Virus record (IMG/VR): IMGVR_UViG_3300031787_013450 | Coordinates: 28,491 to 92,490 of that record | Length of the DNA: 64,000 nt | From: a virus | Reading direction: 5' to 3' (one strand) | Program-made: the position numbers and the translations under genes | Notes under the pieces: model-generated | Databases searched by the model: none | What the model saw: the letters and a program-made list of their open reading frames with translations, nothing else | What the model was told of the DNA's origin: nothing | Shown: in pieces, positions 1-64,000 of the stretch | Numbering within the stretch: the first letter of the stretch is position 1 | Layout: every line of letters starts with the position of its first letter

Positions 1-216
1 AAAAAATCAGATGTAACAAAAGAGCTAAAAAACTTTATTGACTCAAAGTCATTTGAATCAAAAATAGAGAAAATAATTAAAGACCGTTACAAAAATGATA
101 AAGAGCTTGAGGATAAAATTGTTGACATTACAAAAAATGTTTTAACACAATTATATAAAACATTATGGATAAAAAGAGCAACTTGGATTAATAATTTAGA
201 CAATAAAACAAATTAA
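1..216 (+). CDS. C-terminal fragment of a phage protein (unknown)
   Basis: An open frame runs in from the left edge and ends at TAA 214-216, giving 71 residues of a lysine-rich, mostly helical C-terminus that closes with LYKTLWIKRATWINNL. The start lies outside the window. The next gene begins 3 bases later, so the two are probably co-transcribed. Basic, aromatic C-termini like this are common in phage virion proteins, but I do not recognise the family. Confidence 0.7.
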   Translation, partial: KKSDVTKELKNFIDSKSFESKIEKIIKDRYKNDKELEDKIVDITKNVLTQLYKTLWIKRATWINNLDNKTN

Positions 217-218
217 AG

Positions 219-2660
219 ATGAAAAGAATAAAAATAACCAAAGAACAATATAATCTTATAAAAGAAAATTTGAATAAATCGCCTAAAGTAAAAGGTGGTG
301 AAACAAGAGTTGATAAATTATTTAAAAAATATTTTAGTGAGGGTGAGATAGAACCTATAACGTATTCAAACACAATTAAACCAAAAAGAACAAATCCTAG
401 TGTGTCAAATATAGATAAAGTCGGAAAACAAATAATGGAAAACGAGTCAAAGATTGATTACAAAAAATTGTCTGAAAATTTTCTTAATTATTTATATATT
501 GATGAAATAAAAGAATTACAGAAAAATGGTAAAGCACAGCATATTAATGTTTCAGATATTGAGTTTCCTAGTATATTATCAGAAAAGAATTTAACTTTTG
601 GTAGTGTTGTTAAATCTTTGGTTGAACAAAATGTTTTAGTATTTGATGTTGACGAAAATAAATACATTGTCAATAGAATCCATTCTACTAAAGATGATGC
701 GCTTAAAAGTCTTGAAAACGGTTTTAAAGTTATATTAGAACCAAACGAAAAAGAATTTCCGCAGCTTTGGTATAGACTAGTAAAGAGTGCCAAAAAATCA
801 CGAAATTTATATGAGAATGCTGACTTCATTATGGAGATACATGAAGATGGTAGTTGTAAATTGAAATATAAAGATGATGGCCAAGAAAAATTAATTGATG
901 AAAATGTATTAAATGAGTTAAAAAAAATATATGAAAAAGATAAACATTTAATGTCTATAATAGAATCTGAGTTTAGTGATGTATGGCAAAAATTTAAAGG
1001 TGATTTACAAAAAGCTAGGGGAATAGATTCAAATAAGAAAAAAACTAATAGAGAAGAATTATTAGCTAAGATAGCTGATATAAGAAAAAAAGAATTAGAA
1101 AAAAGAGAAAAAGAAGAAGAAGAAGAAGAAGAAGAAGAAGAAGATATAAATGAAATAACTACTGCTGGTTCTTCTGGACAATACACTGGATTATTTAGCA
1201 AACCGATAACCAGACCAACAATAGCTGGTAAAATACCAGTAGTTTATGAAACAACACAAGGTACTGATAGTGTTGGTCCATATGATACAAATGCTTTAAT
1301 AGGGATTAACAGAGATGGCACTTTTAAACCAGTTAAAAAAACAAAAGCACAGAAAAAAACACAATATCCTGATGGCGGATTTGTAGAATTCAATGATTGT
1401 GTTAAACTTAATAATAAACCAGCTGGTAGTGGTTGTAGTACTGGTGCTATTGATAATGTTGTTAAGATAAAGAAAACTAAAGGTAATATAATTTCACCAT
1501 CTTTAAATGAGGCTTTAAAATTACAAATTAATAAAGAAAAAAATGAATTAATTGTAATATCTGATTTAGAAGGTAAAGCAGCTAGTCAAGAGACATTTAC
1601 AAATAAAAATATTTTAAAACAAAATGGTTTTCAATGGAATGGTAGTAATTGGGTGATAAGTAAAGATAAAATGGATATTGCTAAAAAAACACTATCATTA
1701 GTAAATAAAGTTGAATATATTGTAGATAGTTTAGAAGAATTAGAAGAAGCGATTGATAATTCGGCTACTGATAAAAAATCATTATTAAAAAGCAAAATTG
1801 AAATGTATATTAATGATTTAGCTAACGCTACAGATGAAAAAGCTTTATCTGCTGAAATAAGAAGATATTTAACATTTTTTTCTAAATTTCATAATTATAG
1901 TTTCTATAATAGAATGTTAATTTTTATACAAAATCCAAATGCAACACGTGTAGCATCATATAAAAAATGGCAAGAAAAAAATAGACAAGTTAAAAAGGGT
2001 GCTAAAAGTATTTTTATTTTAGCACCAATAATAACAAAGACAAAAGATTCAGATGAAGAAATTGGTGATGAATTGGGTTTCAAAAAAGATGTTAGCGGAT
2101 TTAGAGCAGTACCTGTATTTGATATTGCCGATACTGAAGCCACAAGTCCAGAAGGTGAAATACCAGAAACGCCACAATGGTGGGGAGATAACACACCATC
2201 AGAAACAGCTGATGAATTATTTGAATATGTTAAAGATATAGCTAATAATATGGGAATTAAAGTAACATCTTCAGATTCTAAAAGTGGTGAGAAAGGTTAT
2301 TCGGCAGGTGACCATATTAATTTAACTTCTAGCGTAACTGGTGTTGCTAGATTATCAACAATGATACATGAAATAGCACATGAATTAATGCATTGGAAAA
2401 AATCATCAATATATTATATTGATAATGGTGAAGGTAAAGAAAAAAATGAATTGGTTGAATTACAAGCTGAAAGTGTATCTTATGTTGTATTAAAACATTA
2501 TGATTTACCAGTTAAACATCATTCAACTTATTTGGCACTTTGGAAAGCTAATAAAGAAAAAATTCAAAATAATTTAGAAATTATATCTAAAGTTTCTGAA
2601 TTCATAATAAATATGATTGATAAAGAAGCTGAACAGGCTAAAAAAAATAAAATAAATTAA
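219..2660 (+). CDS. ArdC-like domain plus zincin metallopeptidase, candidate packaged effector
   Basis: 813 residues. The N-terminus (ITKEQYNLIKE) looks like a head-targeting helix ending in an IKE cleavage-type site. A glutamate run lies near residue 300. Around residues 530-640 there is an ArdC-type ssDNA-binding domain (FHNYSFYNRML, then ATRVASYKKWQEKNRQVKKG), which in ArdC blocks type I restriction. A zincin domain follows with HEIAH at 717-721 and a downstream glutamate in LQAESV near 751, the usual ArdC C-terminal peptidase layout. Such multidomain proteins are typical of the polyvalent proteins that phages and plasmids send into a new host. Antirestriction activity is inferred. It sits 3 bases after a structural-type gene with no promoter of its own. 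Confidence 0.85.
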   Translation: MKRIKITKEQYNLIKENLNKSPKVKGGETRVDKLFKKYFSEGEIEPITYSNTIKPKRTNPSVSNIDKVGKQIMENESKIDYKKLSENFLNYLYIDEIKELQKNGKAQHINVSDIEFPSILSEKNLTFGSVVKSLVEQNVLVFDVDENKYIVNRIHSTKDDALKSLENGFKVILEPNEKEFPQLWYRLVKSAKKSRNLYENADFIMEIHEDGSCKLKYKDDGQEKLIDENVLNELKKIYEKDKHLMSIIESEFSDVWQKFKGDLQKARGIDSNKKKTNREELLAKIADIRKKELEKREKEEEEEEEEEEDINEITTAGSSGQYTGLFSKPITRPTIAGKIPVVYETTQGTDSVGPYDTNALIGINRDGTFKPVKKTKAQKKTQYPDGGFVEFNDCVKLNNKPAGSGCSTGAIDNVVKIKKTKGNIISPSLNEALKLQINKEKNELIVISDLEGKAASQETFTNKNILKQNGFQWNGSNWVISKDKMDIAKKTLSLVNKVEYIVDSLEELEEAIDNSATDKKSLLKSKIEMYINDLANATDEKALSAEIRRYLTFFSKFHNYSFYNRMLIFIQNPNATRVASYKKWQEKNRQVKKGAKSIFILAPIITKTKDSDEEIGDELGFKKDVSGFRAVPVFDIADTEATSPEGEIPETPQWWGDNTPSETADELFEYVKDIANNMGIKVTSSDSKSGEKGYSAGDHINLTSSVTGVARLSTMIHEIAHELMHWKKSSIYYIDNGEGKEKNELVELQAESVSYVVLKHYDLPVKHHSTYLALWKANKEKIQNNLEIISKVSEFIINMIDKEAEQAKKNKIN

Positions 2661-2677
2661 CTTTATTTAAATTATAC

Positions 2678-2691
2678 AATATTTATTAATA
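2678..2691 (+). promoter_or_regulatory. Late-type promoter motif
   Basis: ATATTTATTAATAA, about 10 bases before the start of the 703-residue acidic protein; it matches the motif seen upstream of most genes with capsid-targeting-like N-termini. Promoter activity is inferred from recurrence and position. Confidence 0.5.
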
Positions 2692-2699
2692 AAAAAAGT

Positions 2700-4811
2700 A
2701 TGGGTAATAAAAACAAAATACAACAAAAATTACATAGTTTATTCATATCTGAAGATGCCACACCAGCCATTTCTATGAATAATTCTATAAGAAATCAAAA
2801 TAATAAGATAAATAAAAAAGGGTTATCTGATACTAGTAAAGAATTAACTAACTATGAAAAAGGTTTAGGTAAAGAAGAAGCTGGTGGTGATAAAATACCT
2901 GTAAATAAATTTAATTACACAAATGAAGATGAAGTTGAATACCATAATGAAATTGAAATAAGAAATGGTATGGAGATGTTAGAATATGATAGAGAACCAA
3001 GCGAAGGATTTAAAAAAAGAAATAAAGAAGCAATCGAAGGTTCTACTAGAATGGGTAACAAAGGTGGTAAAGAAGTAGGTAATGCTCAAGAAACATTTGG
3101 TGCATCTTCAGATGATTTTGGTAAAAATTTTAATAGAATATCAAAATCATCTTTTGATAAAAGAATAAAAGCTGAAAAAGGTATTTATAGTTTTGGTGAC
3201 GATGTTGAAAGTACAACAGAATCTAATAAAGGTAATAAAACTATTGTTAAACATTCAATGTTTGAAAATAAAGAGAATAATAATAAATTAACAGAAAACA
3301 ATAAAATGAAAAGACTTAAGTTTAAAAAAGAATTTAATGGTTTAGGTAATGCTTTAAAATTAATACCAGAATCATATAAAACTAATAATAAAGTATTTGA
3401 AATGACTGATGGTAATGAAAGTTACAGAATCAGATGGGAAGGTTCAAATAATGGTAAACCAGTTGTATTAGTAGCTTCAGATAAAAATTTAGTTAATGAA
3501 GATATCACAAGAATGAAACAACTTTTTGGTTATAAATCACAAGATACTTTAGGTATTGTTAAAGGTAATGAAAGAATTAATGAGAATAAAGTATTTGGTA
3601 GTATTTTAGATAAAACAAAAAAACTATTAAGTGAAGGTTCTGATATGGAAGGTGTTAAAGCAACAGAAGGTAATTGGGATGAAGTTACTAAAAAAGCACC
3701 TGAAGCAACAAAACACATTCATGGTTCTGTTAGCAAAGACACCCCAATAGCAAAGGCAACAGCTGGTAATCCAGATAAAGCTAAAAAACAAGCACCTGAA
3801 GCTAAAAAACCACTTAAAAGTTCTTCTGGTAAAAATATAGAATCACAAGCTGACTATAATGAAGGTAATTTTGACGAAGTTACTAAAAAAGCACCTGAAG
3901 CAACAAAACATATTAACTCAGGTAAAACAAAAATGTCTGCTGTTAAAAAAGAAACAACAGAGATGCCAAAGAATAAAGTAAAACAAGCACCTGAAGCTAA
4001 AAAACATATTAAAGAATCTGATTATATGTCAACAGAAGGTCGTATGAATCTTGATGAACTTGATTATATGGATGAAAACATGTACGAAGGTATGTACGAA
4101 GATATGCACGAAGATATGTACGAAGGTATGTATGAAGGTATGGATGAAGGTATATACGAAGATATGGACGGTGATATTGATGAAAACATATATGAAATTG
4201 AAGTTAGTGAGAGTAATTACCCTCCAGGCGCTGAGTATGACCCTAGAGCACCTTGGAACCAAGACGAAGATGAAGATGAAGATGACGAATGGTGGAATGC
4301 TATGACAAGAGGTGATGAAAAAAGAAAAGCGGATTTAGAAGACAGAGAAGATGAAGAAGATGTAGAAGATGTAGAAGATAATTATAGCTATTCTGACGAA
4401 GAGAACAGATTTTACCGTGAAGAGGATTTAGATGACATTGTTTATGAAGTAACATTAGATGATGAAGAAGAAGATGAAGAAGAAGATGAAACTGATACTG
4501 AAGAGGAAACAGAAGATGAGGAATTAGAAATAGAAGATAAACCAGAAATAGAAGATGATTCTATGATAGAATTAGAACCATCTGATGTTGATTTAAACAA
4601 AGAAAAATCACCAGAAAATTTTATAGGTGATTCTAATAAGGCGATGTTATTAAGAAACGCTGACAATCCTAGTGAATATATCGTAAAAAAAGGAAATACG
4701 ATGTATTCAGTACCTAGCCAGTTTTTAGACAGGTATGCTACTTCTAAAAATAGGGCTGAAAGAATATTTACAGCGATTGAAGATTCGCAAGAAGATTCAG
4801 GATTAGATTAA
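2700..4811 (+). CDS. Large acidic repeat protein, possible internal/core virion protein
   Basis: 703 residues, strongly acidic in the last third. The start (KIQQKLHSLFISED) resembles a capsid-targeting helix with an ISE site. A short unit is repeated at residues ~320-440 (KAPEATKHI twice, QAPEAKK twice), then a run of MYEGMYEDM-type pentads at ~460-495 and long Glu/Asp tracts. A short folded-looking C-terminus (ENFIGDSNKAMLLRNA onward) ends the protein. No enzyme motif is visible. Low complexity, acidity and position beside structural-type genes suggest a scaffold or core protein; this is inference. A strong terminator follows. Confidence 0.6.
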   Translation: MGNKNKIQQKLHSLFISEDATPAISMNNSIRNQNNKINKKGLSDTSKELTNYEKGLGKEEAGGDKIPVNKFNYTNEDEVEYHNEIEIRNGMEMLEYDREPSEGFKKRNKEAIEGSTRMGNKGGKEVGNAQETFGASSDDFGKNFNRISKSSFDKRIKAEKGIYSFGDDVESTTESNKGNKTIVKHSMFENKENNNKLTENNKMKRLKFKKEFNGLGNALKLIPESYKTNNKVFEMTDGNESYRIRWEGSNNGKPVVLVASDKNLVNEDITRMKQLFGYKSQDTLGIVKGNERINENKVFGSILDKTKKLLSEGSDMEGVKATEGNWDEVTKKAPEATKHIHGSVSKDTPIAKATAGNPDKAKKQAPEAKKPLKSSSGKNIESQADYNEGNFDEVTKKAPEATKHINSGKTKMSAVKKETTEMPKNKVKQAPEAKKHIKESDYMSTEGRMNLDELDYMDENMYEGMYEDMHEDMYEGMYEGMDEGIYEDMDGDIDENIYEIEVSESNYPPGAEYDPRAPWNQDEDEDEDDEWWNAMTRGDEKRKADLEDREDEEDVEDVEDNYSYSDEENRFYREEDLDDIVYEVTLDDEEEDEEEDETDTEEETEDEELEIEDKPEIEDDSMIELEPSDVDLNKEKSPENFIGDSNKAMLLRNADNPSEYIVKKGNTMYSVPSQFLDRYATSKNRAERIFTAIEDSQEDSGLD

Positions 4812-4814
4812 TTA

Positions 4815-4845
4815 AAAAAACCCCTACAAATGTAGGGGTTTTTTG
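4815..4845 (+). terminator. Rho-independent terminator
   Basis: Stem AACCCCTACA / TGTAGGGGTT with a two-base loop and a following T-run, just after the acidic protein gene. Confidence 0.85.
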
Positions 4846-4854
4846 TTTGTTTTA

Positions 4855-4870
4855 ACTATTTATTAATAAA
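4855..4870 (+). promoter_or_regulatory. Late-type promoter motif
   Basis: ACTATTTATTAATAAA, about 28 bases upstream of the 138-residue gene, same family as the motif at 2678. Confidence 0.45.
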
Positions 4871-4897
4871 TAATTTTATTTAAATTATATATTAATA

Positions 4898-5314
4898 ATG
4901 GGAACAAACAATAATAACATAAATGTCACATATATAGCAAATAATATAAAATTTGAAAGATGTGAATTATATAGTGATTTTGTACAATCATTATTAATGT
5001 TAATATATGACACTTATTTAGGTGATGATATAACAAATAAAAAACAACAGAAAAAACATTATGATTGGTGTTGGGATAAAAACGTAGATAATTTTTTAAA
5101 AGAAGGTTTTCATTTAACAAATGAAAAATCAAAGGAATATTTTTTTCAGTTTCTAAATGAAACTTTTTATAATAACACTAATAAAGATAGTGATTATACC
5201 GATAAAAAAAGTTTAAAGTTTTGGTTAGATGTTTTTGATTATGTTAAACCAAAAACTAAATCTGAATTAGATGTCTTAATTGAAATATATAAGATATTAG
5301 AAAAAAAAGATTAA
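4898..5314 (+). CDS. Hypothetical phage protein
   Basis: 138 residues, asparagine-rich N-terminus then alternating aromatic and acidic segments (HYDWCWDKNVDNFL). No recognisable catalytic motif or membrane segment. It follows a terminator and a late-type motif, so it is probably its own late transcript. Confidence 0.65.
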   Translation: MGTNNNNINVTYIANNIKFERCELYSDFVQSLLMLIYDTYLGDDITNKKQQKKHYDWCWDKNVDNFLKEGFHLTNEKSKEYFFQFLNETFYNNTNKDSDYTDKKSLKFWLDVFDYVKPKTKSELDVLIEIYKILEKKD

Positions 5315-5320
5315 AAAAGT

Positions 5321-5352
5321 ATTGATATACTGAATTAAAGTTAGTATATTTG
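5321..5352 (+). promoter_or_regulatory. Bacteroidota-type promoter
   Basis: TTG at 5322 and TATATTTG at 5345-5352 about 20 bases apart, directly before the start at 5357. Confidence 0.6.
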
Positions 5353-5356
5353 TTAT

Positions 5357-5584
5357 ATGGATTATAATAGGGTATTTCAAATCTTAACTATGGAATTAAC
5401 TTCTGATATATTGAAGTCAGAAGACGAATTAGAGAGGTTAATGAATTCAAATATTGACATTAATGAAAAAATAAGTAAAATTAAAGAACAATTAAGCAAA
5501 ATAAACACGTTAGAACATAATTTAAACAAATTAACAAATATGTTAAAACGTGACGAAAATAATAACAATAATAACAATAATTAA
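5357..5584 (+). CDS. Hypothetical small coiled-coil protein
   Basis: 75 residues with heptad-like Leu/Ile spacing from ~15 to 65 and a terminal run of eight asparagines encoded by a simple AAT/AAC repeat. Function unknown; the polyasparagine tail may be length-variable. Confidence 0.6.
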   Translation: MDYNRVFQILTMELTSDILKSEDELERLMNSNIDINEKISKIKEQLSKINTLEHNLNKLTNMLKRDENNNNNNNN

Positions 5585-5594
5585 ATTAAAATTT

Positions 5595-5771
5595 ATGGAA
5601 ACATTTCTAGAACTAAAAAACTTAATCCTATCATTAGAAAATGATGCAAACAAATTCTTTGAAAAAGAAAACAAATCTGCTGGTACCAGACTTAGAAAAG
5701 GTATGCAAGAAGTTAAAGCATTAGCACAAACTTTAAGGGTTAATGTATCTGACGCAAAGAAAAATAACTAA
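5595..5771 (+). CDS. Histone H1-like (Hc1-family) DNA-binding protein
   Basis: 58 residues. ATG 5595 gives METFLELKNLILSLENDANK followed by FFEKENKSAGTRLRKGMQE, the pattern of the short Bacteroidota histone H1-like proteins (acidic helix, KxNKxAGxRxRK motif, second helix). These bind DNA non-specifically. A longer frame from 5550 would run through the upstream gene's asparagine repeat and is rejected. Possible roles are DNA compaction in the head or coating of replicating phage DNA; the sequence does not decide. Confidence 0.75.
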   Translation: METFLELKNLILSLENDANKFFEKENKSAGTRLRKGMQEVKALAQTLRVNVSDAKKNN

Positions 5772-5791
5772 TACTATCATATTTTTATATC

Positions 5792-5998
5792 ATGGATAAA
5801 ATATTAATGATTTTGTTTTTCTTATCAATATTGAATATTGTAAGACATGGTTATTTTTTGTTTCAAACAATTATAGTCAATAGTAATAATACAGATGAAC
5901 AAATAGAACCAGTTAAATATAAATTAAGTGAAAAATCATTAATTTTATTAGGATTATCAATATCATATGTATTAACTGTTTTAATCACGCTTTTTTAA
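5792..5998 (+). CDS. Small membrane protein
   Basis: 68 residues with two hydrophobic segments (residues ~3-27 and ~50-66) separated by a charged loop. No family recognised. It lies between the histone-like gene and a cytosolic-type gene on the same strand. Confidence 0.6.
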   Translation: MDKILMILFFLSILNIVRHGYFLFQTIIVNSNNTDEQIEPVKYKLSEKSLILLGLSISYVLTVLITLF

Positions 5999-6005
5999 AT
6001 TTAAT

Positions 6006-6608
6006 ATGGCTAACATCCAAAAAACATTAGAATCATTACAACCTTATGTTATAGGTATTAGATACTTAGATGGTAAACCGCTTATAGATGTTGTATTTAA
6101 AAATGATTGGGTTGTTACAAACGACCCAAAAATTAAAAAAGTAAAAGGTAATGATGAAGTCAACTATTTTATGTTTTATAGCGAAACAAATGAAATAGGT
6201 ATTGATGAATTATTAGAGAATGTTAGAAAAATAATTAATTTAAACATTGAACATGAAAAGAAACAAGAATTGTTAAAAGTAAAGTTTAATGAGTTAAAAA
6301 AATTATTTAAAGAAAATTCATTAGAGAAATTAAAAGAGTTAAAATTTGTTTTTAATTCTCATGATGATGACTTTCTACCAATGATTGATAATACATCAAT
6401 AAATGAAGAAACACCAGAACCTATTACAAATGATACTTATTACGAAGAAACCATTAATGAAGAATCTACAAATGTTATAAATGAAATACCATATTTAGAT
6501 GAACATGGTAATCCTCTTCAATTAAGTGAAGAAGAACTTGAAATGATAGAGGAAGAAAAAAGAGCTGAAATAAACAGAAAAATGTTGAAGAATAAAAAAA
6601 CCACATAA
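6006..6608 (+). CDS. Hypothetical acidic phage protein
   Basis: 200 residues. The N-terminal ~100 look globular (VIGIRYLDGKPLIDVVFKND), the rest is a glutamate-rich, probably extended tail. No known motif. It ends at a bidirectional terminator shared with the convergent gene. Confidence 0.6.
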   Translation: MANIQKTLESLQPYVIGIRYLDGKPLIDVVFKNDWVVTNDPKIKKVKGNDEVNYFMFYSETNEIGIDELLENVRKIINLNIEHEKKQELLKVKFNELKKLFKENSLEKLKELKFVFNSHDDDFLPMIDNTSINEETPEPITNDTYYEETINEESTNVINEIPYLDEHGNPLQLSEEELEMIEEEKRAEINRKMLKNKKTT

Positions 6609-6625
6609 TTAATGTGGTTTTTTTA
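6594..6625. terminator. Bidirectional terminator
   Basis: AAAACCACAT / ATGTGGTTTT stem between two convergent genes with A-run on one side and T-run on the other, so it can stop both strands. Confidence 0.85.
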
Positions 6626-6627
6626 TT

Positions 6628-6954
6628 TTATTTTTTGTGGTGTCTTTCAAACGCTTCTTCAAAATTATGAATTAACCAAACACAACCGCTAGTAAAACAA
6701 CCATCTAAGAAAATCTTTAGATACAAAATATCAACACCATATGTTGTAAATGGTGTTTCATAATTTAAATAAGAAAAAAAATAAGATAGAATAAAACCAA
6801 CCCATGTCGAAAGACACATAGGACAAGTGAATAACTTACCAAAAAAATTAGGGCTATATTTTAAGCAAAAATTTCTCCAACCAGAGAAAATACTACCAAA
6901 TAATAAAATATTTGTTATACCATAAGAAAGTAAAATAAATAATAATGTGTTCAT
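6628..6954 (-). CDS. Membrane protein with CPMC motif (DUF1360-like)
   Basis: 108 residues, three likely membrane segments. The stretch FGKLFTCPMCLSTWVGFILS matches the F-x-KL-x-x-CPMC-x-x-x-W-x-G signature of DUF1360-type phage and bacterial membrane proteins; a further Cys pair occurs near the C-terminus. Function unknown. It is one of the few minus-strand genes, with a variant late-type motif upstream on its own strand. Confidence 0.65.
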   Translation of the reverse strand: MNTLLFILLSYGITNILLFGSIFSGWRNFCLKYSPNFFGKLFTCPMCLSTWVGFILSYFFSYLNYETPFTTYGVDILYLKIFLDGCFTSGCVWLIHNFEEAFERHHKK

Positions 6955-6964
6955 AATCTTTGTT

Positions 6965-6983
6965 AACTATATATAAATTATAT
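6965..6983 (-). promoter_or_regulatory. Variant late-type promoter motif (minus strand)
   Basis: On the minus strand ATATAATTTATATATAG precedes the CPMC membrane protein by about 12 bases. It is a weaker match to ATATTTATnnATA. Confidence 0.35.
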
Positions 6984-7001
6984 TTTTTTTAGTATATTTG
7001 T

Positions 7002-7020
7002 AAATATTTATTTAAATAAA
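7002..7020 (+). promoter_or_regulatory. Late-type promoter motif
   Basis: AAATATTTATTTAAATAAA, 17 bases before the Nudix gene. A TATATTTG box at 6993-7000 overlaps, so the gene may have both promoter classes. Confidence 0.45.
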
Positions 7021-7036
7021 TAAATAAATAAATCAT

Positions 7037-7570
7037 ATGGACAACAAAATTATAATAACTAAACTATTAAAAGAAGAAATAAATAAAATAGTTAATTGCT
7101 CAAGCTGTGGTTGGTCTTGGAATACAGTAGACTCTGATGAACATGATAAATATGTTTGCCATAAATGTGGTCATGATAATTCTAATAATTATTCAACAAA
7201 ACCAAATGTTGCCGCTGGAGTACTTATTAAATGTTTATCAACTGATAGAATATTCTTATTATTAAGAAATGATAAAAAACCAACTTGGTCATGTGTTGCT
7301 GGACATATAGAAAAAAATGAAGATATTTTAGAAGGGTTAAAGAGAGAAATAAAAGAAGAAATCTCAATAAACCCTGATATAATTGATTTTAAAAAAATAA
7401 ATGTGGTTAAAAATGATGATGGGGTTACATTTCATTATTATGAAGGTTTTACTGAAGATGAATTTAAAGCTAAATTAGATGATGAAAATCTAAAATGTGG
7501 ATGGTTCTCAAAAAAAAGAATACCGTTACCTTTATACCGTGATATGAAAGAAAAAATAATTAAAATATGA
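7037..7570 (+). CDS. Nudix hydrolase with N-terminal zinc ribbon and capsid-targeting-like leader
   Basis: 177 residues. Residues 1-17 (IIITKLLKEEINK) resemble the head-targeting leader of other genes here. Residues ~20-45 form a four-cysteine zinc ribbon (CSSCGWSW ... CHKCGH). A Nudix domain follows with box GHIEKNEDILEGLKREIKEE, matching Gx5Ex7REUxEE. Nudix enzymes cleave nucleoside diphosphate-X substrates; candidates include NAD-capped RNA, ADP-ribose or damaged dNTPs. If packaged, it would act at the start of infection. Substrate cannot be read from sequence. Confidence 0.85.
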   Translation: MDNKIIITKLLKEEINKIVNCSSCGWSWNTVDSDEHDKYVCHKCGHDNSNNYSTKPNVAAGVLIKCLSTDRIFLLLRNDKKPTWSCVAGHIEKNEDILEGLKREIKEEISINPDIIDFKKINVVKNDDGVTFHYYEGFTEDEFKAKLDDENLKCGWFSKKRIPLPLYRDMKEKIIKI

Positions 7571-7788
7571 ATAATAAAGACTTATTAGTAAGAGAGCTTA
7601 AAAAACTTGAAAAAGAAGCAAAAAATGACGAGTATTTGACTTCTTTAAAAAAACAACAATTCATTAACGAATTAAAAAATGGTTTAGGTGATGAAATGAA
7701 AAAAAATTTAACAACCATAAAAATAATAAAAAAACCATGGTACGTTAAATTAAAAGAATCAATTAAAAATTTTTTCAAAACAATTTAA
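7567..7788 (+). CDS. Hypothetical small basic protein
   Basis: 73 residues, lysine-rich, helical first half, ending KESIKNFFKTI. The ATGA overlap with the Nudix stop shows translational coupling. No motif recognised. Confidence 0.6.
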   Translation: MNNKDLLVRELKKLEKEAKNDEYLTSLKKQQFINELKNGLGDEMKKNLTTIKIIKKPWYVKLKESIKNFFKTI

Positions 7789-7790
7789 TC

Positions 7791-8015
7791 ATGACTTACG
7801 AAAAACTAATAGAAACAATATCAGCTATTATCCAAGAACCTAATATCTATAAAAATGGGTTAACTTTAACTTATAGCCTTACAAATCAAGAACATACAGC
7901 GTTAAACGAAGAATTATTCAGACAAACTAATCAATATTCTAAGACATTCACACCAAATGATGAGTTTGAGGTAGAGATTGATGGGATATTAGTTAAATTT
8001 GTTAAATTACCTTAA
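7791..8015 (+). CDS. Hypothetical small protein
   Basis: 74 residues, two bases after the previous stop, same operon. Mixed alpha/beta character, no recognised motif. Confidence 0.55.
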   Translation: MTYEKLIETISAIIQEPNIYKNGLTLTYSLTNQEHTALNEELFRQTNQYSKTFTPNDEFEVEIDGILVKFVKLP

Positions 8016-8031
8016 TTTTTTTTAAAAAAAA

Positions 8032-8064
8032 TTTGTTTTTTAGGTTTAAAATGTAGTATCTTTG
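8032..8064 (+). promoter_or_regulatory. Bacteroidota-type promoter
   Basis: TTTG at 8032 and TATCTTTG at 8057-8064, a near-perfect example, driving the TROVE/vWA gene. Confidence 0.8.
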
Positions 8065-8086
8065 TATAAAGATTTAAAAACGACTT

Positions 8087-9517
8087 ATGAGTAACTTATT
8101 TAACGGTATGACAAGTAATGATACGCTAACAACAAATGGTATGTTGGCTAATAGTACGACAAGCAATCATTGTGTTGATTTGTTTTTCAGTATTGGTGCG
8201 TTAAGAGGTAAACACAATAAGCAAACGTTGATGAATAACTTCATTAAAGCATACCATGAGAATAAATTAATAGCACTTAAAATTTTATTTTGGAGTCGTG
8301 ATGTAAGAGAAGGTGCAGGTGAACGTCAAATCTTTAAAGATGTTATTACTTACCTTGCTGATAACGATTTAAATACGTTAATTAATAATATCCATTTAAT
8401 TAGCGAATATGGGCGATGGGATGACATGTTACCTTTGATTGATACCAAGGCAAAGGATAACGTATTAACGCTCATTAGAGAGGGTTTAAAAGCCAAAGAC
8501 GGGTTATGTGCAAAATGGTTACCAAGACCTAATGTTAATAATAAAGATAAAAAACGTTGGGCTAATCAAATTAGAAAAAGTTTAGGATTGTCACCTAAAG
8601 AATATAGAATATTACTAAGTGACTTGTCAAATACTGTTGAACAACTTATGTGTTCTAATAAATGGGGTTCTATTGAATATAATAAAATACCATCAAAAGC
8701 CATGAGTGATTACATGTCAGTATTTATTAGACATGATAAAGAAAGATTTTTATCTTTTATTAATGATGTTAAGACAGGTAAAACCACTATTAAAGCTGGT
8801 GCAGTATATCCATACGATATTATTAAAAATATGCGTTATGGTAATAAAGATGGTGCGGATGTTCAATGGAATTCATTACCTAATTATATGGAAGGTAATA
8901 AAAAAAGACTATTACCTATCGTAGATGTTTCTGGTTCTATGTCATGTCCTGCTGGTAGTAGTAAAACAATAACATGTTTAGATGTTGCTATATCTTTAGG
9001 TATATACATTTCTGAAAGAAATCAAGGGTTATTTAAAGATGGTTTTGTTACATTTTCATCATCACCGACATTAGAAATACTTAAAGGTACTTTAAGTGAA
9101 AGGTTTATCCAAATGAGCAATTCTCATTGGGGTATGTCAACCAATTTAGAGAGTGTTTTCAATTTAGTATTAAATTCAGCTGTTAAAAACAAAGTTTCAG
9201 CTGATGAAATGCCAGATACACTTGTGATATTGTCAGATATGCAGTTTAATCAAGGTGTTAAATATAATACATCTGCACAAGAGATGATTGAAAGGATGTA
9301 TAATGATGCTGGTTATAAAATGCCTAGTGTTATTTACTGGAATTTAAATGGTGCTAATAATAATTTCCCAGTAAAATACGATAAGAGTGGTGTTTGTTTA
9401 GTTAGTGGTTTTTCACCAACATTACTTAAAAATATTTTAGGTGATGTTGACTATTCACCAGAAAAAATAATGTTAGATATTGTTAACTCAGAAAGATATT
9501 CAAAAATAAGTTTGTAA
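8087..9517 (+). CDS. Ro60-like TROVE/von Willebrand A protein (DUF2828-like)
   Basis: 476 residues. The first ~270 are a helical-repeat region with signatures of TROVE/DUF2828 proteins (KILFWSRDVREGAGERQIF, then ISEYGRWDDMLPLID). A von Willebrand A domain follows with the metal site DVSGSM near residue 283 and a further MIDAS-type acidic patch (VILSDMQF). Ro proteins are ring-shaped RNA chaperones that bind misfolded RNAs and Y RNAs; Y RNAs of bacteria and some phages mimic tRNA. The tRNA-like RNAs and repair enzymes of this phage make an RNA role plausible, but binding is inferred. It has its own strong early-type promoter. Confidence 0.8.
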   Translation: MSNLFNGMTSNDTLTTNGMLANSTTSNHCVDLFFSIGALRGKHNKQTLMNNFIKAYHENKLIALKILFWSRDVREGAGERQIFKDVITYLADNDLNTLINNIHLISEYGRWDDMLPLIDTKAKDNVLTLIREGLKAKDGLCAKWLPRPNVNNKDKKRWANQIRKSLGLSPKEYRILLSDLSNTVEQLMCSNKWGSIEYNKIPSKAMSDYMSVFIRHDKERFLSFINDVKTGKTTIKAGAVYPYDIIKNMRYGNKDGADVQWNSLPNYMEGNKKRLLPIVDVSGSMSCPAGSSKTITCLDVAISLGIYISERNQGLFKDGFVTFSSSPTLEILKGTLSERFIQMSNSHWGMSTNLESVFNLVLNSAVKNKVSADEMPDTLVILSDMQFNQGVKYNTSAQEMIERMYNDAGYKMPSVIYWNLNGANNNFPVKYDKSGVCLVSGFSPTLLKNILGDVDYSPEKIMLDIVNSERYSKISL

Positions 9518-9520
9518 GAT

Positions 9521-9985
9521 ATGAAAAGAATAGTAATTAAACAATTAAGCAATAGTGACATTATCGTTTATTATCGTCATAATAAAGTTAATGTACAAGC
9601 AACAATCGCTAAAGATAAGAAAGAGGTTAACAATATAGTTAATGAATATCTATCAAATTATTTTGAAGGTGAGGATTACAAGTTAAGTGATGTTATTGAA
9701 AAAGAATTTACTAATCCACATCCATTAATTTTAGTTTTTTATCTTGATAGGGATTTAATGGCTAATAAAGAAATTATTGGTCCTTTTGCTGAATCTGTTA
9801 ATAGAATGTTACATGAGAAACAATCAAATGTTTTAGCATTCTTTTTACCAACAGATGGTGTTGAAAGAATTGAGTGTATAAACCCTGTAATTGTTTCAGA
9901 ACCAGATATGGAAAGGATAAATGGTATTATTAATGATATAAAAACTACTTTTTCAATTGATTCCACTAAACCACTTGAAAGTTAA
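9521..9985 (+). CDS. Hypothetical phage protein
   Basis: 154 residues, starts 3 bases after the TROVE/vWA stop and so probably shares its transcript. Alternating strands and helices (LILVFYLDRDLM, VLAFFLPTDGVERIECI) suggest a compact alpha/beta fold; no catalytic motif recognised. Confidence 0.6.
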   Translation: MKRIVIKQLSNSDIIVYYRHNKVNVQATIAKDKKEVNNIVNEYLSNYFEGEDYKLSDVIEKEFTNPHPLILVFYLDRDLMANKEIIGPFAESVNRMLHEKQSNVLAFFLPTDGVERIECINPVIVSEPDMERINGIINDIKTTFSIDSTKPLES

Positions 9986-9986
9986 T

Positions 9987-10643
9987 TTAAGGTCTTGTGG
10001 TCATTCTTCTAACTTTTGGGTAATCCCAACCTGTTTTTTCAACTATTAAGTCATACATAACACTTATCATATATTTACTGGCAGTGCCCATAAACATAAG
10101 ATGTCTATATCTATGTTTTTTGGCTATCTTATGTAGTGTATGATGTAATCTTTGTGCATCTTCAGTGTTTTTGCATAGGACTAAATCAAAGTCTGTTTCG
10201 TTATAAATAACTAATTTGTTATTAACTACGATTACTTGTTTCACTAATTTAGCTGAATATGCGTTAACCATTAGTTTTTTAACAATTTCTTTAATTGTTG
10301 GTCTATTTTTTTTAGAGTCATGTCCGAATATCCAGAATTTTTCTTCAACTTCGTATGAATCAGAATGTAATATAGTCCAATCACCTAATGGTTTTTCTAC
10401 ATATACTTTACCATAATCATCTCTTAGTAATCTAAAAGTATCTGTATCTTCAGTAGGTTTAGTTACACATATTTGAAACTTAACTGGTTTTATTTTTTTT
10501 GTGTTTAAGTATTTTTTAGGGAAATAAACATTATTAGCTTTTTTTAATTTATGGAATTTTATGAAAGCTGATTCCCTTGTTTTACATCTATACAAGGTTT
10601 TTTTATATTCACCATTACTTAATAAAACTACTCTATATGTCAT
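9987..10643 (-). CDS. Hypothetical phage protein
   Basis: 218 residues, basic. The start MTYRVVLLSNGEYKKTLYRC resembles a small beta domain; the C-terminal half (EDAQRLHHTLHKIAKKHRYR) is helical and basic, possibly nucleic-acid binding. It abuts the convergent upstream gene and has a late-type motif on its own strand. Confidence 0.6.
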   Translation of the reverse strand: MTYRVVLLSNGEYKKTLYRCKTRESAFIKFHKLKKANNVYFPKKYLNTKKIKPVKFQICVTKPTEDTDTFRLLRDDYGKVYVEKPLGDWTILHSDSYEVEEKFWIFGHDSKKNRPTIKEIVKKLMVNAYSAKLVKQVIVVNNKLVIYNETDFDLVLCKNTEDAQRLHHTLHKIAKKHRYRHLMFMGTASKYMISVMYDLIVEKTGWDYPKVRRMTTRP

Positions 10644-10647
10644 TTTG

Positions 10648-10679
10648 TTTGTTTATATCATAAATATATAGTATTTTTG
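10648..10679 (+). promoter_or_regulatory. Bacteroidota-type promoter
   Basis: TTTG 10648 and TATTTTTG 10672-10679 with 20 bases between, driving dnaJ. Confidence 0.65.
10652..10670 (-). promoter_or_regulatory. Late-type promoter motif (minus strand)
   Basis: On the minus strand TATATATTTATGATATAAA lies just upstream of the 218-residue gene, overlapping the divergent dnaJ promoter. The two genes could be read at different times from one intergenic region. Confidence 0.5.
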
Positions 10680-10698
10680 TTAAAAAGTAAATAAAGCT

Positions 10699-11691
10699 AT
10701 GTCAAAGAAAGATTATTATGCTATTTTAAACGTTGCTAAAGATGCAACAAAGGATGAGATTAAAAAAGCCTATAGAACGTTGGCAAAGCAATATCATCCA
10801 GATAAGAATCCTGACAACAAAGAAGCTGAAGAAAAATTTAAAGACATATCTGAGGCTTATGGTGTATTATCTGATGATGAAAAAAGGTCAAATTATGATA
10901 GATTTGGTACAGAAAAAAGACGTTCAATATTTGATTTTAATGATTTTGCGAAACCACAAAAGATTGGTAGTGATGTTTTATTAGAAATTAAATTAAATCT
11001 TAACGAGATACATAATGGTGTAAAAAACAAATATAGATTTGATAGATTGGATAGTTGTAAAACATGTAATGGTCATGGTGGTACAAATTCTAAGACTTGC
11101 CCTAAATGTAATGGTGATGGTGTTATTATTAATGTAACACAAACACCATTTGGTTATTTCCAACAAGCAACAACTTGTAATGTTTGTGAAGGTGATGGTA
11201 TTGTTTATGAGGATGTTTGTGGTGATTGTAATGGTAGTGGTACTAAAAAGATAACAGACGAAATAGAATTAGAAATACCAAAAGGTGTTTTTGAAAATAT
11301 GGGTTTTAATATAAATGGTAGAGGTAATGCTGTTAGGAATGGTATAAATGGTAATCTAATCGTCAGAATTAAAGAATTACCACATGACACGTATGTTAGG
11401 TCTGGTGATGATTTAAAGTTAAATGTTAAGCTAAGATATGACCAATTAGTATTAGGTGATAAAATAGATATAGAAACGATTGATGGTGGTAAAATAAGAA
11501 TTAACATACCAGAACATACTGAATTAAATAAAATGTTTAGAATACCACAAAAAGGATTAAATAAATTTAAAAGCAATTCACGTGGTGATTTATTTGTTAT
11601 TGCTGATATATCAATACCAAAAAGCATAACAGAAGAACAAAAAGAAGTGATAAATAAATTAAGAATTATTGAAAACAATATAACCGAATAA
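10699..11691 (+). CDS. dnaJ: DnaJ co-chaperone
   Basis: 330 residues. J domain 1-70 with the HPD triad (QYHPDKNPD) that stimulates DnaK ATPase. The usual G/F linker is very short. Zinc domain at ~115-185 with four CxxCxGxG-type repeats ([32 protein letters not shown]). C-terminal substrate-binding beta domains follow. Slightly shorter than bacterial DnaJ (~375). No DnaK is in the window, so it presumably recruits host DnaK to phage substrates. Own early-type promoter. Confidence 0.93.
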
Positions 11692-11699
11692 CTAAAAAA

Positions 11700-11957
11700 A
11701 TGAGTAGTAATAAACAACCTGTTGTTATAGGTAGTGCTTTTGTTTCAATTTTTGATAGATTCGGTGTTACTGATTATAATGAACATAATACTATTGAAGA
11801 TGCAATTAAATCATTAGAATATGGAAGTGATGAAGGGTTAATTATGGATATTGCTGTAATTGAAACAAAGACTAAACAAATGGTATGGTATCAAAAATTT
11901 TTAGGTAAAGCAGAATGCCAAGCAAAAGTAGATAGGTTCGTCAAGCATTACCTATAA
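11700..11957 (+). CDS. Hypothetical small protein at the edge of the cassette array
   Basis: 85 residues, 8 bases after dnaJ. Stop TAA lies inside the first attC-like repeat (CCTATAACG), so either this is the last native gene before the array or its end was set by cassette insertion. Function unknown. Confidence 0.6.
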   Translation: MSSNKQPVVIGSAFVSIFDRFGVTDYNEHNTIEDAIKSLEYGSDEGLIMDIAVIETKTKQMVWYQKFLGKAECQAKVDRFVKHYL

Positions 11958-12087
11958 CGTTCCGCAGATTGCCGAAGGTGGCGAAATCGAAGCACTAAAC
12001 TTGATATAAACACAAATGTTAAACCGAAGCACAACAGTTGATATTAGCACTAAACCGCCACTTTTGGCAATGTGCTGTTATAAGCCG
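11952..12087 (+). repeat. attC-like recombination site 1
   Basis: Arms TATAACG...GCAGATTGCCGAA and TTTTGGCAATGTGC...GTTATAAG, with inner GGTGGCG / CGCCA complementarity, enclose ~70 bases. Imperfect long hairpins with a downstream GTTATAA-type core between small genes are how integron attC sites look. No integrase is in the window. Confidence 0.55.
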
Positions 12088-12111
12088 TTTTTCTTCACAA
12101 ATCAAAAATAA

Positions 12112-12450
12112 ATGGACTTACGAATTGAACACATTTTCAGAGAAGAAATGAAAGGAGATACATCTTTTCAAGAAAAAGAAAGCGGATTAAGTTTGCTTTT
12201 TGGAACTCATAAATACTCTAAAGTTGAAATGAGAGAAACTTGGGATAGAGGAATTAAACACGGAATTGAAATAGGGTTAAGAAAAGCAAGTTTAGAAGGG
12301 CAAAGGATTGAACTTAACCACAACACTCCAGAAGGTAAGCATAAGGAGTTTCTTGAAAAGTTTTATCAATTAGCTGCTGAATATAAATGTGCTATCCAAT
12401 ATCATCCAGAGGTCGGAATGGTTGTAGTAGCTCGTCAAAATGGCTTATAA
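12112..12450 (+). CDS. Cassette-borne hypothetical protein
   Basis: 112 residues. Codon and amino-acid usage is less AT-driven than the surrounding phage genes. It is flanked by attC-like repeats and its TAA stop overlaps the next repeat. The central RETWDRGIKHGIEIGLRKA looks helical. No family recognised. Confidence 0.65.
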   Translation: MDLRIEHIFREEMKGDTSFQEKESGLSLLFGTHKYSKVEMRETWDRGIKHGIEIGLRKASLEGQRIELNHNTPEGKHKEFLEKFYQLAAEYKCAIQYHPEVGMVVVARQNGL

Positions 12451-12500
12451 CGTCCGATGATAAACAATCGTTTTAATGTTGTTTATCATTTGTTAGGTTT
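12446..12500 (+). repeat. attC-like recombination site 2
   Basis: TTATAACG, perfect stem ATGATAAACAA (12457-12467) / TTGTTTATCAT (12479-12489), then GTTAGGT, which fits the GTTRRRY core of attC sites. Confidence 0.55.
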
Positions 12501-12538
12501 AGTCATTAATTTGTTTTACCTTTGTAAAAAATATAAAT

Positions 12539-12721
12539 ATGGAAAATAAACGAAAAGAAGAAATTATCAAAAAATGGGAAGAGAGTGGTCTATTAGATGG
12601 ACTTACTGAAATGGATAAAGACCATCCAATGTTGAATGTTATTGAGTCAATTGGAAAACAGGGGATAAACGAACTTCCAGATGTGAAACCAATAGATGAT
12701 TCAAAACAAATTAATGATTAA
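12539..12721 (+). CDS. Cassette-borne small hypothetical protein
   Basis: 60 residues, charged, start MENKRKEEIIKKWEESGLL. A TACCTTTG box ~20 bases upstream offers its own promoter inside the cassette. Stop lies at the left arm of the next attC-like repeat. Confidence 0.6.
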   Translation: MENKRKEEIIKKWEESGLLDGLTEMDKDHPMLNVIESIGKQGINELPDVKPIDDSKQIND

Positions 12722-12880
12722 ACCTAATGACTACAGTTTGGTGAAGTGTGTGATAATACCTACAAAAACAGATAAAAATTACTAATGTTTAAATAACTAC
12801 AAAAAATGATAGAAAAAAGTCAACCCCAATTTTGCCAAACCGATGTTATGTGCTGGGCGGTTTATCAGCACTAAATTTAA
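12719..12880 (+). repeat. attC-like recombination site 3 and spacer
   Basis: Left arm TAAACCTAATGACTACAGTTTGG and right arm CCAAACCGATGTTATGTGC bracket ~110 bases with no gene. AGTTTGG and CCAAACC pair, and GTTATGTGC is the same core as at site 1 (TGTGCTGTTATAAGC). The left arm is quoted only up to the shared stem. Confidence 0.45.
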
Positions 12881-12891
12881 TTTGAAATGAA

Positions 12892-13176
12892 ATGATTTAC
12901 GTTGAAATTTATACACACAGTAGCGTAGTTGATGGCTCAATTTCTTTTGAAGAATTTGATTTGAGAGTTGCTTCAATTGGAGATAATGAAACATTGGTAA
13001 AAAAAGATTTTGATAAACTTTGGGAATCGGTTAATGAAATTGATACTAAAGATTTAAAGGCAGAAGAATGGTATATGCTTGGCTTTAAAAGAAATTGGGA
13101 AGATGATGGTAGCGGTTCATATAATCAATGCTGGTTTGAACTTGTCGAAACATCTTTGATTGAAATTGAACTGTAG
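12892..13176 (+). CDS. Cassette-borne hypothetical protein
   Basis: 94 residues, acidic (VNEIDTKDLKAEEWYMLGFK). Ends at TAG inside the hairpin of site 4. Function unknown; foreign-looking composition like the other two cassette genes. Confidence 0.6.
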   Translation: MIYVEIYTHSSVVDGSISFEEFDLRVASIGDNETLVKKDFDKLWESVNEIDTKDLKAEEWYMLGFKRNWEDDGSGSYNQCWFELVETSLIEIEL

Positions 13177-13310
13177 CCTTGCACATAACAACAGGCTATA
13201 CGCAATACATTTTTATAACTAATTGATATGTATTTAATTACGACAGTATTTTAGAATAAAAATATCACGAAATTAAAACATTTTTTTGTTTAGTTCGATT
13301 ATTATTAGTA
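13174..13310 (+). repeat. attC-like end plus dispersed promoter repeat, copy 1
   Basis: Begins with hairpin AGCCT / AGGCT around GCACATAACAAC and continues with TATACGCAATACATTTTTAT. From ~13184 to ~13300 it is about 90 percent identical to 31263-31380. The shared part ends in a TTTG promoter element. Confidence 0.7.
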
Positions 13311-13316
13311 TATTTG
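13285..13316 (+). promoter_or_regulatory. Bacteroidota-type promoter
   Basis: TTTG 13285, TATATTTG 13309-13316, 20-base spacing; drives the 146-residue gene and thymidine kinase. Confidence 0.75.
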
Positions 13317-13349
13317 TATTATAAATAACAAGTTAAAAAAAAAGTAATT

Positions 13350-13790
13350 ATGGCAAGATTTGAAGAACCTTATGAGGACATTGAAAGTTTATTTGATGAA
13401 GTGGTTGTTAACCAATCAACATTACCACCAAGTGTAAACATTAAGTTATTAGCAGATAACAAATCAAAAAAGATTTTTAAAGTTATGAGGGCTAATGATT
13501 TGTTAAAGTACAGAACTGGTGATGATGTTATCATTATTATTAATCAAAACATTTTTGAACAATTAACCGATGTGCAAAAAATGATTGTTGCTGAAGAAGC
13601 TGTAGCATATATCGCTTATGACATGGATAAAGATAAAGTATTAATTACTGAACCAGACTTTTTGGCTCATAGCGGTATCTTAAGAAAACATACATTTGAA
13701 GTTATTGAAAATGTTAGAGAAACAATTAAAAGTCTTTACGATGCTGAAAACCAATCTGAAGACGAATCTTTAAGTAGAACAGGGAGGTAA
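13350..13790 (+). CDS. Hypothetical phage protein
   Basis: 146 residues. Regular secondary structure (DDVIIIINQNIFEQLTDVQK, IVAEEAVAYIAYDMDKDKV) reminiscent of small predicted-peptidase-like phage proteins, but no HExxH is present. It ends in AGGGAGG, which also serves as ribosome-binding site for the next gene. Function unknown. Confidence 0.6.
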   Translation: MARFEEPYEDIESLFDEVVVNQSTLPPSVNIKLLADNKSKKIFKVMRANDLLKYRTGDDVIIIINQNIFEQLTDVQKMIVAEEAVAYIAYDMDKDKVLITEPDFLAHSGILRKHTFEVIENVRETIKSLYDAENQSEDESLSRTGR

Positions 13791-13792
13791 TA

Positions 13793-14329
13793 GTGATTGA
13801 GGTTATTTGTGGCCCTATGTTTTCAGGTAAAACAGAAGAGTTGATTAGAAGAATTAAAAGAGTTATAATTTCTGAAACAAGTTTCATTGTTTTCAAACCT
13901 AACATTGATAGTAGAAACGAAAAGGAAAATAATGCAATAGCAACACATGATTTATGTGGTGAATTACAAGCTGTTGTTGTCGATAACATTGATGATATCT
14001 ACAATAAGAGTAAAGATTATGAAGTTATTGCAATAGATGAAGCTCAATTCTTTGATGAAGATTTATACAAGATTGTATTAAGAATGGCTGATGAAGGTAA
14101 AAGAATAATAATAAGTGGTTTAGATTTGGATTATGAAAGAAATCCGTTTATAACAATGTCTAAATTATTTTCAATTGCTGATAAAGTTGATAAGATTAAT
14201 TCAATTTGTATGGTCTGTAAGAAAAATTTGGCAAACTATTCTAAAAGAATGGTTAATAATACTGATTTGATGTATATCGGTGATAAAAAAACTTATATAC
14301 CTATATGTAGGAAATGCTTTAATAATTAA
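13793..14329 (+). CDS. tdk: Thymidine kinase
   Basis: 178 residues. P-loop GPMFSGKTEELIRR at 7-20, Walker B-like AIDEAQFF, the GLDLDYERNPF lasso region, and two CxxC pairs (CMVCKK, CRKC) for the structural zinc: a complete type II thymidine kinase, making dTMP from thymidine. The start is GTG at 13793 preceded by a rare good Shine-Dalgarno (GGGAGG, 8 bases upstream), in contrast to the A-rich leaders elsewhere. It would raise dTTP supply for this AT-rich genome. Confidence 0.95.
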   Translation: MIEVICGPMFSGKTEELIRRIKRVIISETSFIVFKPNIDSRNEKENNAIATHDLCGELQAVVVDNIDDIYNKSKDYEVIAIDEAQFFDEDLYKIVLRMADEGKRIIISGLDLDYERNPFITMSKLFSIADKVDKINSICMVCKKNLANYSKRMVNNTDLMYIGDKKTYIPICRKCFNN

Positions 14330-14331
14330 TC

Positions 14332-14523
14332 ATGGAAAAGAATATTGGTTTTAGAATAACAGTTGAGTTTGATTGTACAGAAATGATTGACGAGAAAACA
14401 TTTCATGACGAATTTAATTGTAATCCAACAGCAGCATATAGATTTATATCAGATAATTTTAACGATAGTCCGTTAAATTTTTCTTCTGATGATAGAATAA
14501 TTAAAATTGAAGTTATTAAATAA
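14332..14523 (+). CDS. Hypothetical small protein
   Basis: 63 residues, acidic, 2 bases after tdk and in its operon. No motif. Confidence 0.55.
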   Translation: MEKNIGFRITVEFDCTEMIDEKTFHDEFNCNPTAAYRFISDNFNDSPLNFSSDDRIIKIEVIK

Positions 14524-14526
14524 AAT

Positions 14527-14778
14527 ATGAAAGAACAGATAGAATTGATTAATCCAGAAGCACTAATGTGTGATGGGTTTGATGATGCAATAATAGGTAT
14601 TGCGGAAAGAATTAATTTAAACCCAGTTGTAACATATGATGTAGAAAAAATGTTATCAATATTAATCGATAAATATGATATGTCATATGATGAAGCCGAA
14701 GAATATTATCATTTTAATATTTTAGGTGCTTGGCTAGGTGAAAATACACCAATTTATGTTAGAAGTTTAAACAATTAA
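14527..14778 (+). CDS. Conserved-type phage hypothetical
   Basis: 83 residues, acidic; centre DKYDMSYDEAEEYYHFNILG and end GAWLGENTPIYV look like a well-ordered small domain. I cannot assign a function. Same operon as tdk and clpP. Confidence 0.6.
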   Translation: MKEQIELINPEALMCDGFDDAIIGIAERINLNPVVTYDVEKMLSILIDKYDMSYDEAEEYYHFNILGAWLGENTPIYVRSLNN

Positions 14779-14785
14779 AAAAAAA

Positions 14786-15502
14786 ATGGAAAATTTAGTA
14801 GACACTGGTATGCATGAAGAATTCAAATCTTATGCAACAAAACACATGGGCATAAGCAGTATGCAACTATATTATTGGGAAAAACTGCAAGAAAACATTT
14901 ATTCAAATGTAAATGTATTTGGTTCTTTATCACCGATGATTTTGGAAGAAAGAGAATTCAGAGCAACACTAATGTCAGTGTTTGATAGAATGATGATGGA
15001 TAGGATTATATGGTTAGCTGGACCAGTTAACGATAGGATGAGCACGGTTGTTCAAGCACAATTAATGTTTCTTGATAATATGGAAACAAAAGATATTACT
15101 CTACATATTGATACACCTGGTGGTAGCGTTAAAAGTGGTTTATCAATTGTTGATGTTATTGGTTATATATCTTCTGATATCGTCACTATAAACACAGGTA
15201 TGGCCGCTAGTATGGGTAGTGTATTATTAGGTGCTGGAACCAAAGGTAAAAGGTATAGTTTAAGTTTCAGTAGAGTTATGCTACACCAAGTTTCTTCTTC
15301 AATGGGGGGTACTATTCAAGACATGCGATTAACAATTGCTGAAACTGAGAAATATAATGAAATATTATTTGGGTTGCTTGGTGAGTACACAAACAAAACT
15401 GCAAAACAAGTTATGAAAGATGCTGACAGGGACCTTTGGTTGAATGCTGATGAAGCACTTAAATATGGTATTATTGATTCGGTAATAAGTAGAAAAAAAT
15501 AA
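14786..15502 (+). CDS. clpP: ClpP-like serine protease subunit
   Basis: 238 residues. Catalytic triad visible: Ser142 in GMAASMGSV, His167 in MLHQVSSS, Asp216 in DADRDLWL, with oxyanion strand DTPGGSVKSG. ClpP forms a 14-mer barrel that degrades proteins fed by ClpX or ClpA; no Clp ATPase is in the window, so it must use the host's or alter host ClpP by mixing. The N-terminal ~45 residues exceed the usual propeptide. It lies 600 bases before a tmRNA gene, whose tagged products are classic ClpXP substrates. Confidence 0.93.
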   Translation: MENLVDTGMHEEFKSYATKHMGISSMQLYYWEKLQENIYSNVNVFGSLSPMILEEREFRATLMSVFDRMMMDRIIWLAGPVNDRMSTVVQAQLMFLDNMETKDITLHIDTPGGSVKSGLSIVDVIGYISSDIVTINTGMAASMGSVLLGAGTKGKRYSLSFSRVMLHQVSSSMGGTIQDMRLTIAETEKYNEILFGLLGEYTNKTAKQVMKDADRDLWLNADEALKYGIIDSVISRKK

Positions 15503-15511
15503 TTAATAATA

Positions 15512-16036
15512 ATGGCGACAAGATATTGTAAAACAACTATAAAACATATTGCTGATTACTGGATAAAAAATAGTAATATAAGTGAACTAGAATTAAATTT
15601 CGATTGGGCCGATGCACACACACACTGTTGGAATTGTGGTGATGACAGATTTAGAAAATCACATAAAACCCCTTCATTAGAAAGATGTCATATAGTTCCA
15701 CATAGTTTAGGTGGTAGTGATTCACCTGACAACTATGTTCTTCTATGTAAAGATTGTCATCAAGAAGCACCAAACACAAACAACCCTAATGACATGTGGG
15801 ATTGGATAAAATCAAACTATATGCCGTTTTCTTTTTACGGCACGTACAGCGTTAGAAAAGCGTTAATCATATTTCAAGAAAGGGAGGGTTTTTCATTTAT
15901 AGAAAAAGCATCAACCATAAACAATATTTCTGATGTTATTAAAAATGAATTTAATAATGTTAGTACTCACGGTGCTAAAACAACTATTAGCACATATTAT
16001 TACATGTTTAAAACTATTATTGATAAATACACATAA
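15512..16036 (+). CDS. HNH endonuclease
   Basis: 174 residues. Cys pair CWNCG at ~35, then RCHIVPHSLGGSDSPDNYVL and CKDCHQEAPN, the ββα-metal HNH core with zinc-binding cysteines. No NUMOD repeats, so a free-standing HNH. It lies between clpP and the tmRNA and may be a homing-type gene; a defence or packaging role is possible. Confidence 0.88.
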   Translation: MATRYCKTTIKHIADYWIKNSNISELELNFDWADAHTHCWNCGDDRFRKSHKTPSLERCHIVPHSLGGSDSPDNYVLLCKDCHQEAPNTNNPNDMWDWIKSNYMPFSFYGTYSVRKALIIFQEREGFSFIEKASTINNISDVIKNEFNNVSTHGAKTTISTYYYMFKTIIDKYT

Positions 16037-16052
16037 TATTTATTAAATAATA

Positions 16053-16084
16053 TTTGTTTTTATTTGTATCTTTTAGTATATTTG
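16053..16084 (+). promoter_or_regulatory. Bacteroidota-type promoter for tmRNA
   Basis: TTTG 16053, TATATTTG 16077-16084, 20-base spacing, 19 bases before the tmRNA 5' end. Confidence 0.75.
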
Positions 16085-16103
16085 TAATAATTATTAAAAC
16101 AAT

Positions 16104-16456
16104 GGGGCGATATTAGAATCGACTGGTTATAGTCGTAAGTATTAAGCATGTAGTGTTAGATGGAAACACTTAAATACCCTATCAAAACAAACAAATGGCA
16201 ACGATTTAGTTGTTTCTGAAAATTTCCTTAACGAAGTTACATGTAGCTTCGCTGGAGAGCTTGCGGTAGCCTGATATCGCTGATAGTAATAACTTACTTA
16301 ATTGTAGTATTTTCTACAACATAATGGTAGTCCATTAGTTTCTAATCAGAGAACTTAACAAATTTGATGTATTTTGAATGGTTAGAAAACCATTATAAAC
16401 ATGTAGAAAGGTATTGAAGAATAACCAACACGTTGGTGCAACTCCGACTCGCTCCA
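16104..16456 (+). ncRNA. ssrA: tmRNA (transfer-messenger RNA)
   Basis: 5' end GGGGCGATATTAGAATCGACTGG and 3' end GTTGGTGCAACTCCGAC plus TCGCTCC close the tRNA-like domain: acceptor GGGGCGA (16104) with TCGCTCC (16449) and a T-arm with loop TGCAACT. Discriminator A 16456; CCA is not encoded. The tag frame most likely resumes at GGC 16197 and ends at TGA 16272: GNDLVVSENF... to ...FAGELAVA, 25 residues. It is flanked by its own promoter and a strong terminator. tmRNA rescues stalled ribosomes and tags the product for proteolysis; the partner SmpB is at 59603. Confidence 0.95.
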
Positions 16457-16458
16457 CT

Positions 16459-16492
16459 AAAAACCTTACAATTATTTTGTAAGGTTTTTTTT
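16459..16492 (+). terminator. Rho-independent terminator of tmRNA
   Basis: AAAACCTTACA / TTGTAAGGTTTT stem followed by eight T, 3 bases after the mature tmRNA end. Confidence 0.9.
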
Positions 16493-16500
16493 ATTTCAGC

Positions 16501-16514
16501 ATATTTATAAATAA
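16501..16514 (+). promoter_or_regulatory. Late-type promoter motif
   Basis: ATATTTATAAATAA directly before the small membrane protein at 16525. Confidence 0.5.
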
Positions 16515-16524
16515 ATTAAATATT

Positions 16525-16782
16525 ATGGGAAAGTTCTTTATGTCATTATTATTGGTTGAGAATAAAGTATCAAGTAAGCGTTTTGTGACCTTAATGGCGT
16601 TTATTTTTATGGCTATAGGGTTTATATCAGATTTATTCTTTGAATACACTGTAAACGAGTTTATATATGAATATATGGCTTGGATTGTGTTAGGTGGTTT
16701 AGGGTTTACAGCATCCGAACAATTTTCTAGTAGAAGAACAAAAAAAGATACAACCCAAAATGAAAATATTGAAAACATTTAA
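16525..16782 (+). CDS. Small two-span membrane protein, holin-like
   Basis: 85 residues: charged N-terminus, hydrophobic segments at ~20-39 and ~50-66 (IVLGGLGFTASEQF), charged polar tail. Size, two spans, charged tail and a late-type promoter fit a holin, but many phage membrane proteins look alike. The endolysin is elsewhere (51854). Confidence 0.55.
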   Translation: MGKFFMSLLLVENKVSSKRFVTLMAFIFMAIGFISDLFFEYTVNEFIYEYMAWIVLGGLGFTASEQFSSRRTKKDTTQNENIENI

Positions 16783-16788
16783 AATAAT

Positions 16789-16812
16789 TAAGGGGATTTA
16801 AAATCCCCTTAA
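16789..16812. terminator. Hairpin terminator
   Basis: AAGGGGATTT / AAATCCCCTT stem after the holin-like gene. The T-run is weak, so it could be an RNA-stabilising hairpin. Confidence 0.6.
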
Positions 16813-16935
16813 TACATGGTTATTTTTTACAACCACATTCTCTTACTTGATTTTTCATGATTTAAATTATTTAGCTAAATGTTATTTATTAATAAATATC
16901 GTTCATTAATTAAAAAAATGTAGTAAATTTGACTT

Positions 16936-17178
16936 ATGTTTAAGAAAAAAAATAATATAAGGTTTATAGATGTAAATTGGAAGATTTTAAAAAATGATAT
17001 CCAAATGAATGTTATTCCTAAAAAAAATGAATTACTTTTCTTTAATGATATATATTACGAAGTGGTTAATGTAATTTATGATATTTCAAAAATAGAAAAA
17101 CAACAAATAATAGTTGTTTTAACAGAACTTAAACCTAAAGTAGATTTTAAATTGGTTAATAATCAAATAATTACATAA
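16936..17178 (+). CDS. Hypothetical small protein
   Basis: 80 residues. A TAAATTTG promoter box lies 7-15 bases upstream of the start. Beta-rich look (LLFFNDIYYEVVNVIYDI); SH3-like phage small protein is possible but not demonstrable. Confidence 0.55.
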   Translation: MFKKKNNIRFIDVNWKILKNDIQMNVIPKKNELLFFNDIYYEVVNVIYDISKIEKQQIIVVLTELKPKVDFKLVNNQIIT

Positions 17179-17193
17179 AAAACAGAAAATAAA

Positions 17194-17226
17194 TTTGTTT
17201 TCATGAGGTAAAGGTTAGTATATTTG
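17194..17226 (+). promoter_or_regulatory. Bacteroidota-type promoter with no gene after it
   Basis: TTTG 17194 and TATATTTG 17219-17226. The next 360 bases have no plausible gene, so the product is probably an RNA. Confidence 0.7.
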
Positions 17227-17233
17227 TATTATA

Positions 17234-17395
17234 AAAAGTGGTTACAGCAAAACAAAAAAGAATAATTATGCAAAATTATAGAAACCCACTTTGAAATTAT
17301 TTTAGTTATTTTGAAGAATTATTTCAGCAAAATTAAATTATCGATGAATCTTTTAAATTCAACCCGAAAAACCGATTCTGTAAATAACTAAAAAT
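17234..17395 (+). ncRNA. Structured RNA region with two CAGCAAAA stem units
   Basis: Follows a strong promoter. Unit 1: AGTGG, then ACAGCAAAAC, an A-rich loop and CCCACT (17290s). Unit 2: GAATT, then TTTCAGCAAAA, and AATTC; it ends with CTGTAAATAACTA. A third unit with the same plan is at 17518. I do not recognise the RNA family. Confidence 0.4.
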
Positions 17396-17397
17396 AT

Positions 17398-17460
17398 TAC
17401 CCTATAGGGTATAAAAATAATAAAACAAATAAATTAATACCATATAGGGTATAAAAATAA
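17398..17460 (+). repeat. Paired palindromic direct repeats
   Basis: TATAGGGTATAAAAATAA occurs twice, 40 bases apart (17403 and 17443). The first lies in the perfect palindrome TACCCTATAGGGTA (17398-17411), the second in ATACCATATAGGGTAT. Position just upstream of the tRNA-cluster promoter suggests operators. Confidence 0.6.
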
Positions 17461-17466
17461 AAAAAA

Positions 17467-17497
17467 TTGTTTTAATGTTAAAAAGTTAGTAAATTTG
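17467..17497 (+). promoter_or_regulatory. Bacteroidota-type promoter for the tRNA cluster
   Basis: TTG 17467 and TAAATTTG 17490-17497, 20-base spacing. Confidence 0.65.
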
Positions 17498-17514
17498 TAA
17501 TATAAATTATTTTA

Positions 17515-17590
17515 AAGGATAGATTCAGCAAAAGTTACATTCAAATTCAAAATAGATAAAGTCAACTAACGCTATCCTGTAAATAATAAA
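17515..17590 (+). ncRNA. Structured leader with third CAGCAAAA unit
   Basis: GGATAG and CTATCC pair around ATTCAGCAAAAG and ~40 A-rich bases; TGTAAATAATAA follows as in unit 2. It leads directly into tRNA-Leu, so it may be removed during tRNA processing. Confidence 0.4.
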
Positions 17591-17592
17591 AT

Positions 17593-17678
17593 GGTTAGAT
17601 GATGAAATAGGAAAACATGCAAGACTTAAAATCTTGTGGGCAGAAACGCCCTTGTGGGTTCGACCCCCACTCTAACTA
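17593..17678 (+). tRNA. tRNA-Leu (UAA)
   Basis: Acceptor GGTTAGA / TCTAACT, anticodon arm CAAGA-CTTAAAA-TCTTG with anticodon TAA, long variable arm (GGGCAGAAACGCCC) and T-arm GTGGGTTCGACCCCCAC. A canonical type II tRNA reading UUA, the commonest Leu codon in AT-rich DNA. CCA is not encoded. Confidence 0.92.
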
Positions 17679-17679
17679 C

Positions 17680-17947
17680 AATGAGTAAGAGATACTCAGA
17701 GTCTTTAATTCAAGACTTAAACAATGAATAGGGTATTAGACTGGACATCCTAATATCTATAAAGAAGACTATCACATTTTGGTAGAAACTGGTTATAGCT
17801 CTATAAAACGCCAGTCTCTTTGGAATAAAGCTAGGTAACAGAGGCTCCAAGTAGTTTGACTAATTTTAAGAGGGTAAGACCCACAGGTTTATTGAAAGAA
17901 AGAAAACCGATACATCTACTCACCAGTAATCTCAAGGTGGGGTGGAA
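17680..17947 (+). ncRNA. Structured spacer RNA between tRNA genes (unknown class)
   Basis: No plausible gene on either strand in 268 bases, but many strong local helices: GAGTA/TACTC, AGTCTT/AAGACT, GGTATTAG/CTAATATC, CTATCA/TGGTAG and ACTGGTTATA/TATAA-CCAGT. Less AT-rich than phage genes. It may be a stable RNA or several degenerate tRNA-like units. I found no group I intron core. Confidence 0.45.
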
Positions 17948-18047
17948 GTTAGGTGGCGGAATTGGTAGACGCACGCATGGCTCGGCAGTATCGTGAAAAG
18001 AGCCTGTAATTAAGATACTGCGTACAGGTTCGAATCCTGTCCTAACA
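17948..18047 (+). ncRNA. tRNA-like RNA with H-type pseudoknot instead of an anticodon domain
   Basis: Acceptor GTTAGG / CCTAAC, Leu-type D region GGCGGAATTGGTAGACGC, T-arm ACAGGTTCGAATCCTGT. Between D and T arms there is no anticodon arm. Instead GGCTC (17979) pairs with GAGCC (18000) and GCAGTATC (17985) pairs with GATACTGC (18014), interleaved as an H-type pseudoknot with loops G, GTGAAAA and TGTAATTAA. Shares acceptor, D and T sequences with the RNAs at 18180, 39504 and 39858. Function unknown. Confidence 0.75.
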
Positions 18048-18050
18048 ACA

Positions 18051-18176
18051 AAAATAACTAATGACTCTGAAAAGAGCAAGCTGGATTGGGTTGCTAGCAT
18101 TCCCGTTCGAGTCGGGCAAGAATAGAAATATTCAAGTGGGCCAGCTAGGAGAAACGAAGACCTCATTAGTTATTTT
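18051..18176 (+). ncRNA. Structured RNA with 14-bp terminal stem and internal T-arm, possible Y RNA
   Basis: AAAATAACTAATGA (18051-18064) pairs perfectly with TCATTAGTTATTTT (18163-18176). Inside are AGCTGG/CCAGCT, a T-arm-like hairpin CCCG-TTCGAGT-CGGG (18102-18116) and GAATA-GAAA-TATTC. A long stem from free ends and a tRNA-like core closed by a tetraloop is the plan of bacterial YrlA Y RNAs; AACGAAG near the 3' stem is close to but not exactly the Ro-binding consensus. Assignment is tentative. Confidence 0.5.
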
Positions 18177-18179
18177 CTT

Positions 18180-18257
18180 AGTCAGGTGGCGGAATTGGTT
18201 GCCAAGATAGCGGACTCTAAGGAGCGTCTATTACAGGTTCGAATCCTGTCCTGATTA
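18180..18257 (+). ncRNA. Non-canonical tRNA-like RNA, short form
   Basis: Acceptor AGTCAGG / CCTGATT, D-arm GGC-GGAATTGGTT-GCC, T-arm ACAGGTTCGAATCCTGT. The middle can form GATAG / CTATT with a 17-base loop and no variable region. A CTCTAAG heptamer could be read as an amber (CUA) anticodon loop, but its flanks do not pair, so no amino-acid call is made. Confidence 0.6.
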
Positions 18258-18282
18258 CAATTAATTTAAACATAAAAAAAAT

Positions 18283-18459
18283 ATGAAAAACTTTTTAAAA
18301 GAACTATTTAAGTGTTGGTTATTGACATGTCCGATAACCATTTTATTTATCTTTATTAAACCTATTGGTTATCATTGGTATGATTACATTATATTTTATA
18401 GTATAATTGGTGTTGTATCTTATTATTATAAAGAAATTTATAAGTTTCTAGGTTTTTAA
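18283..18459 (+). CDS. Small membrane protein
   Basis: 58 residues, ATG 18283, two hydrophobic segments (CWLLTCPITILFIFIK and YIIFYSIIGVVSYYY). Its stop overlaps the ATG of the next gene (TAATG), so the two are coupled. Unknown function. Confidence 0.6.
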   Translation: MKNFLKELFKCWLLTCPITILFIFIKPIGYHWYDYIIFYSIIGVVSYYYKEIYKFLGF

Positions 18460-18965
18460 TGGGTAAAAACGTTAAGTTATGTTTAATTGGTTCAGCTAGA
18501 TGGGGAAAAGACTCACTAGCTGAAATTTTTAATGAGCAGTTTGGTTTAAAATACACATCTTCATCTGAAGCATGTGCTGACATATTCATATATGATAAAT
18601 TAAAAGATTTATATGGTTATAGTAGTGTTAAAGAATGTTTTAACGATAGGTTTAAACATAGAGCAGAATGGTTTAATTTAATAAGTGAGTATAATAAAGA
18701 TGACAAAGCTAGATTAGCTAAAGAAATCATGAAAAATAACGACATTTATGTTGGTATGAGAAGTAGAGATGAGATAGAAGAGTGTTTAAGACAAAATGTG
18801 TTTAATTTAGTTATATGGGTTGATGGTAGTAAAAGGCTACCATTTGAATCAAAAGATTCTTTTGATATTGATTCATTATGTGCAGATATCATTATTGAAA
18901 ATAATGATACGTATGAAAATTTTCAACGTAGAGCGATAAATTTAGGGAATTTATTATTCAAGTAA
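18459..18965 (+). CDS. P-loop nucleotide monophosphate kinase-like protein
   Basis: 168 residues. Start KLCLIGSARWGKDSLAEIF carries a P-loop of the dNMP-kinase/adenylate-kinase type (GSxxxGKDS). VGMRSRDEIEECL and a DADIII-like C-terminus (CADIIIENND) match phage deoxynucleotide monophosphate kinase-like proteins. Likely phosphorylates dNMPs or related substrates; specificity not visible. Confidence 0.7.
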   Translation: MGKNVKLCLIGSARWGKDSLAEIFNEQFGLKYTSSSEACADIFIYDKLKDLYGYSSVKECFNDRFKHRAEWFNLISEYNKDDKARLAKEIMKNNDIYVGMRSRDEIEECLRQNVFNLVIWVDGSKRLPFESKDSFDIDSLCADIIIENNDTYENFQRRAINLGNLLFK

Positions 18966-18977
18966 TCTAAAAAAAAA

Positions 18978-19009
18978 TTTGTTTCGTATCGTATTTTTTA
19001 ATATCTTTG
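18978..19009 (+). promoter_or_regulatory. Bacteroidota-type promoter
   Basis: TTTG 18978 and TATCTTTG 19002-19009, consensus spacing, before sigma factor 1. Confidence 0.8.
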
Positions 19010-19028
19010 TATTAAATAAATAAAGTAT

Positions 19029-19916
19029 ATGATAACAGATTTCGGTAAAAAAAGACTTGGTAATGATGATTTTTTTGTAAACACATTATCTAAAGAATCT
19101 TTAAAAGCTTATTACAGTCAAATTGAAAAGCTTAAACCTTTAACCAAAGAAGAAGAAAAAGAACTATTCATAAAGTTGTCTGAGACAACTGATGAATTAG
19201 ACAGAAAAAAAATAAAAGATAAAATAATAAATCATAATCTTTTATTTGTTGTTTCTGTTGCAAGAACATATGCTAAAAAAATAACCAGTGGTGATATTGG
19301 TGTTGAAGAATTGATATGTGAGGGCAATATTGGCTTAAGTGAAGCTATTGAACAATTCAAAACAGATTCAGATAATAAATTTATTTCATATGCTATTTGG
19401 CATATAAGAAAAAGAATTTTATTGTTTTTAAATGAAAATTTATATGTAGCTAACATATCTTCAAACATTATGCCTAAAATTAAAATAATAAATAATTTGA
19501 AAGCAAAAATGGAGAAAGAATGTGGTCATGAACTTGATTACGAATATGTTATTAATAATTCTGATATTGGTACAGATAGAATAAAAAATAGTGTATTGAT
19601 GGCTATTAAATCTAGTGTTGTTACTAAATCATTAATAACTGAAGAAAATGATTATTTATTCAAACACAATGATTTTGAAGTAGATAGTGAAGAAAAAGAA
19701 TCAAACGAAGTATTAAAAAAGGTAATATATTCTTTAAACCCTATAAGTAGAGTTATTATTTGTCATTATTATGGTTTGTATGACTATAAACAATTAACAA
19801 TTAAACAAATGTCAGAAGAGTATAATATGACAACTATAAGAATTAAAAAAATAATAGAGTTTGCGATAAGAGACCTTAAAAAAAATGAAGATTTAAAAGA
19901 TTTTTTTGGTTGTTAA
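19029..19916 (+). CDS. RNA polymerase sigma-70 family factor 1
   Basis: 295 residues. Region 1.2-like YYSQIEKLKPLTKEEEKELF, region 2 with HNLLFVVSVARTYAKK, LICEGNIGLSEAIEQF and the aromatic DNA-melting segment KFISYAIWHIRKRI, a divergent region 3, and region 4 HTH at ~245-290. The layout is that of primary/group 2 sigma factors. It probably redirects host RNA polymerase to one phage promoter class. A second sigma factor is at 60106. Confidence 0.9.
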   Translation: MITDFGKKRLGNDDFFVNTLSKESLKAYYSQIEKLKPLTKEEEKELFIKLSETTDELDRKKIKDKIINHNLLFVVSVARTYAKKITSGDIGVEELICEGNIGLSEAIEQFKTDSDNKFISYAIWHIRKRILLFLNENLYVANISSNIMPKIKIINNLKAKMEKECGHELDYEYVINNSDIGTDRIKNSVLMAIKSSVVTKSLITEENDYLFKHNDFEVDSEEKESNEVLKKVIYSLNPISRVIICHYYGLYDYKQLTIKQMSEEYNMTTIRIKKIIEFAIRDLKKNEDLKDFFGC

Positions 19917-19937
19917 TAATTTAATAGTTTAAGATAT

Positions 19938-19950
19938 ATATTTATTATAT
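19938..19950 (+). promoter_or_regulatory. Late-type promoter motif
   Basis: ATATTTATTATAT immediately before the ART/CCA fusion gene. Confidence 0.5.
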
Positions 19951-21516
19951 ATGAAAAACTATATTAAATTCAAATTAAGAAACTTATTAAACGAAACGGA
20001 ATTTAATTACCATAAAGGTGATATAGAAAATGTAGAAAATATAAGACCATATGGTTCAGATAATTTATTTCGTATGCAAGGTCGTGGAACTGGGCATTTT
20101 GGTTCTGGTCTTTATTTTTCTACTTATAGTTGTGAAAATTTTGATGATTCCGATAACTCAAAAAAAGAATTAACTAAAATAAAAGATAATATTTATCGTG
20201 TTGATTTTGATATTTATAAAAATTTATTTAGGGTTAAATCACCAGACCATGCTGAAATGTTATTTAAAACATTAAAACTAATAAATGAAAGTTTTTATTT
20301 AGTTGTTAGAGTTTATGATAGCAAATTTGAAATGGATAACAAATTCAAAATTATTTATTTAAAAATAATAAATAATGCACAATACCTAGGTTTAAATATT
20401 CCAAAATATCGTGAATATATAAATATGGTTAAAGAAGCCGCAAATGACATGAAGAACAAAACCAATTTAGCATCCATGTCAACAAGAATAATGGAGTACA
20501 ATGGTTTTAATGGTGTTAATGTTAGCGGTATAGATGGGTATGATAATACATTACACGGGTCTGTTATATATGATTTATCTAAACTATCGTCTAATCCAGT
20601 AGAAGTTAAAAACCCAGAACTATTTTGTAAAATAAAACGTGATGTGATAACTAATTTCCCAAATATGCGTTCAGATGCTTTAGCTGGTGATAAATTAAGT
20701 ATTGATTTTTTTAATAAATTAAAAAATAATGAAAAAATAATTTATATAAAAAATTTTGAATATTATTTTGAACCTTATCAATTAGATGAGTTAGATGAAA
20801 ACTTAAAAAAAGTTTATTATAATTCATTACCAATTAAATTTAAGAATGGTTTATTAGAAAAATTACCACATTATAAAATGGTTAAAAAAATGATTGATGA
20901 TGGTTATATTAAATTAATTTATGATGAAAACATTAAAGTAAATGATGTAACTATATTAGAAGATATTTTAGAAGATTTTTGGAAGTATGATGAAAAACAT
21001 CAAGAATTGATTTTAAAAAACATAAATAGACCATTAAATGATGAAGAAGAACGTTTATTAAATAACGTGAAAGAAGATGATGAATATAAACAATTTTTTA
21101 CCGAAAACGAAAATAAATTAAATACTTCATCTGAAATAAGAATTAAATATGATATTAACTTACCAAAGGACATAATAGATATTAAAGATATTTTTGTTAA
21201 GAATGGTTATGATTTATATCTTGTTGGTGGTTCAGTAAGGGATGTTTTACTAAATAAAGAACCAAAAGATTATGATTTAGCAACAAATGCTAAACCAGAT
21301 GATATTGAAAACATATTACAAGAAAACGGTTATAAAACAATAGCAACAGGAAAAGCATTTGGTGTCATTAATGTTATAACAGATAGTGATGAATATGAAA
21401 TAGCCACATTCAGAATAGACCAATATAAAGGTTATGATTTAGAAGGGTTTAAAGATTATTTAAAACGTTTAAATAATGGTAGTTACGAAAAATTTTTAAC
21501 TAAATTAATGAAATAG
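19951..21516 (+). CDS. ADP-ribosyltransferase-like domain fused to N-terminal half of a CCA-adding enzyme
   Basis: 521 residues. 1-14 is a targeting-type leader (IKFKLRNLLNE). Residues ~20-220 look like an ADP-ribosyltransferase fold (GRGTGHFGSGLYFST). Residues 422-490 are the nucleotidyltransferase head of a tRNA CCA-adding/poly(A) polymerase: GGSVRD at 426, catalytic DYDLAT at 440, then YEIATFRID. The match to the enzyme breaks off there, and 30 unrelated-looking residues end the protein. The rest of the enzyme resumes at 22274, after a GIY-YIG gene. The two products may assemble into one enzyme. Confidence 0.8.
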   Translation: MKNYIKFKLRNLLNETEFNYHKGDIENVENIRPYGSDNLFRMQGRGTGHFGSGLYFSTYSCENFDDSDNSKKELTKIKDNIYRVDFDIYKNLFRVKSPDHAEMLFKTLKLINESFYLVVRVYDSKFEMDNKFKIIYLKIINNAQYLGLNIPKYREYINMVKEAANDMKNKTNLASMSTRIMEYNGFNGVNVSGIDGYDNTLHGSVIYDLSKLSSNPVEVKNPELFCKIKRDVITNFPNMRSDALAGDKLSIDFFNKLKNNEKIIYIKNFEYYFEPYQLDELDENLKKVYYNSLPIKFKNGLLEKLPHYKMVKKMIDDGYIKLIYDENIKVNDVTILEDILEDFWKYDEKHQELILKNINRPLNDEEERLLNNVKEDDEYKQFFTENENKLNTSSEIRIKYDINLPKDIIDIKDIFVKNGYDLYLVGGSVRDVLLNKEPKDYDLATNAKPDDIENILQENGYKTIATGKAFGVINVITDSDEYEIATFRIDQYKGYDLEGFKDYLKRLNNGSYEKFLTKLMK

Positions 21517-21537
21517 CGACTTTTAGATTAATCCATG

Positions 21538-21550
21538 ATATTTATAATAA
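21538..21550 (+). promoter_or_regulatory. Late-type promoter motif before homing endonuclease
   Basis: ATATTTATAATAA, 11 bases before the GIY-YIG start; it gives the inserted gene its own expression. Confidence 0.45.
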
Positions 21551-21560
21551 AAAGAATGTC

Positions 21561-22268
21561 ATGGAATCAAAATATTATGTCTATGTTTACCTAGACCCAA
21601 GAAAAAAAGGTGAATTTACATATGGTGATTATAAATTTGAATATGAACCATTTTATGTTGGAAAGGGATGTTACAAAAGATGCTTAGAACACTTAAACCC
21701 TAATAGGATGAAGTGTGATAATAACACATATAAAATTAGAAAAATTAATAAAATAATAAATATTGGTTTAAAACCAATAATTTTAAAAATTAGTGAAAAT
21801 ATATTTGAAGTTGATGCTTTCGAGTTAGAAAAAAAATTAATATTAGTTATTGGTAGGAATGATTTAAAAAATGGTCCATTAACCAACCTTACCAATGGAG
21901 GCGATGGTGTTTCTGGTCACATAAGGTCGTTAGAGTATAGGAATAAAATCAGTCAAAACAATAAAAATAGGGAGGTTAGTAATATAACAAGAGAAAAAAT
22001 AAGTCAATCATTAATTGGTAAACCTGGTAGAAATACTGGTAATAAACACAGCGAAGAGACTAAAAAACAAATATCAGAAACCAAAAAAGGTACTTTGTCT
22101 TGGAACGCAACACCAGTATTACAATTATCTAAAGATAGTGAATTAATTAAAGAATGGGTTAGTGCAACAGCAGCAGCAAAAGAATTAGGGTTGAGTCAAG
22201 GCAATATTTGGTCGGTAATAAATGGTAATAGAAATAAGTGTGGTGGTTATAAATGGAAATTAAAATAA
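21561..22268 (+). CDS. GIY-YIG homing endonuclease
   Basis: 235 residues. GIY-YIG-type core YYVYVYLDPR ... FYVGKGCYKRCLEHL, NUMOD3-like DNA-binding repeats (SQSLIGKPGRNTGNKHSEET) and a C-terminal NUMOD1-like HTH (EWVSATAAAKELGLSQGNIW). It sits exactly in the gap between the two halves of the CCA-adding enzyme. The 45- and 5-base flanks leave no room for a group I intron core, so it is a free-standing invader that split the gene. Confidence 0.9.
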   Translation: MESKYYVYVYLDPRKKGEFTYGDYKFEYEPFYVGKGCYKRCLEHLNPNRMKCDNNTYKIRKINKIINIGLKPIILKISENIFEVDAFELEKKLILVIGRNDLKNGPLTNLTNGGDGVSGHIRSLEYRNKISQNNKNREVSNITREKISQSLIGKPGRNTGNKHSEETKKQISETKKGTLSWNATPVLQLSKDSELIKEWVSATAAAKELGLSQGNIWSVINGNRNKCGGYKWKLK

Positions 22269-22273
22269 TTAAA

Positions 22274-23167
22274 ATGGAAAATTGGGAACAAATAGCTAAA
22301 GAATTCTTTAAAAAAGAATTTGAAGATTATGAAAAAACTTTAGCTGATAAAAGAAGACCAGATTCAGTCGAATTCACAGATATATATCAAGATGTGCTAA
22401 GAAGAGATATAACAATAAATGCTTTATTTTACGATATTAAAAATAAAGAAATTGTTGACCTTGTTGGTGGTATTGAAGATATAAAAAATGGTGTGATTAG
22501 AACCGTTGGTAAACCAGAAGATAGATTCAATGAAGATAGACTTAGGATTTTAAGAGTTCTAAGATTCTCAGCCAGATTAGATAGTGATATAGACCAACAA
22601 ACAGATGAAGCATTACAAAAAGATGCTAGTTTAGAAGGTATATCTGCTGAGAGAGTAAAAGATGAATTTATTAAAGGAATTAAATCAGCTAAAAATGTTT
22701 CTTTCTTTCTATCTTTAATAGATAGATATAATTTATTTGATTGGATTTTTCCTAAACTTAATATTAATAAGAATTTCAAAAACTTAACAGATGATTATAT
22801 CATAACAATATCAACTTTATTAAAATTAAATAACCCTAAAAACATTGGTAACAAATTAAATGAATTAAGATACACTATTGATGAGATAAGAAACATTCAA
22901 TTTTTACTTAGTTTTTTAAATATAAGTATTGATACAGCCGTAGCATTAAAAAAGATGCAAAAAAATATAACATTGAATGATGAACAAATAAAAAAATTCG
23001 GTCAAATAAATAATTTAGATAAAAAGTTAGTTGATGCTTTTATAGATTTTGAATTGTCTGTTAATTCACAAGAAGTAATGGATAAATTTAATCTTAAACC
23101 TAGTCAAGAACTTGGTAATAAAATAACATCGTTAGAAACAGATAACTTTAAAAAAACAATTAAATAA
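22274..23167 (+). CDS. C-terminal part of a CCA-adding enzyme (split gene)
   Basis: 297 residues from ATG 22274; an in-frame ATG 21 bases earlier overlaps the GIY-YIG gene. After ~25 residues of extension the enzyme resumes at DKRRPDSVEF, then RRDITINALFYDI, VDLVGGIEDI, and the nucleotide-binding EDRLRILRVLRFSARL, followed by a helical body. It lacks the catalytic DYD motif, which is in the 19951 product. Either the halves associate, or the gene is dead; the conserved motifs in both favour function. Confidence 0.85.
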   Translation: MENWEQIAKEFFKKEFEDYEKTLADKRRPDSVEFTDIYQDVLRRDITINALFYDIKNKEIVDLVGGIEDIKNGVIRTVGKPEDRFNEDRLRILRVLRFSARLDSDIDQQTDEALQKDASLEGISAERVKDEFIKGIKSAKNVSFFLSLIDRYNLFDWIFPKLNINKNFKNLTDDYIITISTLLKLNNPKNIGNKLNELRYTIDEIRNIQFLLSFLNISIDTAVALKKMQKNITLNDEQIKKFGQINNLDKKLVDAFIDFELSVNSQEVMDKFNLKPSQELGNKITSLETDNFKKTIK

Positions 23168-23191
23168 TATTTATTTTTTTTAATTAAAATA

Positions 23192-23205
23192 CATATTTAT
23201 ATTAT
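23192..23205 (+). promoter_or_regulatory. Late-type promoter motif
   Basis: CATATTTATATTAT, 13 bases before the acidic gene at 23218. Confidence 0.4.
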
Positions 23206-23217
23206 AAAAAAGCAAAC

Positions 23218-23601
23218 ATGAGTAAATATTTAGCAATTTATACTGATAACATTAATAACATAGATGTCTTCGGATTAAAATTAATGTCAGATAAAGACAT
23301 GGAACGTTATGAGAGCTTAGCTATGTCAATAACTTGGAGTTTTTCTTATAATTTATCTGAGTTTGATTATGCTGACTTTGTTGATGGTGAAGACTATTTA
23401 AATAAAATTGAATTTAAAGAAATTACTGACGAAGAATTTAACACAATTAATAATTTATTTGGGTTAAAGTTTGGTTATTTTATAGATGAAGATTATCTAA
23501 AGATTATTTTATCAGATGATGATTTAGATATTGAAACTGGTGATGACGATAATTATGATGATGATAATTATCTATTTTCATCTGATGGTGACGATTATTA
23601 A
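23218..23601 (+). CDS. Hypothetical acidic protein
   Basis: 127 residues, strongly acidic, with an Asp-rich tail (DIETGDDDNYDDDNYLFS). Possibly a DNA mimic or nucleoid-protein binder by charge, but that is a guess. No motif. Confidence 0.55.
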   Translation: MSKYLAIYTDNINNIDVFGLKLMSDKDMERYESLAMSITWSFSYNLSEFDYADFVDGEDYLNKIEFKEITDEEFNTINNLFGLKFGYFIDEDYLKIILSDDDLDIETGDDDNYDDDNYLFSSDGDDY

Positions 23602-23608
23602 AAAAAAA

Positions 23609-23640
23609 TTTGTTTTCTTTTGTTTAATGTAGTATATTTG
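23609..23640 (+). promoter_or_regulatory. Bacteroidota-type promoter
   Basis: TTTG 23609 and TATATTTG 23633-23640, 20-base spacing. Confidence 0.8.
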
Positions 23641-23663
23641 TATTATAAAAAAATTAAATAGTT

Positions 23664-23912
23664 ATGAGTACAAAAAATCAACAAAGAAGCAAGACACAGA
23701 TTAGTGTCGAAAATGGAATTAAAATTTTGAAAAACGCTATTAAGCGCAAAATTTCACTTTCTGAAGCATCAAGAAGAGCAAACTTTGGTAGAAACTATGT
23801 CTACACGATTAAATCAAGATTGTCTGACAATTACAAAAATCGTGCGGTTACAAGAGAATCCTATCAAGAATTCAGAACATTAGTTAAAGAATACAATTCA
23901 CTAAATTCTTAA
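23664..23912 (+). CDS. Small HTH DNA-binding protein
   Basis: 82 residues, basic. KISLSEASRRANFGRNYVYT reads as a helix-turn-helix. It has its own early-type promoter and terminator, as expected for a regulator. It is a candidate reader of the palindromic sites at 17398, 57762 or 61434; no evidence ties it to any. Confidence 0.65.
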   Translation: MSTKNQQRSKTQISVENGIKILKNAIKRKISLSEASRRANFGRNYVYTIKSRLSDNYKNRAVTRESYQEFRTLVKEYNSLNS

Positions 23913-23935
23913 TTTTTTAACTTATCTTTTTAAAT

Positions 23936-23970
23936 AAAAAAAACCTCCATTTGTATGGTGGTTTTTTTTT
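23936..23970 (+). terminator. Rho-independent terminator
   Basis: AACCTCCAT / ATGGTGGTT hairpin (one mismatch) with A-run before and nine T after. Confidence 0.8.
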
Positions 23971-23992
23971 ATGTCATAACTACTTATAATTA

Positions 23993-24184
23993 ATGAGTAT
24001 TAATTGTGGTGGAAATATAAAAAAAATAGGTGTAGAAAAGAACAAAACCTTTTTAAAAAATTTTGATTCCGTTTATGATAGATATAAAAAAAAGGCTATT
24101 GAAATGGGTTATCATAAAGATTTAATAATAATAAGGGAACACGGTAAAGTTTTAATATATATTTGTCTAGATAATAAGAGATAA
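23993..24184 (+). CDS. Hypothetical small basic protein
   Basis: 63 residues, basic, short and unmatched to known motifs. Confidence 0.5.
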   Translation: MSINCGGNIKKIGVEKNKTFLKNFDSVYDRYKKKAIEMGYHKDLIIIREHGKVLIYICLDNKR

Positions 24185-24197
24185 TTGATTAATTAAA

Positions 24198-24212
24198 ATA
24201 TTTATATATAAA
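24198..24212 (+). promoter_or_regulatory. Late-type promoter motif
   Basis: ATATTTATATATAAA, 10 bases before the ART-like gene at 24222. Confidence 0.55.
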
Positions 24213-24221
24213 TTAATTAAT

Positions 24222-24725
24222 ATGAACCAACTAATAACAATTAAAAAAATGTTAACGAATTATCTTAACGAATCAATAGAGGATTACTCAAAATGGAAAC
24301 GTAATAATGTCACCTACAGAGGGATTAAAGAATTTGGGAAACCAAATGAAGTTTATGGTTCGCTTGGTAATGGATTATATACAGTACCTTTGAGTAATAA
24401 AGCAATGGCAAAACAATATGGTGACTTATATTATGTTGTTAATGCTAAACCAACAAAACCAAAAATAGTTAATGGATTAAATAACGCTGAATTACTAATT
24501 CAAAATTTAATCGATAATTTCTGTAAAGAAAATGGACAGGGCTATAGTAGAAGTTTTTTTGAACAAAATACAACTATCGAAAAAGAAATGTTAAAGTTAG
24601 GTTATAACGGTATAATAATAAAAGGTAGAGAAATGGTTAACTATGAACCAATAAACATTAAATATTTTAAAACTGAAAAGGAATTATTAAATTATTACGA
24701 TTCAATTAAAAACATAGAAAGTTAA
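24222..24725 (+). CDS. ADP-ribosyltransferase-like packaged-effector candidate
   Basis: 167 residues. Leader ITIKKMLTNYLNESIED has an LNE site. The body opens with TYRGIKEFGK, then GSLGNGLYTVPLSNKAMAKQ and a beta strand YYVVNAKPTKPKI, ending with NYEPINIKYF: the order of motifs in ADP-ribosyltransferases of polyvalent phage proteins (first-strand Arg or His, G-x-GLY with following helix, strand). Late-type motif directly upstream. Target unknown. Confidence 0.65.
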   Translation: MNQLITIKKMLTNYLNESIEDYSKWKRNNVTYRGIKEFGKPNEVYGSLGNGLYTVPLSNKAMAKQYGDLYYVVNAKPTKPKIVNGLNNAELLIQNLIDNFCKENGQGYSRSFFEQNTTIEKEMLKLGYNGIIIKGREMVNYEPINIKYFKTEKELLNYYDSIKNIES

Positions 24726-24729
24726 AAAA

Positions 24730-25188
24730 ATGAATAACAAAGAATTCATAATTGGCAAGTTAAAGGAAAGTGAGTTTGCGAAACTTTTCACTAATGTAAC
24801 ACCATCATCTAGAGAAGATGATATGTATTTACATTTTGATTTAACAATAAGTGCCAAGATAGATGTTAAATCAATGAAAAAAGGGGCTAGATATGACCCT
24901 AGATATAATGAAAATTTTCATTGGGTTGAACTTAAAAATGTTAGAGGTGAGAAATCATGGTTATTTGGTGAGGCTGATTATTTTGCGTTTGAAACTGAAG
25001 ATTATTGGATAATAGTCGAAAAAGAAAAGTTACAACATTTCATAGACGAAAAAATTAAAGGTAAAGAAATTGGTAGTAATAAAGACCCATATGAGTTATA
25101 TAGACGCACTAATAGAAAAGATGTTATAACTAGAGTTAAAACAATAGATTTAATTTATCTTTCATTAACTTTGATAAAAAAAGAATAA
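24730..25188 (+). CDS. Putative PD-(D/E)XK-fold protein
   Basis: 152 residues. FDLTISAKIDVKSMKK looks like the D-xn-DVK core of a restriction-endonuclease fold; KSWLFGEADYFAFET and DYWIIVEKEKL fit later strands. A nuclease or resolvase role is plausible but unproven. It is 4 bases after the ART-like gene. Confidence 0.55.
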   Translation: MNNKEFIIGKLKESEFAKLFTNVTPSSREDDMYLHFDLTISAKIDVKSMKKGARYDPRYNENFHWVELKNVRGEKSWLFGEADYFAFETEDYWIIVEKEKLQHFIDEKIKGKEIGSNKDPYELYRRTNRKDVITRVKTIDLIYLSLTLIKKE

Positions 25189-25194
25189 ATAATA

Positions 25195-25226
25195 TTTGTT
25201 TATTAATAATATTAATAGTATCTTTG
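25195..25226 (+). promoter_or_regulatory. Bacteroidota-type promoter for tRNA pair
   Basis: TTTG 25195 and TATCTTTG 25219-25226, 13 bases before the first tRNA. Confidence 0.8.
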
Positions 25227-25238
25227 TATTATAATTTA

Positions 25239-25312
25239 GGGCCTCTAGCTCAAGCGGTTAGAGCACTTGACTCATAATCAAGGGGTTACAGGTTCAAGTC
25301 CTGTGAGGCCCA
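25239..25312 (+). tRNA. tRNA with CAU anticodon (Met or Ile2)
   Basis: Acceptor GGGCCTC / GAGGCCC, D-arm with GGTTAGAGC, anticodon arm CTTGA-CTCATAA-TCAAG, T-arm ACAGGTTCAAGTCCTGT. CAU can be elongator Met or, if C34 becomes lysidine, Ile for AUA. AUA is frequent in this genome, so Ile2 is worth testing. Not initiator-like, as it has a paired first acceptor position. Confidence 0.93.
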
Positions 25313-25323
25313 CAATTAAACAT

Positions 25324-25395
25324 GGCTCTATAGTTAAACGGATATAACAAATTCCTTCTAAGAATTAGTTTTTGGTTCAATTCCAAGTGGGGCTA
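25324..25395 (+). tRNA. tRNA-Arg (UCU)
   Basis: Acceptor GGCTCTA / TGGGGCT with G-U pairs, anticodon arm AATTC-CTTCTAA-GAATT with anticodon TCT, T-arm TTGGTTCAATTCCAA. Reads AGA, the dominant Arg codon here. Confidence 0.88.
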
Positions 25396-25421
25396 CTAAA
25401 ACATTTAAAAATAAATCACTT

Positions 25422-25913
25422 ATGAATTACACACAATTATTTTATTGGCTAACGGTAGCCGACAATGCCAAATATTTTTTTGGTACTATGATAGTTATTT
25501 TCACTTTAATATCTGTCATATCAACAATATGTTATCTTTTTAATAAGAACTCTGAAGATGAAGATAACCAAAGAATGTCAAGAAAATGGATGTGGTGGTC
25601 TTATCCTTTTTGTATTTTATTTTGGTTATTACAAATAGCAACACCTTCTAAAAAAGATGCTTTATTAATTGTTGCTGGTGGGGAAACGTTAAATTTCTTA
25701 ACCACAGATTCAACAGCTAGGCAGATACCACATGAATTAACTAGTTTTGTTGTGACTGAATTAAAGAACATGGCTTCTGATGCTAAAGTGGAGTTAAACA
25801 TTAATAATCAGAAAGAAAAAATATTAAATGAAGCTAAAAATATGTCAAGTTCTGAATTAATGGAAAAAATGAAATCAGATACAGCATTTGCTAAAATTAT
25901 TTTAAATAATTAA
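25422..25913 (+). CDS. Membrane protein with cytosolic C-terminal domain
   Basis: 163 residues: segments at ~18-40 and ~55-75, an acidic loop between, and a soluble helical C-terminus (TARQIPHELTSFVVTELKNM). Probably co-transcribed with the tRNAs. Function unknown. Confidence 0.6.
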   Translation: MNYTQLFYWLTVADNAKYFFGTMIVIFTLISVISTICYLFNKNSEDEDNQRMSRKWMWWSYPFCILFWLLQIATPSKKDALLIVAGGETLNFLTTDSTARQIPHELTSFVVTELKNMASDAKVELNINNQKEKILNEAKNMSSSELMEKMKSDTAFAKIILNN

Positions 25914-25924
25914 ATAAAAAAAAT

Positions 25925-26197
25925 ATGGAAGTTTCTATGGATGGTTTGAGAAAAAGGTTAATTATAGATTATAATTCATTAACCAAAAAATTAAATAACT
26001 CTATTAAAAAATATGATACATTTAATTCAGAAATAATAATCGAACCAGAAGATATTAGAACAGAAATGGATGGGCTTAGAATTGGTTTAGCTACATTAGC
26101 CTTTTCATATCTTGATGGCCCAAATGGTTTTTCATCTTTAGATGAAGAAACATTAATCGAAGAATATCTACCAGAAAATGACGAAGAAAGAGATTAA
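25925..26197 (+). CDS. Hypothetical small acidic protein
   Basis: 90 residues, helical then acidic C-terminus. A second in-frame ATG at 25937 is possible. Overlaps the next small gene by 20 bases. Confidence 0.55.
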   Translation: MEVSMDGLRKRLIIDYNSLTKKLNNSIKKYDTFNSEIIIEPEDIRTEMDGLRIGLATLAFSYLDGPNGFSSLDEETLIEEYLPENDEERD

Positions 26198-26291
26198 AGA
26201 ATGGATTGATAGGTGGTCAAAGTTAAAACCATGTCAAACTAGGGATAAAGTAATTGAAATTTGGGCTAAAGTATATAATAACATCGCATGA
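26178..26291 (+). CDS. Very small coupled ORF
   Basis: 37 residues (EIKEWIDRWSKLKPCQTRDK core), ATG inside the previous gene and TGA overlapping the next start (ATGA type). Position between two overlapping genes supports translation; function unknown. Confidence 0.45.
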   Translation: MTKKEIKEWIDRWSKLKPCQTRDKVIEIWAKVYNNIA

Positions 26292-26530
26292 TTAAATGCA
26301 TTTTTAAATATTATGTAACCGATAACTACACATATGGTTACGATTTAATTATCCCTTTTGAATGTAATGATTTAATTGAGTTTATTTATAATCAGATAAA
26401 AAAACTTCAAAAATCGGAATACGGATGTGATATTTTAGGCGTTTATGTTGAAAAAGATAAATTAGATGAAATAGAATATTCATTTTTAACATTAGAAGAA
26501 TGGTTCAATAAAGAAAAAAAAATTGGTTAA
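26288..26530 (+). CDS. Hypothetical small protein
   Basis: 80 residues, acidic, no motif. Start overlaps the previous stop. Confidence 0.5.
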   Translation: MIKCIFKYYVTDNYTYGYDLIIPFECNDLIEFIYNQIKKLQKSEYGCDILGVYVEKDKLDEIEYSFLTLEEWFNKEKKIG

Positions 26531-26534
26531 AAAT

Positions 26535-26801
26535 ATGACAGAAGAAAAATTCAAAGAAATACAGGCTATTAAAGATGAGATATCTTTAGTTAAAACTGAA
26601 TTAAGAAAACTTGAAAAATTATTTAATTGTTGTAGTCTACAACTAGTGGTCACTGGTTTAAACAGGATGACTACTTTTAAGGACACTATTTTATTTGATT
26701 TAAATTTTTCAAATGAAGATATTAAATGTTTGTTAGATAACAAAAAACAAGAATTAAATTCAAAGTTATCTCGATTAGAAAAAGAATTCGAAAAACTTTA
26801 A
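26535..26801 (+). CDS. Coiled-coil small protein
   Basis: 88 residues from ATG 26535 (an in-frame ATG at 26523 lies inside the previous gene). Helices at ~5-32 and ~66-88 with heptad spacing flank a hydrophobic centre (SLQLVVTGLNRM). No family recognised. Confidence 0.5.
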   Translation: MTEEKFKEIQAIKDEISLVKTELRKLEKLFNCCSLQLVVTGLNRMTTFKDTILFDLNFSNEDIKCLLDNKKQELNSKLSRLEKEFEKL

Positions 26802-26812
26802 AAAAAAAAAAA

Positions 26813-26843
26813 TTGTTAGTTAACAAAATAATTAGTAACTTTG
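26813..26843 (+). promoter_or_regulatory. Bacteroidota-type promoter
   Basis: TTG 26813 and TAACTTTG 26836-26843; drives a membrane protein and the SPFH lipoprotein. Confidence 0.7.
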
Positions 26844-26847
26844 TATT

Positions 26848-27033
26848 ATGAAAAAAATATATTTAATGTCATCCATACCAATTTTATTGGTAGTTGTGTT
26901 TATGATTTGGACTTTAATTTTAGAAGGTTTTTCTTCAAGTTCAGATTATTTAGTTCTTTTATCCGCATTGGCTAGCGGAGTATTAATGATAGCCTTATAC
27001 AAAACAATCAAATTTTATTTAAAACAATTTTAA
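26848..27033 (+). CDS. Small two-span membrane protein
   Basis: 61 residues, hydrophobic at ~8-25 and ~35-55. Three bases before the SPFH gene; possibly its partner in the envelope. Confidence 0.6.
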   Translation: MKKIYLMSSIPILLVVVFMIWTLILEGFSSSSDYLVLLSALASGVLMIALYKTIKFYLKQF

Positions 27034-27036
27034 TTC

Positions 27037-27840
27037 ATGAAAAAGTCAGTAAAAACAATTTTTTTAATTTTCGGTGCATTTTTGATAATGCAAGGTTGTG
27101 CATGTTCTCGGATTGATGCTGGACATGAGGGTGTTAAAGTTAATCTTGTAGCATCCGATAAAGGTGTTGATGGTGTTGCTCTTGTAACTGGTTGGCAGTT
27201 TTATAATCCATTAACAACGAGTGTATATGAATTCCCAACATTTGTTCAAACAGTTGATTACGAAGCGTTCACTGTTAATGCTAAAGACGGTTCAGTGTTT
27301 ACAGTTGACCCAACTTTAAGTATTAAAGTTATTGATGGACATTCACCAGTTATTTTTACGAAATATCGTAAGGAGCTATCAGAGATTGTTAACACAACTA
27401 TTTACAATTATGTAAGGGATGCGTTTAGGATTCAATTTAATTCTTTCACAACAGATAGTGTTATTTCTAATAGGGCAACATTTGAAAACATGGTTCAAAT
27501 GATGCTTGATAGTACTTTACAAAAAGAAGGTTTTAAGCTTGAGCAAATGACATCTGGTATGCAATATCCACCTACGATTGTTCAAGCTATTGAGGCCAAA
27601 AATAAGGCGATACAAGATGGACTTAGTGCCCAAAACAAGCTTGTTGAAGCTAAAGCACAAGCTGAGATTAAAGTAACTCAAGCTAAAGCTGAAGCCGATG
27701 CATATGCTCTTAAAGAAAGGTCACTATCACCAATGTTGTTGACTCAACAATACATTGAAAAGTGGAATGGTAGTTATGGTGAGGGGAATGTTTTTAGTTC
27801 TGAACAATTAACATTACTTAAAAATGTTGGTAAACGATAA
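27037..27840 (+). CDS. SPFH (prohibitin/stomatin-like) lipoprotein
   Basis: 267 residues. Signal peptide with lipobox IMQGC (Cys21). SPFH domain from ~26 (RIDAGHEGVKVNLV) through ~165, then a long Ala/Lys coiled coil (AKAQAEIKVTQAKAEADAYA) typical of band-7 proteins. Such proteins form membrane-associated cages; phage versions are thought to act at the host envelope, and the host HflKC/prohibitin family controls FtsH. A lipid-anchored phage SPFH could guard against superinfection or modulate lysis; this is inference. Confidence 0.85.
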   Translation: MKKSVKTIFLIFGAFLIMQGCACSRIDAGHEGVKVNLVASDKGVDGVALVTGWQFYNPLTTSVYEFPTFVQTVDYEAFTVNAKDGSVFTVDPTLSIKVIDGHSPVIFTKYRKELSEIVNTTIYNYVRDAFRIQFNSFTTDSVISNRATFENMVQMMLDSTLQKEGFKLEQMTSGMQYPPTIVQAIEAKNKAIQDGLSAQNKLVEAKAQAEIKVTQAKAEADAYALKERSLSPMLLTQQYIEKWNGSYGEGNVFSSEQLTLLKNVGKR

Positions 27841-27861
27841 TATCAATAATATAGAACAACA

Positions 27862-27898
27862 AAAAAAATATACTCATTAATTTGGGTATATTTTTTTT
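27862..27898 (+). terminator. Rho-independent terminator
   Basis: AAAATATAC / GTATATTTT stem with an 11-14-base loop and T-run after the SPFH gene. Confidence 0.7.
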
Positions 27899-27906
27899 GT
27901 TTTAAA

Positions 27907-27919
27907 GATATTTATTATC
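27907..27919 (+). promoter_or_regulatory. Late-type promoter motif
   Basis: GATATTTATTATC ending at the ATG of the kinase-like gene. Confidence 0.45.
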
Positions 27920-28582
27920 ATGGAAACAAAAATAATAATTAAAACATTATTAAGAGAAAGTTTATTGGATGAAGATTATCCAGAAAGTTTTAATATGGAT
28001 AAATTTAAATCCCTAACAACTTTTAAAGATAGGGTTAATTATTGTAGTGAACATTTAAAAAGGATATCTAGTGGCACTAGTAGAATCGTATATAAAATTG
28101 ATGATGAAAAGGTTTTGAAATTAGCCAGAAATAAAAAGGGGTTAGCACAAAATGAAGTTGAGGTTGATTATTCTAAGGAATATGTTATTGAAAGCATTTT
28201 AGCTAAAGTTTTTGATTATCATGAAGATTATTTATGGGTTGAGATGGAATTAGCTAGACCAGTAACTGAAAAAATATTTAAACAAGTTAATGGATATAGT
28301 TTCGGATTATATTCATTAGCAATAAATAATTATTATTACGGTAGTTTAAAACCAAATAATAGAAATGTTAGACATATAGATGGTTTAGAACAAGCTATTC
28401 AAGATTTATGGGAAGATGAATTCGCTTATGATATTTTTCAATATTTAGGTAATTTTAACGTACCTGTTGGGGATTTAATGAAATTGTCTTCTTATGGTTT
28501 AGTTAAAAGAAATGGTCAAGATACTATTGTTTTAATTGATTATGGTCTTGACCATGATACGCTAGAAAAATATTATAGTTAA
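27920..28582 (+). CDS. Protein-kinase-like packaged-effector candidate 1
   Basis: 220 residues. Leader IIIKTLLRESLLDED has LRE and LDE sites. Kinase-like features: ISSGTSRIVYKI (Gly-rich loop), VLKLA (Lys), QNEVEV (helix C Glu), VEMELA (hinge), and VLIDYGLD in place of DFG. The HRD-type catalytic loop is not clear, so it could be a divergent or dead kinase. Followed 4 bases later by the triple ART-like gene. Confidence 0.6.
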   Translation: METKIIIKTLLRESLLDEDYPESFNMDKFKSLTTFKDRVNYCSEHLKRISSGTSRIVYKIDDEKVLKLARNKKGLAQNEVEVDYSKEYVIESILAKVFDYHEDYLWVEMELARPVTEKIFKQVNGYSFGLYSLAINNYYYGSLKPNNRNVRHIDGLEQAIQDLWEDEFAYDIFQYLGNFNVPVGDLMKLSSYGLVKRNGQDTIVLIDYGLDHDTLEKYYS

Positions 28583-28586
28583 CTTT

Positions 28587-30173
28587 ATGAATAAAACATA
28601 TATTAAAGAATCATTAAGGAAATATTTGAACACTAATATATTATTAGAAGGTTGGTTTCATGGTACTTATGATTCTAGAGAAATAGAAAAAGAAGGTGGT
28701 TTTACTAATAAAACTATTAGAGTAGAATATGTTAATAACCCTAAAGCTCTTGATAAATTACAAGAAAAAATGAATAAAGCTAAAATTTCAGGTGATGAAG
28801 AATTATATTTTAGTTTATTAAATAAAGTTTCTAATTTTAAAGATTATTATTCGTATAACAAACCATTATTCATAACTGACAAATATTCTGTTGCTAAAAC
28901 ATATGCTGATGCTAAAAGAGCTTTTGATTATCAAAACGCTATTGAAAAAGTGTATGAAGTTGATGTTGATTGTGATAAAATAGTTAAGATAATAGCAATT
29001 GGTGATAGATTTAGTTATATTAGTTTAGATAAAGTTAAAAATGGTTTTATTAATGCTGGTATATCTGAAGAAAGAATTGATGAATTAATATCAATGTTTA
29101 ATTATTATTATAATGATAAAGGAATTAAAACAGATGTTATAGGAGCAATAGGGAACATTTTAAATTTTGATTGTATAGATGTTATTGGTGTTTTGGATTC
29201 ATATCATGGTGGTACTATTAAATCAACAGTTAGAATGGTTTTAGACCCATCAAAAGTCAAAATAAAAACAAAACAAAATTTAAATGAAAACATAATTTTA
29301 ACTGAAGAATTAAAAACATTATATCACGGTAATAAATCTGGTTATAAATTAGATAACATAACTTTTGATAATAACAATTATTTTTATTTAACACCAATTT
29401 TTAGATATGCGTTAATGTATGCTAAAGGAAATGAAGATGGCGTTACAGGATTAAAGATAGATACATCTAAATTATTAGATTTAAGGTCACTAGGTACAAA
29501 TAAAATTGATAGTAAAACATTCTATAAAGAGACAAAACAATATTTTCCATCAAAACTTTTAACTAAGAATCAAAATAATTCTTTATGGGAATTAATTAGA
29601 TTAGATTTTGATGGTGATATTAAAAAAACTTTTCAAAGTAGAGGATATGATGGTTTAATAATAATTGAACAAAAAGATGGTGAAAAATTTGAATCATATG
29701 TCTTATTTAATAGCAATCCAATTATTGATATATTAAACACAAATATTTTTGGTCATAGATTAGATGTGTTATTAGATATTATTGGTGACAAAGTAGATAA
29801 CCCAAAAAAATTCATAAAAGATAAAATATATGATTTGAAAACAATTCAAAAACAATCATCAATAATATTGTATAGGGTTGTTTATATAAAAAACCCAGAT
29901 AAGTTAAATAAGAATAATTTTGGACATCATTATGTCTTAAGTACAGAAGATTTTCATGAAGAAATGTTAGATTATTTATACCAAAATGCGAGAAAGCTAG
30001 ATAAAAATTTGGAAGAAGATGATGTTTATTTGATAGAAGTTGAAACACCAACATCAAATATAGATTATTATGAGACTATGAGAACATTTGTTTTGCATCC
30101 TTGGGAAAATGAAATAACAATTAAAGATGATACGAAGGTTAAATTAAAAAACATTACTAATTTTTTTGGTTAA
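28587..30173 (+). CDS. Multidomain ADP-ribosyltransferase-like effector candidate
   Basis: 528 residues with up to three ART-like modules. Leader SLRKYLNTNILLEG with LLE site. Module 1 (~23-215): WFHGTYDSREIE, LFITDKYSVAKTYAD, YEVDVD. Module 2 (~245-375): LKTLYHGNKSG, FYLTPIFRYALMYAKG, LKIDTSKLLDL. Module 3 (~425-528): ILYRVVYIKNP, HHYVLSTEDF, YLIEVETP. A second leader-like segment LNENIILTEE lies between modules 1 and 2. T4 Alt is a known packaged ART. Catalytic Glu residues cannot be fixed by eye. Confidence 0.65.
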   Translation: MNKTYIKESLRKYLNTNILLEGWFHGTYDSREIEKEGGFTNKTIRVEYVNNPKALDKLQEKMNKAKISGDEELYFSLLNKVSNFKDYYSYNKPLFITDKYSVAKTYADAKRAFDYQNAIEKVYEVDVDCDKIVKIIAIGDRFSYISLDKVKNGFINAGISEERIDELISMFNYYYNDKGIKTDVIGAIGNILNFDCIDVIGVLDSYHGGTIKSTVRMVLDPSKVKIKTKQNLNENIILTEELKTLYHGNKSGYKLDNITFDNNNYFYLTPIFRYALMYAKGNEDGVTGLKIDTSKLLDLRSLGTNKIDSKTFYKETKQYFPSKLLTKNQNNSLWELIRLDFDGDIKKTFQSRGYDGLIIIEQKDGEKFESYVLFNSNPIIDILNTNIFGHRLDVLLDIIGDKVDNPKKFIKDKIYDLKTIQKQSSIILYRVVYIKNPDKLNKNNFGHHYVLSTEDFHEEMLDYLYQNARKLDKNLEEDDVYLIEVETPTSNIDYYETMRTFVLHPWENEITIKDDTKVKLKNITNFFG

Positions 30174-30185
30174 TTTTAATTCTGA

Positions 30186-30200
30186 ATATCTATATATAAA
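30186..30200 (+). promoter_or_regulatory. Late-type promoter motif (variant)
   Basis: ATATCTATATATAAA, one base off the consensus, 7 bases before the start at 30208. Confidence 0.4.
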
Positions 30201-30207
30201 ATAAAAG

Positions 30208-30693
30208 ATGAAAGATTTTAAACAAGTGATTAAAACTAAGATACGAGAATTTATTGAACAACAAGAGTTTAATGAAGGCATATTTGATAGATTTAAAAGG
30301 AATGAAATTTTTAAACAAAAACCTAATATTTGGACACATGCTACCTCTTCTGATGAATTAATAAATCATTTAAAAAGTGGTGGTGACTTTATAGGTGAAA
30401 AAGAAGATTTAAGTAAGTTTAATATAGAAAAGATAGGTCCTTTTGCTACATTTGTTAATCAACATTCACCAAACTTTAAAAAGGGGTCAATATTTCACGG
30501 ATTTGAACAACATCCATATTTGATTACAACCGAATTACCAGATAGTGCTTTCCAACCAAATTGGAATCGTAAAAATTATGATAACTTGAATGATAGTTCA
30601 AATGTTGGTGTTTTGAAACCAGAATATCGTGATTCTAAAAATTTCAAGTTGTGGAAAAGAAATAATAAAGGTGAATTTGAATTAATAAAATAA
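30208..30693 (+). CDS. Packaged-effector candidate of unknown fold
   Basis: 161 residues. Leader IKTKIREFIEQQEFNEG with FNE/G site. The body (IWTHATSSDELINHLKSGGD, then YLITTELPDSAF, YRDSKNFKLWKR) recalls ART-like or cyclophilin-size single domains but is not assignable. Confidence 0.55.
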   Translation: MKDFKQVIKTKIREFIEQQEFNEGIFDRFKRNEIFKQKPNIWTHATSSDELINHLKSGGDFIGEKEDLSKFNIEKIGPFATFVNQHSPNFKKGSIFHGFEQHPYLITTELPDSAFQPNWNRKNYDNLNDSSNVGVLKPEYRDSKNFKLWKRNNKGEFELIK

Positions 30694-30717
30694 AAGTGCG
30701 TTGGATTTTAGTTTTTA

Positions 30718-30733
30718 ACTATTTATATATAAA
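30718..30733 (+). promoter_or_regulatory. Late-type promoter motif
   Basis: ACTATTTATATATAAA, 9 bases before 30743. Confidence 0.5.
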
Positions 30734-30742
30734 GATAAAACT

Positions 30743-31255
30743 ATGAGTAAAGAAATGAGAAGATTGATAGATACATTCAAAAGGTTTAATTTGAATGAGA
30801 GTCGTAAGAATCTAAAATTAGATATTTTAAAAGATAGAGAAGAACTTATAGATATATTCAAATGGATTTCATATGATGATTATAACGGAGAAAATCCTAA
30901 TTTTCAATTACAAGGCACACCAAACAACATTATACTTCATTTTCAAAGATTTTTTGGTGAGAACCAATTCGAAATTAAAGAGTGGTTGATAAGTGGTGTT
31001 AATTATGTTATGGAGGTTTATGGATATAAATATGGAAATTCAAAACCAGTTAGCATTTCATATGAATTAGATAATCCTAATTATGATGAACTTGCTGATT
31101 TATTACATGATGAAGAAGGTGTTATTGCTGGTGGTAAATCACCTAAAAATTCAAATAAAAAGATAATAGAATCCAAAACCTTTGATAAAATTGAAGATGT
31201 TTTAGGATTAAAAGTAAATACCTTATCTATAAGAATATCAAAAGTGGGTGGGTAA
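30743..31255 (+). CDS. Packaged-effector candidate, unknown
   Basis: 170 residues. Leader MRRLIDTFKRFNLNESRKN with LNE/S site. Body beta-rich then acidic (YDELADLLHDEEG). Directly followed by the second copy of the dispersed repeat. Confidence 0.55.
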   Translation: MSKEMRRLIDTFKRFNLNESRKNLKLDILKDREELIDIFKWISYDDYNGENPNFQLQGTPNNIILHFQRFFGENQFEIKEWLISGVNYVMEVYGYKYGNSKPVSISYELDNPNYDELADLLHDEEGVIAGGKSPKNSNKKIIESKTFDKIEDVLGLKVNTLSIRISKVGG

Positions 31256-31259
31256 AAAA

Positions 31260-31385
31260 TTATTACACATAACAATAGGTTATACGCAATACATTTTTAT
31301 AACTAATTGCTATGTATTTAATTACAACAGTATTTTAGGATAAAAATATCACGCAACTAAAATATTTTTTTGTTTAATTATATTA
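31260..31385 (+). repeat. Dispersed promoter repeat, copy 2
   Basis: CACATAACAATAGGTTATACGC and the following ~110 bases match 13183-13300 at about 90 percent, including hairpin AATACAT/ATGTATT and the TTTG element. No open frame. Confidence 0.75.
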
Positions 31386-31400
31386 TTAATAGTATATTTG
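31369..31400 (+). promoter_or_regulatory. Bacteroidota-type promoter
   Basis: TTTG 31369 and TATATTTG 31393-31400, 20-base spacing; transcribes the structured leader and the kinase-phosphoesterase gene. Confidence 0.75.
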
Positions 31401-31407
31401 TAATAAT

Positions 31408-31486
31408 GAATGTTCTCAAACTCATTTAATAGTGGTTGCAACCATCTGTTATTAAGGTTAACTACCTGATGTCCCTGAGAACATTC
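31408..31486 (+). ncRNA. Structured leader or small RNA before the RNA-repair operon
   Basis: GAATGTTCTCA (31408-31418) pairs perfectly with TGAGAACATTC (31476-31486). Inside, TTAATA/TTATTAA with an inner TGGTTGCAACCA palindrome, and GGT/ACC form two arms, giving a three-way junction. It starts at the expected transcription start. It may be a regulatory 5' UTR or a free small RNA, perhaps a repair substrate. Confidence 0.6.
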
Positions 31487-31504
31487 GTTTTATTTTAAAA
31501 ACAT

Positions 31505-32431
31505 ATGAAAATAAGAAATATATTAGAACAATTGAACGGAACAAATATAATAAATGTTCCAATAACCAGAGATAATCAAGAATTGATTATAATGGTTGGT
31601 ATACCTGGTAGCGGTAAAAGCACAAAAGCTAAATCTATAGTTGGTAATGGTATTATCCATTCAACAGATGATTTAATTGAAGCTACTGGTGATTATAACG
31701 AATTCTTTAATAATATGATGGCAAATAAAGATTTTGGACCATTAAGTAATATGCATAAACAAAATCTTAAAAACGCTATAAAATCTATGAAAGATGGTAT
31801 TACACCAGTTATAATTGATAATACCAATTTAAGCCCAAGTGAACCAAAACAATATGTTATGGCTGCATTAGAAATGGGTTACGATGATAAGAACATAAAA
31901 TTTATTAATATCGGTACTGGTGGATTAACAGCAGAAGAATTGGCCAAAAGAAATACACATAATGTGCCTTTAGATAAGATTAAATCAATGATTGATAAAT
32001 ATAAGACACATAACCCAATAACAATTGAAAAAGTGATTAATAGCAAAGATATGGGTAAAAAAGATGATGTGTTATATTCAGCAGTTGTATTGGATGAAGA
32101 ATCACATAATAAATTGATTAATATGTTTTCAGATATCATACCTGAAGATTGGAAAGTTTATGCACATCATATGACAATTCAATTTGGAAAAGGTGTTGAG
32201 AATGAAAAAGATTTGGATAAAGAAGTGATATTACAAGGTAATAAATTAGGTATATCAGATAAAGCAATTGCCATAGAAGTAAGTGGATATGAATCAAAAA
32301 AAAATATACCACATATAACTATAGCTATTAGTCCAGATGGTTCACCTAAAATGAGTAATGATATAACTGATTGGGAAAAAATTAAACCAATTAAATTAAC
32401 TGGCGTGGTTAAAAACATTTTGAAAAAATAA
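31505..32431 (+). CDS. Polynucleotide kinase fused to 2H phosphoesterase
   Basis: 308 residues. Residues 25-190: P-loop kinase, GIPGSGKST at 32-40, TDDLIEATGDYNEFFN and VIIDNTNLSPSE as in T4 Pnkp-type 5' kinases. Residues 195-308: 2H phosphoesterase with HMT at 222 and HIT at 270, the paired HxT motifs of cyclic phosphodiesterases. Kinase plus CPD is the middle and end of fungal Trl1 tRNA ligase; the ligase part is the separate gene at 32782. Together they could heal 2',3'-cyclic-phosphate/5'-OH RNA breaks. The N-terminus IRNILEQLNG is a weak leader match. Confidence 0.85.
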   Translation: MKIRNILEQLNGTNIINVPITRDNQELIIMVGIPGSGKSTKAKSIVGNGIIHSTDDLIEATGDYNEFFNNMMANKDFGPLSNMHKQNLKNAIKSMKDGITPVIIDNTNLSPSEPKQYVMAALEMGYDDKNIKFINIGTGGLTAEELAKRNTHNVPLDKIKSMIDKYKTHNPITIEKVINSKDMGKKDDVLYSAVVLDEESHNKLINMFSDIIPEDWKVYAHHMTIQFGKGVENEKDLDKEVILQGNKLGISDKAIAIEVSGYESKKNIPHITIAISPDGSPKMSNDITDWEKIKPIKLTGVVKNILKK

Positions 32432-32432
32432 T

Positions 32433-32465
32433 TTTGTATTATTAATAAAATTATTAGTACCTTTG
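32433..32465 (+). promoter_or_regulatory. Bacteroidota-type promoter
   Basis: TTTG 32433 and TACCTTTG 32458-32465, 21-base spacing. Confidence 0.7.
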
Positions 32466-32469
32466 TAGT

Positions 32470-32775
32470 ATGGAAAATAATATGTTAGAACGTAGAGCCG
32501 AAATAAGCTCAAAATTATTTGAAATGGGAACTTCTTTATGTAAAGAAAGCCATGAAACTGGTGATTATTGTGTTAATAAAGCTGGTAGTTTATTAATATT
32601 TATCGCTGGTGTTATGTTAGATGAAAAAGATGTCGAAGAATATGGGTTAATTTCATCAATGTATGCTGCAAAAAGGATTATGGATGACCTTGAAGAAAAA
32701 AACATAAGAATTTCAGAGATACTAAAATATTTTAATAATTTAGATGGCGAAGAACAAAACTTTAAAGATAATTAA
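32470..32775 (+). CDS. Hypothetical small protein in RNA-repair operon
   Basis: 101 residues, helical (ERRAEISSKLFEMGTSLCKE). It starts 5 bases after the promoter box, so the transcript may be nearly leaderless; ATG 32482 is an alternative. Six bases before the RNA ligase. Function unknown. Confidence 0.55.
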   Translation: MENNMLERRAEISSKLFEMGTSLCKESHETGDYCVNKAGSLLIFIAGVMLDEKDVEEYGLISSMYAAKRIMDDLEEKNIRISEILKYFNNLDGEEQNFKDN

Positions 32776-32781
32776 AATAAA

Positions 32782-33906
32782 ATGTTAAAAATAGTTGAAA
32801 AGTTAAATAGAGATGGGTTAGAAAAAACCGTATCTGATTTAGAGTTAAAACATAAGTTATACTATGATAAAGTCATATTAAAGTATGACCAATTATCATC
32901 ACCAGTAATAATGGCTTTGGAAGAAGTTCAAGAATGTCGTGGATTAATTCTCGAATTAGACACATGGAAAGTTATTGGTATGGCTTTTAAAAAATTCTTT
33001 AATCATAGTGAAACTAATGCTCATACAATTAATTGGAATACCGCAAGAATCCTTGAGAAGTGTGATGGTTCTTTAATTAATTTACACTACGATTGGAATA
33101 AAGATAAGTGGTTTGCTGCAACAACAGGAACTGCTGAAGGTGAAGGGAATGTTAATGGAATGTTAGATTTAACATTTAATCAACTGTTTTGGAATACAGC
33201 TTCAAAATATGGTTTAACTGAAAATAAATTAACAAAAGGTTTTAGTTATGTTTTTGAATTAATGACACCTTATAATATTGTTGTTAAACCACATTCTGAA
33301 TCTTCACTAACATTATTAACAATAAGGGATTTAAAGACCTTAAACGAATTATCTTACAATGATGTAATGGAAGTATCAAAACAAATAAATATCCCTGTGG
33401 TGACTGAATATGACCTAAATAAGAACATAGATTCTTTGGTTAAGACTTTTGAAAATATGCCATTTTCAGAAGAGGGGTATGTTATTGTTGATAATGATTT
33501 TAACAGAGTTAAATTAAAGAATCCTGAATATGTTTTGGTTCACCATTTAAAAGATAAATTATCTTTTTATAATATATTGGGGATAATAAAGAATAATGAA
33601 GTTGAAGAATTCATATCAACATTCAAAGAACGTGAAAATGAGATACTTGAACTAAGAGAAAAGTATTATGGGTTAATACGTGCGTTAAATCATTATTGGT
33701 ATGTTTTATATGAATTTAAACCTAAGAACAACACAAAAGAAGAACGTAAAAATTACGCCACAAATGTATTTAAAGTTTGTTCAGAGAATAATTTAATGTT
33801 ATTTTCAAATATGTTTTTCTCTTTGATTGACGGTAAAACACCATCACCAGAAGAATACCTTAAAGACTTTGATAACAAGAGGTTATACGAACATTTAAAA
33901 AAATGA
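32782..33906 (+). CDS. T4 Rnl1-type RNA ligase
   Basis: 374 residues. N-terminal ECRGLILELD and AFKKFFNHSE as in T4 RNA ligase 1, nucleotidyl motif I EKCDGSLI with Lys93, motif III SYVFELMTP, motif IV EEGYVIVD and motif V RVKLKNPEY. Size equals T4 Rnl1 (374). The family reseals tRNA cut in the anticodon loop by host anticodon nucleases such as PrrC. It would act with the kinase-phosphoesterase upstream. Confidence 0.93.
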   Translation: MLKIVEKLNRDGLEKTVSDLELKHKLYYDKVILKYDQLSSPVIMALEEVQECRGLILELDTWKVIGMAFKKFFNHSETNAHTINWNTARILEKCDGSLINLHYDWNKDKWFAATTGTAEGEGNVNGMLDLTFNQLFWNTASKYGLTENKLTKGFSYVFELMTPYNIVVKPHSESSLTLLTIRDLKTLNELSYNDVMEVSKQINIPVVTEYDLNKNIDSLVKTFENMPFSEEGYVIVDNDFNRVKLKNPEYVLVHHLKDKLSFYNILGIIKNNEVEEFISTFKERENEILELREKYYGLIRALNHYWYVLYEFKPKNNTKEERKNYATNVFKVCSENNLMLFSNMFFSLIDGKTPSPEEYLKDFDNKRLYEHLKK

Positions 33907-34148
33907 AAACTATAAAAGAACTTAGAAATATTGGTCTAAAAGTTGAAGAAGCTTGCTCAAGCGTAAAGTACTTTAAACAATTAAATATTGATTGGGATGT
34001 TTTCTTAGAAACAAGAGGTAAGAACTTACAGCGTGATTTTGTTTGGGATTTAAATCAAAAACGTGAATTAATATGGTCTGTGTTGATTGGTAGACATATT
34101 CCACATATGGCTTTAATAAACACTATAGATGAACTACCCATTGGCTAA
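33903..34148 (+). pseudogene. DUF262-like N-terminal fragment cut by a TnpB element
   Basis: 81 residues: LQRDFVWDLNQKRELIWSVL and GRHIPHMALIN are the QR-x-FVW and G-x-IP signatures of DUF262/GmrS-type ParB-like domains. The reading ends in the right-end hairpin of the TnpB element. A plausible continuation (QYKRDFPNENFWIEEINIS, stop at 35559) lies just beyond the other end. The DGQQR-type core is missing, so even the restored gene would be short. Confidence 0.6.
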
Positions 34149-34159
34149 AGACCAATGGG
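34137..34159. repeat. TnpB element right-end hairpin
   Basis: CCCATTGG / CCAATGGG around CTAAAGA; on the minus strand the loop is TCTTTAG, identical to the loop of the hairpin at the other end (35471-35487). tnpB stops inside it. Typical IS200/IS605 end structure. Confidence 0.75.
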
Positions 34160-35344
34160 TTTCTTAACAATATTGTTAAGAATTTTAGACGTTTCACCGA
34201 TTGTGCCAACGGATGTTGGTCTTATTTCATCTCCACGTCTGTAATCGTCAGTTCCTGACGATAATATCTTATTTCCTTCTTTAAGGATATTTATGCTTGC
34301 GTTTAAATCTCTATCTAATTTAGTATTACATGATGGGCAAACCCATTCTCTAATATTTAATTTTAAATTTTGATTAATATAACCACAACAATTACATGTT
34401 TTACTACTAGGAAAAAACCTATCTATGTTAACTATTTTTTTATCATTCCATTCAGATTTATAACGTAACATTGTTACAAATTTTCCCCATGAAACATCTA
34501 AAATATGTTTAGATAATTTATGATTTTTAACCATACCCTTAATATTTAAATCTTCCAATACAATTAAATCATATTTTTTAATTAAATCTGTGGATATTTT
34601 ATGTAGATTATCTATTCTAGAATTGGTTATCTTCTTATGAATAGTGGCCACTTTTAATTTTTGTTTATTATATCTGTTACTACCTTTTATTTTTCTGCTT
34701 AAATGTTGTTGATGTTCTTTAAGTTTTTTAGCGTATGTTTTTGTGTATCTATTATTTTTATATTTATAACCATCAGATGTTATAACAAACTCTTTAATAC
34801 CTAAATCAATACCAACAGATTTGTTAGTTTTTGGTAATTTATTATGTTCAGTTTCAACCAAAATAGATACAAAATATTCATTTGTTGGTGTTTTTGAAAT
34901 AGTACATTGTTTAATTAAACCATTAAATTTTCTATCTATAATGACTTTAATAGGGTCTTTAAATTTAGGTATAGATAATTCATTTTTATTTAATTTAACA
35001 AATTGAGGTATTGTAAAACTATTTTTATCGTGTTTAGATTTAAATTTAGGAAAACCTTTTTTGAATCTAAAAAAATTCTTATAAGCTGTTTCTAAATTTT
35101 TTAATGAATCCTGTAATGATTGTGAATTAATTTCTTTTAACCATGAATAATTATCTTGTTTTTTTAATTCAGTTAATGATTTAGCGTTATCATAATAATT
35201 AATTGAGTTTTTGTTTGTTTCATATTCATGTTTTCTTTCATTTAAAAAATAATTATATATAAACCTAATTGAACCAAAGTGTTTATTCAATAAAACAATT
35301 TGTTCATTAGTTGGTTTAAGTTTATATTTATATGATTTTAACAT
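34145..35344 (-). CDS. tnpB: TnpB RNA-guided nuclease
   Basis: 399 residues. Full-length: N-terminal YKYKLKPTNEQIVLLNKHFG, RuvC motifs GIDLGIKEF, IVLEDLNIKGM and DRDLNASINILK with the D-E-D residues intact, and a zinc finger (CNCCGYINQN, CPSCNT). TnpB cuts DNA next to a transposon-specific motif under guidance of an RNA from the element's right end, and is the ancestor of Cas12. It has interrupted a gene between two RNA ligases. A late-type motif lies upstream on its strand. Confidence 0.95.
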   Translation of the reverse strand: MLKSYKYKLKPTNEQIVLLNKHFGSIRFIYNYFLNERKHEYETNKNSINYYDNAKSLTELKKQDNYSWLKEINSQSLQDSLKNLETAYKNFFRFKKGFPKFKSKHDKNSFTIPQFVKLNKNELSIPKFKDPIKVIIDRKFNGLIKQCTISKTPTNEYFVSILVETEHNKLPKTNKSVGIDLGIKEFVITSDGYKYKNNRYTKTYAKKLKEHQQHLSRKIKGSNRYNKQKLKVATIHKKITNSRIDNLHKISTDLIKKYDLIVLEDLNIKGMVKNHKLSKHILDVSWGKFVTMLRYKSEWNDKKIVNIDRFFPSSKTCNCCGYINQNLKLNIREWVCPSCNTKLDRDLNASINILKEGNKILSSGTDDYRRGDEIRPTSVGTIGETSKILNNIVKKPIGL

Positions 35345-35470
35345 TATTTATCAGATTAACTCTATATATGATAAATATATGATAATATTAAAAAAGACAT
35401 ATTTTAAGAAAAAAAAATATTTATTTGTTTATTTGTTTATTTATTTGTATTTTTGTAGTGCTTATATCAC

Positions 35471-35487
35471 ATAAGCTAAAGACTTAT
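35471..35487. repeat. TnpB element left-end hairpin
   Basis: ATAAG / CTTAT around CTAAAGA with GGGTTTTA following; matches the right-end hairpin in loop and flank. Confidence 0.7.
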
Positions 35488-35586
35488 GGGTTTTACGCAT
35501 TCAATATAAAAGAGATTTTCCAAATGAAAATTTTTGGATAGAAGAAATAAATATATCTTAATTTTAATCCTATAATAAAAAAAATA

Positions 35587-35618
35587 TTTGCACATTAAAA
35601 AACTTTTTAGTAACTTTG
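35587..35618 (+). promoter_or_regulatory. Bacteroidota-type promoter
   Basis: TTTG 35587 and TAACTTTG 35611-35618, 20-base spacing, for the second RNA ligase. Confidence 0.75.
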
Positions 35619-35634
35619 TAAAAAAAAAAGAAAT

Positions 35635-36906
35635 ATGATAAAACCAGTTGAAATTGTTGAAGTAAATAAAATCATTCCTGTATACAAGAATGGTGAAGAG
35701 GCTAATAGTATCCAAGTAATCAACTTTAAGTTTAAGAATGGTGATGAATGTGGGTACAATGTCATTGCACAAAAAGGGTTATATGAAATAGGGTCAAAAG
35801 CCTGTTATATTCAACCTGATTATTGCTTATCAGACATTGGATTATTCAATAGTTTTACAATGCCAGATAATGACCCTAAGAAAAGCAGGTTAGGTAAAAA
35901 CAATAGGGTTAGGGCAATTAAATTTAATTTCTCATTTGCTGAATCAACAGACCCTATCTATTCTTTTGGTGTTTTATTACCAAAGAGTGAAGTTGATTCA
36001 TTTATTGGTAAAGATTCAGATACTGATGATATAACAGAAATTCTTGGTATTACAAAATATGAAGAACCTGAAACAGCTGGTTCTGGTTTGATTGCTGGTG
36101 ATTTCCCATCTTTCTTATATAAAACGGATGAAGAAAATTATTCAAACCTTAAATCAAGGGTTATGAAGTTATGTGATGGTAACACAGTGTTTGGTGTTAC
36201 AATTAAACATGATGGTTCATCACACACGACATATTTTAAACTTATTGATGGTGAATATAAGGTTGGTGTGTGTTCAAGAAGTTTAGAGAAAAAACTTGAA
36301 CAAAAAGCGATTACAAATTATTTTGATGCTAATAACAACAATTATCATAAATATATTAACCCAGAAACGAAAGAAAAGGGTTGGTATTGTGATGCGTTAA
36401 ATGATTTCAGAACAAATGAAGAACTTGATTCATTAACCCCAATTTTTGTTGATGTAAAAGATTCTTGGGTTGATTTAGCGTATTCAAGTGGTTTAATTGA
36501 TAAAGGATTAGAATATTGTAAAACACATGGTTTGGAATTAGCATTTAGAGGTGAAATTTATGGTCAGGGGTTAAAGGGTTCTGGTAACAAATATAATCCA
36601 GATTCTAATAAAAAACAAACACTTAGAATGTTTGGTATTGATAATTTATCTGAAGGTTTTTCAAAAAGATTAAACTATTCAAGTGAATTTAATCTTGAAA
36701 CTGTATGTGTCGCTTTAGGTTTGGAATACACAAAACCAGAATTGGTTAAACCATCTTCATATGAAGAATTATGTCAGTTTTGTGATTCAATTATTGCAAA
36801 AGAAAAAGAACAAGGTAGAGTTATTGAAGGTGTTGTTATTAGGACACATTTTAGTAATGACTTATCTTGTAAATATATGAACCCAGAATATGATGCTAAG
36901 AAATAA
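35635..36906 (+). CDS. Second RNA ligase (Rnl2/DraRnl-like)
   Basis: 423 residues. An N-terminal OB-like domain (~1-125, with ACYIQPDYCLSD) precedes the ligase core, as in Deinococcus DraRnl. Motif I TIKHDGSSHTTY with Lys191, LAFRGEIYGQG (motif III/IIIa region), EGVVIRT (motif IV), CKYMNPEYD (motif V). Enzymes of this class seal nicks in duplex RNA. With the Rnl1-type enzyme it gives the phage two ligases of different substrate type. Confidence 0.88.
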   Translation: MIKPVEIVEVNKIIPVYKNGEEANSIQVINFKFKNGDECGYNVIAQKGLYEIGSKACYIQPDYCLSDIGLFNSFTMPDNDPKKSRLGKNNRVRAIKFNFSFAESTDPIYSFGVLLPKSEVDSFIGKDSDTDDITEILGITKYEEPETAGSGLIAGDFPSFLYKTDEENYSNLKSRVMKLCDGNTVFGVTIKHDGSSHTTYFKLIDGEYKVGVCSRSLEKKLEQKAITNYFDANNNNYHKYINPETKEKGWYCDALNDFRTNEELDSLTPIFVDVKDSWVDLAYSSGLIDKGLEYCKTHGLELAFRGEIYGQGLKGSGNKYNPDSNKKQTLRMFGIDNLSEGFSKRLNYSSEFNLETVCVALGLEYTKPELVKPSSYEELCQFCDSIIAKEKEQGRVIEGVVIRTHFSNDLSCKYMNPEYDAKK

Positions 36907-36907
36907 T

Positions 36908-37111
36908 ATGGAAATAAATAATGTAAGGTACAAATTAACAGAAGATGTTTCATTAACTAATGAAATAACTTTAAAGAAAGGTCAAGAGATTGGCGTATTA
37001 AATTATGTTGTGTATGTTGATGGTAATTTAATACCACCATTGATGCAACAGATGTTTTATGGTTTCATTAAAAACAATCAAAACATATTAAAAGATATAT
37101 CGAATCTTTAA
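36908..37111 (+). CDS. Hypothetical small protein
   Basis: 67 residues from ATG 36908, one base after the ligase stop; an in-frame ATG at 36890 lies in the ligase. Looks like a small beta domain (TLKKGQEIGVLNYVVYVDGN). Unknown. Confidence 0.55.
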   Translation: MEINNVRYKLTEDVSLTNEITLKKGQEIGVLNYVVYVDGNLIPPLMQQMFYGFIKNNQNILKDISNL

Positions 37112-37258
37112 TTATTTGCCTTGGCCTCGATATCTTTTTAAATAATTTTTAGTTTTTTTGCCTCTACTTGCTTTGCTTTTAGCGTGAATTCCTTTTCTGC
37201 GAACCCTTGGTTTGGTTAATAATGATGAAGAACCTGAAGATTTAATTTGTTTTCCCAT
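37112..37258 (-). CDS. Small very basic protein
   Basis: 48 residues, pI clearly high: SSLLTKPRVRRKGIHAKSKA then KNYLKRYRGQGK. Size and charge recall small ribosomal proteins or DNA/RNA binders, but I cannot match it to one. A late-type motif is upstream on its strand, and it abuts the convergent gene end to end. Below the usual length cutoff, so easily missed. Confidence 0.65.
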   Translation of the reverse strand: MGKQIKSSGSSSLLTKPRVRRKGIHAKSKASRGKKTKNYLKRYRGQGK

Positions 37259-37270
37259 TTATATTTTTTT

Positions 37271-37283
37271 TAATATAAATAGT
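37271..37283 (-). promoter_or_regulatory. Late-type promoter motif (minus strand)
   Basis: ACTATTTATATTA on the minus strand, ~13 bases before the small basic protein. Confidence 0.45.
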
Positions 37284-37300
37284 GATAACATTAAAAAAAA

Positions 37301-37624
37301 TTAAATTAAATTAACTTTTTCGTTATATGAATTAATAATTTCATCATATTCTTTACAGGTTATGGTGAAATTATTAATTTCTTCATTAGTTAATTGGAAC
37401 CATTCGTTATTAGCTTCAGTTTTTTGGCTATAGAATTTTCCATGTAACCATTTTTCAAGAAGTTTATAATTTTTAGTTTCGAATGTTTTCAATAATGATA
37501 TATTATTTGAATTACCAGTTTGCAAAGATTTAACTCTTTTTTCTGGATTGTTTTTTGTAAAACCTATTTTGCATCTTTCGTTACCAAAAGCATCGACTTC
37601 AAGAATTAAATAAATGTATCCCAT
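37301..37624 (-). CDS. GIY-YIG nuclease of T5orf172/MUG113 type
   Basis: 107 residues: GYIYLILE, CKIGFTKNNPEKRVKSLQTG and EKWLHGKFYSQ are the strand, catalytic and helix motifs of the short T5orf172-like GIY-YIG domain. No DNA-binding extension. Role unknown. Confidence 0.8.
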   Translation of the reverse strand: MGYIYLILEVDAFGNERCKIGFTKNNPEKRVKSLQTGNSNNISLLKTFETKNYKLLEKWLHGKFYSQKTEANNEWFQLTNEEINNFTITCKEYDEIINSYNEKVNLI

Positions 37625-37684
37625 GTATTATTTTAATTAAACTTAATTGACAAAAAAGTAAATGGTCATATATTTAAAGTAAAT

Positions 37685-37867
37685 ATGGTAAAGGTAAGAT
37701 TCGAAAAATATTGTAAAAATGAGGTATTTAAATGGTTATTTAAAATCAAGAAATTTAATTTATTTAAAGGTTTTGAAATAACCATATTTGGTTTGAATAT
37801 ATCAGTTATTGAGAAAGAATTCTTCAATAAGATTGGCACAATTTCTTTTTGTAGTTTCGTTTTTTAA
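37685..37867 (+). CDS. Hypothetical small basic protein
   Basis: 60 residues, aromatic and basic (VFKWLFKIKKFNLFKGF). It may be a real small gene or a chance frame. Confidence 0.4.
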   Translation: MVKVRFEKYCKNEVFKWLFKIKKFNLFKGFEITIFGLNISVIEKEFFNKIGTISFCSFVF

Positions 37868-37884
37868 GATATTTATATATTAAA
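37868..37884 (+). promoter_or_regulatory. Late-type promoter motif
   Basis: GATATTTATATATTAAA, 7 bases before 37891. Confidence 0.5.
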
Positions 37885-37890
37885 AATTAT

Positions 37891-38466
37891 ATGGGGAATA
37901 AAAAACTTATTAAAACTATTTTAATGGAGTATTTAAATGAAAATGATAAAACAATTAATGATTTTTATCATGAAAACGGGATAAATCCAGATGAGTTAAG
38001 TTATCTTGGTAGCGGTGATTTTGGTGAAGCATATTCAATTGGTGATGATGGTAGAGTCTTAAAAAAGACATCATCTAAAAATGAATTTAATTTAGCAAAA
38101 CAAATGGAAGGTAAAGATATACCTGTACTAAACTCATTAGCAAAGATATATAAAACTGATATTATTAATGGACAAATGTTAATTATATTAGAAGAATTAG
38201 AAGAAAATTCACGTATTGAAGATTTGTATTATGAACTACAAAATTATTTAGATGAACAGGGGTTACCAATTCAATACCTTGACTATTTAGATACTGATGA
38301 AATTCAAATATCTGATGAATTACAATCATTTATGGATGATTTAGATGATATCATTAGAGCATATAGATATTTAGGCGTTGACGCATCTGATATTAGACCA
38401 GAGAACATGGGTTATTCAAAAGATGGTAAATTAAAAGCGTTTGATGTTGATGATAAAAAAAGATAA
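37891..38466 (+). CDS. Protein-kinase-like packaged-effector candidate 2
   Basis: 191 residues. Leader KLIKTILMEYLNENDK with LNE/N site. Kinase features are clearer than in effector 1: YLGSGDFGEAYSIG, VLKKTSSKNEFNLA, hinge IILEELEENS, catalytic-loop-like DASDIRPENMG and LKAFDVDD in the DFG place. Small for a kinase. Substrate unknown; T7 and T4 also use early host-protein modification. Confidence 0.65.
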   Translation: MGNKKLIKTILMEYLNENDKTINDFYHENGINPDELSYLGSGDFGEAYSIGDDGRVLKKTSSKNEFNLAKQMEGKDIPVLNSLAKIYKTDIINGQMLIILEELEENSRIEDLYYELQNYLDEQGLPIQYLDYLDTDEIQISDELQSFMDDLDDIIRAYRYLGVDASDIRPENMGYSKDGKLKAFDVDDKKR

Positions 38467-38470
38467 AATT

Positions 38471-38671
38471 ATGTTGATACAAAGAGACTTCAACTTAACT
38501 AAAACCATAAGTCTTCATTTTGGTGAAGAAGGTATGTGGTACATCACACCAACAATAGGTTTCCAAAGACTTAATTGGGAAGGTATAAACGATGACAAAG
38601 AAATAACACATTTATTTGTTATTAAATGGTTAAACGTAAGCGTAGGGGTAGTTAAAAGATACTATAAATAA
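38471..38671 (+). CDS. Hypothetical small protein
   Basis: 66 residues from ATG 38471, four bases after the previous stop. Beta-rich (ISLHFGEEGMWYITPTIGF), ending RYYK. Unknown. Confidence 0.5.
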   Translation: MLIQRDFNLTKTISLHFGEEGMWYITPTIGFQRLNWEGINDDKEITHLFVIKWLNVSVGVVKRYYK

Positions 38672-38698
38672 ATTTTTTCTTGTTATTTATAGTTTTTT

Positions 38699-38729
38699 TT
38701 TGTTTTTTTAAAAATTATTAGTATCTTTG
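38699..38729 (+). promoter_or_regulatory. Bacteroidota-type promoter
   Basis: TTTG 38699 and TATCTTTG 38722-38729. Confidence 0.75.
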
Positions 38730-38733
38730 TAAT

Positions 38734-39474
38734 ATGAAATACGGAGAAATAAGAAAAGCATTACTATCTAAGAATTTTAATGTATATGCAATACAAACAG
38801 ATTCTGTTTTGGATATGGTTCATTTTCGGAATAACAATATTGAAGGGTCTATAGATATATCTTTTGGCCACAACCCAAAAGAAAAAGATTTCCCAGAAGG
38901 AACCGAATTAGATTACCAAAATGGTGGTGAATTATTAGATAATGTTAAAGTAGAAAATGTTACATTTGAAATAGATAAATCTATAGCTTATTCAACTATG
39001 GGTTATTCAAAACCAGAATACCCATGTATTGAATTAATTAGAAATGAATTAAAATATTTCCATGTTGTTTTAAATATAATAACTGATGAATATTTTTATT
39101 TGAATTACGCTAATAATTATTTTGAAGAGGTAACAAAATTTAATAAAAAGCTTTTTAAATTAATGCCGATAATGGTAAATAACGGATTAGTTAATCGTGT
39201 TATTACATCAACTAGTGGTGATGAAACAACATTATATAGAAGTTTCCAAATTGGATATCAATCAAATTACTTTAAAAACGAAGGTATTTATTTTAATTTC
39301 AACCCATTAACATTTAAGCATGATTGTTTTGCCACTATGATTGGTATAGGTAATGATATTGAATTTAATATTAACGTTAGTAAGATTAAATTTGAAGAGA
39401 TTATTAAAAAAGTAATTAATGGACAAAAAGAATTTAATCAATTATTAAATAATAAAAAAGAAGTTTCAGCTTAA
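38734..39474 (+). CDS. Hypothetical phage protein
   Basis: 246 residues, soluble, no recognised motif. It starts 5 bases after the promoter box, so nearly leaderless. Immediately followed by the second tRNA-like RNA cluster. Confidence 0.6.
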   Translation: MKYGEIRKALLSKNFNVYAIQTDSVLDMVHFRNNNIEGSIDISFGHNPKEKDFPEGTELDYQNGGELLDNVKVENVTFEIDKSIAYSTMGYSKPEYPCIELIRNELKYFHVVLNIITDEYFYLNYANNYFEEVTKFNKKLFKLMPIMVNNGLVNRVITSTSGDETTLYRSFQIGYQSNYFKNEGIYFNFNPLTFKHDCFATMIGIGNDIEFNINVSKIKFEEIIKKVINGQKEFNQLLNNKKEVSA

Positions 39475-39503
39475 TAATAAGAATTCAAATTGAAACTAAT
39501 AAC

Positions 39504-39629
39504 AGTCAGGTGGCGGAATAGAGCAGACGCTAAGTAAATGGGACTAGAAGAAGTTGCTGGTAAAACCGATAAAATACATTCCCAAGTTTTGCAACATTAT
39601 TCATACAGGTTCGAATCCTGTCCTGACTA
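39504..39629 (+). ncRNA. tRNA-like RNA with H-type pseudoknot
   Basis: Acceptor AGTCAGG / CCTGACT, D region GGCGGAATAGAGCAGACGC, T-arm ACAGGTTCGAATCCTGT. The middle carries TGGGA (39539) / TCCCA (39580) interleaved with GTTGC (39553) / GCAAC (39591), an H-type pseudoknot with an extra GGTAAAACC hairpin in loop 2. No anticodon arm can be drawn. The D-loop lacks the usual GG pair. Confidence 0.7.
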
Positions 39630-39857
39630 CACGTTCCGACTAATCAACGGATAGTATGCCTTATACGATGAGAAATGGTGTGATAACCATAGAGGATTGA
39701 TAATAGGACAAGATTCTATTCAGATTGACTATCTGCTCCGAAAGAGTGTACTAGTAGTGATTCACTCAATAGTTTATTCCTAACTTGATGATTGCCTAAC
39801 TGGTGGAGTCAAGGACAGCCTCGGCACTTGTAAGTTGGATAAAATAGAGTGCTAAAT
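39630..39857 (+). ncRNA. Structured spacer RNA between tRNA-like genes
   Basis: 228 bases without a credible gene. Helices include GTAT/ATAC, ATGGT/ACCAT, CTC-CGAAA-GAG and GGCACT/AGTGC. Similar in length and style to the spacer at 17680, without clear sequence identity. A TCCGAAAG stretch resembles the Ro-binding element of Y RNAs; this may be chance. Confidence 0.4.
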
Positions 39858-40003
39858 AGTCAGGTGGCGAAATTGGTAGACGCTACGCAATTATACTTAC
39901 GAGTAAATTACCAACATAAATCCAAAGTAGGTTGCGCAGAAACGCTTTGGTAAAGGTAAGTTGATAAAAGGTTTACATACAGGTTCGAATCCTGTCCTGA
40001 CTG
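39858..40003 (+). ncRNA. tRNA-like RNA with H-type pseudoknot, longest form
   Basis: Acceptor AGTCAGG / CCTGACT, D region GGCGAAATTGGTAGACGC, T-arm as in its relatives. CTACGCAA (39883) pairs with TTGCGCAG (39932, one mismatch) and ACTTAC (39895) with GTAAGT (39956), interleaved. Alternative CCAAAG/CTTTGG pairing also exists, so the fold needs testing. Discriminator base is G here, A in the others. Confidence 0.65.
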
Positions 40004-40016
40004 CTAAAAAATAAAT

Positions 40017-40047
40017 TTTGTTTTATAATTTTTTATTAGTATCTTTG
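40017..40047 (+). promoter_or_regulatory. Bacteroidota-type promoter
   Basis: TTTG 40017 and TATCTTTG 40040-40047; start of the accessory island. Confidence 0.75.
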
Positions 40048-40051
40048 TATT

Positions 40052-40297
40052 ATGAAAAATAAACAAACAGGTTTAGATTTTTTATTAGAAAACTTACCTA
40101 AAAGATTTTCTAACGCTTTGAAAACGGATTCTATGGATTTGATTGAACAAGCGTATAAAATACAAAGGCAAGAGATGATTGAAATGGCACATAAAATGCA
40201 AATAATAAGAGATGTTGATTCAGATGGAAATGTTTTTTATGTTTTTGAACCAGTAGAATATTATGAACAAACATATGGGAAAGAAAATAACAGTTGA
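40052..40297 (+). CDS. Hypothetical accessory protein
   Basis: 81 residues; LLENLPKRFSNALKTDSMDL then EQAYKIQRQEMIEMAHKMQI. Its end resembles the QYYEEIYG-type tail of the 49035 protein (VEYYEQTYGKENNS), hinting at shared phage accessory ancestry. Unknown function. Confidence 0.6.
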   Translation: MKNKQTGLDFLLENLPKRFSNALKTDSMDLIEQAYKIQRQEMIEMAHKMQIIRDVDSDGNVFYVFEPVEYYEQTYGKENNS

Positions 40298-40706
40298 ATT
40301 AGGATTTGAAGAAGCGTGTTTAATTGAACGTGCACTTGAATTATATAGTAGAGTTGGAATATTTCAATTCGATAATCTTACATTATGTAATAGTTTGCAA
40401 TCTAAACTATGGAAGGATGATATATCCGACAAATTCAGGGATAGGGCGGATGACCTTAAATCTGTTTTTAATTACAACCCACCATCACACCCATCTATTT
40501 TTAATACACAAGATGTACAAGATGATGTTAGAATAGCCTGTCATATGTATCAACAATTTAGACATGAACGTTATAAAGATAGAATAGCATCTGGTGAACA
40601 AACAGAAAGACATCATACCGTTGATGAATATCCAGCAGATATATGTAATATTGCAGGTATTAAAACTCCTGATTGTAAAATTAATATTGAAAATCTTAAT
40701 AATTAA
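40275..40706 (+). CDS. Hypothetical accessory protein
   Basis: 143 residues from ATG 40275 (ATG 40263 also in frame), overlapping the previous gene. Contains DDVRIACHMYQQFRHERYKD. No family recognised. Confidence 0.55.
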   Translation: MGKKITVELGFEEACLIERALELYSRVGIFQFDNLTLCNSLQSKLWKDDISDKFRDRADDLKSVFNYNPPSHPSIFNTQDVQDDVRIACHMYQQFRHERYKDRIASGEQTERHHTVDEYPADICNIAGIKTPDCKINIENLNN

Positions 40707-40711
40707 TTATT

Positions 40712-41035
40712 ATGACTAAATTTGAATCTCACATAACGCTTAATAAGCCAAAAGATATTACAGAAGCAAAACTATTGTTTAAAATTGCTTCTGATAATAA
40801 CATGAAAACTTCTTGGATAACAGGAGACCCAGTTTTAGGTGTTGGTAAGTGGTTTTATATAAGCGGATATTCTACAGATTTTGATAATTTGTTAGAAAAA
40901 GTTAAAAATGTGTCACATCAAATAAAAAATAATAACATAGAAGTTATCCGTGAAAAAATAGAACAGATAATGTACGATACTAAAACAAATTATTTTACAT
41001 GCGGTGTTGATTGTTTTGCTTGTTTGGATAATTAA
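40712..41035 (+). CDS. Hypothetical accessory protein
   Basis: 107 residues; starts FESHITLNKPKDITEAKLLF and ends with a Cys-rich tail (CGVDCFACLDN). HITL recalls one half of an HxT motif, but no second motif is present. Confidence 0.55.
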   Translation: MTKFESHITLNKPKDITEAKLLFKIASDNNMKTSWITGDPVLGVGKWFYISGYSTDFDNLLEKVKNVSHQIKNNNIEVIREKIEQIMYDTKTNYFTCGVDCFACLDN

Positions 41036-41047
41036 ATATTTTATAAA

Positions 41048-41326
41048 ATGAATAACGAATACATCATAATCTCAAAAACAGCTATTCAAAAAAGAATAGC
41101 AGAGTTGGAAAATAAAAGAGATGAATATGCATTTAATCCAAGTAGAACTGATGATTGTTATAGATATAATTCAATAATAAAAGTTCTTAAAGAAATCTTA
41201 TCACAATCTACCCCTTTAATTCCTGAGATTGAAAAGGCTTACTTTGAAGGAGAGTGTTATGGAATAGGCACAGATGCTTGTACCACAAAACAAGACTACA
41301 TCACAAACTTAAAACTTGATATATGA
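41048..41326 (+). CDS. Accessory paralog A1
   Basis: 92 residues. IIISKTAIQKRIAELENKRD and EILSQSTPLIPEIEKAY are shared with the protein at 42844. Ends YITNLKLDI, encoded by the AAACTTGATATATGA junction repeat. Such proteins are common in flavobacterial phages; function unknown. Confidence 0.6.
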   Translation: MNNEYIIISKTAIQKRIAELENKRDEYAFNPSRTDDCYRYNSIIKVLKEILSQSTPLIPEIEKAYFEGECYGIGTDACTTKQDYITNLKLDI

Positions 41327-41351
41327 GGATTGACTAATTAAAATTTAAACA

Positions 41352-41591
41352 ATGATTAAGAAAAACAAAAAGTATAAATTTCCTGATGGTATTGATAGAA
41401 CTATTGTAGATGTTGAACGTTCAAGAGGTAATAAAACATTCACCAACTCAGATTATAGTTGTTATTATGTTGACATCCCATTTGAAGATGGTGATGAATA
41501 TTTTGAAAAGTATTCTGAGTATTATGAAGAAATATTAGCATTGAATGGTTTCCAACCAACACCACCAAATAAATATTATCATCAAACTTAA
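41352..41591 (+). CDS. Hypothetical accessory protein
   Basis: 79 residues; N-terminal KYKFPDGIDRTIVDVERSRG may be a small beta domain. The gene end and the next start lie in the junction repeat. Confidence 0.55.
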   Translation: MIKKNKKYKFPDGIDRTIVDVERSRGNKTFTNSDYSCYYVDIPFEDGDEYFEKYSEYYEEILALNGFQPTPPNKYYHQT

Positions 41592-41601
41592 AACTTGATA
41601 T

Positions 41602-41817
41602 ATGACACTAATAATAATCTTTTTAATGAGTCTTTTATCTACTTACAGTGTATTAACACTAATTGCCGCTTCATTAAACACCAAAATAAAAGATATTTTT
41701 GATAGTACTGATGAGTTATATATTATGTATCAAACTTTTATGGTGATTATGATGACTTTAGTATTTTTTATAATTTATTGTGCTATTAATAATACATTTT
41801 TACATTTTAAAACTTGA
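41602..41817 (+). CDS. Two-span membrane protein
   Basis: 71 residues, hydrophobic ~1-24 and ~45-63. Start and end both lie next to copies of the AAAACTTGATATATGA repeat. Unknown. Confidence 0.5.
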   Translation: MTLIIIFLMSLLSTYSVLTLIAASLNTKIKDIFDSTDELYIMYQTFMVIMMTLVFFIIYCAINNTFLHFKT

Positions 41818-41820
41818 TAT

Positions 41821-42057
41821 ATGAAAATTAAAGAAATAAAAAGAAAAGAAAATTCTTACTTTATTTATGAAGTAACATTTACACCTAATTGGTTAGAAAA
41901 ATTATTGGGTGTTGAAGAAAAAACAAAAGAATATAAAGACAGAGATGCAACTTATACTTTTGGTGGTGGTAATGTTTATATTGATAAATCTGGCAAAGAA
42001 TTAGGTAATGGAAATTGGATTGGTGAAGCTATTGATAGATTTAGAAGAAGTTGGTAG
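41821..42057 (+). CDS. Hypothetical accessory protein
   Basis: 78 residues; FTPNWLEKLLGVEEKTKEYK then GGGNVYIDKSGKELGNGNWI. A family seen by eye in Bacteroidota phages, unknown function. Preceded by the junction repeat. Confidence 0.55.
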   Translation: MKIKEIKRKENSYFIYEVTFTPNWLEKLLGVEEKTKEYKDRDATYTFGGGNVYIDKSGKELGNGNWIGEAIDRFRRSW

Positions 42058-42073
42058 TCTTAAAACTTGATAT

Positions 42074-42607
42074 ATGAAATACAGATTAATAGATAAAACA
42101 ACAGGTATAGAAACCTTTTGTGACAAGGTTACAATAGATGGTTTTGATTATTATGTGAGTGATGAACATAAAACCAATTTAGTACATATACCTAAAGATG
42201 GTATCATTATGGAACAAATAGTCAATTATAATACAGAAGAATACAAGTCTTCGGTTAGAACATTTGGAAATAAAAATCATCGGTTTGTAATAGCAACCAA
42301 CAACTCAAACATTGATATTCCACAAGTTGTGGATGGGGTTGAAATTATTTGTATTAATGATTTGCAAGAATTTTATGGTACAGATATTCAATTGACATCA
42401 GAAGGGGAAAAGTATTTAAGCGGCTTCAAAACAGGCTACAACAAATCCCAACAAACATATCCTTTTAGTGAAGATGATATGATTGAGTTTGCTGAGTTTT
42501 ATTTTAGAGAAGAGTTTAATTCAACAATGCAAGATTGTAAATCATCTAAAAAACTCCTCCAACTTTGGAAAGAACAACAACTTAAAACAGTTTATTATGA
42601 AAATTAG
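42074..42607 (+). CDS. Modular accessory protein with GFKTGYxxSQ module
   Basis: 177 residues. N-terminal strand-rich domain of unknown function, then SGFKTGYNKSQQTYPFSEDD, a variant of the GAKWQQERxYSEEE module found in six proteins between 44.9 and 49 kb. Confidence 0.6.
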   Translation: MKYRLIDKTTGIETFCDKVTIDGFDYYVSDEHKTNLVHIPKDGIIMEQIVNYNTEEYKSSVRTFGNKNHRFVIATNNSNIDIPQVVDGVEIICINDLQEFYGTDIQLTSEGEKYLSGFKTGYNKSQQTYPFSEDDMIEFAEFYFREEFNSTMQDCKSSKKLLQLWKEQQLKTVYYEN

Positions 42608-42842
42608 ATATGTAGAAAAATGTAGTAAAGTAACTGGCGAAGTTCTTAACAACTACATAGAAGAAAAAAGATGGTTTGGTTGGAAACGACTAGGCTTCAC
42701 AATAAATATGGGTTATGGAAGCGTTTATAACTATTTTAATAATAAAGATAAAAAAACGTTGTTAAAAGAAGTTTTAGACCACAAAAAACTATGTTTGAAT
42801 TTTATTGATGTAATTGAATATCCAACAATTAAAGAATATTAA
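42597..42842 (+). CDS. Hypothetical accessory protein
   Basis: 81 residues from ATG 42597, overlapping the previous gene by 11 bases; a longer upstream frame is rejected since it lies wholly inside that gene. Aromatic (EEKRWFGWKRLGFTINMGYG). Unknown. Confidence 0.5.
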   Translation: MKIRYVEKCSKVTGEVLNNYIEEKRWFGWKRLGFTINMGYGSVYNYFNNKDKKTLLKEVLDHKKLCLNFIDVIEYPTIKEY

Positions 42843-42843
42843 A

Positions 42844-43104
42844 ATGAAAGAGGAATTCATTATCATTTCAAAAACCGCTATTCAAAAAAGAATAGAAGAA
42901 TTGGAGAAACAGATGCAAGAGCATATTCAATCTGCTCAAAAAACAGGTGATTATGATTTTCAGTTTGAAGATAAATTAGAAGAATTAAAAGAAATCCTAT
43001 CTCAATCAACTCCATTGATTCCTGAGATTGAAAAAGCTTATAAGCATTGTTTATCAAATGAAGAATTTAAAGACTACATTTCAAACTTAAAACTTGATAT
43101 ATGA
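42844..43104 (+). CDS. Accessory paralog A2
   Basis: 86 residues, paralog of the 41048 protein (IIISKTAIQKRIEELEKQ, EILSQSTPLIPEIEKAY, YISNLKLDI). Its end carries the fifth junction repeat and overlaps the next ATG. Confidence 0.6.
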   Translation: MKEEFIIISKTAIQKRIEELEKQMQEHIQSAQKTGDYDFQFEDKLEELKEILSQSTPLIPEIEKAYKHCLSNEEFKDYISNLKLDI

Positions 43105-43325
43105 CACAAGAAGAAATAAAGATTGAAAACAAACCTGTTTATTGCAATGCTTGGACTTCTAATATATCAGATAAGGTGATGTGTAATACCATTCCTTGTT
43201 GTGGTTATTGTGTTCATGGTAGAACTGATAAAGTTTTAGATGGATTTACTGCAATAGATAAAGTAGGTAAACATCAAGCACCGTACTATAATGATATGAG
43301 AAAAGAAAAAAACGATAAGTTATGA
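43101..43325 (+). CDS. Cysteine-rich small protein
   Basis: 74 residues with CNAW...CNTIPCCGYCVHG, possibly a zinc-binding knuckle. ATGA overlaps on both sides. Unknown. Confidence 0.55.
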   Translation: MTQEEIKIENKPVYCNAWTSNISDKVMCNTIPCCGYCVHGRTDKVLDGFTAIDKVGKHQAPYYNDMRKEKNDKL

Positions 43326-43717
43326 CACAAGAAGAAATCTTACAATATAATAAGCTGTGTGCTGAGTTTTTAGATGCAATATATTCTGAAGATGCGGAAG
43401 CGTGGGGTTTTGGTAATGCTAAAAACATCGGTTCAAAAATGTTTCATGGTGTTATGTACCACAATGTAATAGAAGCTCAAAGATTTGAAAAAGAACTAAA
43501 ATTCCATTCAGATTGGAATTGGATAATGGAAGTAGTTGAAGCTATTGAGAAATTAGGATATGAAATAGATATATTTTCTAATTGTGTAGAAATATGTGAC
43601 ACACCTGATGAAAATTATATAACAGAAGCAGTCGGTAAAACTAAAAAAGAAGCAGTAGTACAAGCAATTGATTCTTTTCTTAAATTTTATAATAAAAATT
43701 TGGAAATGTCAAAATAA
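43322..43717 (+). CDS. Hypothetical accessory protein
   Basis: 131 residues: EFLDAIYSEDAEAWGFGNAK, then KFHSDWNWIMEVVEAIEKLG and a C-terminal KTKKEAVVQAIDSFLKFYN. This last pattern is common in phage and prophage hypothetical proteins. Unknown. Confidence 0.6.
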   Translation: MTQEEILQYNKLCAEFLDAIYSEDAEAWGFGNAKNIGSKMFHGVMYHNVIEAQRFEKELKFHSDWNWIMEVVEAIEKLGYEIDIFSNCVEICDTPDENYITEAVGKTKKEAVVQAIDSFLKFYNKNLEMSK

Positions 43718-43730
43718 TGTAGTATATTTG
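43699..43730 (+). promoter_or_regulatory. Bacteroidota-type promoter
   Basis: TTTG 43699 and TATATTTG 43723-43730, overlapping the end of the previous gene; drives the RHH/GIY-YIG pair. Confidence 0.7.
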
Positions 43731-43752
43731 TAGTAATCAAAATACTATAATT

Positions 43753-43890
43753 ATGCTAAAAGAAAAAGATATTTTAATTAGAATTGATTCAGAACTAAAA
43801 AAGAAAGTTCAAGAAAAAGCTAAATCTCTTGGGCTTTCTGTTTCCTCTTATATTAGAACACTTTTAATAAAGGAGGTTAGTAATGGATAA
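43753..43890 (+). CDS. Ribbon-helix-helix (CopG/Arc-like) regulator
   Basis: 45 residues: DILIRIDSELKKKVQEKAKS then LGLSVSSYIRTLLIKE, the strand-helix-helix pattern of RHH repressors. It overlaps the GIY-YIG start by 8 bases and carries within it the strong AGGAGG ribosome-binding site of that gene. Probably autoregulates the pair. Confidence 0.75.
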   Translation: MLKEKDILIRIDSELKKKVQEKAKSLGLSVSSYIRTLLIKEVSNG

Positions 43891-44719
43891 AATTTGTGGA
43901 ATATACAAAATCACTTCACCTTCTGGTAAAATTTATATCGGACAAAGTAAGAACATCTCAAAAAGATATAAAACATACAAAAAATATAATGAACCTAAAC
44001 AAAGAAGATTGTATTATTCTGTATTAAAATACGGATGGGAAACCCACAAATTTGAAATAGTTGAAGAATGTTCTATTAATTTACTAAATAAAAGAGAAAG
44101 GTACTGGCAAGATTACTATGATGTTTTAAATAAAGATAAAGGTTTAAATTGCAACTTAACTAATACAGAAGAGTTACCAAGAATAGTATCATTAGAAACT
44201 AAAATACAAGTAGCTAAAACCTCTTTAGAAGACTGTTTAAAAATTTGGGATTTATATATTTCTGGAAAAACTACTGCTGAAATCCAAAAAATTTTTAGTA
44301 CAGTAGATTTAAAGGTTTTATGGAAGATAAAATCTGGAACTCATTGGATAAATGAATATTTATCAAGTCAAGGAGTTTTATATGATGATTATAAACATTT
44401 AATAAAATCATATAACTTATCTGAAAAAGACGAAGAAAATATTATAAATCTTTATTATAAAGAAGGATTAACAGTTAAAGAAATAATTAAAATATACAAT
44501 AGTTCGACAAAAGCAATTGCTAATATTTTAAATATTACAAAAAGGAGAAGAAAATCAAAAAATATCTTACAATATGATTTAGAAGGAACTTTTATTAAAG
44601 AGTGGGTTTCTTCTAAAGAAGTTGAAGATAAATTAGGATTTAATCGAACAAATATTAACCACGCAGCGAGTGGTAAATATAAAAATTACAAAGGATTTAT
44701 TTGGAAATATAAGTCCTAA
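43883..44719 (+). CDS. GIY-YIG homing endonuclease with NUMOD1
   Basis: 278 residues. GIY-YIG core CGIYKITSPSGKIYIGQSKN, then a linker with HTH-like stretches (GLTVKEIIKIYNSSTKAIAN), and a NUMOD1 C-terminus (QYDLEGTFIKEWVSSKEVED ... GFIWKYKS). Start at 43883 fixed by AAAGGAGG seven bases upstream, rare in this genome, suggesting import together with the RHH gene. Confidence 0.9.
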   Translation: MDKICGIYKITSPSGKIYIGQSKNISKRYKTYKKYNEPKQRRLYYSVLKYGWETHKFEIVEECSINLLNKRERYWQDYYDVLNKDKGLNCNLTNTEELPRIVSLETKIQVAKTSLEDCLKIWDLYISGKTTAEIQKIFSTVDLKVLWKIKSGTHWINEYLSSQGVLYDDYKHLIKSYNLSEKDEENIINLYYKEGLTVKEIIKIYNSSTKAIANILNITKRRRKSKNILQYDLEGTFIKEWVSSKEVEDKLGFNRTNINHAASGKYKNYKGFIWKYKS

Positions 44720-44748
44720 AGCAATTAATCAATTTTTAATCTGGTATA

Positions 44749-44949
44749 ATGAGAACAAATAAACTATACACAAAAGAAGAAGCAGCAAGTTTAGAAAAAG
44801 TGTTAGATATGGGTTTTTCTGTTGAAAATAGTAACGGAGATAAAATTAACTACGCTATTGATGGCTATCATATCTCGTTTCATAACGGAAACGAAAAAGA
44901 TTATTCTACAGTAAAAGGAGCTTTTACTCAATTCTTTAAAAAACATTAA
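44749..44949 (+). CDS. Hypothetical accessory protein
   Basis: 66 residues: LYTKEEAASLEKVLDMGFSV, YHISFHNGNEKDYS, ending FTQFFKKH. Unknown. Confidence 0.55.
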   Translation: MRTNKLYTKEEAASLEKVLDMGFSVENSNGDKINYAIDGYHISFHNGNEKDYSTVKGAFTQFFKKH

Positions 44950-44950
44950 T

Positions 44951-45550
44951 ATGAAACTGATTGAAATTTTAAAAGACGTGCACTATATAGTTACAGATGA
45001 TTCTGAAATAAAGAATGGTGATTATGCTATTCATAATAATAAAGAATATCGTGAGCAATATAAAGAAAAACCTATTATTTGTACTGAGAATAATCGTGTA
45101 TCAATTCAAGAGCATTGGGACAAAATTACTCATTCAACTCAACCGTTAGAAGATATGAATCATGGTAATTATACTTCTAAAGTATTTCTTGATATTAAAC
45201 CACTTACTGTAGCAGAAGTAGAAGAAGTTATTTATGGTTATAGTGTTGAAAAGATGGCTGAAGAAGAATTTCCTGATGAAACAACTCCTGGTTGGAGAGA
45301 TAGTTTTAGTCCAAGAGAAAGGAAAGGTTATAAAGTAGGCTTCAAAGCACACCAAGAACTTGTAAAGGATAAATTGTTTTCTATTGAGGATATGCAAAAA
45401 TTTGGAGAAGTTTTAGTATGGAATATGATAGGCAAAACTATTACAGAATCATTTATTAAACAGTTACAAGAATCTCTTTTAAAAACCATGCTTCCAAAAA
45501 CAGAATGGGAATGTACTTTCGATGAACAAGGTAAATTGAAATTAATATGA
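44951..45550 (+). CDS. Modular accessory protein
   Basis: 199 residues. N-terminal DDSEIKNGDYAIHNNKEYRE resembles the EEIKEGDW segment of 46599 and 48197; centre KGYKVGFKAHQELVKDKLFS is a variant of the GAKWQQERxYSE module. Unknown function. Confidence 0.6.
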   Translation: MKLIEILKDVHYIVTDDSEIKNGDYAIHNNKEYREQYKEKPIICTENNRVSIQEHWDKITHSTQPLEDMNHGNYTSKVFLDIKPLTVAEVEEVIYGYSVEKMAEEEFPDETTPGWRDSFSPRERKGYKVGFKAHQELVKDKLFSIEDMQKFGEVLVWNMIGKTITESFIKQLQESLLKTMLPKTEWECTFDEQGKLKLI

Positions 45551-45705
45551 ACAGAAAACAAACGATAAACTTGGTAAATATTTGCATGCTAATATTTGGT
45601 ATATTTTTTATGTTTTTACCTAATCCTGAGCAAATTTTGTATATGGGTATAGGATTCTTTGTGACAAGTGTTTTGAATTTATTATTTAATAATTTAGAAA
45701 AATGA
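45547..45705 (+). CDS. Small two-span membrane protein
   Basis: 52 residues, ATG 45547 overlapping the previous TGA and its own TGA overlapping the next ATG. Hydrophobic at ~9-25 and ~29-47. Unknown. Confidence 0.55.
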   Translation: MNRKQTINLVNICMLIFGIFFMFLPNPEQILYMGIGFFVTSVLNLLFNNLEK

Positions 45706-45986
45706 AACCAACTAAACAAACAGTTTATTTACCTAAATCTACATTCCCACTTTCTATGAAAGGAAAAGTTGATGACTTATTCTGTTTACAACAAGGCTAC
45801 TTCTTCACACCAGAACAACTTAATGAATACACTCAAAATGTAATTAAACAAGCTCTTGAAACTGCTGCTGAAAAAGCTGAACCTGATTATTGGAAAGGAA
45901 GTTGTGAATTATGTGGAAGTAATACGGTTGATAAAGAATCAATAATAAACACATTTGAAGAAACCTATAACAAATTTGAAGTATGA
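45702..45986 (+). CDS. Hypothetical accessory protein
   Basis: 94 residues: YLPKSTFPLSMKGKVDDLFC, FFTPEQLNEYTQNVIKQALE, then a CELCGSN knuckle. Typical of flavobacterial phage accessory genes. Unknown. Confidence 0.6.
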   Translation: MKPTKQTVYLPKSTFPLSMKGKVDDLFCLQQGYFFTPEQLNEYTQNVIKQALETAAEKAEPDYWKGSCELCGSNTVDKESIINTFEETYNKFEV

Positions 45987-46186
45987 TAACAATAACATTA
46001 AGTGGTTTTAAAACCAAAGAACAAGCTATTGAATGGCTGAATCAATATGAAGGGAGTTTAGAACAGCATTTTGATTTTGAAGACGAAGAAACACCTTCAA
46101 TGTGTGTTATGGAACAATATATTCCAGAAATGAAATCTTTCAAAGATGATGAAACTAAATTAAACTTTAATCTTGAATTAAAATGA
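45983..46186 (+). CDS. Hypothetical accessory protein
   Basis: 67 residues, acidic; SGFKTKEQAIEWLNQYEGSL. Overlaps both neighbours by 4 bases. Confidence 0.55.
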   Translation: MITITLSGFKTKEQAIEWLNQYEGSLEQHFDFEDEETPSMCVMEQYIPEMKSFKDDETKLNFNLELK

Positions 46187-46602
46187 CAACACCAGTAAAA
46201 TTTGAATTAGCGAAGTTGCTAAAAGAAAAAGGGTTTGATAAATACTGTACTTCAGGATATACTGAAAGTGGAGATGTATATCTACATCAAGGAGGTCAAG
46301 AACCAGTTAAAAACGGACATGGTTATTATGAGGGTAGGAATTATAACGGAGGTGAATTTTATTGTTCAGCACCAACCATTGCAGAAGTAGTAATGTGGTT
46401 GTATGAGAAGCATGGGATATGGATTAGTGTGTCAATAACAATACAAAAAGAATATTACTATCAATGTATTGATATAACAGGTAAAAAAGATTCAACAAAA
46501 AATAATTACCCTTCTCGTATATGTAAACCAGGAAATTATTATAACTCACCAACAGAAGCCTACGAAGCTGCTATTGAATACACTTTAAATAATTTAATAT
46601 GA
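46183..46602 (+). CDS. Hypothetical accessory protein
   Basis: 139 residues: FELAKLLKEKGFDKYCTSGY, APTIAEVVMWLYEKHGIWIS, PTEAYEAAIEYTLNNLI. This three-part pattern recurs in Bacteroidota phages and prophages; function unknown. Confidence 0.65.
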   Translation: MTTPVKFELAKLLKEKGFDKYCTSGYTESGDVYLHQGGQEPVKNGHGYYEGRNYNGGEFYCSAPTIAEVVMWLYEKHGIWISVSITIQKEYYYQCIDITGKKDSTKNNYPSRICKPGNYYNSPTEAYEAAIEYTLNNLI

Positions 46603-47348
46603 AAAACATACACGTATTAGCAAGGGACAAACCAAGTAGGTTATGCCTAGATAGTAAAGAAGTTTTATGGTTTGCTCCCAGAGGTGGGTATTCTACAGCA
46701 GATGGTAAACAACACATCTACATCACTAATTCAGAAGAAATTAAAGAAGGAGATTGGATGTATTATAAACATTTTGGAGAAGATATTATATGTAAGTATG
46801 ATACACTGGGTAGTCAAAATACAAATGTAAATGAGCATAAAGATTATTACAAAAAAATCATCCTAACAACAGACCAAGACTTAATCAAAGATGGTATACA
46901 AGCTATTGATGATGAGTTCTTAGAATGGTTTGTTAAGAATCCTACTTGTGAGGAAGTTGAAGTAGAATCTTGGCAAACTAAAGGAGAATGGAAATTAGAT
47001 TACGAAATAATCATTCCAAGTGAAGAACCTAAAACACACCCAAAGGTATTTTCAGAAAATGGTAATGAATTATTTTTTAATGAAGAAGGTTATCTTATTA
47101 AAGAAGAACCTAAACAAGAAACACTTGAAGAATTTATTAGTGAAGTAACTAAAAATTTTGGTAATGAAATGTCTATTAAGTTTACATCAGGTGGTATTAA
47201 ATTAGGTGCTAAATGGCAATCAGAAAAAATGTATAGTGAGAAAGAAGTGGAGGGAATAATTGCATCATTATTACATACGCCTAAATTAGTAGAAGAAGGA
47301 AGTTGGGAAGATATTGCTAAATGGCTTGAACAATTTAAAAAGAAATAG
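46599..47348 (+). CDS. Modular accessory protein B1
   Basis: 249 residues. N-terminal domain shared with 48197 (DKPSRL, EEIKEGDW, KKIILTTDQDLIKDGIQAID, EWFVKNPTCEEVEVE), then ETLEEF and the module GAKWQSEKMYSEKEV, ending WLEQFKKK. Unknown function. Confidence 0.65.
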   Translation: MKNIHVLARDKPSRLCLDSKEVLWFAPRGGYSTADGKQHIYITNSEEIKEGDWMYYKHFGEDIICKYDTLGSQNTNVNEHKDYYKKIILTTDQDLIKDGIQAIDDEFLEWFVKNPTCEEVEVESWQTKGEWKLDYEIIIPSEEPKTHPKVFSENGNELFFNEEGYLIKEEPKQETLEEFISEVTKNFGNEMSIKFTSGGIKLGAKWQSEKMYSEKEVEGIIASLLHTPKLVEEGSWEDIAKWLEQFKKK

Positions 47349-47350
47349 TT

Positions 47351-47626
47351 ATGAATAAAGAAACACTTGAAGAAGCTGCTGAAAGATTATATCCTGAAAA
47401 TTGGGAATCAATTATGGATGGTCAACATGATAGTAATTCTTATGAAAGAACAGCCTTTATAAATGGTGCTAAATGGCAACAAGAAAGAAGGTATAGTGAG
47501 GCAATTGAATTTGCTGAGTGGATTAGAATTAAAGACTTCCAAACTACAGAAAGAGATAATTGGATTGGTTTAGAGCTGATATACTATACAACAGAAGAAT
47601 TATTTGAAAAATTTAAAAAGAAATAA
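47351..47626 (+). CDS. Modular accessory protein C1
   Basis: 91 residues consisting almost wholly of the ETLEEAA leader, NGAKWQQERRYSE module and TTEELFEKFKKK tail. Confidence 0.6.
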   Translation: MNKETLEEAAERLYPENWESIMDGQHDSNSYERTAFINGAKWQQERRYSEAIEFAEWIRIKDFQTTERDNWIGLELIYYTTEELFEKFKKK

Positions 47627-47627
47627 G

Positions 47628-47900
47628 ATGAAAAGACCCAATCAATATTCTAAACCATTAGAAGGTGTTAGAACGGAAAGTTATCATCCTGCTGACTATA
47701 CAAACAATCAATATGCAAAAGATTTGAATACATATATTGATTATCTTGAAATACAACAAGAAAGAAGGTATAGTGAGGAAGAAGTAATTAAAATACTATT
47801 AAAACATCAATCTGATTATAGAAGGGCTGTAAGAAATACATCTCCTTTGGATTGGAGTTTTGATATTAAAGATTGGTTTAGGCAATTTAAAAAGAAATAA
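47628..47900 (+). CDS. Modular accessory protein C2
   Basis: 90 residues from ATG 47628. YLEIQQERRYSEEEVIKILL and tail DWFRQFKKK match the C-module; the N-terminus (GVRTESYHPADYTNNQ) is different. Confidence 0.6.
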   Translation: MKRPNQYSKPLEGVRTESYHPADYTNNQYAKDLNTYIDYLEIQQERRYSEEEVIKILLKHQSDYRRAVRNTSPLDWSFDIKDWFRQFKKK

Positions 47901-47901
47901 G

Positions 47902-48195
47902 ATGACACAAGAAACACTTGAAGAAGCGGCTGAAAATTATGCAAGAAAACAATGTGATGATATGTATGATGACATAGCTCCAAGCGGAGGTAATTGGGGA
48001 TGGGAAACTTCTACGGATTTTATTGCAGGTGCTAAATGGCAACAAGAAAGAAGTTATAGTGAAATAGAAGACTTTATTAATTGGATTGATAAGCAAGAAA
48101 TTCCAAGAGAAAATGGATGGTGGATTAAGTATTTAAACGGAAAAGATACTTACCTTTCTACAAAAGAATTATTTGAACAATTTAAAAAGAAATAA
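47902..48195 (+). CDS. Modular accessory protein C3
   Basis: 97 residues from ATG 47902. ETLEEAAENYARKQ, AGAKWQQERSYSE, STKELFEQFKKK: paralog of the 47351 protein. Confidence 0.6.
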   Translation: MTQETLEEAAENYARKQCDDMYDDIAPSGGNWGWETSTDFIAGAKWQQERSYSEIEDFINWIDKQEIPRENGWWIKYLNGKDTYLSTKELFEQFKKK

Positions 48196-48196
48196 T

Positions 48197-49045
48197 ATGA
48201 AAAATCTACATTTATTACCAACAGACAAACCAAGTAGGTTGCATTTAATTGAAAATGCTTTAACAATTACAAGTGAGTACAAAAATTCAGTTTGTGATTC
48301 TGAAGTAAACATTTACATTACATCTTCTGATGAAGAAATTAAGGAAGGAGATTGGTGTTATGGATTATTTGCTCAAAAACCTTTTATATTAAGTGATTTT
48401 GAAAATGTAAAGATTAATTTTCCTGAATATAAATCAGAATATAAAAAAATCATCCTAACAACAGACCAAGCCCTTATTGCTGATGGTGTACAAGAGATTG
48501 ATAATACATTTGCAGAATGGTTTGTTAAGAATCCTACTTGTGAGGAGGTTGAAATTAAAGTAGAATTTATACAAACACCTGACAATTTAAAAGATGGTTT
48601 TTATTACAAAATAATCATTCCCAAAGAACCTAAACTAATTAATAACTGTCCTAAGTGTGGTTTAGATTTAATCATAAGAGAACATTGTACACCAACTTGT
48701 ACAGATATTGATTGCCGTGGTATTATACTTAGTAATGAAACATTAAGAGAATGGGCATCAAAAGAAGAACCTAAACAAGAAACACTTGAAGAAACATTTA
48801 GAAATTATGTAAATGAAAGATATCATTTTCCAATTAGAGATTCATATCCAGATTTGGAATCAGCAAAATTTGGTGCTAAGTGGCAACAAGAAAGAATGTA
48901 TAGTGAGGAAGACATGATTGATTTTGCATTTAATACATACTGTTATATTAGTAAAATTATGAATGTTCCTTTTAATCAGATTTCAGAAAACAAACTTCAC
49001 GCTATTGAAAATTTAAAACAATTTAAAAAAAGAAATGGAAAGTAA
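48197..49045 (+). CDS. Modular accessory protein B2 with zinc knuckle
   Basis: 282 residues from ATG 48197. Shares the N-terminal domain of 46599, then inserts a Cys cluster (NCPKCGLDLIIREHC, CTDIDCRG) and ends with the module GAKWQQERMYSEEDM and QFKKRNGK. Unknown function. Confidence 0.65.
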   Translation: MKNLHLLPTDKPSRLHLIENALTITSEYKNSVCDSEVNIYITSSDEEIKEGDWCYGLFAQKPFILSDFENVKINFPEYKSEYKKIILTTDQALIADGVQEIDNTFAEWFVKNPTCEEVEIKVEFIQTPDNLKDGFYYKIIIPKEPKLINNCPKCGLDLIIREHCTPTCTDIDCRGIILSNETLREWASKEEPKQETLEETFRNYVNERYHFPIRDSYPDLESAKFGAKWQQERMYSEEDMIDFAFNTYCYISKIMNVPFNQISENKLHAIENLKQFKKRNGK

Positions 49046-49271
49046 ACAACAAACCGCAGTTGACTGGCTTTGGGAAAAGTTGCTCGAAGAAACCGAAACA
49101 GGAGAACTTCGATATCACCTGAAGCATGATGTTGTAAAAGTGTTTAATGAGGCACTGAAAATGGAACGAGAGCAGATAATTAACGCCTACGATGGATTTC
49201 CAATTAATGCTCGAAACTGTCAGAACGGTGAACAATACTACGAAGAAATCTATGGAACTGATAAAGATTAA
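49035..49271 (+). CDS. Foreign-looking accessory protein
   Basis: 78 residues, AVDWLWEKLLEETETGELRY then NGEQYYEEIYGTDKD. The DNA is noticeably richer in G+C than its neighbours, so probably a recent arrival. It overlaps the previous gene by 11 bases. Unknown function. Confidence 0.65.
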   Translation: MESKQQTAVDWLWEKLLEETETGELRYHLKHDVVKVFNEALKMEREQIINAYDGFPINARNCQNGEQYYEEIYGTDKD

Positions 49272-49301
49272 ATTTAAATAAGTTAAATAACATTATATTT
49301 T

Positions 49302-49333
49302 TTTGTTTGGTTATTATTTTAATAGTATATTTG
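49302..49333 (+). promoter_or_regulatory. Bacteroidota-type promoter
   Basis: TTTG 49302 and TATATTTG 49326-49333; marks the return to phage-type genes after the accessory island. Confidence 0.75.
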
Positions 49334-49337
49334 TAAT

Positions 49338-49904
49338 ATGAAAGACATAATTTTATTTAAAGGGCGAAAAAAAGGTATGATTCATACAATTGATATATCT
49401 ATATTACATATTATTAACGTTTTTTTCCCTAAAACATTTCATGCTAAATATTCTTATTTAGGTTCTGTACCTTGGAATGAAAAAGACGAGTTGTTTAAGG
49501 CATTGGAACCTTTGGTCATTTTTATGGATTACAAGGCTAGGCCAAAATGGTGTCCTAGATGGTTTCTTAGATTATTACATTTATTTGGTAACGATAATTC
49601 TATTGTAAGGGTTCGTAACTTTACGTTATATAATTTACATAGAAAATTAACAAAAGGTTTTATGATTTATGATTATAAGACAAAATGGGAATGGTATGAT
49701 TTAAGAATATCAATAACTGGTGATAAACAATCTTGGTTTTTAGCAAATGCGATAGAATCAGAATTTTATAATAAAGGTTTAAGAAAAGATTTGGCTGATA
49801 GAATAAAAGAATTAGACCCAGAAACAAAATATAGTTCTGGTAGTAGCAAAGAAATATTAAGAGAAGAATTAAATAGATTAGAAGAAAAATATGAGAACAG
49901 TTGA
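49338..49904 (+). CDS. Hypothetical phage protein
   Basis: 188 residues. Start 5 bases after the promoter box. LFKGRKKGMIHTIDISILHI and RPKWCPRWFLRLLHLFG are distinctive but not assigned; helical C-terminus. Confidence 0.6.
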   Translation: MKDIILFKGRKKGMIHTIDISILHIINVFFPKTFHAKYSYLGSVPWNEKDELFKALEPLVIFMDYKARPKWCPRWFLRLLHLFGNDNSIVRVRNFTLYNLHRKLTKGFMIYDYKTKWEWYDLRISITGDKQSWFLANAIESEFYNKGLRKDLADRIKELDPETKYSSGSSKEILREELNRLEEKYENS

Positions 49905-50154
49905 AATTGAAATTGATATTGATGATTTTTTATCAGCAATGAACAGTCGTGATTACGATTATTTGTTAAAATGTCTAAAAGAAGATGGTTATGTAGATGA
50001 ATCAGTTATAATTAAAGATGGCGTATTAACGTCAAAGCTTACTTTGTATGAAAATAGCGATTATTATAATGCTTTGTTAAAATTATCTGAAAACAAACAT
50101 AGATTATCAACTGATGAAGAAGAATTAATTATTAATTTGGGCAAAAAGCTATAA
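49891..50154 (+). CDS. Hypothetical small acidic protein
   Basis: 87 residues, acidic, overlaps previous gene by 14 bases. Unknown. Confidence 0.55.
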   Translation: MRTVEIEIDIDDFLSAMNSRDYDYLLKCLKEDGYVDESVIIKDGVLTSKLTLYENSDYYNALLKLSENKHRLSTDEEELIINLGKKL

Positions 50155-50251
50155 CTATTTAATTAAGTTCATATTTATTAATGCATTAAATACATAAGGA
50201 CAGATATATAATATTTTTTGTTCGGTAATAATTATTTAAATATGGATTGTG

Positions 50252-50641
50252 ATGGTAATAGAGAAAAAAAAGATGGGTACTATATGTTTAGGTATATCAA
50301 CTTTTTTAAATCCTTTAGGGTTCGACATAGTTGTTTACAAGTTAATGACATTAACGAAAGATTATTGGCATACAATGGGTATATTATACGTTATGTCGGC
50401 CCTATTGTTTGGATTATCTTATTTTTCATTTAAAAAAATTGGTAACAAATTAGGTAATTTGTTGTTAACATTAGCTTTATTTTTTAATCCTTTTGGTTAT
50501 GACATAGTTGTTAGTTTAATTAATATGTTAACTGGTGATTATTGGATAACAATAATGTTTATGTATATTTTGAGCATAATGTTTTTTTTAGTATATTTGT
50601 TTTTATATAATATTAACTTTTTTAAAAATATAAGAATATGA
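50252..50641 (+). CDS. Membrane protein with internal duplication
   Basis: 129 residues from ATG 50252 (GTG 50249 also possible). Two similar halves: NPLGFDIVVYKLMTLTKDYW and NPFGYDIVVSLINMLTGDYW, each followed by a hydrophobic hairpin; four spans in all. Overlaps the next ATG. Unknown function. Confidence 0.6.
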   Translation: MVIEKKKMGTICLGISTFLNPLGFDIVVYKLMTLTKDYWHTMGILYVMSALLFGLSYFSFKKIGNKLGNLLLTLALFFNPFGYDIVVSLINMLTGDYWITIMFMYILSIMFFLVYLFLYNINFFKNIRI

Positions 50642-50991
50642 CTTTTGACGAACTTTTTAATGATTTTTTTTCTGGGGATGAGGAAATAAAAAAAGATGCT
50701 GAACTTGATAATAAAATACAACAAATCAGTGATTTTATTAAAAAAAATATAAGTTTAGATTCTAAAGATGTTGGTAATAAGGCTAATTTAATTAAGGTTG
50801 AAATAGTAAAAATTGATGGTGTTAAATATGAAAAAACAACATGGGATATAAATGGTACTATTTTAGTTAAATTAGGTCTTATTAGTGAAGAACCTGATAT
50901 GGAAAAACTACTAGAAAAAGCTGTTGATGAAGAAAACTATGAAGAAGCTGCTAGGTTAAGGGATTTAATTAAAAAAAATGAATCAATATAA
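50638..50991 (+). CDS. UVR-domain protein
   Basis: 117 residues. The C-terminal 30 (LEKAVDEENYEEAARLRDLI) are a UVR motif, the helical hairpin by which UvrB and UvrC bind, also seen in ClpC/McsA-type proteins. N-terminal ~80 are unassigned. It may bind a host UVR partner. Confidence 0.7.
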   Translation: MTFDELFNDFFSGDEEIKKDAELDNKIQQISDFIKKNISLDSKDVGNKANLIKVEIVKIDGVKYEKTTWDINGTILVKLGLISEEPDMEKLLEKAVDEENYEEAARLRDLIKKNESI

Positions 50992-51214
50992 TGATAATAA
51001 CCAAAAACATGGTTATTGGGAATGGTATTATGATAATGGAGCCATAATGTATAAAGGTTATTTTTTTAATGATAAACCTCATGGATATTGGGAATCTTAT
51101 TATAGTAATGGTGCAATAATGTATAAAGGTAAATATTTTAATGGTAAACCATATGGTTATTGGGAGAGGTTTGAATATTTTGGTAAATTAAAATCTAAAA
51201 CATATTACATATGA
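50978..51214 (+). CDS. MORN-repeat protein 1
   Basis: 78 residues with three MORN-like units (HGYWEWYYDNGAIMYKGYF, HGYWESYYSNGAIMYKGKY, YGYWERF). Such repeats bind phospholipids or proteins. Confidence 0.75.
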   Translation: MNQYNDNNQKHGYWEWYYDNGAIMYKGYFFNDKPHGYWESYYSNGAIMYKGKYFNGKPYGYWERFEYFGKLKSKTYYI

Positions 51215-51372
51215 ATTTAAAAAATATAACACCAATAAATGAAAATAATCAACCACATGGTTATTGGGAACACTATTTTTCTAATGGTCAATTATATTAT
51301 AAAGGAAACTATGTTAATGGTAACAGACATGGTTATTGGGAATACTATTGGGGTAATGGTAAATTAAAATAA
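51211..51372 (+). CDS. MORN-repeat protein 2
   Basis: 53 residues, ATG 51211 overlapping the previous stop; two MORN units (HGYWEHYFSNGQLYYKGNY, HGYWEYYWGNGKLK). It is probably a tandem duplicate or split of the preceding gene. Confidence 0.7.
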   Translation: MNLKNITPINENNQPHGYWEHYFSNGQLYYKGNYVNGNRHGYWEYYWGNGKLK

Positions 51373-51386
51373 AAAAGATATTATAT

Positions 51387-51869
51387 ATGGTGTTAAACAA
51401 AATAAATGAATTTGCGAAAAAAGAATTATTAATTGATGTTAATCTTAATAGTAATGATACTTATATTGATTTAGAAAATAAAATAATTTTAATACACAAC
51501 AAACAAACAATAAATAATAAATGTTTTTCATTATTACATGAATTGGGGCATGTTATTCAACCAGTTAGTTTATTTCAAATAGAAAAAAAAAATATAAATG
51601 TCAGTAAGTTTTTAATATTAGAACAGGAAATAAATGCTTGGGATATTGGTTGGTTAATTGCAAAATATTTAAAAATAGCCGACAAATTAAATTATGAAGA
51701 TTATGTTAAAGAATCTGCAATTAATTTAAAATCATATATGATAATGATTAATGAAGCAGATAACAAATACATAAAAACAAAAGCGATAGATTATATTATT
51801 AAAGAAAACGAAAGATTACCAGAATGGTTAGACGTATATAAAAAAGTAATCAATCAAAGATTAACATAA
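51387..51869 (+). CDS. Zincin metallopeptidase-like protein (ImmA/IrrE-like)
   Basis: 160 residues. SLLHELGHVIQP carries HExxH at ~50, and LEQEINAWDIGWLIAK supplies the downstream Glu, as in ImmA/IrrE peptidases that cleave repressors. No HTH domain is attached. Its end overlaps the convergent endolysin by 16 bases. Confidence 0.75.
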   Translation: MVLNKINEFAKKELLIDVNLNSNDTYIDLENKIILIHNKQTINNKCFSLLHELGHVIQPVSLFQIEKKNINVSKFLILEQEINAWDIGWLIAKYLKIADKLNYEDYVKESAINLKSYMIMINEADNKYIKTKAIDYIIKENERLPEWLDVYKKVINQRLT

Positions 51870-52369
51870 TTGGTCCCTTTTATGAAATCTTTAGCATTGT
51901 GTTTTGCTAATAACTGTTGCCAAGTATAACCAAATGTTTTTTCAAAATGTGGCCTATCTTTAAAGGATTTCCAATCACCACCCCATATCCAACCATGTGA
52001 TTTAAATATATTAACAACTTCCATCCAATCTGATTTACCATCTTTATCAAAATCAATTACAGTGTCCCAACTAGCTGTTTTATTATCAACAATTAAAACA
52101 ATGTCTAAAGCTAAACCGAAATTATGAATAGATTGACCACCTTTAGCTTTAGTTACGACACCAAGTCTATTACCATTAGCATCAAATAATCTTGTTCTAC
52201 CTTGAGCATATAAAGCATCTTGTTCTTGAAATGTTCTTAAAGTATAAGCAAATCTACATATTGCTCTACCAGTTAATGCTTGGGTTATTTTATTCACGTA
52301 AATATCTCTAACTTCTTCCCTTACTTTAGGATGTAGTAATGCAATTCGGTCTAATGTTATTTTATCCAT
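51854..52369 (-). CDS. M15 peptidase endolysin
   Basis: 171 residues from MDKIT (an upstream in-frame ATG at 52402 lies in the promoter motif). Motifs of T5-type L-alanyl-D-glutamate peptidases: YTLRTFQEQDALYAQGR, SIHNFGLALDIV (SxHxxGxAxD zinc site), GWIWGGDWKSFKDRPHFEK (catalytic Asp and His). It cleaves the peptidoglycan stem peptide for lysis. No signal peptide, so a holin is needed; candidate at 16525. Confidence 0.93.
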   Translation of the reverse strand: MDKITLDRIALLHPKVREEVRDIYVNKITQALTGRAICRFAYTLRTFQEQDALYAQGRTRLFDANGNRLGVVTKAKGGQSIHNFGLALDIVLIVDNKTASWDTVIDFDKDGKSDWMEVVNIFKSHGWIWGGDWKSFKDRPHFEKTFGYTWQQLLAKHNAKDFIKGTNYVNL

Positions 52370-52380
52370 AATTAATGTAT

Positions 52381-52394
52381 TTATTAATAAATAT
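52381..52394 (-). promoter_or_regulatory. Late-type promoter motif for endolysin
   Basis: On the minus strand ATATTTATTAATAA, 11 bases before MDKIT. An endolysin is a late gene by nature, so this supports reading the motif as the late promoter. Confidence 0.6.
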
Positions 52395-52502
52395 TTTAAC
52401 AAATAAAAATAAATAATATTTTTTTTATTGAAATATCAATAATAATATAATTTTTTATAGTTTTTTCTTTTTTTTGTTATATATATTTAGTACATTTGTT
52501 AC

Positions 52503-52754
52503 ATGAAAAACACACTTATAATTGATATTGACACTGAAAGGGATATACCTGTAAAAATAGGTAAACCAGATGATTTCAAACAACCAGAAACTAAAGAAGA
52601 AGCTAAAAAAATTATTTTGGACGACATAACATGCGTTTGTGAAACACTATGTATGTTAATTAAATTGGCTGATGATAATAGTTATCACGATAAAGATGAT
52701 TTGATTAAGGCATCTATTTTTCATTTGAATAAATTAAATGAAAAGAATGTTTGA
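52503..52754 (+). CDS. Hypothetical small acidic protein
   Basis: 83 residues, acidic, helical C-terminus. A TACATTTG box lies just upstream with non-standard spacing. Unknown. Confidence 0.55.
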   Translation: MKNTLIIDIDTERDIPVKIGKPDDFKQPETKEEAKKIILDDITCVCETLCMLIKLADDNSYHDKDDLIKASIFHLNKLNEKNV

Positions 52755-52947
52755 CGAAAAGCCTAAAGATATTTTGAATAGATATAATATCTTGATAGAT
52801 AAGATAGACAAATGTGAGACTATTGATTCAATAAACGAATCTTTATTGAATATTAATTTATTTAATGACTTATACAAAGATAATGACCTATATGTTTCAT
52901 TATTAATTAATTTAAAGAATAAAAAAGTAAAACTTATTCAAAATTAA
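52738..52947 (+). CDS. Hypothetical small protein
   Basis: 69 residues, overlaps previous gene by 17 bases; ATG 52747 is an alternative. Helical. Unknown. Confidence 0.5.
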   Translation: MKRMFDEKPKDILNRYNILIDKIDKCETIDSINESLLNINLFNDLYKDNDLYVSLLINLKNKKVKLIQN

Positions 52948-52955
52948 AAAAAAAC

Positions 52956-52986
52956 TTGTTTTGCTTGCAAATATTATGTATCTTTG
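52956..52986 (+). promoter_or_regulatory. Bacteroidota-type promoter
   Basis: TTG 52956 and TATCTTTG 52979-52986. Confidence 0.7.
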
Positions 52987-53006
52987 CATTAAGTAACTAA
53001 AAAAAT

Positions 53007-53432
53007 ATGTTAATAAAAGAAAGAATCAGTAAAGATTTTATCCAAGCGTTTAAAGAAAAAAACATGGGTAAGAAAAACTTTTTAGGTTTGTTAAAAGCAT
53101 CTATTGAAACACAAGAAAAAAAGTTAATCGAATCAACAGATGAAAATGTTTTAAAGGTTTTAAAGATTATTGAGAAAAACCTTAAAGAGACAATAGAAAA
53201 CAAAAAGAAAATAAATGTATCGTCATCTGATGATGAAACGGAATTAAGTTATTTACAAGATTATTTACCTAAACCAATGACAGAAAATGAAATTAGGTCT
53301 ATAATTAGTGATTATATACAATCTGGGGATAATAAAAATTCTGGTTTCCTAATTGGTAAATTCAATAAGGAGAATAAAGGTAAAAACTTTGATAATAATT
53401 TAGTAAGTAGTGTAATTAAAGAATTAATTTAA
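53007..53432 (+). CDS. yqeY: GatB/YqeY-domain protein
   Basis: 141 residues, full length for YqeY (~148). ISKDFIQAFKEKNMGKKNFL at the start and ETELSYLQDYLPKPMTENEI in the middle are the family's hallmark, the latter shared with the tRNA-binding tail of GatB amidotransferase. YqeY's own role is unclear but probably tRNA-linked, in keeping with this genome's tRNA theme. Confidence 0.88.
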   Translation: MLIKERISKDFIQAFKEKNMGKKNFLGLLKASIETQEKKLIESTDENVLKVLKIIEKNLKETIENKKKINVSSSDDETELSYLQDYLPKPMTENEIRSIISDYIQSGDNKNSGFLIGKFNKENKGKNFDNNLVSSVIKELI

Positions 53433-53442
53433 ATAAAAAAAA

Positions 53443-54735
53443 ATGAAAAAAGGTAAAATTAAAACCAGAAGTATTGACGAATATTTTGACATGCCTCATG
53501 AGGTTTATGAGATGAGTAAACTTAATCTTGGGATTGATGATGACGCAGACGATGGATTATCAAATGTTAATCAAATAGTAGAAAAAATTTCTTTTATTGA
53601 GTTATCAGTAATAAATTCATATTTATTATCTTGCTTTAAAGATAATAAAAATAAAAGTGATGTTAATGTAATGACATATGGTAAAGTTAATCACATTGGA
53701 CAATTAGAACAAGGTGGTGTTCATGAAGATACTGAATCATTTTGGTTTATGGGTAAATTAAAAGAATATGATTATCTATTAATTTTTCAAACTAGAGCAT
53801 ATGTTAACAGTAGAGGTGATTTTGAATGTTTTTTAAACATATCAACAAACAAGAAAATAAAGGATGAAGAAATTAATAACATTTTTCAAAAATTGAAAAA
53901 GGTAGCGTTTAATTCTTCAAAATATGTTGGCAAAGTAATTAAAGTTAAATTTTATGAATCATCATTTCATGGTATTGAAATAATTGAAACCAATGATAGT
54001 GATAATGATTTACTAGTGTTAAATGACACTCAAAACAAATTCATTGACCATTTTGTTAATGTGGTGTCTAGAGGTGGTAATTTAAGATATTTGTTGAATG
54101 GTGAACCAGGAACAGGTAAAACTAAAACAATTAGAGAAATAGCTAAAAAATTATTACCTAATTCTACTTTCATTATCCCAGATTTTGTTGATGGGTCTGA
54201 TTTGGCAACAATCATTGAAACATGTAATATCTTCGACAAAGCTGTTATCATAATGGATGATATTGATTTGTTCATTGGGTCAAGAGATACTGGAGGTTAT
54301 ACTCAAAATTTGGGTGAATTCTTAACAATATTTGATGGTATTAAAAAACAAAAAATAAGTTTTATTGCGTCAACAAATGATAAAAAATTAGTTGATAAAG
54401 CAGCTGAAAGACCAGGTAGATTTAATTTCATTATTGATTATGGTTTCTTAACAGATGAGCAAATAAGAAAAGTATGTGAACTTTATTTACCTGAAAAGTG
54501 GAGAGTTAAAGAAGTTTATAATTTACTCACTGGTAAAATAAATGGTAAGAAGACTAAAATAACTGGTGCGTTTATTTATAACTTGTCTGAGAATATAAAA
54601 GATATGACCATAGATAATGTAGAGTGGAGTCTAGAAGATACGCTTCAGTTAATAAAAGAATCTTATAAAGGTTTTTATCATTCTCAAATAGAGGCTGAAA
54701 GAGATAACATTGGTTTTGGTGTTGTGAAAGGATAA
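53443..54735 (+). CDS. AAA+ ATPase
   Basis: 430 residues. N-terminal ~190 unassigned; AAA+ module with Walker A GEPGTGKTK at ~220, Walker B AVIIMDDIDLF, sensor FIASTNDKK and arginine-finger region ERPGRFNFII, close to BCS1/FtsH-type AAA rather than replication clamp loaders. It could remodel a host or virion complex. Operon neighbours: SET-domain protein and T5 A1-like protein. Confidence 0.85.
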   Translation: MKKGKIKTRSIDEYFDMPHEVYEMSKLNLGIDDDADDGLSNVNQIVEKISFIELSVINSYLLSCFKDNKNKSDVNVMTYGKVNHIGQLEQGGVHEDTESFWFMGKLKEYDYLLIFQTRAYVNSRGDFECFLNISTNKKIKDEEINNIFQKLKKVAFNSSKYVGKVIKVKFYESSFHGIEIIETNDSDNDLLVLNDTQNKFIDHFVNVVSRGGNLRYLLNGEPGTGKTKTIREIAKKLLPNSTFIIPDFVDGSDLATIIETCNIFDKAVIIMDDIDLFIGSRDTGGYTQNLGEFLTIFDGIKKQKISFIASTNDKKLVDKAAERPGRFNFIIDYGFLTDEQIRKVCELYLPEKWRVKEVYNLLTGKINGKKTKITGAFIYNLSENIKDMTIDNVEWSLEDTLQLIKESYKGFYHSQIEAERDNIGFGVVKG

Positions 54736-54736
54736 T

Positions 54737-55051
54737 ATGAATTATAGACCATTACCAGAGTTTTTAACTGTTAAATCATCTAATATTGATGGACTTGGAT
54801 TATTCGCTACGAATGACATACCAAAAAATGTTATACTCGGTATAACACATGTTAGAGATATTAGATTTGAAGATGGTTATATTAGAACACCGTTAGGGGC
54901 CTTTTTTAACCATTCTGACGAACCCAATTGTATTGTCTTATATGATGGTGACTTTTTAAAATTGGCGACAATTAAAGACATAAATGATGGTGAAGAATTA
55001 ACAGCCACATATTTATGGTATGACCCGACTAAAAAAAATGATAAACTATGA
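54737..55051 (+). CDS. SET-domain protein methyltransferase
   Basis: 104 residues. GLGLFATNDIPKNVILG (SAM-binding start of SET), GAFFNHSDEPNC (NHxxxPN motif) and DGEELTATY (GEExxxxY motif) are all present, so a minimal but complete SET core without pre/post-SET zinc clusters. Such enzymes methylate lysines. One base after the AAA+ gene, suggesting a shared target; which protein is unknown. Confidence 0.85.
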   Translation: MNYRPLPEFLTVKSSNIDGLGLFATNDIPKNVILGITHVRDIRFEDGYIRTPLGAFFNHSDEPNCIVLYDGDFLKLATIKDINDGEELTATYLWYDPTKKNDKL

Positions 55052-55413
55052 GTGTATTAAAATTTGAGTTAAAAGAAGAGCATGTTAAATTACTTAAAAA
55101 CCTTAATTGGAGTTTAGGTAAAGACAAAATAATAAACGGTATTTCAACAAATGAATTTGATGAAGTTATACCACCATTTGGCGAAGATGATTTGTATTAT
55201 GCTATTGATTTAATCTTGAATGGTAAACCAACTAATTTTGACCCATTAAACGATACTGGTGATATTGTATATACAGAAGAACAGATTGCTGAATGGGATA
55301 AATTATATAGTGAATTACCAATGGCCTTAGATATAATACTTTATCTTGGTAAGATTGAATATGGTCGATATAAAACTAAATACCATATTCGTGAATGGAA
55401 AAAAATAAAATAA
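55048..55413 (+). CDS. Hypothetical phage protein
   Basis: 121 residues, ATGA overlap with the SET gene. FGEDDLYYAIDLILNGKPTN and the acidic middle resemble a recurrent phage small-protein family without known function. Confidence 0.6.
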   Translation: MSVLKFELKEEHVKLLKNLNWSLGKDKIINGISTNEFDEVIPPFGEDDLYYAIDLILNGKPTNFDPLNDTGDIVYTEEQIAEWDKLYSELPMALDIILYLGKIEYGRYKTKYHIREWKKIK

Positions 55414-55434
55414 TTATTACTAAAAAAACTGATA

Positions 55435-57045
55435 ATGAGGTTTAATGAATTAAATGAAAAAGACATTGAGTTGATTAAAGAGACATACTTAAATAAAAAT
55501 GGTTTGTCTTGGGAAAAGAAAGCGATTGAGTTATCTAAATTATTTGAAGTGTCTGAAAGAACGATTAGAAAATGGGTAGCAGAAAAATTCTTTTTAAAAG
55601 AAAAAGAACAACCAATTTCTGAGCAATACGAGTTAGCTAAAAAAAGGCAATTTGATAAAGATAAACAAAGGTTTATAATAACTTGGGCACAAAGTAATAC
55701 AAATGTTCATAAAAAATTTTTAGAGAATATAGAAGCCTACGCTAAAGAAATAAATGCTGATATACATGTTATATTAGGAAGATATAAAAACCCTACTTCG
55801 TTATCTGCTAGTGATAAAATAAAACAAGAAGAAACATGGTCACCAGAAATAATTAAATATTCTGATGCTAATAGACATGATATTCATAAATATGTGTCTA
55901 TTATGTCAGATGTTAAGATACAACCAACAGCAGTAAATCCAATGAGTGGCCTTAATTCATTGAGTGGTGTTAATACATGTATCTTTGGCGCACCTAAAAT
56001 TCAAATGGAGATGATTCCAGTATTGGATAATAATCACCCTAAAATGATGTTGTCAACTGGTGCCTTAACAATTAAGAACTATACAGATTCTAAGGCTGGT
56101 AAAAAAGGTGATTTCCATCATACATTTGGTTTTTGTATTATTGAAATAAAAGATGATGAAGTATTTTATGTTAGACAAGTAACAGCCGATGATAAAACTG
56201 GTTCTTTCAATGATTTATGTTATAATGTACAAGATGGTGTCGTTAATAAAATAAAATCAATTGAAGCTATTGTATTTGGTGATATGCATTTTGGTCATCA
56301 TGACCAAAATGTAATAAATAAAACCCTAGATTTATTGAAAATAATTAAACCAAAGCATGTTGTATTACACGATGTGTTTGATGGTTATTCAATATCACAC
56401 CATGAACTTAAAGACCCTTTTATTCAATATGGAAAAGAAATTAATGGTACGAATGATTTAAACAAAGAAATAGATATATTAATGAATTGTTTAAAACCAT
56501 TTGAACAGTTTGATAATGTCGTTATCGTAAGAAGTAATCATGATGATTTTTTAGATAGATGGTTGAAAAATGAAGATTGGAAAAAACAACCAACTTTTAA
56601 AAATTCTAGATTATACATGCAATTATCAGATATATTGTTAGAACAATATTCTAATGGTGGTTCAGCAATAAAAGGTGTCATACCACATTTAATTAATAAA
56701 GTTTATCCTAAATATATAACATTAGATAGGAAATCATCATATAAAGTTAAAGGTGGTTGGGAACTTGGTGTCCATGGTGATTTAGCCAGTAATGGTTCAA
56801 GAGGCTCATTAGAAAATTTTAGGCGTTTGAATACCAAAATAATATTAGGCCATTATCACACACCAGGAAGAAAAGATGGTGCTTTAGCCGTAGGAACATC
56901 TACAAAGCTTAGATTAAGTTATAACTTAGGACCTTCTTCTTGGTTACAATCACATGTTATAATACACAATGATGGTAAAGCTCAACATATTTGTTTTATG
57001 AGTGATAAAGATGGTGATGTTAATTTTACAACTTTTTTTAACTAA
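55435..57045 (+). CDS. HTH-metallophosphoesterase, T5 A1-like
   Basis: 536 residues. N-terminal HTH (KLFEVSERTIRKWVAEKFFL), a middle domain, then a calcineurin-type phosphoesterase with all five metal motifs: FGDMHFGHHD, HDVFDGYSISHH, VRSNHDDFLDRW, GVHGDLASNG, LGHYHTPGR. Size and domain match T5 A1, which is needed for host DNA degradation. Likely a nuclease or its activator. The HTH suggests sequence- or structure-specific DNA binding. Confidence 0.8.
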   Translation: MRFNELNEKDIELIKETYLNKNGLSWEKKAIELSKLFEVSERTIRKWVAEKFFLKEKEQPISEQYELAKKRQFDKDKQRFIITWAQSNTNVHKKFLENIEAYAKEINADIHVILGRYKNPTSLSASDKIKQEETWSPEIIKYSDANRHDIHKYVSIMSDVKIQPTAVNPMSGLNSLSGVNTCIFGAPKIQMEMIPVLDNNHPKMMLSTGALTIKNYTDSKAGKKGDFHHTFGFCIIEIKDDEVFYVRQVTADDKTGSFNDLCYNVQDGVVNKIKSIEAIVFGDMHFGHHDQNVINKTLDLLKIIKPKHVVLHDVFDGYSISHHELKDPFIQYGKEINGTNDLNKEIDILMNCLKPFEQFDNVVIVRSNHDDFLDRWLKNEDWKKQPTFKNSRLYMQLSDILLEQYSNGGSAIKGVIPHLINKVYPKYITLDRKSSYKVKGGWELGVHGDLASNGSRGSLENFRRLNTKIILGHYHTPGRKDGALAVGTSTKLRLSYNLGPSSWLQSHVIIHNDGKAQHICFMSDKDGDVNFTTFFN

Positions 57046-57047
57046 TC

Positions 57048-57254
57048 ATGGAATTAAACATAAAAGATGATATTTCAATAGATAAGATTGAACAATTTAT
57101 TAACACATCGGTTAATAATAAACTTAAAAGAGTTTATATTAATGGTGTAAACCAAGAAATATTAGATGAATTAATATTTTTAGTTAATAAAAAAGGTTAT
57201 ACGATATCTAAAAATTTATTTAATAGTGATAATTATATTATTGAATTGAAATAA
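57048..57254 (+). CDS. Hypothetical small protein
   Basis: 68 residues, between the A1-like gene and infC, overlapping infC by one base (TAATG). Alpha/beta, unknown. Confidence 0.55.
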   Translation: MELNIKDDISIDKIEQFINTSVNNKLKRVYINGVNQEILDELIFLVNKKGYTISKNLFNSDNYIIELK

Positions 57255-57751
57255 TGAAAAACAAAGAAAAAAAACATTTAATTAATGAAGAAATAAAAGT
57301 TTCTCAAGTAAGATTACCAGAAATTGGTGTTATATCATTAACTGAGGCTCTATCTTTGGCTAATACCCAAAATATGGACTTAGTTCTTTTTAACATTGAT
57401 AACAATGATAATATTGGTTTTTGTAAATTACTTAAATATGAAAAATTTTTATATGAACAAAATAAAAACAATAAACCTAAAAAAATAGATTTAAAAGAAA
57501 TAAAAATAGGTCCGAATATTTCTGAAAATGATTTAAATTACCGTATAAATCATATTATTGATTTTATAAATAAAGGTCATAAAGTTAAAATAACTATGGA
57601 ATTTAGGGGTAGAGAAATGAATTACATAGATAACGCAAAAACATTGTTTCTTAATCTATTGGTTAAATTAGAAAATGTATCAACAGCAGAATTTATGCCA
57701 AAATTAGATGGTAAAAAAATGTTTACGATAATAAGACCTAAAACAAAATAG
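57254..57751 (+). CDS. infC: Translation initiation factor IF-3
   Basis: 165 residues, close to bacterial IF-3 length (~175-180). Starts LINEEIKVSQVRL, then GVISLTEALSLANTQNMDLV, CKLLKYEKFLYEQNK, LKEIKIGPNISENDL, HKVKITMEFRGREMNY and an AEFMPKLDGKKMFTIIRPK tail: both domains and the linker are present. IF-3 discriminates start codons and keeps 30S free. A phage copy could bias host 30S toward phage mRNAs with A-rich leaders. Confidence 0.95.
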   Translation: MKNKEKKHLINEEIKVSQVRLPEIGVISLTEALSLANTQNMDLVLFNIDNNDNIGFCKLLKYEKFLYEQNKNNKPKKIDLKEIKIGPNISENDLNYRINHIIDFINKGHKVKITMEFRGREMNYIDNAKTLFLNLLVKLENVSTAEFMPKLDGKKMFTIIRPKTK

Positions 57752-57761
57752 TAAAAGAAAA

Positions 57762-57779
57762 TGTACACTTTTGTGTACA
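57762..57779. promoter_or_regulatory. Palindrome TGTACAC-N4-GTGTACA, copy 1
   Basis: Perfect inverted repeat between infC and the HAD gene; the same arms with the same 4-base spacer recur at 61434. Operator or RNA hairpin. Confidence 0.6.
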
Positions 57780-57803
57780 TAAGCTTAAATTTAGATAAAA
57801 AAA

Positions 57804-58325
57804 ATGAAGAAAGTAGAAAATATAAAAAAGATTGCTGTTTTTGATTTTGACCAAACCATTGCGTATACTCCATTACCTGAAGATGGTAAAATTGAGTATA
57901 AAAACAAAACTGGTAAAGATTGGCCACATAGTGGTTGGTGGGGTCGAAAAGAATCACTTGACGATGAAATATTTGATATTGATGTTAACAAAAAAGTCGT
58001 GGATGATTACAAAGAGAACTATGGTAATGATAAAATATTGGTAGTGTTGCTGACTGGTAGGATTAAAAAGTTGTCTGGTGATGTTGAAAAGATTCTGGAT
58101 AAACATGATTTACATTTTGATGAATATTACTATAATGATGGTGGTAGTACAGATAAATTTAAATTAAGTATTTTGGATAAGTTAATTAAGAAATACGAAA
58201 ATGTTGAGTATGTTGAGATGTGGGATGACAGGCTTGAACACATTCCTAAGTTTGAGGCTTGGGGGAAAGAAAACATTATCAATGGTAATATAAAAGATTT
58301 TAATATAAATGTTATTTTAAGTTGA
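57804..58325 (+). CDS. HAD phosphatase, possibly Swiss-army-knife RNA-repair type
   Basis: 173 residues. HAD motif I AVFDFDQTIAYTPLP, then HSGWWGRKESLD, motif II VVLLTGRI, a Lys/helix region and motif IV YVEMWDDRLEHI. The TPLP...GWW insert resembles the HAD domain found in Swiss-army-knife RNA-repair proteins. It would be a phosphatase acting on RNA ends; the RNA-repair enzymes at 31.5-37 kb make that attractive. By-eye assignment. Confidence 0.7.
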   Translation: MKKVENIKKIAVFDFDQTIAYTPLPEDGKIEYKNKTGKDWPHSGWWGRKESLDDEIFDIDVNKKVVDDYKENYGNDKILVVLLTGRIKKLSGDVEKILDKHDLHFDEYYYNDGGSTDKFKLSILDKLIKKYENVEYVEMWDDRLEHIPKFEAWGKENIINGNIKDFNINVILS

Positions 58326-58645
58326 AAGAAAAGGGTAGAAAGATATTAACAAATAAAATAAAGTTATTTGATGCCATAACATCACCAATAGAATTAATTA
58401 AGGAAACTCTTATTAATTTTCTTTGGGGGTTTTTTGGTAATTCGATAGTTGTTTTTATTAGCAAAAACAATGATTTAGCGGTATTCATAAATTTTTTTGT
58501 ATATTATATGTTTATATCATATATTGTTAATAGAAATAAATATGAAACAATGTTTGGTAAACTTATTGTTTTACCTGGTTCAGCCACATTAGGTGCTTTT
58601 TGTGGATACAAGTTAGCACAATACATATCAATTTATGTTTTATAA
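58322..58645 (+). CDS. Membrane protein with TTG start
   Basis: 107 residues; start TTG 58322 overlaps the previous TGA and no ATG fits before the first hydrophobic segment. Three spans (~34-50, ~55-72, ~88-105), LINFLWGFFGNSIVVFI and GSATLGAFCGYKLAQYI. Unknown; export or lysis role possible. Confidence 0.55.
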   Translation: MKEKGRKILTNKIKLFDAITSPIELIKETLINFLWGFFGNSIVVFISKNNDLAVFINFFVYYMFISYIVNRNKYETMFGKLIVLPGSATLGAFCGYKLAQYISIYVL

Positions 58646-58878
58646 TGTTATCGTTTTACTTTAATCTTTTTATAATATTATTTTTATCATATATAATATC
58701 AGAGGTATTAAAGATATTTACAAATTTACTACCATTAAGTGTTAAAAACAGATTATTTTTTTTATATATGAAAATTTTTGATGATATAACTATTTTAGAT
58801 GTTATATCGTTTATGACAGGGTTATTAATTATTTTACTTAATTTTAAAATAATTTTACCACATAACAGTAATTTTTAG
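58645..58878 (+). CDS. Two-span membrane protein
   Basis: 77 residues from ATG 58645, sharing one base with the previous stop. Spans ~3-22 and ~48-70. Probably acts with the preceding membrane protein. Confidence 0.5.
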   Translation: MLSFYFNLFIILFLSYIISEVLKIFTNLLPLSVKNRLFFLYMKIFDDITILDVISFMTGLLIILLNFKIILPHNSNF

Positions 58879-58889
58879 GATTTTATTAG

Positions 58890-58897
58890 TATATTTG
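58890..58897 (+). promoter_or_regulatory. Bacteroidota-type promoter (-7 box)
   Basis: TATATTTG, 4 bases before the start at 58902; the -33 part is degenerate. Confidence 0.5.
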
Positions 58898-58901
58898 TAT
58901 T

Positions 58902-59606
58902 ATGAAAATAGTTGTAATTGGTGATTTGCATGGCAGAGGTGTATGGTTGGATATTGTAAAAAAAGAATCCGCAGATAAATATGTATTTATTGGTGATTAT
59001 TTTGATTCTTTTAATATTCCATATGAGCATCAAGATGCTAACTTTAAAGATTTAATTAAATTTAAAGAAGAGAATGAAGATAAGGTTATTTTATTGATAG
59101 GTAATCACGATTTCCATTATATGAAAAACATATACGAAAAATATAGTGGTTATCAACACATATATAGATATAGGATAGAAGAAATGTTAGATAAGGCATT
59201 TAACAAAAACTATCTTAATATCTGTTATAAATATAATGATTTTGTCTTCAGTCATGCTGGTATCACAAAAACTTGGTATGAAACATTTATAAAAAAATAT
59301 GGGGTTAATTTAGAAAAAATAGAAGAAGATTTGAATGATTATTTAAAATATAAACCAAATGTTTATAATTTTAATATTGGTAAAAATAATTCATATTATG
59401 GTGATGATGTAACACAATCTCCATTATGGGTTAGACCAAATTCACTATCAATAGATAGTATTGATGGTGTCAAACAAGTTGTTGGACACACAGCAGTTAA
59501 TGGTATTAGAATTGAAAATAATTTAATATTAATTGATTGTCTTGATTACAAGAATGAGTATTTAATAATTGATGGTGATGAAGTAAAAATAAAAGAAATA
59601 AAATGA
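58902..59606 (+). CDS. PPP-type metallophosphoesterase
   Basis: 234 residues: IGDLHGRGVW, IGDYFDSFN, IGNHDFHYM, FSHAGITKTW and VVGHTAVNG are the five motifs of lambda-phosphatase-like serine/threonine or nucleotide phosphatases. Start 4 bases after the promoter box. Overlaps smpB by 4 bases. It could counter host kinase signalling or cleave Ap4A; undetermined. Confidence 0.88.
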   Translation: MKIVVIGDLHGRGVWLDIVKKESADKYVFIGDYFDSFNIPYEHQDANFKDLIKFKEENEDKVILLIGNHDFHYMKNIYEKYSGYQHIYRYRIEEMLDKAFNKNYLNICYKYNDFVFSHAGITKTWYETFIKKYGVNLEKIEEDLNDYLKYKPNVYNFNIGKNNSYYGDDVTQSPLWVRPNSLSIDSIDGVKQVVGHTAVNGIRIENNLILIDCLDYKNEYLIIDGDEVKIKEIK

Positions 59607-60037
59607 AAACGATAACTAAAAATAGAAAAGCGTTTTTCGATTATAATGTACTTGATACTTATATTACAGGGATTAAGTTATTAGGTTCTGAAGTTAAATC
59701 AATAAGGATTAATGGGTTAAATATAAGTGATTCTTATTGTTTTATAAGCGATAATGAAATCTTTATTAAGGGTATGAATATACCACAATTAAAGACGAGT
59801 ATTTATGATAATCATGAACCAACGAGAGTTAGAAAACTATTATTGAAGAAAAAAGAAATTAATAAAATTTCAATATCAACTTCCACAGATAAATTAAGTA
59901 TAATACCATTGGAAATAATTTTAAGTGAAAGTAATTTCATAAAAGTTAAGATTGGTATATGTCGTGGTAAAAAGGCGTATGATAAGTCTAAAGCGATAAA
60001 AGAGAGAGATATTAAGAGAGAGATTAAAAATTTGTAA
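59603..60037 (+). CDS. smpB: SmpB, tmRNA-binding protein
   Basis: 144 residues: NRKAFFDYNVLDTYITGIKL, LGSEVKSIRINGLNISDSYC, the HEPTRVRKLLLKKKEI motif and GICRGKKAYDKSKAIKERD ending in a basic tail KREIKNL. These are the OB-fold core and decoding-centre tail of SmpB, at normal length (~150). SmpB loads tmRNA onto stalled ribosomes. The phage's own tmRNA is at 16104, so both RNA and protein halves are phage-encoded. Confidence 0.95.
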   Translation: MKTITKNRKAFFDYNVLDTYITGIKLLGSEVKSIRINGLNISDSYCFISDNEIFIKGMNIPQLKTSIYDNHEPTRVRKLLLKKKEINKISISTSTDKLSIIPLEIILSESNFIKVKIGICRGKKAYDKSKAIKERDIKREIKNL

Positions 60038-60054
60038 GATTTTTAATGTTTTTC

Positions 60055-60085
60055 TTGCAGATTCAAAAAAATGTTTTTACCTTTG
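60055..60085 (+). promoter_or_regulatory. Bacteroidota-type promoter
   Basis: TTG 60055 and TACCTTTG 60078-60085, 20-base spacing, before sigma factor 2. Confidence 0.7.
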
Positions 60086-60105
60086 TGTAAAGTTTAAAAA
60101 AGCAG

Positions 60106-61002
60106 ATGAAAAGTTTAACGATTACGAGTTTATTAACTAAAATTGAAACAGAATCATTTAGACAATATCTAAATGATATTTCGATGATTAAACCTTTAAC
60201 AAAGGATGAAGAAACAGAATTATTAGAAAGATTAAAAAATGGTGATGAATCAGCAAAGGATGAATTAATCATAAGGAATTTAAGGTTTGTTATTTCTGTT
60301 GCAAAGAAATATCAGAATAATAACACTAATCTTGAAGATATTATTAATGAGGGTAACATAGGTTTGATAGTAGCGACACAAAAATATGATGTAAACTCTG
60401 GGTTTAAATTTATTTCTTATGCAGTATGGTGGATTAGAAAATACATCATTGAATATTTGAATAATGATTCAAAAATAATCAGATTACCTAATAACAAAGT
60501 GGATTATCTGACAAAGGTTAGTAAAAAAATAAATGACCTTGAACAAAAAAAAGGTAATAACTCATGTTTTAGTGAACTTATTTTAACTGAATCTGTTGAA
60601 ACTGAAAGTGAAAAATCTGTAACAGATTTGGTTTATGAATATGAAGCCATGTCAAATATCTATAATGGTAATGTAGATTCATTAAATAGAGAATTATTTA
60701 ATAATGATGGTGATTCATCAACACTTGAAGATACTTTATCTGACACAACTATTTTTAGAGAAACTGATAATGGATTGATGGTTGAAAGTCAGAAACAAAA
60801 CATTATGTTTGCTTTGAACAAATTAAAAGAAAGGGATAAGAAAGTTATGATGTTATTATTTGGGTTAAATGGTGATATTCCAATGACTTTAAAAGAAGTT
60901 GCTGAAGAAGTTGATTTATCTTCAGAAATGATTAGATTAATTCGTGATAAATCATTGAAAAAACTAAAGAAAAATTTAAGTAAAGATATGTTTGTCTTAT
61001 AA
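60106..61002 (+). CDS. RNA polymerase sigma-70 family factor 2
   Basis: 298 residues. Region 1.2 FRQYLNDISMIKPLTKDEET, region 2 NLRFVISVAKKYQ, LEDIINEGNIGLIVATQKYD, KFISYAVWWIRKYIIEYLNN, regions 3-4 with LKERDKKVMMLLFGLNG and the final HTH LKEVAEEVDLSSEMIRLIRD. Closer to host primary (RpoD) sigma than factor 1. Two sigma factors in one phage imply promoter switching. Confidence 0.93.
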   Translation: MKSLTITSLLTKIETESFRQYLNDISMIKPLTKDEETELLERLKNGDESAKDELIIRNLRFVISVAKKYQNNNTNLEDIINEGNIGLIVATQKYDVNSGFKFISYAVWWIRKYIIEYLNNDSKIIRLPNNKVDYLTKVSKKINDLEQKKGNNSCFSELILTESVETESEKSVTDLVYEYEAMSNIYNGNVDSLNRELFNNDGDSSTLEDTLSDTTIFRETDNGLMVESQKQNIMFALNKLKERDKKVMMLLFGLNGDIPMTLKEVAEEVDLSSEMIRLIRDKSLKKLKKNLSKDMFVL

Positions 61003-61020
61003 TGTTTTTTTGCCTTTATC

Positions 61021-61038
61021 CATATATTTATATAGAAA
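61021..61038 (+). promoter_or_regulatory. Late-type promoter motif
   Basis: CAT-ATATTTATATAG-AAA, 8 bases before 61046. Confidence 0.5.
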
Positions 61039-61045
61039 ATAATAT

Positions 61046-61417
61046 ATGGATAAAGGCACGATTAAAAAAATATTAAGAGAATTCGTTGAATCTAAAATTT
61101 TAACTGAAAAAAAAGAGAAAAAAAATAAAACAGATAAAATTGATAAAGACTATGCGAGTATTCAAAACAAATTAATTGATTCACCGATATTAACTCAAGC
61201 AGGTGTTATGCAAGCATCAGGTATTGGTGATGCAGATAATGCAACTGATAGGTCGTTATTTAGTAAAAAACTTCGTAAAGTTAAAAATGATGAAGGTGGT
61301 CTGTATAAATTTAATGATGATGAATTATCAAGCATAAGTAAAGTTGTTAATAATCCATTAGCGTTTACAGCCAAAACAGGTAAAAAAACAAAATCAAAGA
61401 AGAAAAAGAAATCGTAA
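61046..61417 (+). CDS. Packaged-protein candidate, lysine-rich
   Basis: 123 residues. Leader TIKKILREFVESKILTEKKE with LTE site, then a basic mostly polar body and a KKTKSKKKKKS tail. Possibly an internal DNA-associated protein. Late-type motif upstream. Confidence 0.55.
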   Translation: MDKGTIKKILREFVESKILTEKKEKKNKTDKIDKDYASIQNKLIDSPILTQAGVMQASGIGDADNATDRSLFSKKLRKVKNDEGGLYKFNDDELSSISKVVNNPLAFTAKTGKKTKSKKKKKS

Positions 61418-61433
61418 CATTTGTGTATTAAGT

Positions 61434-61451
61434 GTACACAAATGTGTACAT
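61434..61451. promoter_or_regulatory. Palindrome TGTACAC-N4-GTGTACA, copy 2
   Basis: Same arms and spacing as 57762, 16 bases upstream of the start at 61467. An overlapping TTGTGTA/TACACAA hairpin begins at 61422. Confidence 0.6.
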
Positions 61452-61466
61452 AATATATAAAAAGTT

Positions 61467-61979
61467 ATGATTGAACAAAAAGTAAATGAAATTATTTTTA
61501 ATGAATTAACAACAATAGAATTCATAAAACAAAATGAGATTCTATCAGATTTAGTTACAGAAAAAACTAAATTAACAATTAATGTTGTTAAGGCTTTAGC
61601 CGAAAAAAACAATTTAAGTCAAGAAACAAAAAATTTCATATCTGAAGTTTTCAATGACATCATCGCAACTGATGAAAAGAATAAAAAAACATATGAAAAG
61701 TTATCAAACGCTAATAAACAAATTAAGAATAATGTTTTACCGAGAAGATATGGTAAAAATAAATTAAAAAAGGATATAGAGAATCAAGGTGGTACGGCAA
61801 CAAATGTTCAATTAACTGCGTTATCAATAAATAAATTAAAAAACATATATTTAAAACTTGAAAGGTTAATCATATCTGAAATGTTTTCAGATGAAAGGAA
61901 ATTAACAGATGAGAATTACAGGGAGATTCGTTCAGCGATTGACATTGTTGAGAACAAGTTAAAAAAAATGCAAAGATAG
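61467..61979 (+). CDS. Hypothetical helical phage protein
   Basis: 170 residues, mostly helical and basic (LERLIISEMFSDERKLTDEN). No motif. The palindrome upstream suggests regulation shared with the HAD gene. Confidence 0.55.
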   Translation: MIEQKVNEIIFNELTTIEFIKQNEILSDLVTEKTKLTINVVKALAEKNNLSQETKNFISEVFNDIIATDEKNKKTYEKLSNANKQIKNNVLPRRYGKNKLKKDIENQGGTATNVQLTALSINKLKNIYLKLERLIISEMFSDERKLTDENYREIRSAIDIVENKLKKMQR

Positions 61980-62015
61980 GATTTATTATTTAAAAAAACA
62001 AAATATATTTAGGAC

Positions 62016-62318
62016 ATGAAAAACACATTTTTAATTACTTTATTTGAAAGTTTGTTATCCAAACTATCATGGTGCTTTGTTGCGTTTAAATTTTATTATT
62101 GGTTTATTTTATCCATATGGTTAGATGCACCTGAAATAACATATATTAATGTAATTGGTATAACATTAGTTTTATATGCTTTTTTACCTAAAAATTTTGT
62201 AATAAACAGAACAATATCTCAAGATGAAGAAATGACATTTAGATTAAGTTTAATTACATATCCTTGGGTTATATTATCTATTGGTTATATTTTCCATAGT
62301 TTATTTTATTTAGGATAA
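62016..62318 (+). CDS. Membrane protein
   Basis: 100 residues, spans at ~15-35, ~42-58 and ~78-98. Unknown. Confidence 0.55.
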   Translation: MKNTFLITLFESLLSKLSWCFVAFKFYYWFILSIWLDAPEITYINVIGITLVLYAFLPKNFVINRTISQDEEMTFRLSLITYPWVILSIGYIFHSLFYLG

Positions 62319-62335
62319 TTTTTTTTTATAACTTT

Positions 62336-62366
62336 TTTGCGATTAACAAAATATTCATTACCTTTG
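62336..62366 (+). promoter_or_regulatory. Bacteroidota-type promoter, now before a gene remnant
   Basis: TTTG 62336 and TACCTTTG 62359-62366. The -7 box and following bases are duplicated at 63524 before the intact gene. Confidence 0.65.
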
Positions 62367-62453
62367 TGGCATGAATATTTTTGTTTTAGATTTAGACCAT
62401 AAGAAATGTGCCGAATATCATTTGGACAAACATTCTACGAAAATGTGTGTGGA
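62358..62453 (+). repeat. Direct repeat, copy 1
   Basis: TTACCTTTGTGGCATGAATA and the next ~75 bases are nearly identical to 63523-63619. The two copies flank the homing endonuclease gene. Confidence 0.85.
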
Positions 62454-62460
62454 AAGATAA
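62371..62460 (+). pseudogene. Truncated copy of the 63536 gene
   Basis: 29 residues starting NIFVLDLDHKKCAEYHLDKH, identical to the first 24 of the 63536 protein, then MCVER and a stop. A remnant left when the homing endonuclease entered and the gene start was duplicated. Confidence 0.85.
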
Positions 62461-62500
62461 GCATAATTTAAATATGAGTATAGAAACTTTTATTAAGTTA

Positions 62501-62517
62501 ATTATATTTATATTAAA
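62501..62517 (+). promoter_or_regulatory. Late-type promoter motif before homing endonuclease
   Basis: ATTATATTTATATTAAA, 6 bases before 62523. Confidence 0.45.
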
Positions 62518-62522
62518 AGAAT

Positions 62523-63491
62523 ATGGAAACTTGTAAAATTTGTAATGAAAGTTTTAAAAATTTAAAATCATTATCAGCACACTTTAACATTAAACATAAA
62601 TTAAGTTCAAAAGAATATTATGATAAATATCTAATTAAAGATGGTGATGGTAAATGTAGTGTTTGTAATAATGAAACAACATACAGAAATCTTGGTGTTG
62701 GTTATTTAAGTAATTGTTCGACTAAATGTAGAGGTTTAAATAAAAACATAAAAAGAGATACCAATAAAGGTAAAAAACAATCCAAAGAAACTATTGAAAA
62801 AAGAATAAAGAATACAAACCAAATAATAAAAGAAGAAAATAGAAAAAAAACCATGTTAAATAAATATGGTTTCGATAACCCAACTAAAATTTCTCATATA
62901 AAAGATAAAATGAGTAAATCATTAACAGGTAAAAAACAAAATAGGACTGAAGAATGGCAAAAAAATATAATTAATTCTAAAAAGAAAAACGGAACTTTAA
63001 AACATACTGATGAAACTAAAAATAAAATTAGTAATAGCGTTAATACACATTATTTAAATAATTTAGATAGAGAAAAATATATTACAACATCCGATAAAAC
63101 AAAACATTTATCTGGTTGGTATAAGGGATTATATTTTAGAAGTTCTTTGGAGTTATCTTTTTTAATTAATAATAAAGATATAGTCTTTAAAAGTTGTGAA
63201 ACCAACAAATATGGTATTAAATATGAGATAAACAATAAAATAAAAATATATTATCCCGATTATACTGATGGTGAATACATATATGAAATAAAACCAACTA
63301 ATTTATTAAATTTTAGTAATAATCCTATAAAAATAAACACAGGTAAAAAATATTATGGCGAGAAGTATAAAGTTATAACTGAAAAAGAATCACCATATGT
63401 TACAAAGGAATTAATTTTTAATTTAATTGAAAATGAAGAAGTTTTTTTAACAAAAAACGCTTTTAATATCTTAAAAAAATACAATCATTAA
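62523..63491 (+). CDS. Homing endonuclease with zinc finger, NUMOD3-like repeats and PD-(D/E)XK domain
   Basis: 322 residues. N-terminal Cys2His2-type finger CKICNESFKNLKSLSAHFNI with a second Cys cluster (CSVCNNE...CSTKC), NUMOD3-like segments (GKKQSKETIEKR, SKSLTGKKQNRTEE), and a C-terminal nuclease domain with FRSSLELSFL and YYPDYTDGEYIYEIKP (PD...ExK). Flanked by direct repeats of the neighbour's start. Confidence 0.82.
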   Translation: METCKICNESFKNLKSLSAHFNIKHKLSSKEYYDKYLIKDGDGKCSVCNNETTYRNLGVGYLSNCSTKCRGLNKNIKRDTNKGKKQSKETIEKRIKNTNQIIKEENRKKTMLNKYGFDNPTKISHIKDKMSKSLTGKKQNRTEEWQKNIINSKKKNGTLKHTDETKNKISNSVNTHYLNNLDREKYITTSDKTKHLSGWYKGLYFRSSLELSFLINNKDIVFKSCETNKYGIKYEINNKIKIYYPDYTDGEYIYEIKPTNLLNFSNNPIKINTGKKYYGEKYKVITEKESPYVTKELIFNLIENEEVFLTKNAFNILKKYNH

Positions 63492-63522
63492 TAAAAAAAT
63501 TTTTTATTATTAGTTTTTTTTA

Positions 63523-63619
63523 TTACCTTTGTGGCATGAATATTTTTGTTTTAGATTTAGACCATAAGAAATGTGCCGAATATCATTTGGACAAACATTC
63601 TACCAAACTTTGTGTGGAA
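63523..63619 (+). repeat. Direct repeat, copy 2
   Basis: Second copy, containing the -7 promoter box TACCTTTG and the first ~28 codons of the intact gene. Confidence 0.85.
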
Positions 63620-64000
63620 TACGCACAATTATTGTGTTCAGCACATTGGGTTAATGATGGTGAAGCACCATATAAATTAGCACATAAAAACCATCCATGT
63701 TCAATATGGGTAAGAGAATGTATGGAGAATTACGATTGGTTATGTGGATTAGGTATTGAATTGTGTAAAGAATACACATATAGATATGGTAAAACACATA
63801 AATCACAATCAGTTATTGAATGGTGTATTATGAATAAACCTAAGTTAAGATATAATGGTGAAATAACTAAATTTGCTTTGGCTATGCCTATCGAATGTAA
63901 GGTTGGTAATGCAGTTGAATCTTATCGTAATTATTATATAACACATAAGAAAAGTTTTGCTAAATGGAAAAATAGAGAAGTTCCATCATGGTTTTTATAA
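63536..64000 (+). CDS. Conserved phage protein of unknown function
   Basis: 154 residues, complete (TAA 63998-64000). NIFVLDLDHKKCAEYHLDKH, YAQLLCSAHWVNDGEAPYKL, ELCKEYTYRYGKTHKSQSVI and ESYRNYYITHKKSFAKWKNR define a family common in large phages, rich in conserved His/Cys and aromatic residues, which may be an enzyme. Product unknown to me. Confidence 0.75.
   Translation: MNIFVLDLDHKKCAEYHLDKHSTKLCVEYAQLLCSAHWVNDGEAPYKLAHKNHPCSIWVRECMENYDWLCGLGIELCKEYTYRYGKTHKSQSVIEWCIMNKPKLRYNGEITKFALAMPIECKVGNAVESYRNYYITHKKSFAKWKNREVPSWFL

What the first reader, a model, noticed from the sequence alone, without database searches (positions are those of the whole stretch)
14786..60037. Phage-encoded trans-translation kit: tmRNA, SmpB and ClpP, plus IF-3
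Seen: a complete tmRNA (16104-16456), a full-length SmpB (59603-60037), ClpP with its triad (14786-15502) and IF-3 (57254-57751). Known: tmRNA and SmpB act as a pair, and tagged proteins go to ClpXP. Phage tmRNAs are known, but having both tmRNA and SmpB, with ClpP, in one phage looks rare. Inference: the phage keeps ribosomes moving after host mRNA is cut or when host rescue factors are attacked, and may steer tagged proteins to its own ClpP.
Basis: partly seen in the sequence, partly recalled or inferred. Interest (0 to 1): 0.9.

Follow-up and report, generated by a model that had tools for sequence, protein, structure and literature searches.

The report
Phage tmRNA with its own tag
A large virus of bacteria carries its own version of the machinery that rescues stuck ribosomes (tmRNA, SmpB and the ClpP protease), and its tmRNA belongs to a viral family that writes a long peptide tag unlike the short tags read in likely host bacteria, which suggests a separate protein-tagging channel during infection.

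Summary
tmRNA 16104-16459 reaches the Rfam cut-off (48.5 against 47 bits). SmpB has the SmpB fold (21 of 21 PDB fold matches at E<=0.001 are SmpB). ClpP has its triad; IF-3 has both domains.

"Rare" is not supported: published huge phages carry the same parts (LR756504 all four), and Al-Shayeb 2020 reported phage tmRNA and SmpB.

Not seen in the papers searched: among the 80 best ClpP loci kept from IMG/VR (one is the window's virus), 72 hold a tmRNA on the clpP strand, 70 of them within 2 kb downstream. 70 of those 72 encode one 25-27-aa tag family (window: GNDLVVSENFLNEVTCSFAGELAVA); the 30 Bacteroidota tmRNAs read encode 9-10 aa. Codon-position variation shows selection on the peptide. ARAGORN finds 33 of the 72.

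Best reading: functional phage trans-translation with a recoded tag, perhaps feeding a ClpP of Bacteroidota type that lacks a neighbouring clpX and is altered at pore/docking residues. Rescue is likely; the tag-to-ClpP link is a hypothesis. Adjacency lies inside a wider collinear block, and SmpB was found on only 6 of the 79 other ClpP records, many of them short.

The parts
14786..15502 (+). ClpP (S14 peptidase), 238 aa, triad S142/H167/D216, Bacteroidota-type N-terminal extension
   Evidence: PF00574 185.5 bits; PDB ClpP chains, best E 2.3e-43; the three residues are invariant in 45 rows; similar N-terminal extension in two tig-clpP-clpX operons
15512..16036 (+). HNH endonuclease lying between clpP and ssrA
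   Evidence: PF01844. In 25 of the 72 loci with a tmRNA the gap from the end of the clpP match to the tmRNA is under 170 nt, so it may be an insertion
16053..16084 (+). Bacteroidota-type promoter-like sequence TTTG-N20-TATATTTG before the tmRNA
   Evidence: 14 matches in the window against 1.04 expected. In 52 distinct 120-nt stretches upstream of the tmRNA of the clpP loci, TAnnTTTG occurs in 44 (shuffles 6.4) and the full two-part pattern in only 6 (shuffles 0.3)
16104..16459 (+). tmRNA (ssrA)
   Evidence: RF00023 48.5 bits; acceptor and T-arm pairs vary together among relatives
16153..16169 (+). PK1 stem 1, GTGTT/AACAC
   Evidence: 30-row alignment: one pair is U-A in the window and C-G in the other 29; two other rows break the last pair
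16197..16274 (+). Tag reading frame GNDLVVSENFLNEVTCSFAGELAVA plus TGA stop
   Evidence: same 25-27-aa tag family in 70 of 72 clpP-linked tmRNAs; third codon positions vary twice as much as first and second
16459..16489 (+). Intrinsic terminator-like hairpin
   Evidence: 13-pair stem followed by a T run; -14.1 kcal/mol, z -6.15
59603..60037 (+). SmpB, 144 aa
   Evidence: PF01668 163.7 bits; model pLDDT 89.7; 21 of 21 PDB fold matches at E<=0.001 are SmpB
57254..57751 (+). IF-3, both domains; connection to the rest unknown
   Evidence: PF05198 and PF00707
19951..23167 (+). tRNA nucleotidyltransferase (possibly CCA-adding) in two pieces with a homing endonuclease at 21561-22268; could finish the CCA end that the tmRNA gene lacks
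   Evidence: phrog_2244 matches in 19951-21516 and 22253-23167; relatives in 18 of 79 clpP loci

Best explanation
A lineage of large phages, probably of Bacteroidota hosts, runs its own trans-translation. The phage tmRNA is transcribed from its own promoter, ends at a terminator, is charged with alanine (G3-U70), is finished to CCA by a nucleotidyltransferase of phage or host, and enters stalled ribosomes with phage (or host) SmpB. There it appends not a 9-10-aa tag of Bacteroidota type but a conserved 25-26-aa phage tag. The recoded tag changes the fate of the tagged proteins: most likely degradation in which the phage's ClpP, a Bacteroidota-type ClpP without a clpX beside it, has a part. Shown here: the parts, their conservation, adjacency, and selection on the tag peptide. 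Inferred: transcription, charging, rescue, partnership with the phage SmpB. Hypothesis: delivery of tagged protein to phage ClpP. My step estimates: working rescue RNA 0.85; phage SmpB is its partner 0.75; tagged proteins go chiefly to phage ClpP 0.35.
For: RF00023 match. Records retrieved by ClpP alone hold a tmRNA over the cut-off in 39 of 40 plus 29 of 39. 72 of 80 loci have it on the same strand, 70 within 2 kb downstream of clpP. Tag family in 70 of 72, lengths 25-27, 51 distinct DNA sequences; Glu8, Asn9 and Glu21 invariant in the 34 distinct 25-aa ones. Third-position variation 0.338 against 0.169 and 0.166, phase ratio 2.02 against a maximum of 1.55 in 44 overlapping control windows. 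Compensatory acceptor and T-arm changes; G3-U70 in 23 of 24 distinct acceptor stems, though the script that placed the stems favoured GGG and TCC ends. Tags of 9-10 aa in 30 of 30 Bacteroidota tmRNAs read. ClpP and SmpB together in six other records, with a tmRNA over the cut-off in five of them. SmpB fold confirmed.
Against: The clpP-ssrA adjacency lies in a wider collinear block: five other window neighbours recur in 62 to 71 of 79 loci, so common descent of a phage lineage may explain it. SmpB was found in only 7 of 80 ClpP records, one of them the window's own virus; many records are short, but 2 of the 5 over 300 kb also lack it. Only 27 of 79 SmpB records have a tmRNA over the cut-off, and one of these (L250) has a 9-aa bacterial-type tag. 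The window's T loop is aberrant. A pattern scan saw no ClpX in the stretches held, so an unfoldase must come from the host, lie elsewhere, or be unnecessary. In Lak phages and LR756504 clpP and ssrA lie about 11 kb or more apart, and Lak tags are short.
Confidence: 0.6

Rival explanations
1. Ordinary reinforcement: the phage tmRNA and SmpB simply add rescue capacity, tagged proteins are degraded by host ClpXP, and the long tag and the phage ClpP are unconnected. ClpP serves phage proteolysis of its own, for example of head proteins, or is aimed at host proteins as proposed for jumbo-phage ClpP (PMC7824862, passage).
For: Both RNA and protein look functional. The best PHROG match of ClpP is named head maturation protease. 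Adjacency is part of a general collinear block. Tags still end in small hydrophobic residues (AVA 26, ALA 8, AFA 7 of 51 distinct), which ClpX may read.
Against: The tag is conserved at 25-27 aa with invariant inner residues, more than a plain ClpX degron should need. No capsid gene was recognised among the window proteins scanned.
Confidence: 0.25
2. Decoy: the phage RNA or SmpB titrates host factors and blocks host trans-translation, as reported for molecules like the tRNA-like-domain-only RNA of mycobacteriophage DS6A.
For: A DS6A-type molecule inhibits tmRNA (PMC4131195 and PMC11915505, passages). The window's T loop departs from that of its relatives.
Against: A decoy needs no reading frame; here the frame is open and under selection. 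G3-U70, PK1 stem 1 and acceptor pairing are kept.
Confidence: 0.08
3. Passive cargo: host-derived genes carried without benefit.
For: ClpP resembles Bacteroidota ClpP, extension included.
Against: Conservation at 61-76% ClpP identity across the 79 other loci kept, substitutions fixed in 45 of 45 rows, selection on the tag.
Confidence: 0.04

Closest known systems
Bacterial trans-translation (one-piece tmRNA RF00023 with SmpB)
   Same: acceptor stem with G3-U70, PK1, resume codon, open tag frame, SmpB fold
   Different: tag of 25-27 aa instead of the 9-10 aa read in Bacteroidota; C terminus mostly AVA/ALA/AFA rather than LAA/MAA; ssrA sits beside clpP
tmRNA and SmpB of huge phages (Al-Shayeb et al. 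2020, PMC7162821)
   Same: phage-encoded tmRNA, SmpB and IF-3; LR756504.1 has all four parts and a resembling 24-aa tag
   Different: the main text holds no mention of ClpP, and the passages read say nothing of tag sequence; their tmRNAs were called with ARAGORN, which finds 33 of the 72 tmRNAs here
Clp proteins of jumbo phages (PMC7824862; Agrobacterium phage Atu_ph07, PMC6102473; Sinorhizobium phage AP-J-162, PMC11242549)
   Same: phage ClpP in some jumbo phages; AP-J-162 has a tmRNA and has clpX next to IF-3
   Different: the passages read connect none of these with tmRNA tagging; Atu_ph07 encodes ClpX and ClpA too, and no tmRNA
Phage tmRNAs of mycobacteriophages, Bacillus phage G and Melnitz (PMC4131195, PMC9004378)
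   Same: ssrA in a phage
   Different: the passages read describe no phage SmpB or ClpP with them; Melnitz is two-piece
Bacteroidota ClpP
   Same: N-terminal extension and catalytic core
   Different: no clpX beside it; lineage substitutions W76, T87, H107, D109, N136 (two bacterial sequences compared)

Membership tests
tmRNA (RF00023) | covariance-model score over the gathering cut-off | tested here: met
   48.5 against 47 bits
tmRNA (RF00023) | alanine identity pair G3-U70 in a 7-bp acceptor stem | tested here: met
   sequence; 23 of 24 distinct acceptor stems of the lineage, with placement favouring GGG/TCC ends
tmRNA (RF00023) | tag reading frame with stop | tested here: met
   codon-phase test
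tmRNA (RF00023) | canonical T loop | tested here: not met
   TGCAACT in the window; TTCGA or TTCAA in 28 of 30 rows. A deviation of this copy (and of L182), not of the lineage
tmRNA (RF00023) | PK2-PK4 | tested here: inconclusive
   low posterior probabilities and broken pairs in that part of the alignment
tmRNA (RF00023) | aminoacylation and tagging on the ribosome | not testable with these tools
   needs bench work
SmpB (PF01668) | family score and SmpB fold | tested here: met
   163.7 bits; 21 of 21 Foldseek matches at E<=0.001 are SmpB
SmpB (PF01668) | C-terminal tail with GKK..DK motif | tested here: met
   GKKAYDKS; the Arg after DK in the consensus of relatives is Ser here
ClpP (S14, PF00574) | Ser-His-Asp triad and fold | tested here: met
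   model pLDDT 80.9 with a low-confidence stretch 42-62
ClpP (S14, PF00574) | works with an AAA+ unfoldase | not testable with these tools
   a pattern scan saw no ClpX in the stretches held
IF-3 | IF3_N and IF3_C domains | tested here: met
Bacteroidota-type ssrA tag | 9-10-aa tag ending in LAA or MAA | tested here: not met
   25-aa tag ending in AVA

The most novel reading that the evidence does not exclude
A private tag-and-protease channel: the phage recodes trans-translation so that proteins made on stalled ribosomes during infection carry a 25-26-aa phage degron that the host's ClpXP reads poorly, and a phage ClpP whose gate and docking network has been rebuilt reads or degrades it without ClpX or with another unfoldase. 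The positions matching S. aureus ClpP M31, N42, Y63 and N65 are W, T, H and D in the window (His in 40 of 45 rows at the third, the rest Tyr). Y63A is a known constitutively active mutant, more active still with N42A; His is not Ala, so this is a lead only.
Probability: 0.25. Interest if true: 0.9.

Novelty: new variant of a known kind. Interest (0 to 1): 0.72.

Why it matters
Why phages carry tmRNA is open. A conserved phage-specific tag shows that the message part of the molecule, not only ribosome release, is under selection in these phages, and it makes the question testable with one reporter: who degrades a protein that carries this tag? If the tag is private, phages have rewired a near-universal bacterial quality-control pathway. 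Surveys based on ARAGORN may have missed about half of this class (39 of 72 here).

Tried and rejected
Considered and dropped: (1) A novel N-terminal domain of phage ClpP. The AlphaFold2 model shows two helices before the core, but two bacterial tig-clpP-clpX operons carry a similar extension, so it is probably inherited from Bacteroidota. (2) INPHARED matches taken at face value. Of 66 records matching SmpB, 17 were opened (16, LR745206): the Staphylococcus one holds smpB beside ribonuclease R and other host genes; four UNVERIFIED faecal scaffolds carry strong tmRNAs (136-158 bits) with 9-10-aa tags and are probably bacterial; five others had no tmRNA and were left undecided. Two UNVERIFIED scaffolds matching ClpP carry tig-clpP-clpX. 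None of these was used as a phage example. (3) The tag motif elsewhere in the phage proteome: KKLSENFLNYLY in ORF 219-2660 and a few weaker ones, judged chance. (4) Looking for the tag in named phages, plasmids and 296 Bacteroidota genomes gave nothing. A 25-aa tblastn is weak, the tool warns that an empty answer shows nothing, and this is not used as evidence. (5) A single origin of phage SmpB: the tree does not support it (IMG/VR phage rows need 8 changes; shuffled mean 13.2, none of 500 as low), so only clustering is claimed. (6) A covariance model of the phage tmRNAs was not tried (about 360 positions, likely beyond the time limit); a sequence profile of 13 phage tmRNAs, two of them from the clpP set, was used. 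(7) RF00023 matches below the cut-off were not counted as tmRNA, because archaeal controls also ring at E<=0.001.
Full report
WHAT IS THERE. The window is bases 28491-92490 of a 92,490-bp IMG/VR virus record. A second record of 115,661 bp agrees at 100% in the stretches compared (about 36 kb of the overlap) and continues 25 kb to the right. G+C is 26.6%. Phage-type genes include a homologue of the T5 A1-type DNA transfer protein (best listed matches in Flavobacterium phages, 43.8%), three sigma factors, primase, SbcCD-type subunits and a Dda-like helicase. No terminase or capsid gene was recognised among 60 proteins scanned with PHROGs, so the record may be part of a larger genome.

THE FOUR PARTS. 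tmRNA 16104-16459 scores 48.5 bits against a cut-off of 47 over the whole model, but ARAGORN misses it. SmpB 59603-60037 scores 163.7 bits; its AlphaFold2 model (pLDDT 89.7) matches SmpB in 21 of 21 PDB fold matches at E<=0.001. ClpP 14786-15502 scores 185.5 bits and matches solved ClpP chains. IF-3 57254-57751 has both domains.

ANATOMY OF THE tmRNA. From the sequence: acceptor GGGGCGA/TCGCTCC with G3-U70; PK1 stem 1 GTGTT/AACAC; an A-rich spacer; then GGC AAC GAT ... GCC TGA, encoding GNDLVVSENFLNEVTCSFAGELAVA. Upstream lies TTTG-N20-TATATTTG, the promoter type known from Bacteroidota (recalled). TTTG-N20-TAnnTTTG occurs 14 times in the window against 1.04 expected. In relatives TAnnTTTG stands upstream in 44 of 52 distinct stretches but the full pattern in only 6. 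A terminator-like hairpin follows directly. The gene encodes ACTA, not ACCA, at its 3' end; the phage carries a tRNA nucleotidyltransferase nearby, in two pieces, which could finish it. The T loop TGCAACT is unusual.

RELATIVES. A scan of IMG/VR with the window ClpP confirmed 578 places; the best 80 were kept, one being the window's own virus. Among the 79 other records RF00023 is over its cut-off in 39 of 40 and 29 of 39. A sequence profile places a tmRNA in 72 of the 80 loci, in each on the strand of clpP, 70 of them within 2 kb downstream. Of the 8 without, 2 hold under 2 kb downstream of clpP and 6 hold 5.9-8 kb without a match. The set is redundant: 56 distinct tmRNAs among 72.

THE TAG. 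70 of 72 tmRNAs fit one tag pattern, which I wrote after seeing the tags: 51 distinct DNA sequences, 47 distinct peptides, lengths 25 (34), 26 (16) and 27 (1). Among the 34 distinct 25-aa tags Glu8, Asn9 and Glu21 are invariant. The common form is DNDFIVSENFL(D/N)EA....GE(L/V)AVA. The two exceptions (L185, L199) have the tmRNA 6 kb away and a 9-aa tag GNAEYAMAA. LR756504, a 636-kb phage, has a resembling 24-aa tag; the two Lak phages read have 10-aa tags (start by analogy). For a control, 198 Bacteroidota genomes were searched (188 over the cut-off) and the 30 best-scoring tmRNAs were read: all 30 have 9-10 aa (29, the thirtieth). These are the most canonical ones, a bias. The peptide is under selection: in the 30-row alignment mean pairwise difference is 0.169, 0.166 and 0.338 at codon positions 1, 2 and 3, ratio 2.02, while the largest phase ratio of 44 overlapping windows outside the tag is 1.55. 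Among tmRNAs of records found through SmpB, tags are also long, 18-34 aa as I read them, with one 9-aa exception (L250).

HOW COMMON IS THE PAIR WITH SmpB. A scan with a phage SmpB alignment kept 80 of 182 loci, one being the window's virus. RF00023 is over the cut-off in 5 of 40 and 22 of 39 of the other records; one of these 27 is L250. Conversely SmpB was found in 7 of 80 ClpP records, one being the window's virus; five of the other six have a tmRNA over the cut-off, and the sixth scores 44.4. Of the five ClpP records over 300 kb, three have SmpB. In a second group smpB and ssrA are convergent neighbours: in ten records that I worked out by hand from the tables (G042, G050, G051, G052, G053, G055, G056, G057, G061, G063; chosen from the 22, the rest not worked out) the gap is about 0.5-2.2 kb. 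Named phages: LR756504 has SmpB, ClpP, IF-3 and a 65.2-bit tmRNA; Lak-A1 and Lak-B5 have SmpB, ClpP and tmRNAs of 54 and 48 bits. LR745206 has SmpB and ClpP but no tmRNA over the cut-off; LR756501 and LR756502 have SmpB and no tmRNA over the cut-off.

ClpP. Two Bacteroidales-type tig-clpP-clpX operons have a similar N-terminal extension, so the phage gene probably derives from such a ClpP, without clpX. A pattern scan saw no ClpX in the stretches held. In 45 aligned rows W76, D109 and N136 are invariant, T87 is at least 90%, and position 107 is His in 40 and Tyr in 5; the two bacterial sequences have Phe, Asn, Cys, Asn and Tyr at 76, 109, 136, 87 and 107. Through the alignment to 1y7o positions 76, 87, 107 and 109 match M31, N42, Y63 and N65 of S. 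aureus ClpP (numbering recalled). Passages of PMC9035409 say that Y63A is constitutively active and that Y63A with N42A is more active; a passage of PMC6853987 puts Y63 in the centre of the hydrophobic site. This suggests, but does not show, altered docking or gating.

HOW IT WORKS. Stalled ribosome, then tmRNA with SmpB, then addition of alanine and the tag, then release, is established biology for a working tmRNA-SmpB pair. The special point is the tag. A tag this long and this conserved should have a reader of its own. The adjacent ClpP is the best candidate, but the adjacency lies in a collinear block in which five other neighbours are about as well kept (62 to 71 of 79), so it is weak evidence of functional coupling.

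PRIOR WORK. PMC7162821 (passages) reports tmRNA, SmpB and IF3 in huge phages and says its tmRNAs were called with ARAGORN. ARAGORN finds 33 of 72 tmRNAs here, several with a wrong tag start, and 29 of 30 of the Bacteroidota set. PMC7824862 (passage) notes ClpP in some jumbo phages as possibly deployed against the host; PMC6102473 (passages) lists ClpX, ClpA, ClpP and ClpS in Atu_ph07; PMC11242549 (passages) reports a tmRNA, and clpX beside IF-3, in phage AP-J-162; PMC12363816 and PMC13037316 (one passage each) mention Clp protease or clpP among frequent jumbo-phage genes. In none of the first, fourth and fifth of these five do tmRNA, SmpB or ssrA occur, nor in PMC6102473. PMC9004378 (passages) counts ssrA in 402 of 18,146 phages. 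PMC4131195 and PMC11915505 (passages) list phage tmRNAs and the DS6A form; the latter gives 10 aa as the most frequent tag length. [quoted passage not shown] Six searches of the open-access library (capped listings read) showed me no paper on a phage clpP-ssrA pair or on this tag. Subscription papers are not held, and supplements were not read.

VERDICT. The rarity claim is wrong. The functional reading is plausible and now better founded. The new element, as far as searched, is a phage tmRNA family with its own long tag.

Noticed in passing
window 17593-18260: tRNA-Leu followed by a further tRNA-like match (17947-18048, 32.5 bits) and, by eye, another tRNA-like stretch at about 18183-18257, in a phage that encodes a protein of the phrog_850 RNA-binding family (8087-9517); a Ro/Y-RNA-like arrangement is possible (recalled).
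   Followed up: no
window 19951-23167: tRNA nucleotidyltransferase split by a homing endonuclease gene (21561-22268): intein, intron or true split.
   Followed up: no
window, 14 places: TTTG-N20-TAnnTTTG promoter-like matches, 14 against 1.04 expected, 11 on the + strand; points to a Bacteroidota host.
   Followed up: partly
L046 and L047 (G001 88000-115661); one copy at window 51007-51389: The region beyond the right end of the window holds many repeats, up to about 1.2 kb long and about 82% alike.
   Followed up: no
window 31505-36906 and 57804-58325: RNA repair-like set: polynucleotide-kinase-type ATPase, two RNA ligases, HAD-family protein; a transposase lies at 34145-35344 (-).
   Followed up: no
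L033 1272-1844 (phage LR756501, 735 kb): A weak tmRNA match (21.1 bits) abuts a group I intron (96.1 bits): possibly an intron-bearing phage tmRNA.
   Followed up: no
L054 1501-2945 (phage LR745206): GOLLD RNA (RF02032, 287 bits) near a tRNA gene and a partial tmRNA-like match.
   Followed up: no
clpP loci, just upstream of the tmRNA: A conserved leader like GTTCTTTAATTTAT directly before the mature 5' end in most of the 25 rows printed, absent in the window.
   Followed up: no
many of L251-L274 (IMG/VR): A second phage tmRNA group with smpB and ssrA as convergent neighbours and the tag GNVLNKMALVGLVRQDELVNVA or similar.
   Followed up: partly
INPHARED MT839408.1, MT836411.1: UNVERIFIED 'Bacteriophage sp.' faecal scaffolds that carry tig-clpP-clpX: bacterial sequence in a phage collection.
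   Followed up: yes
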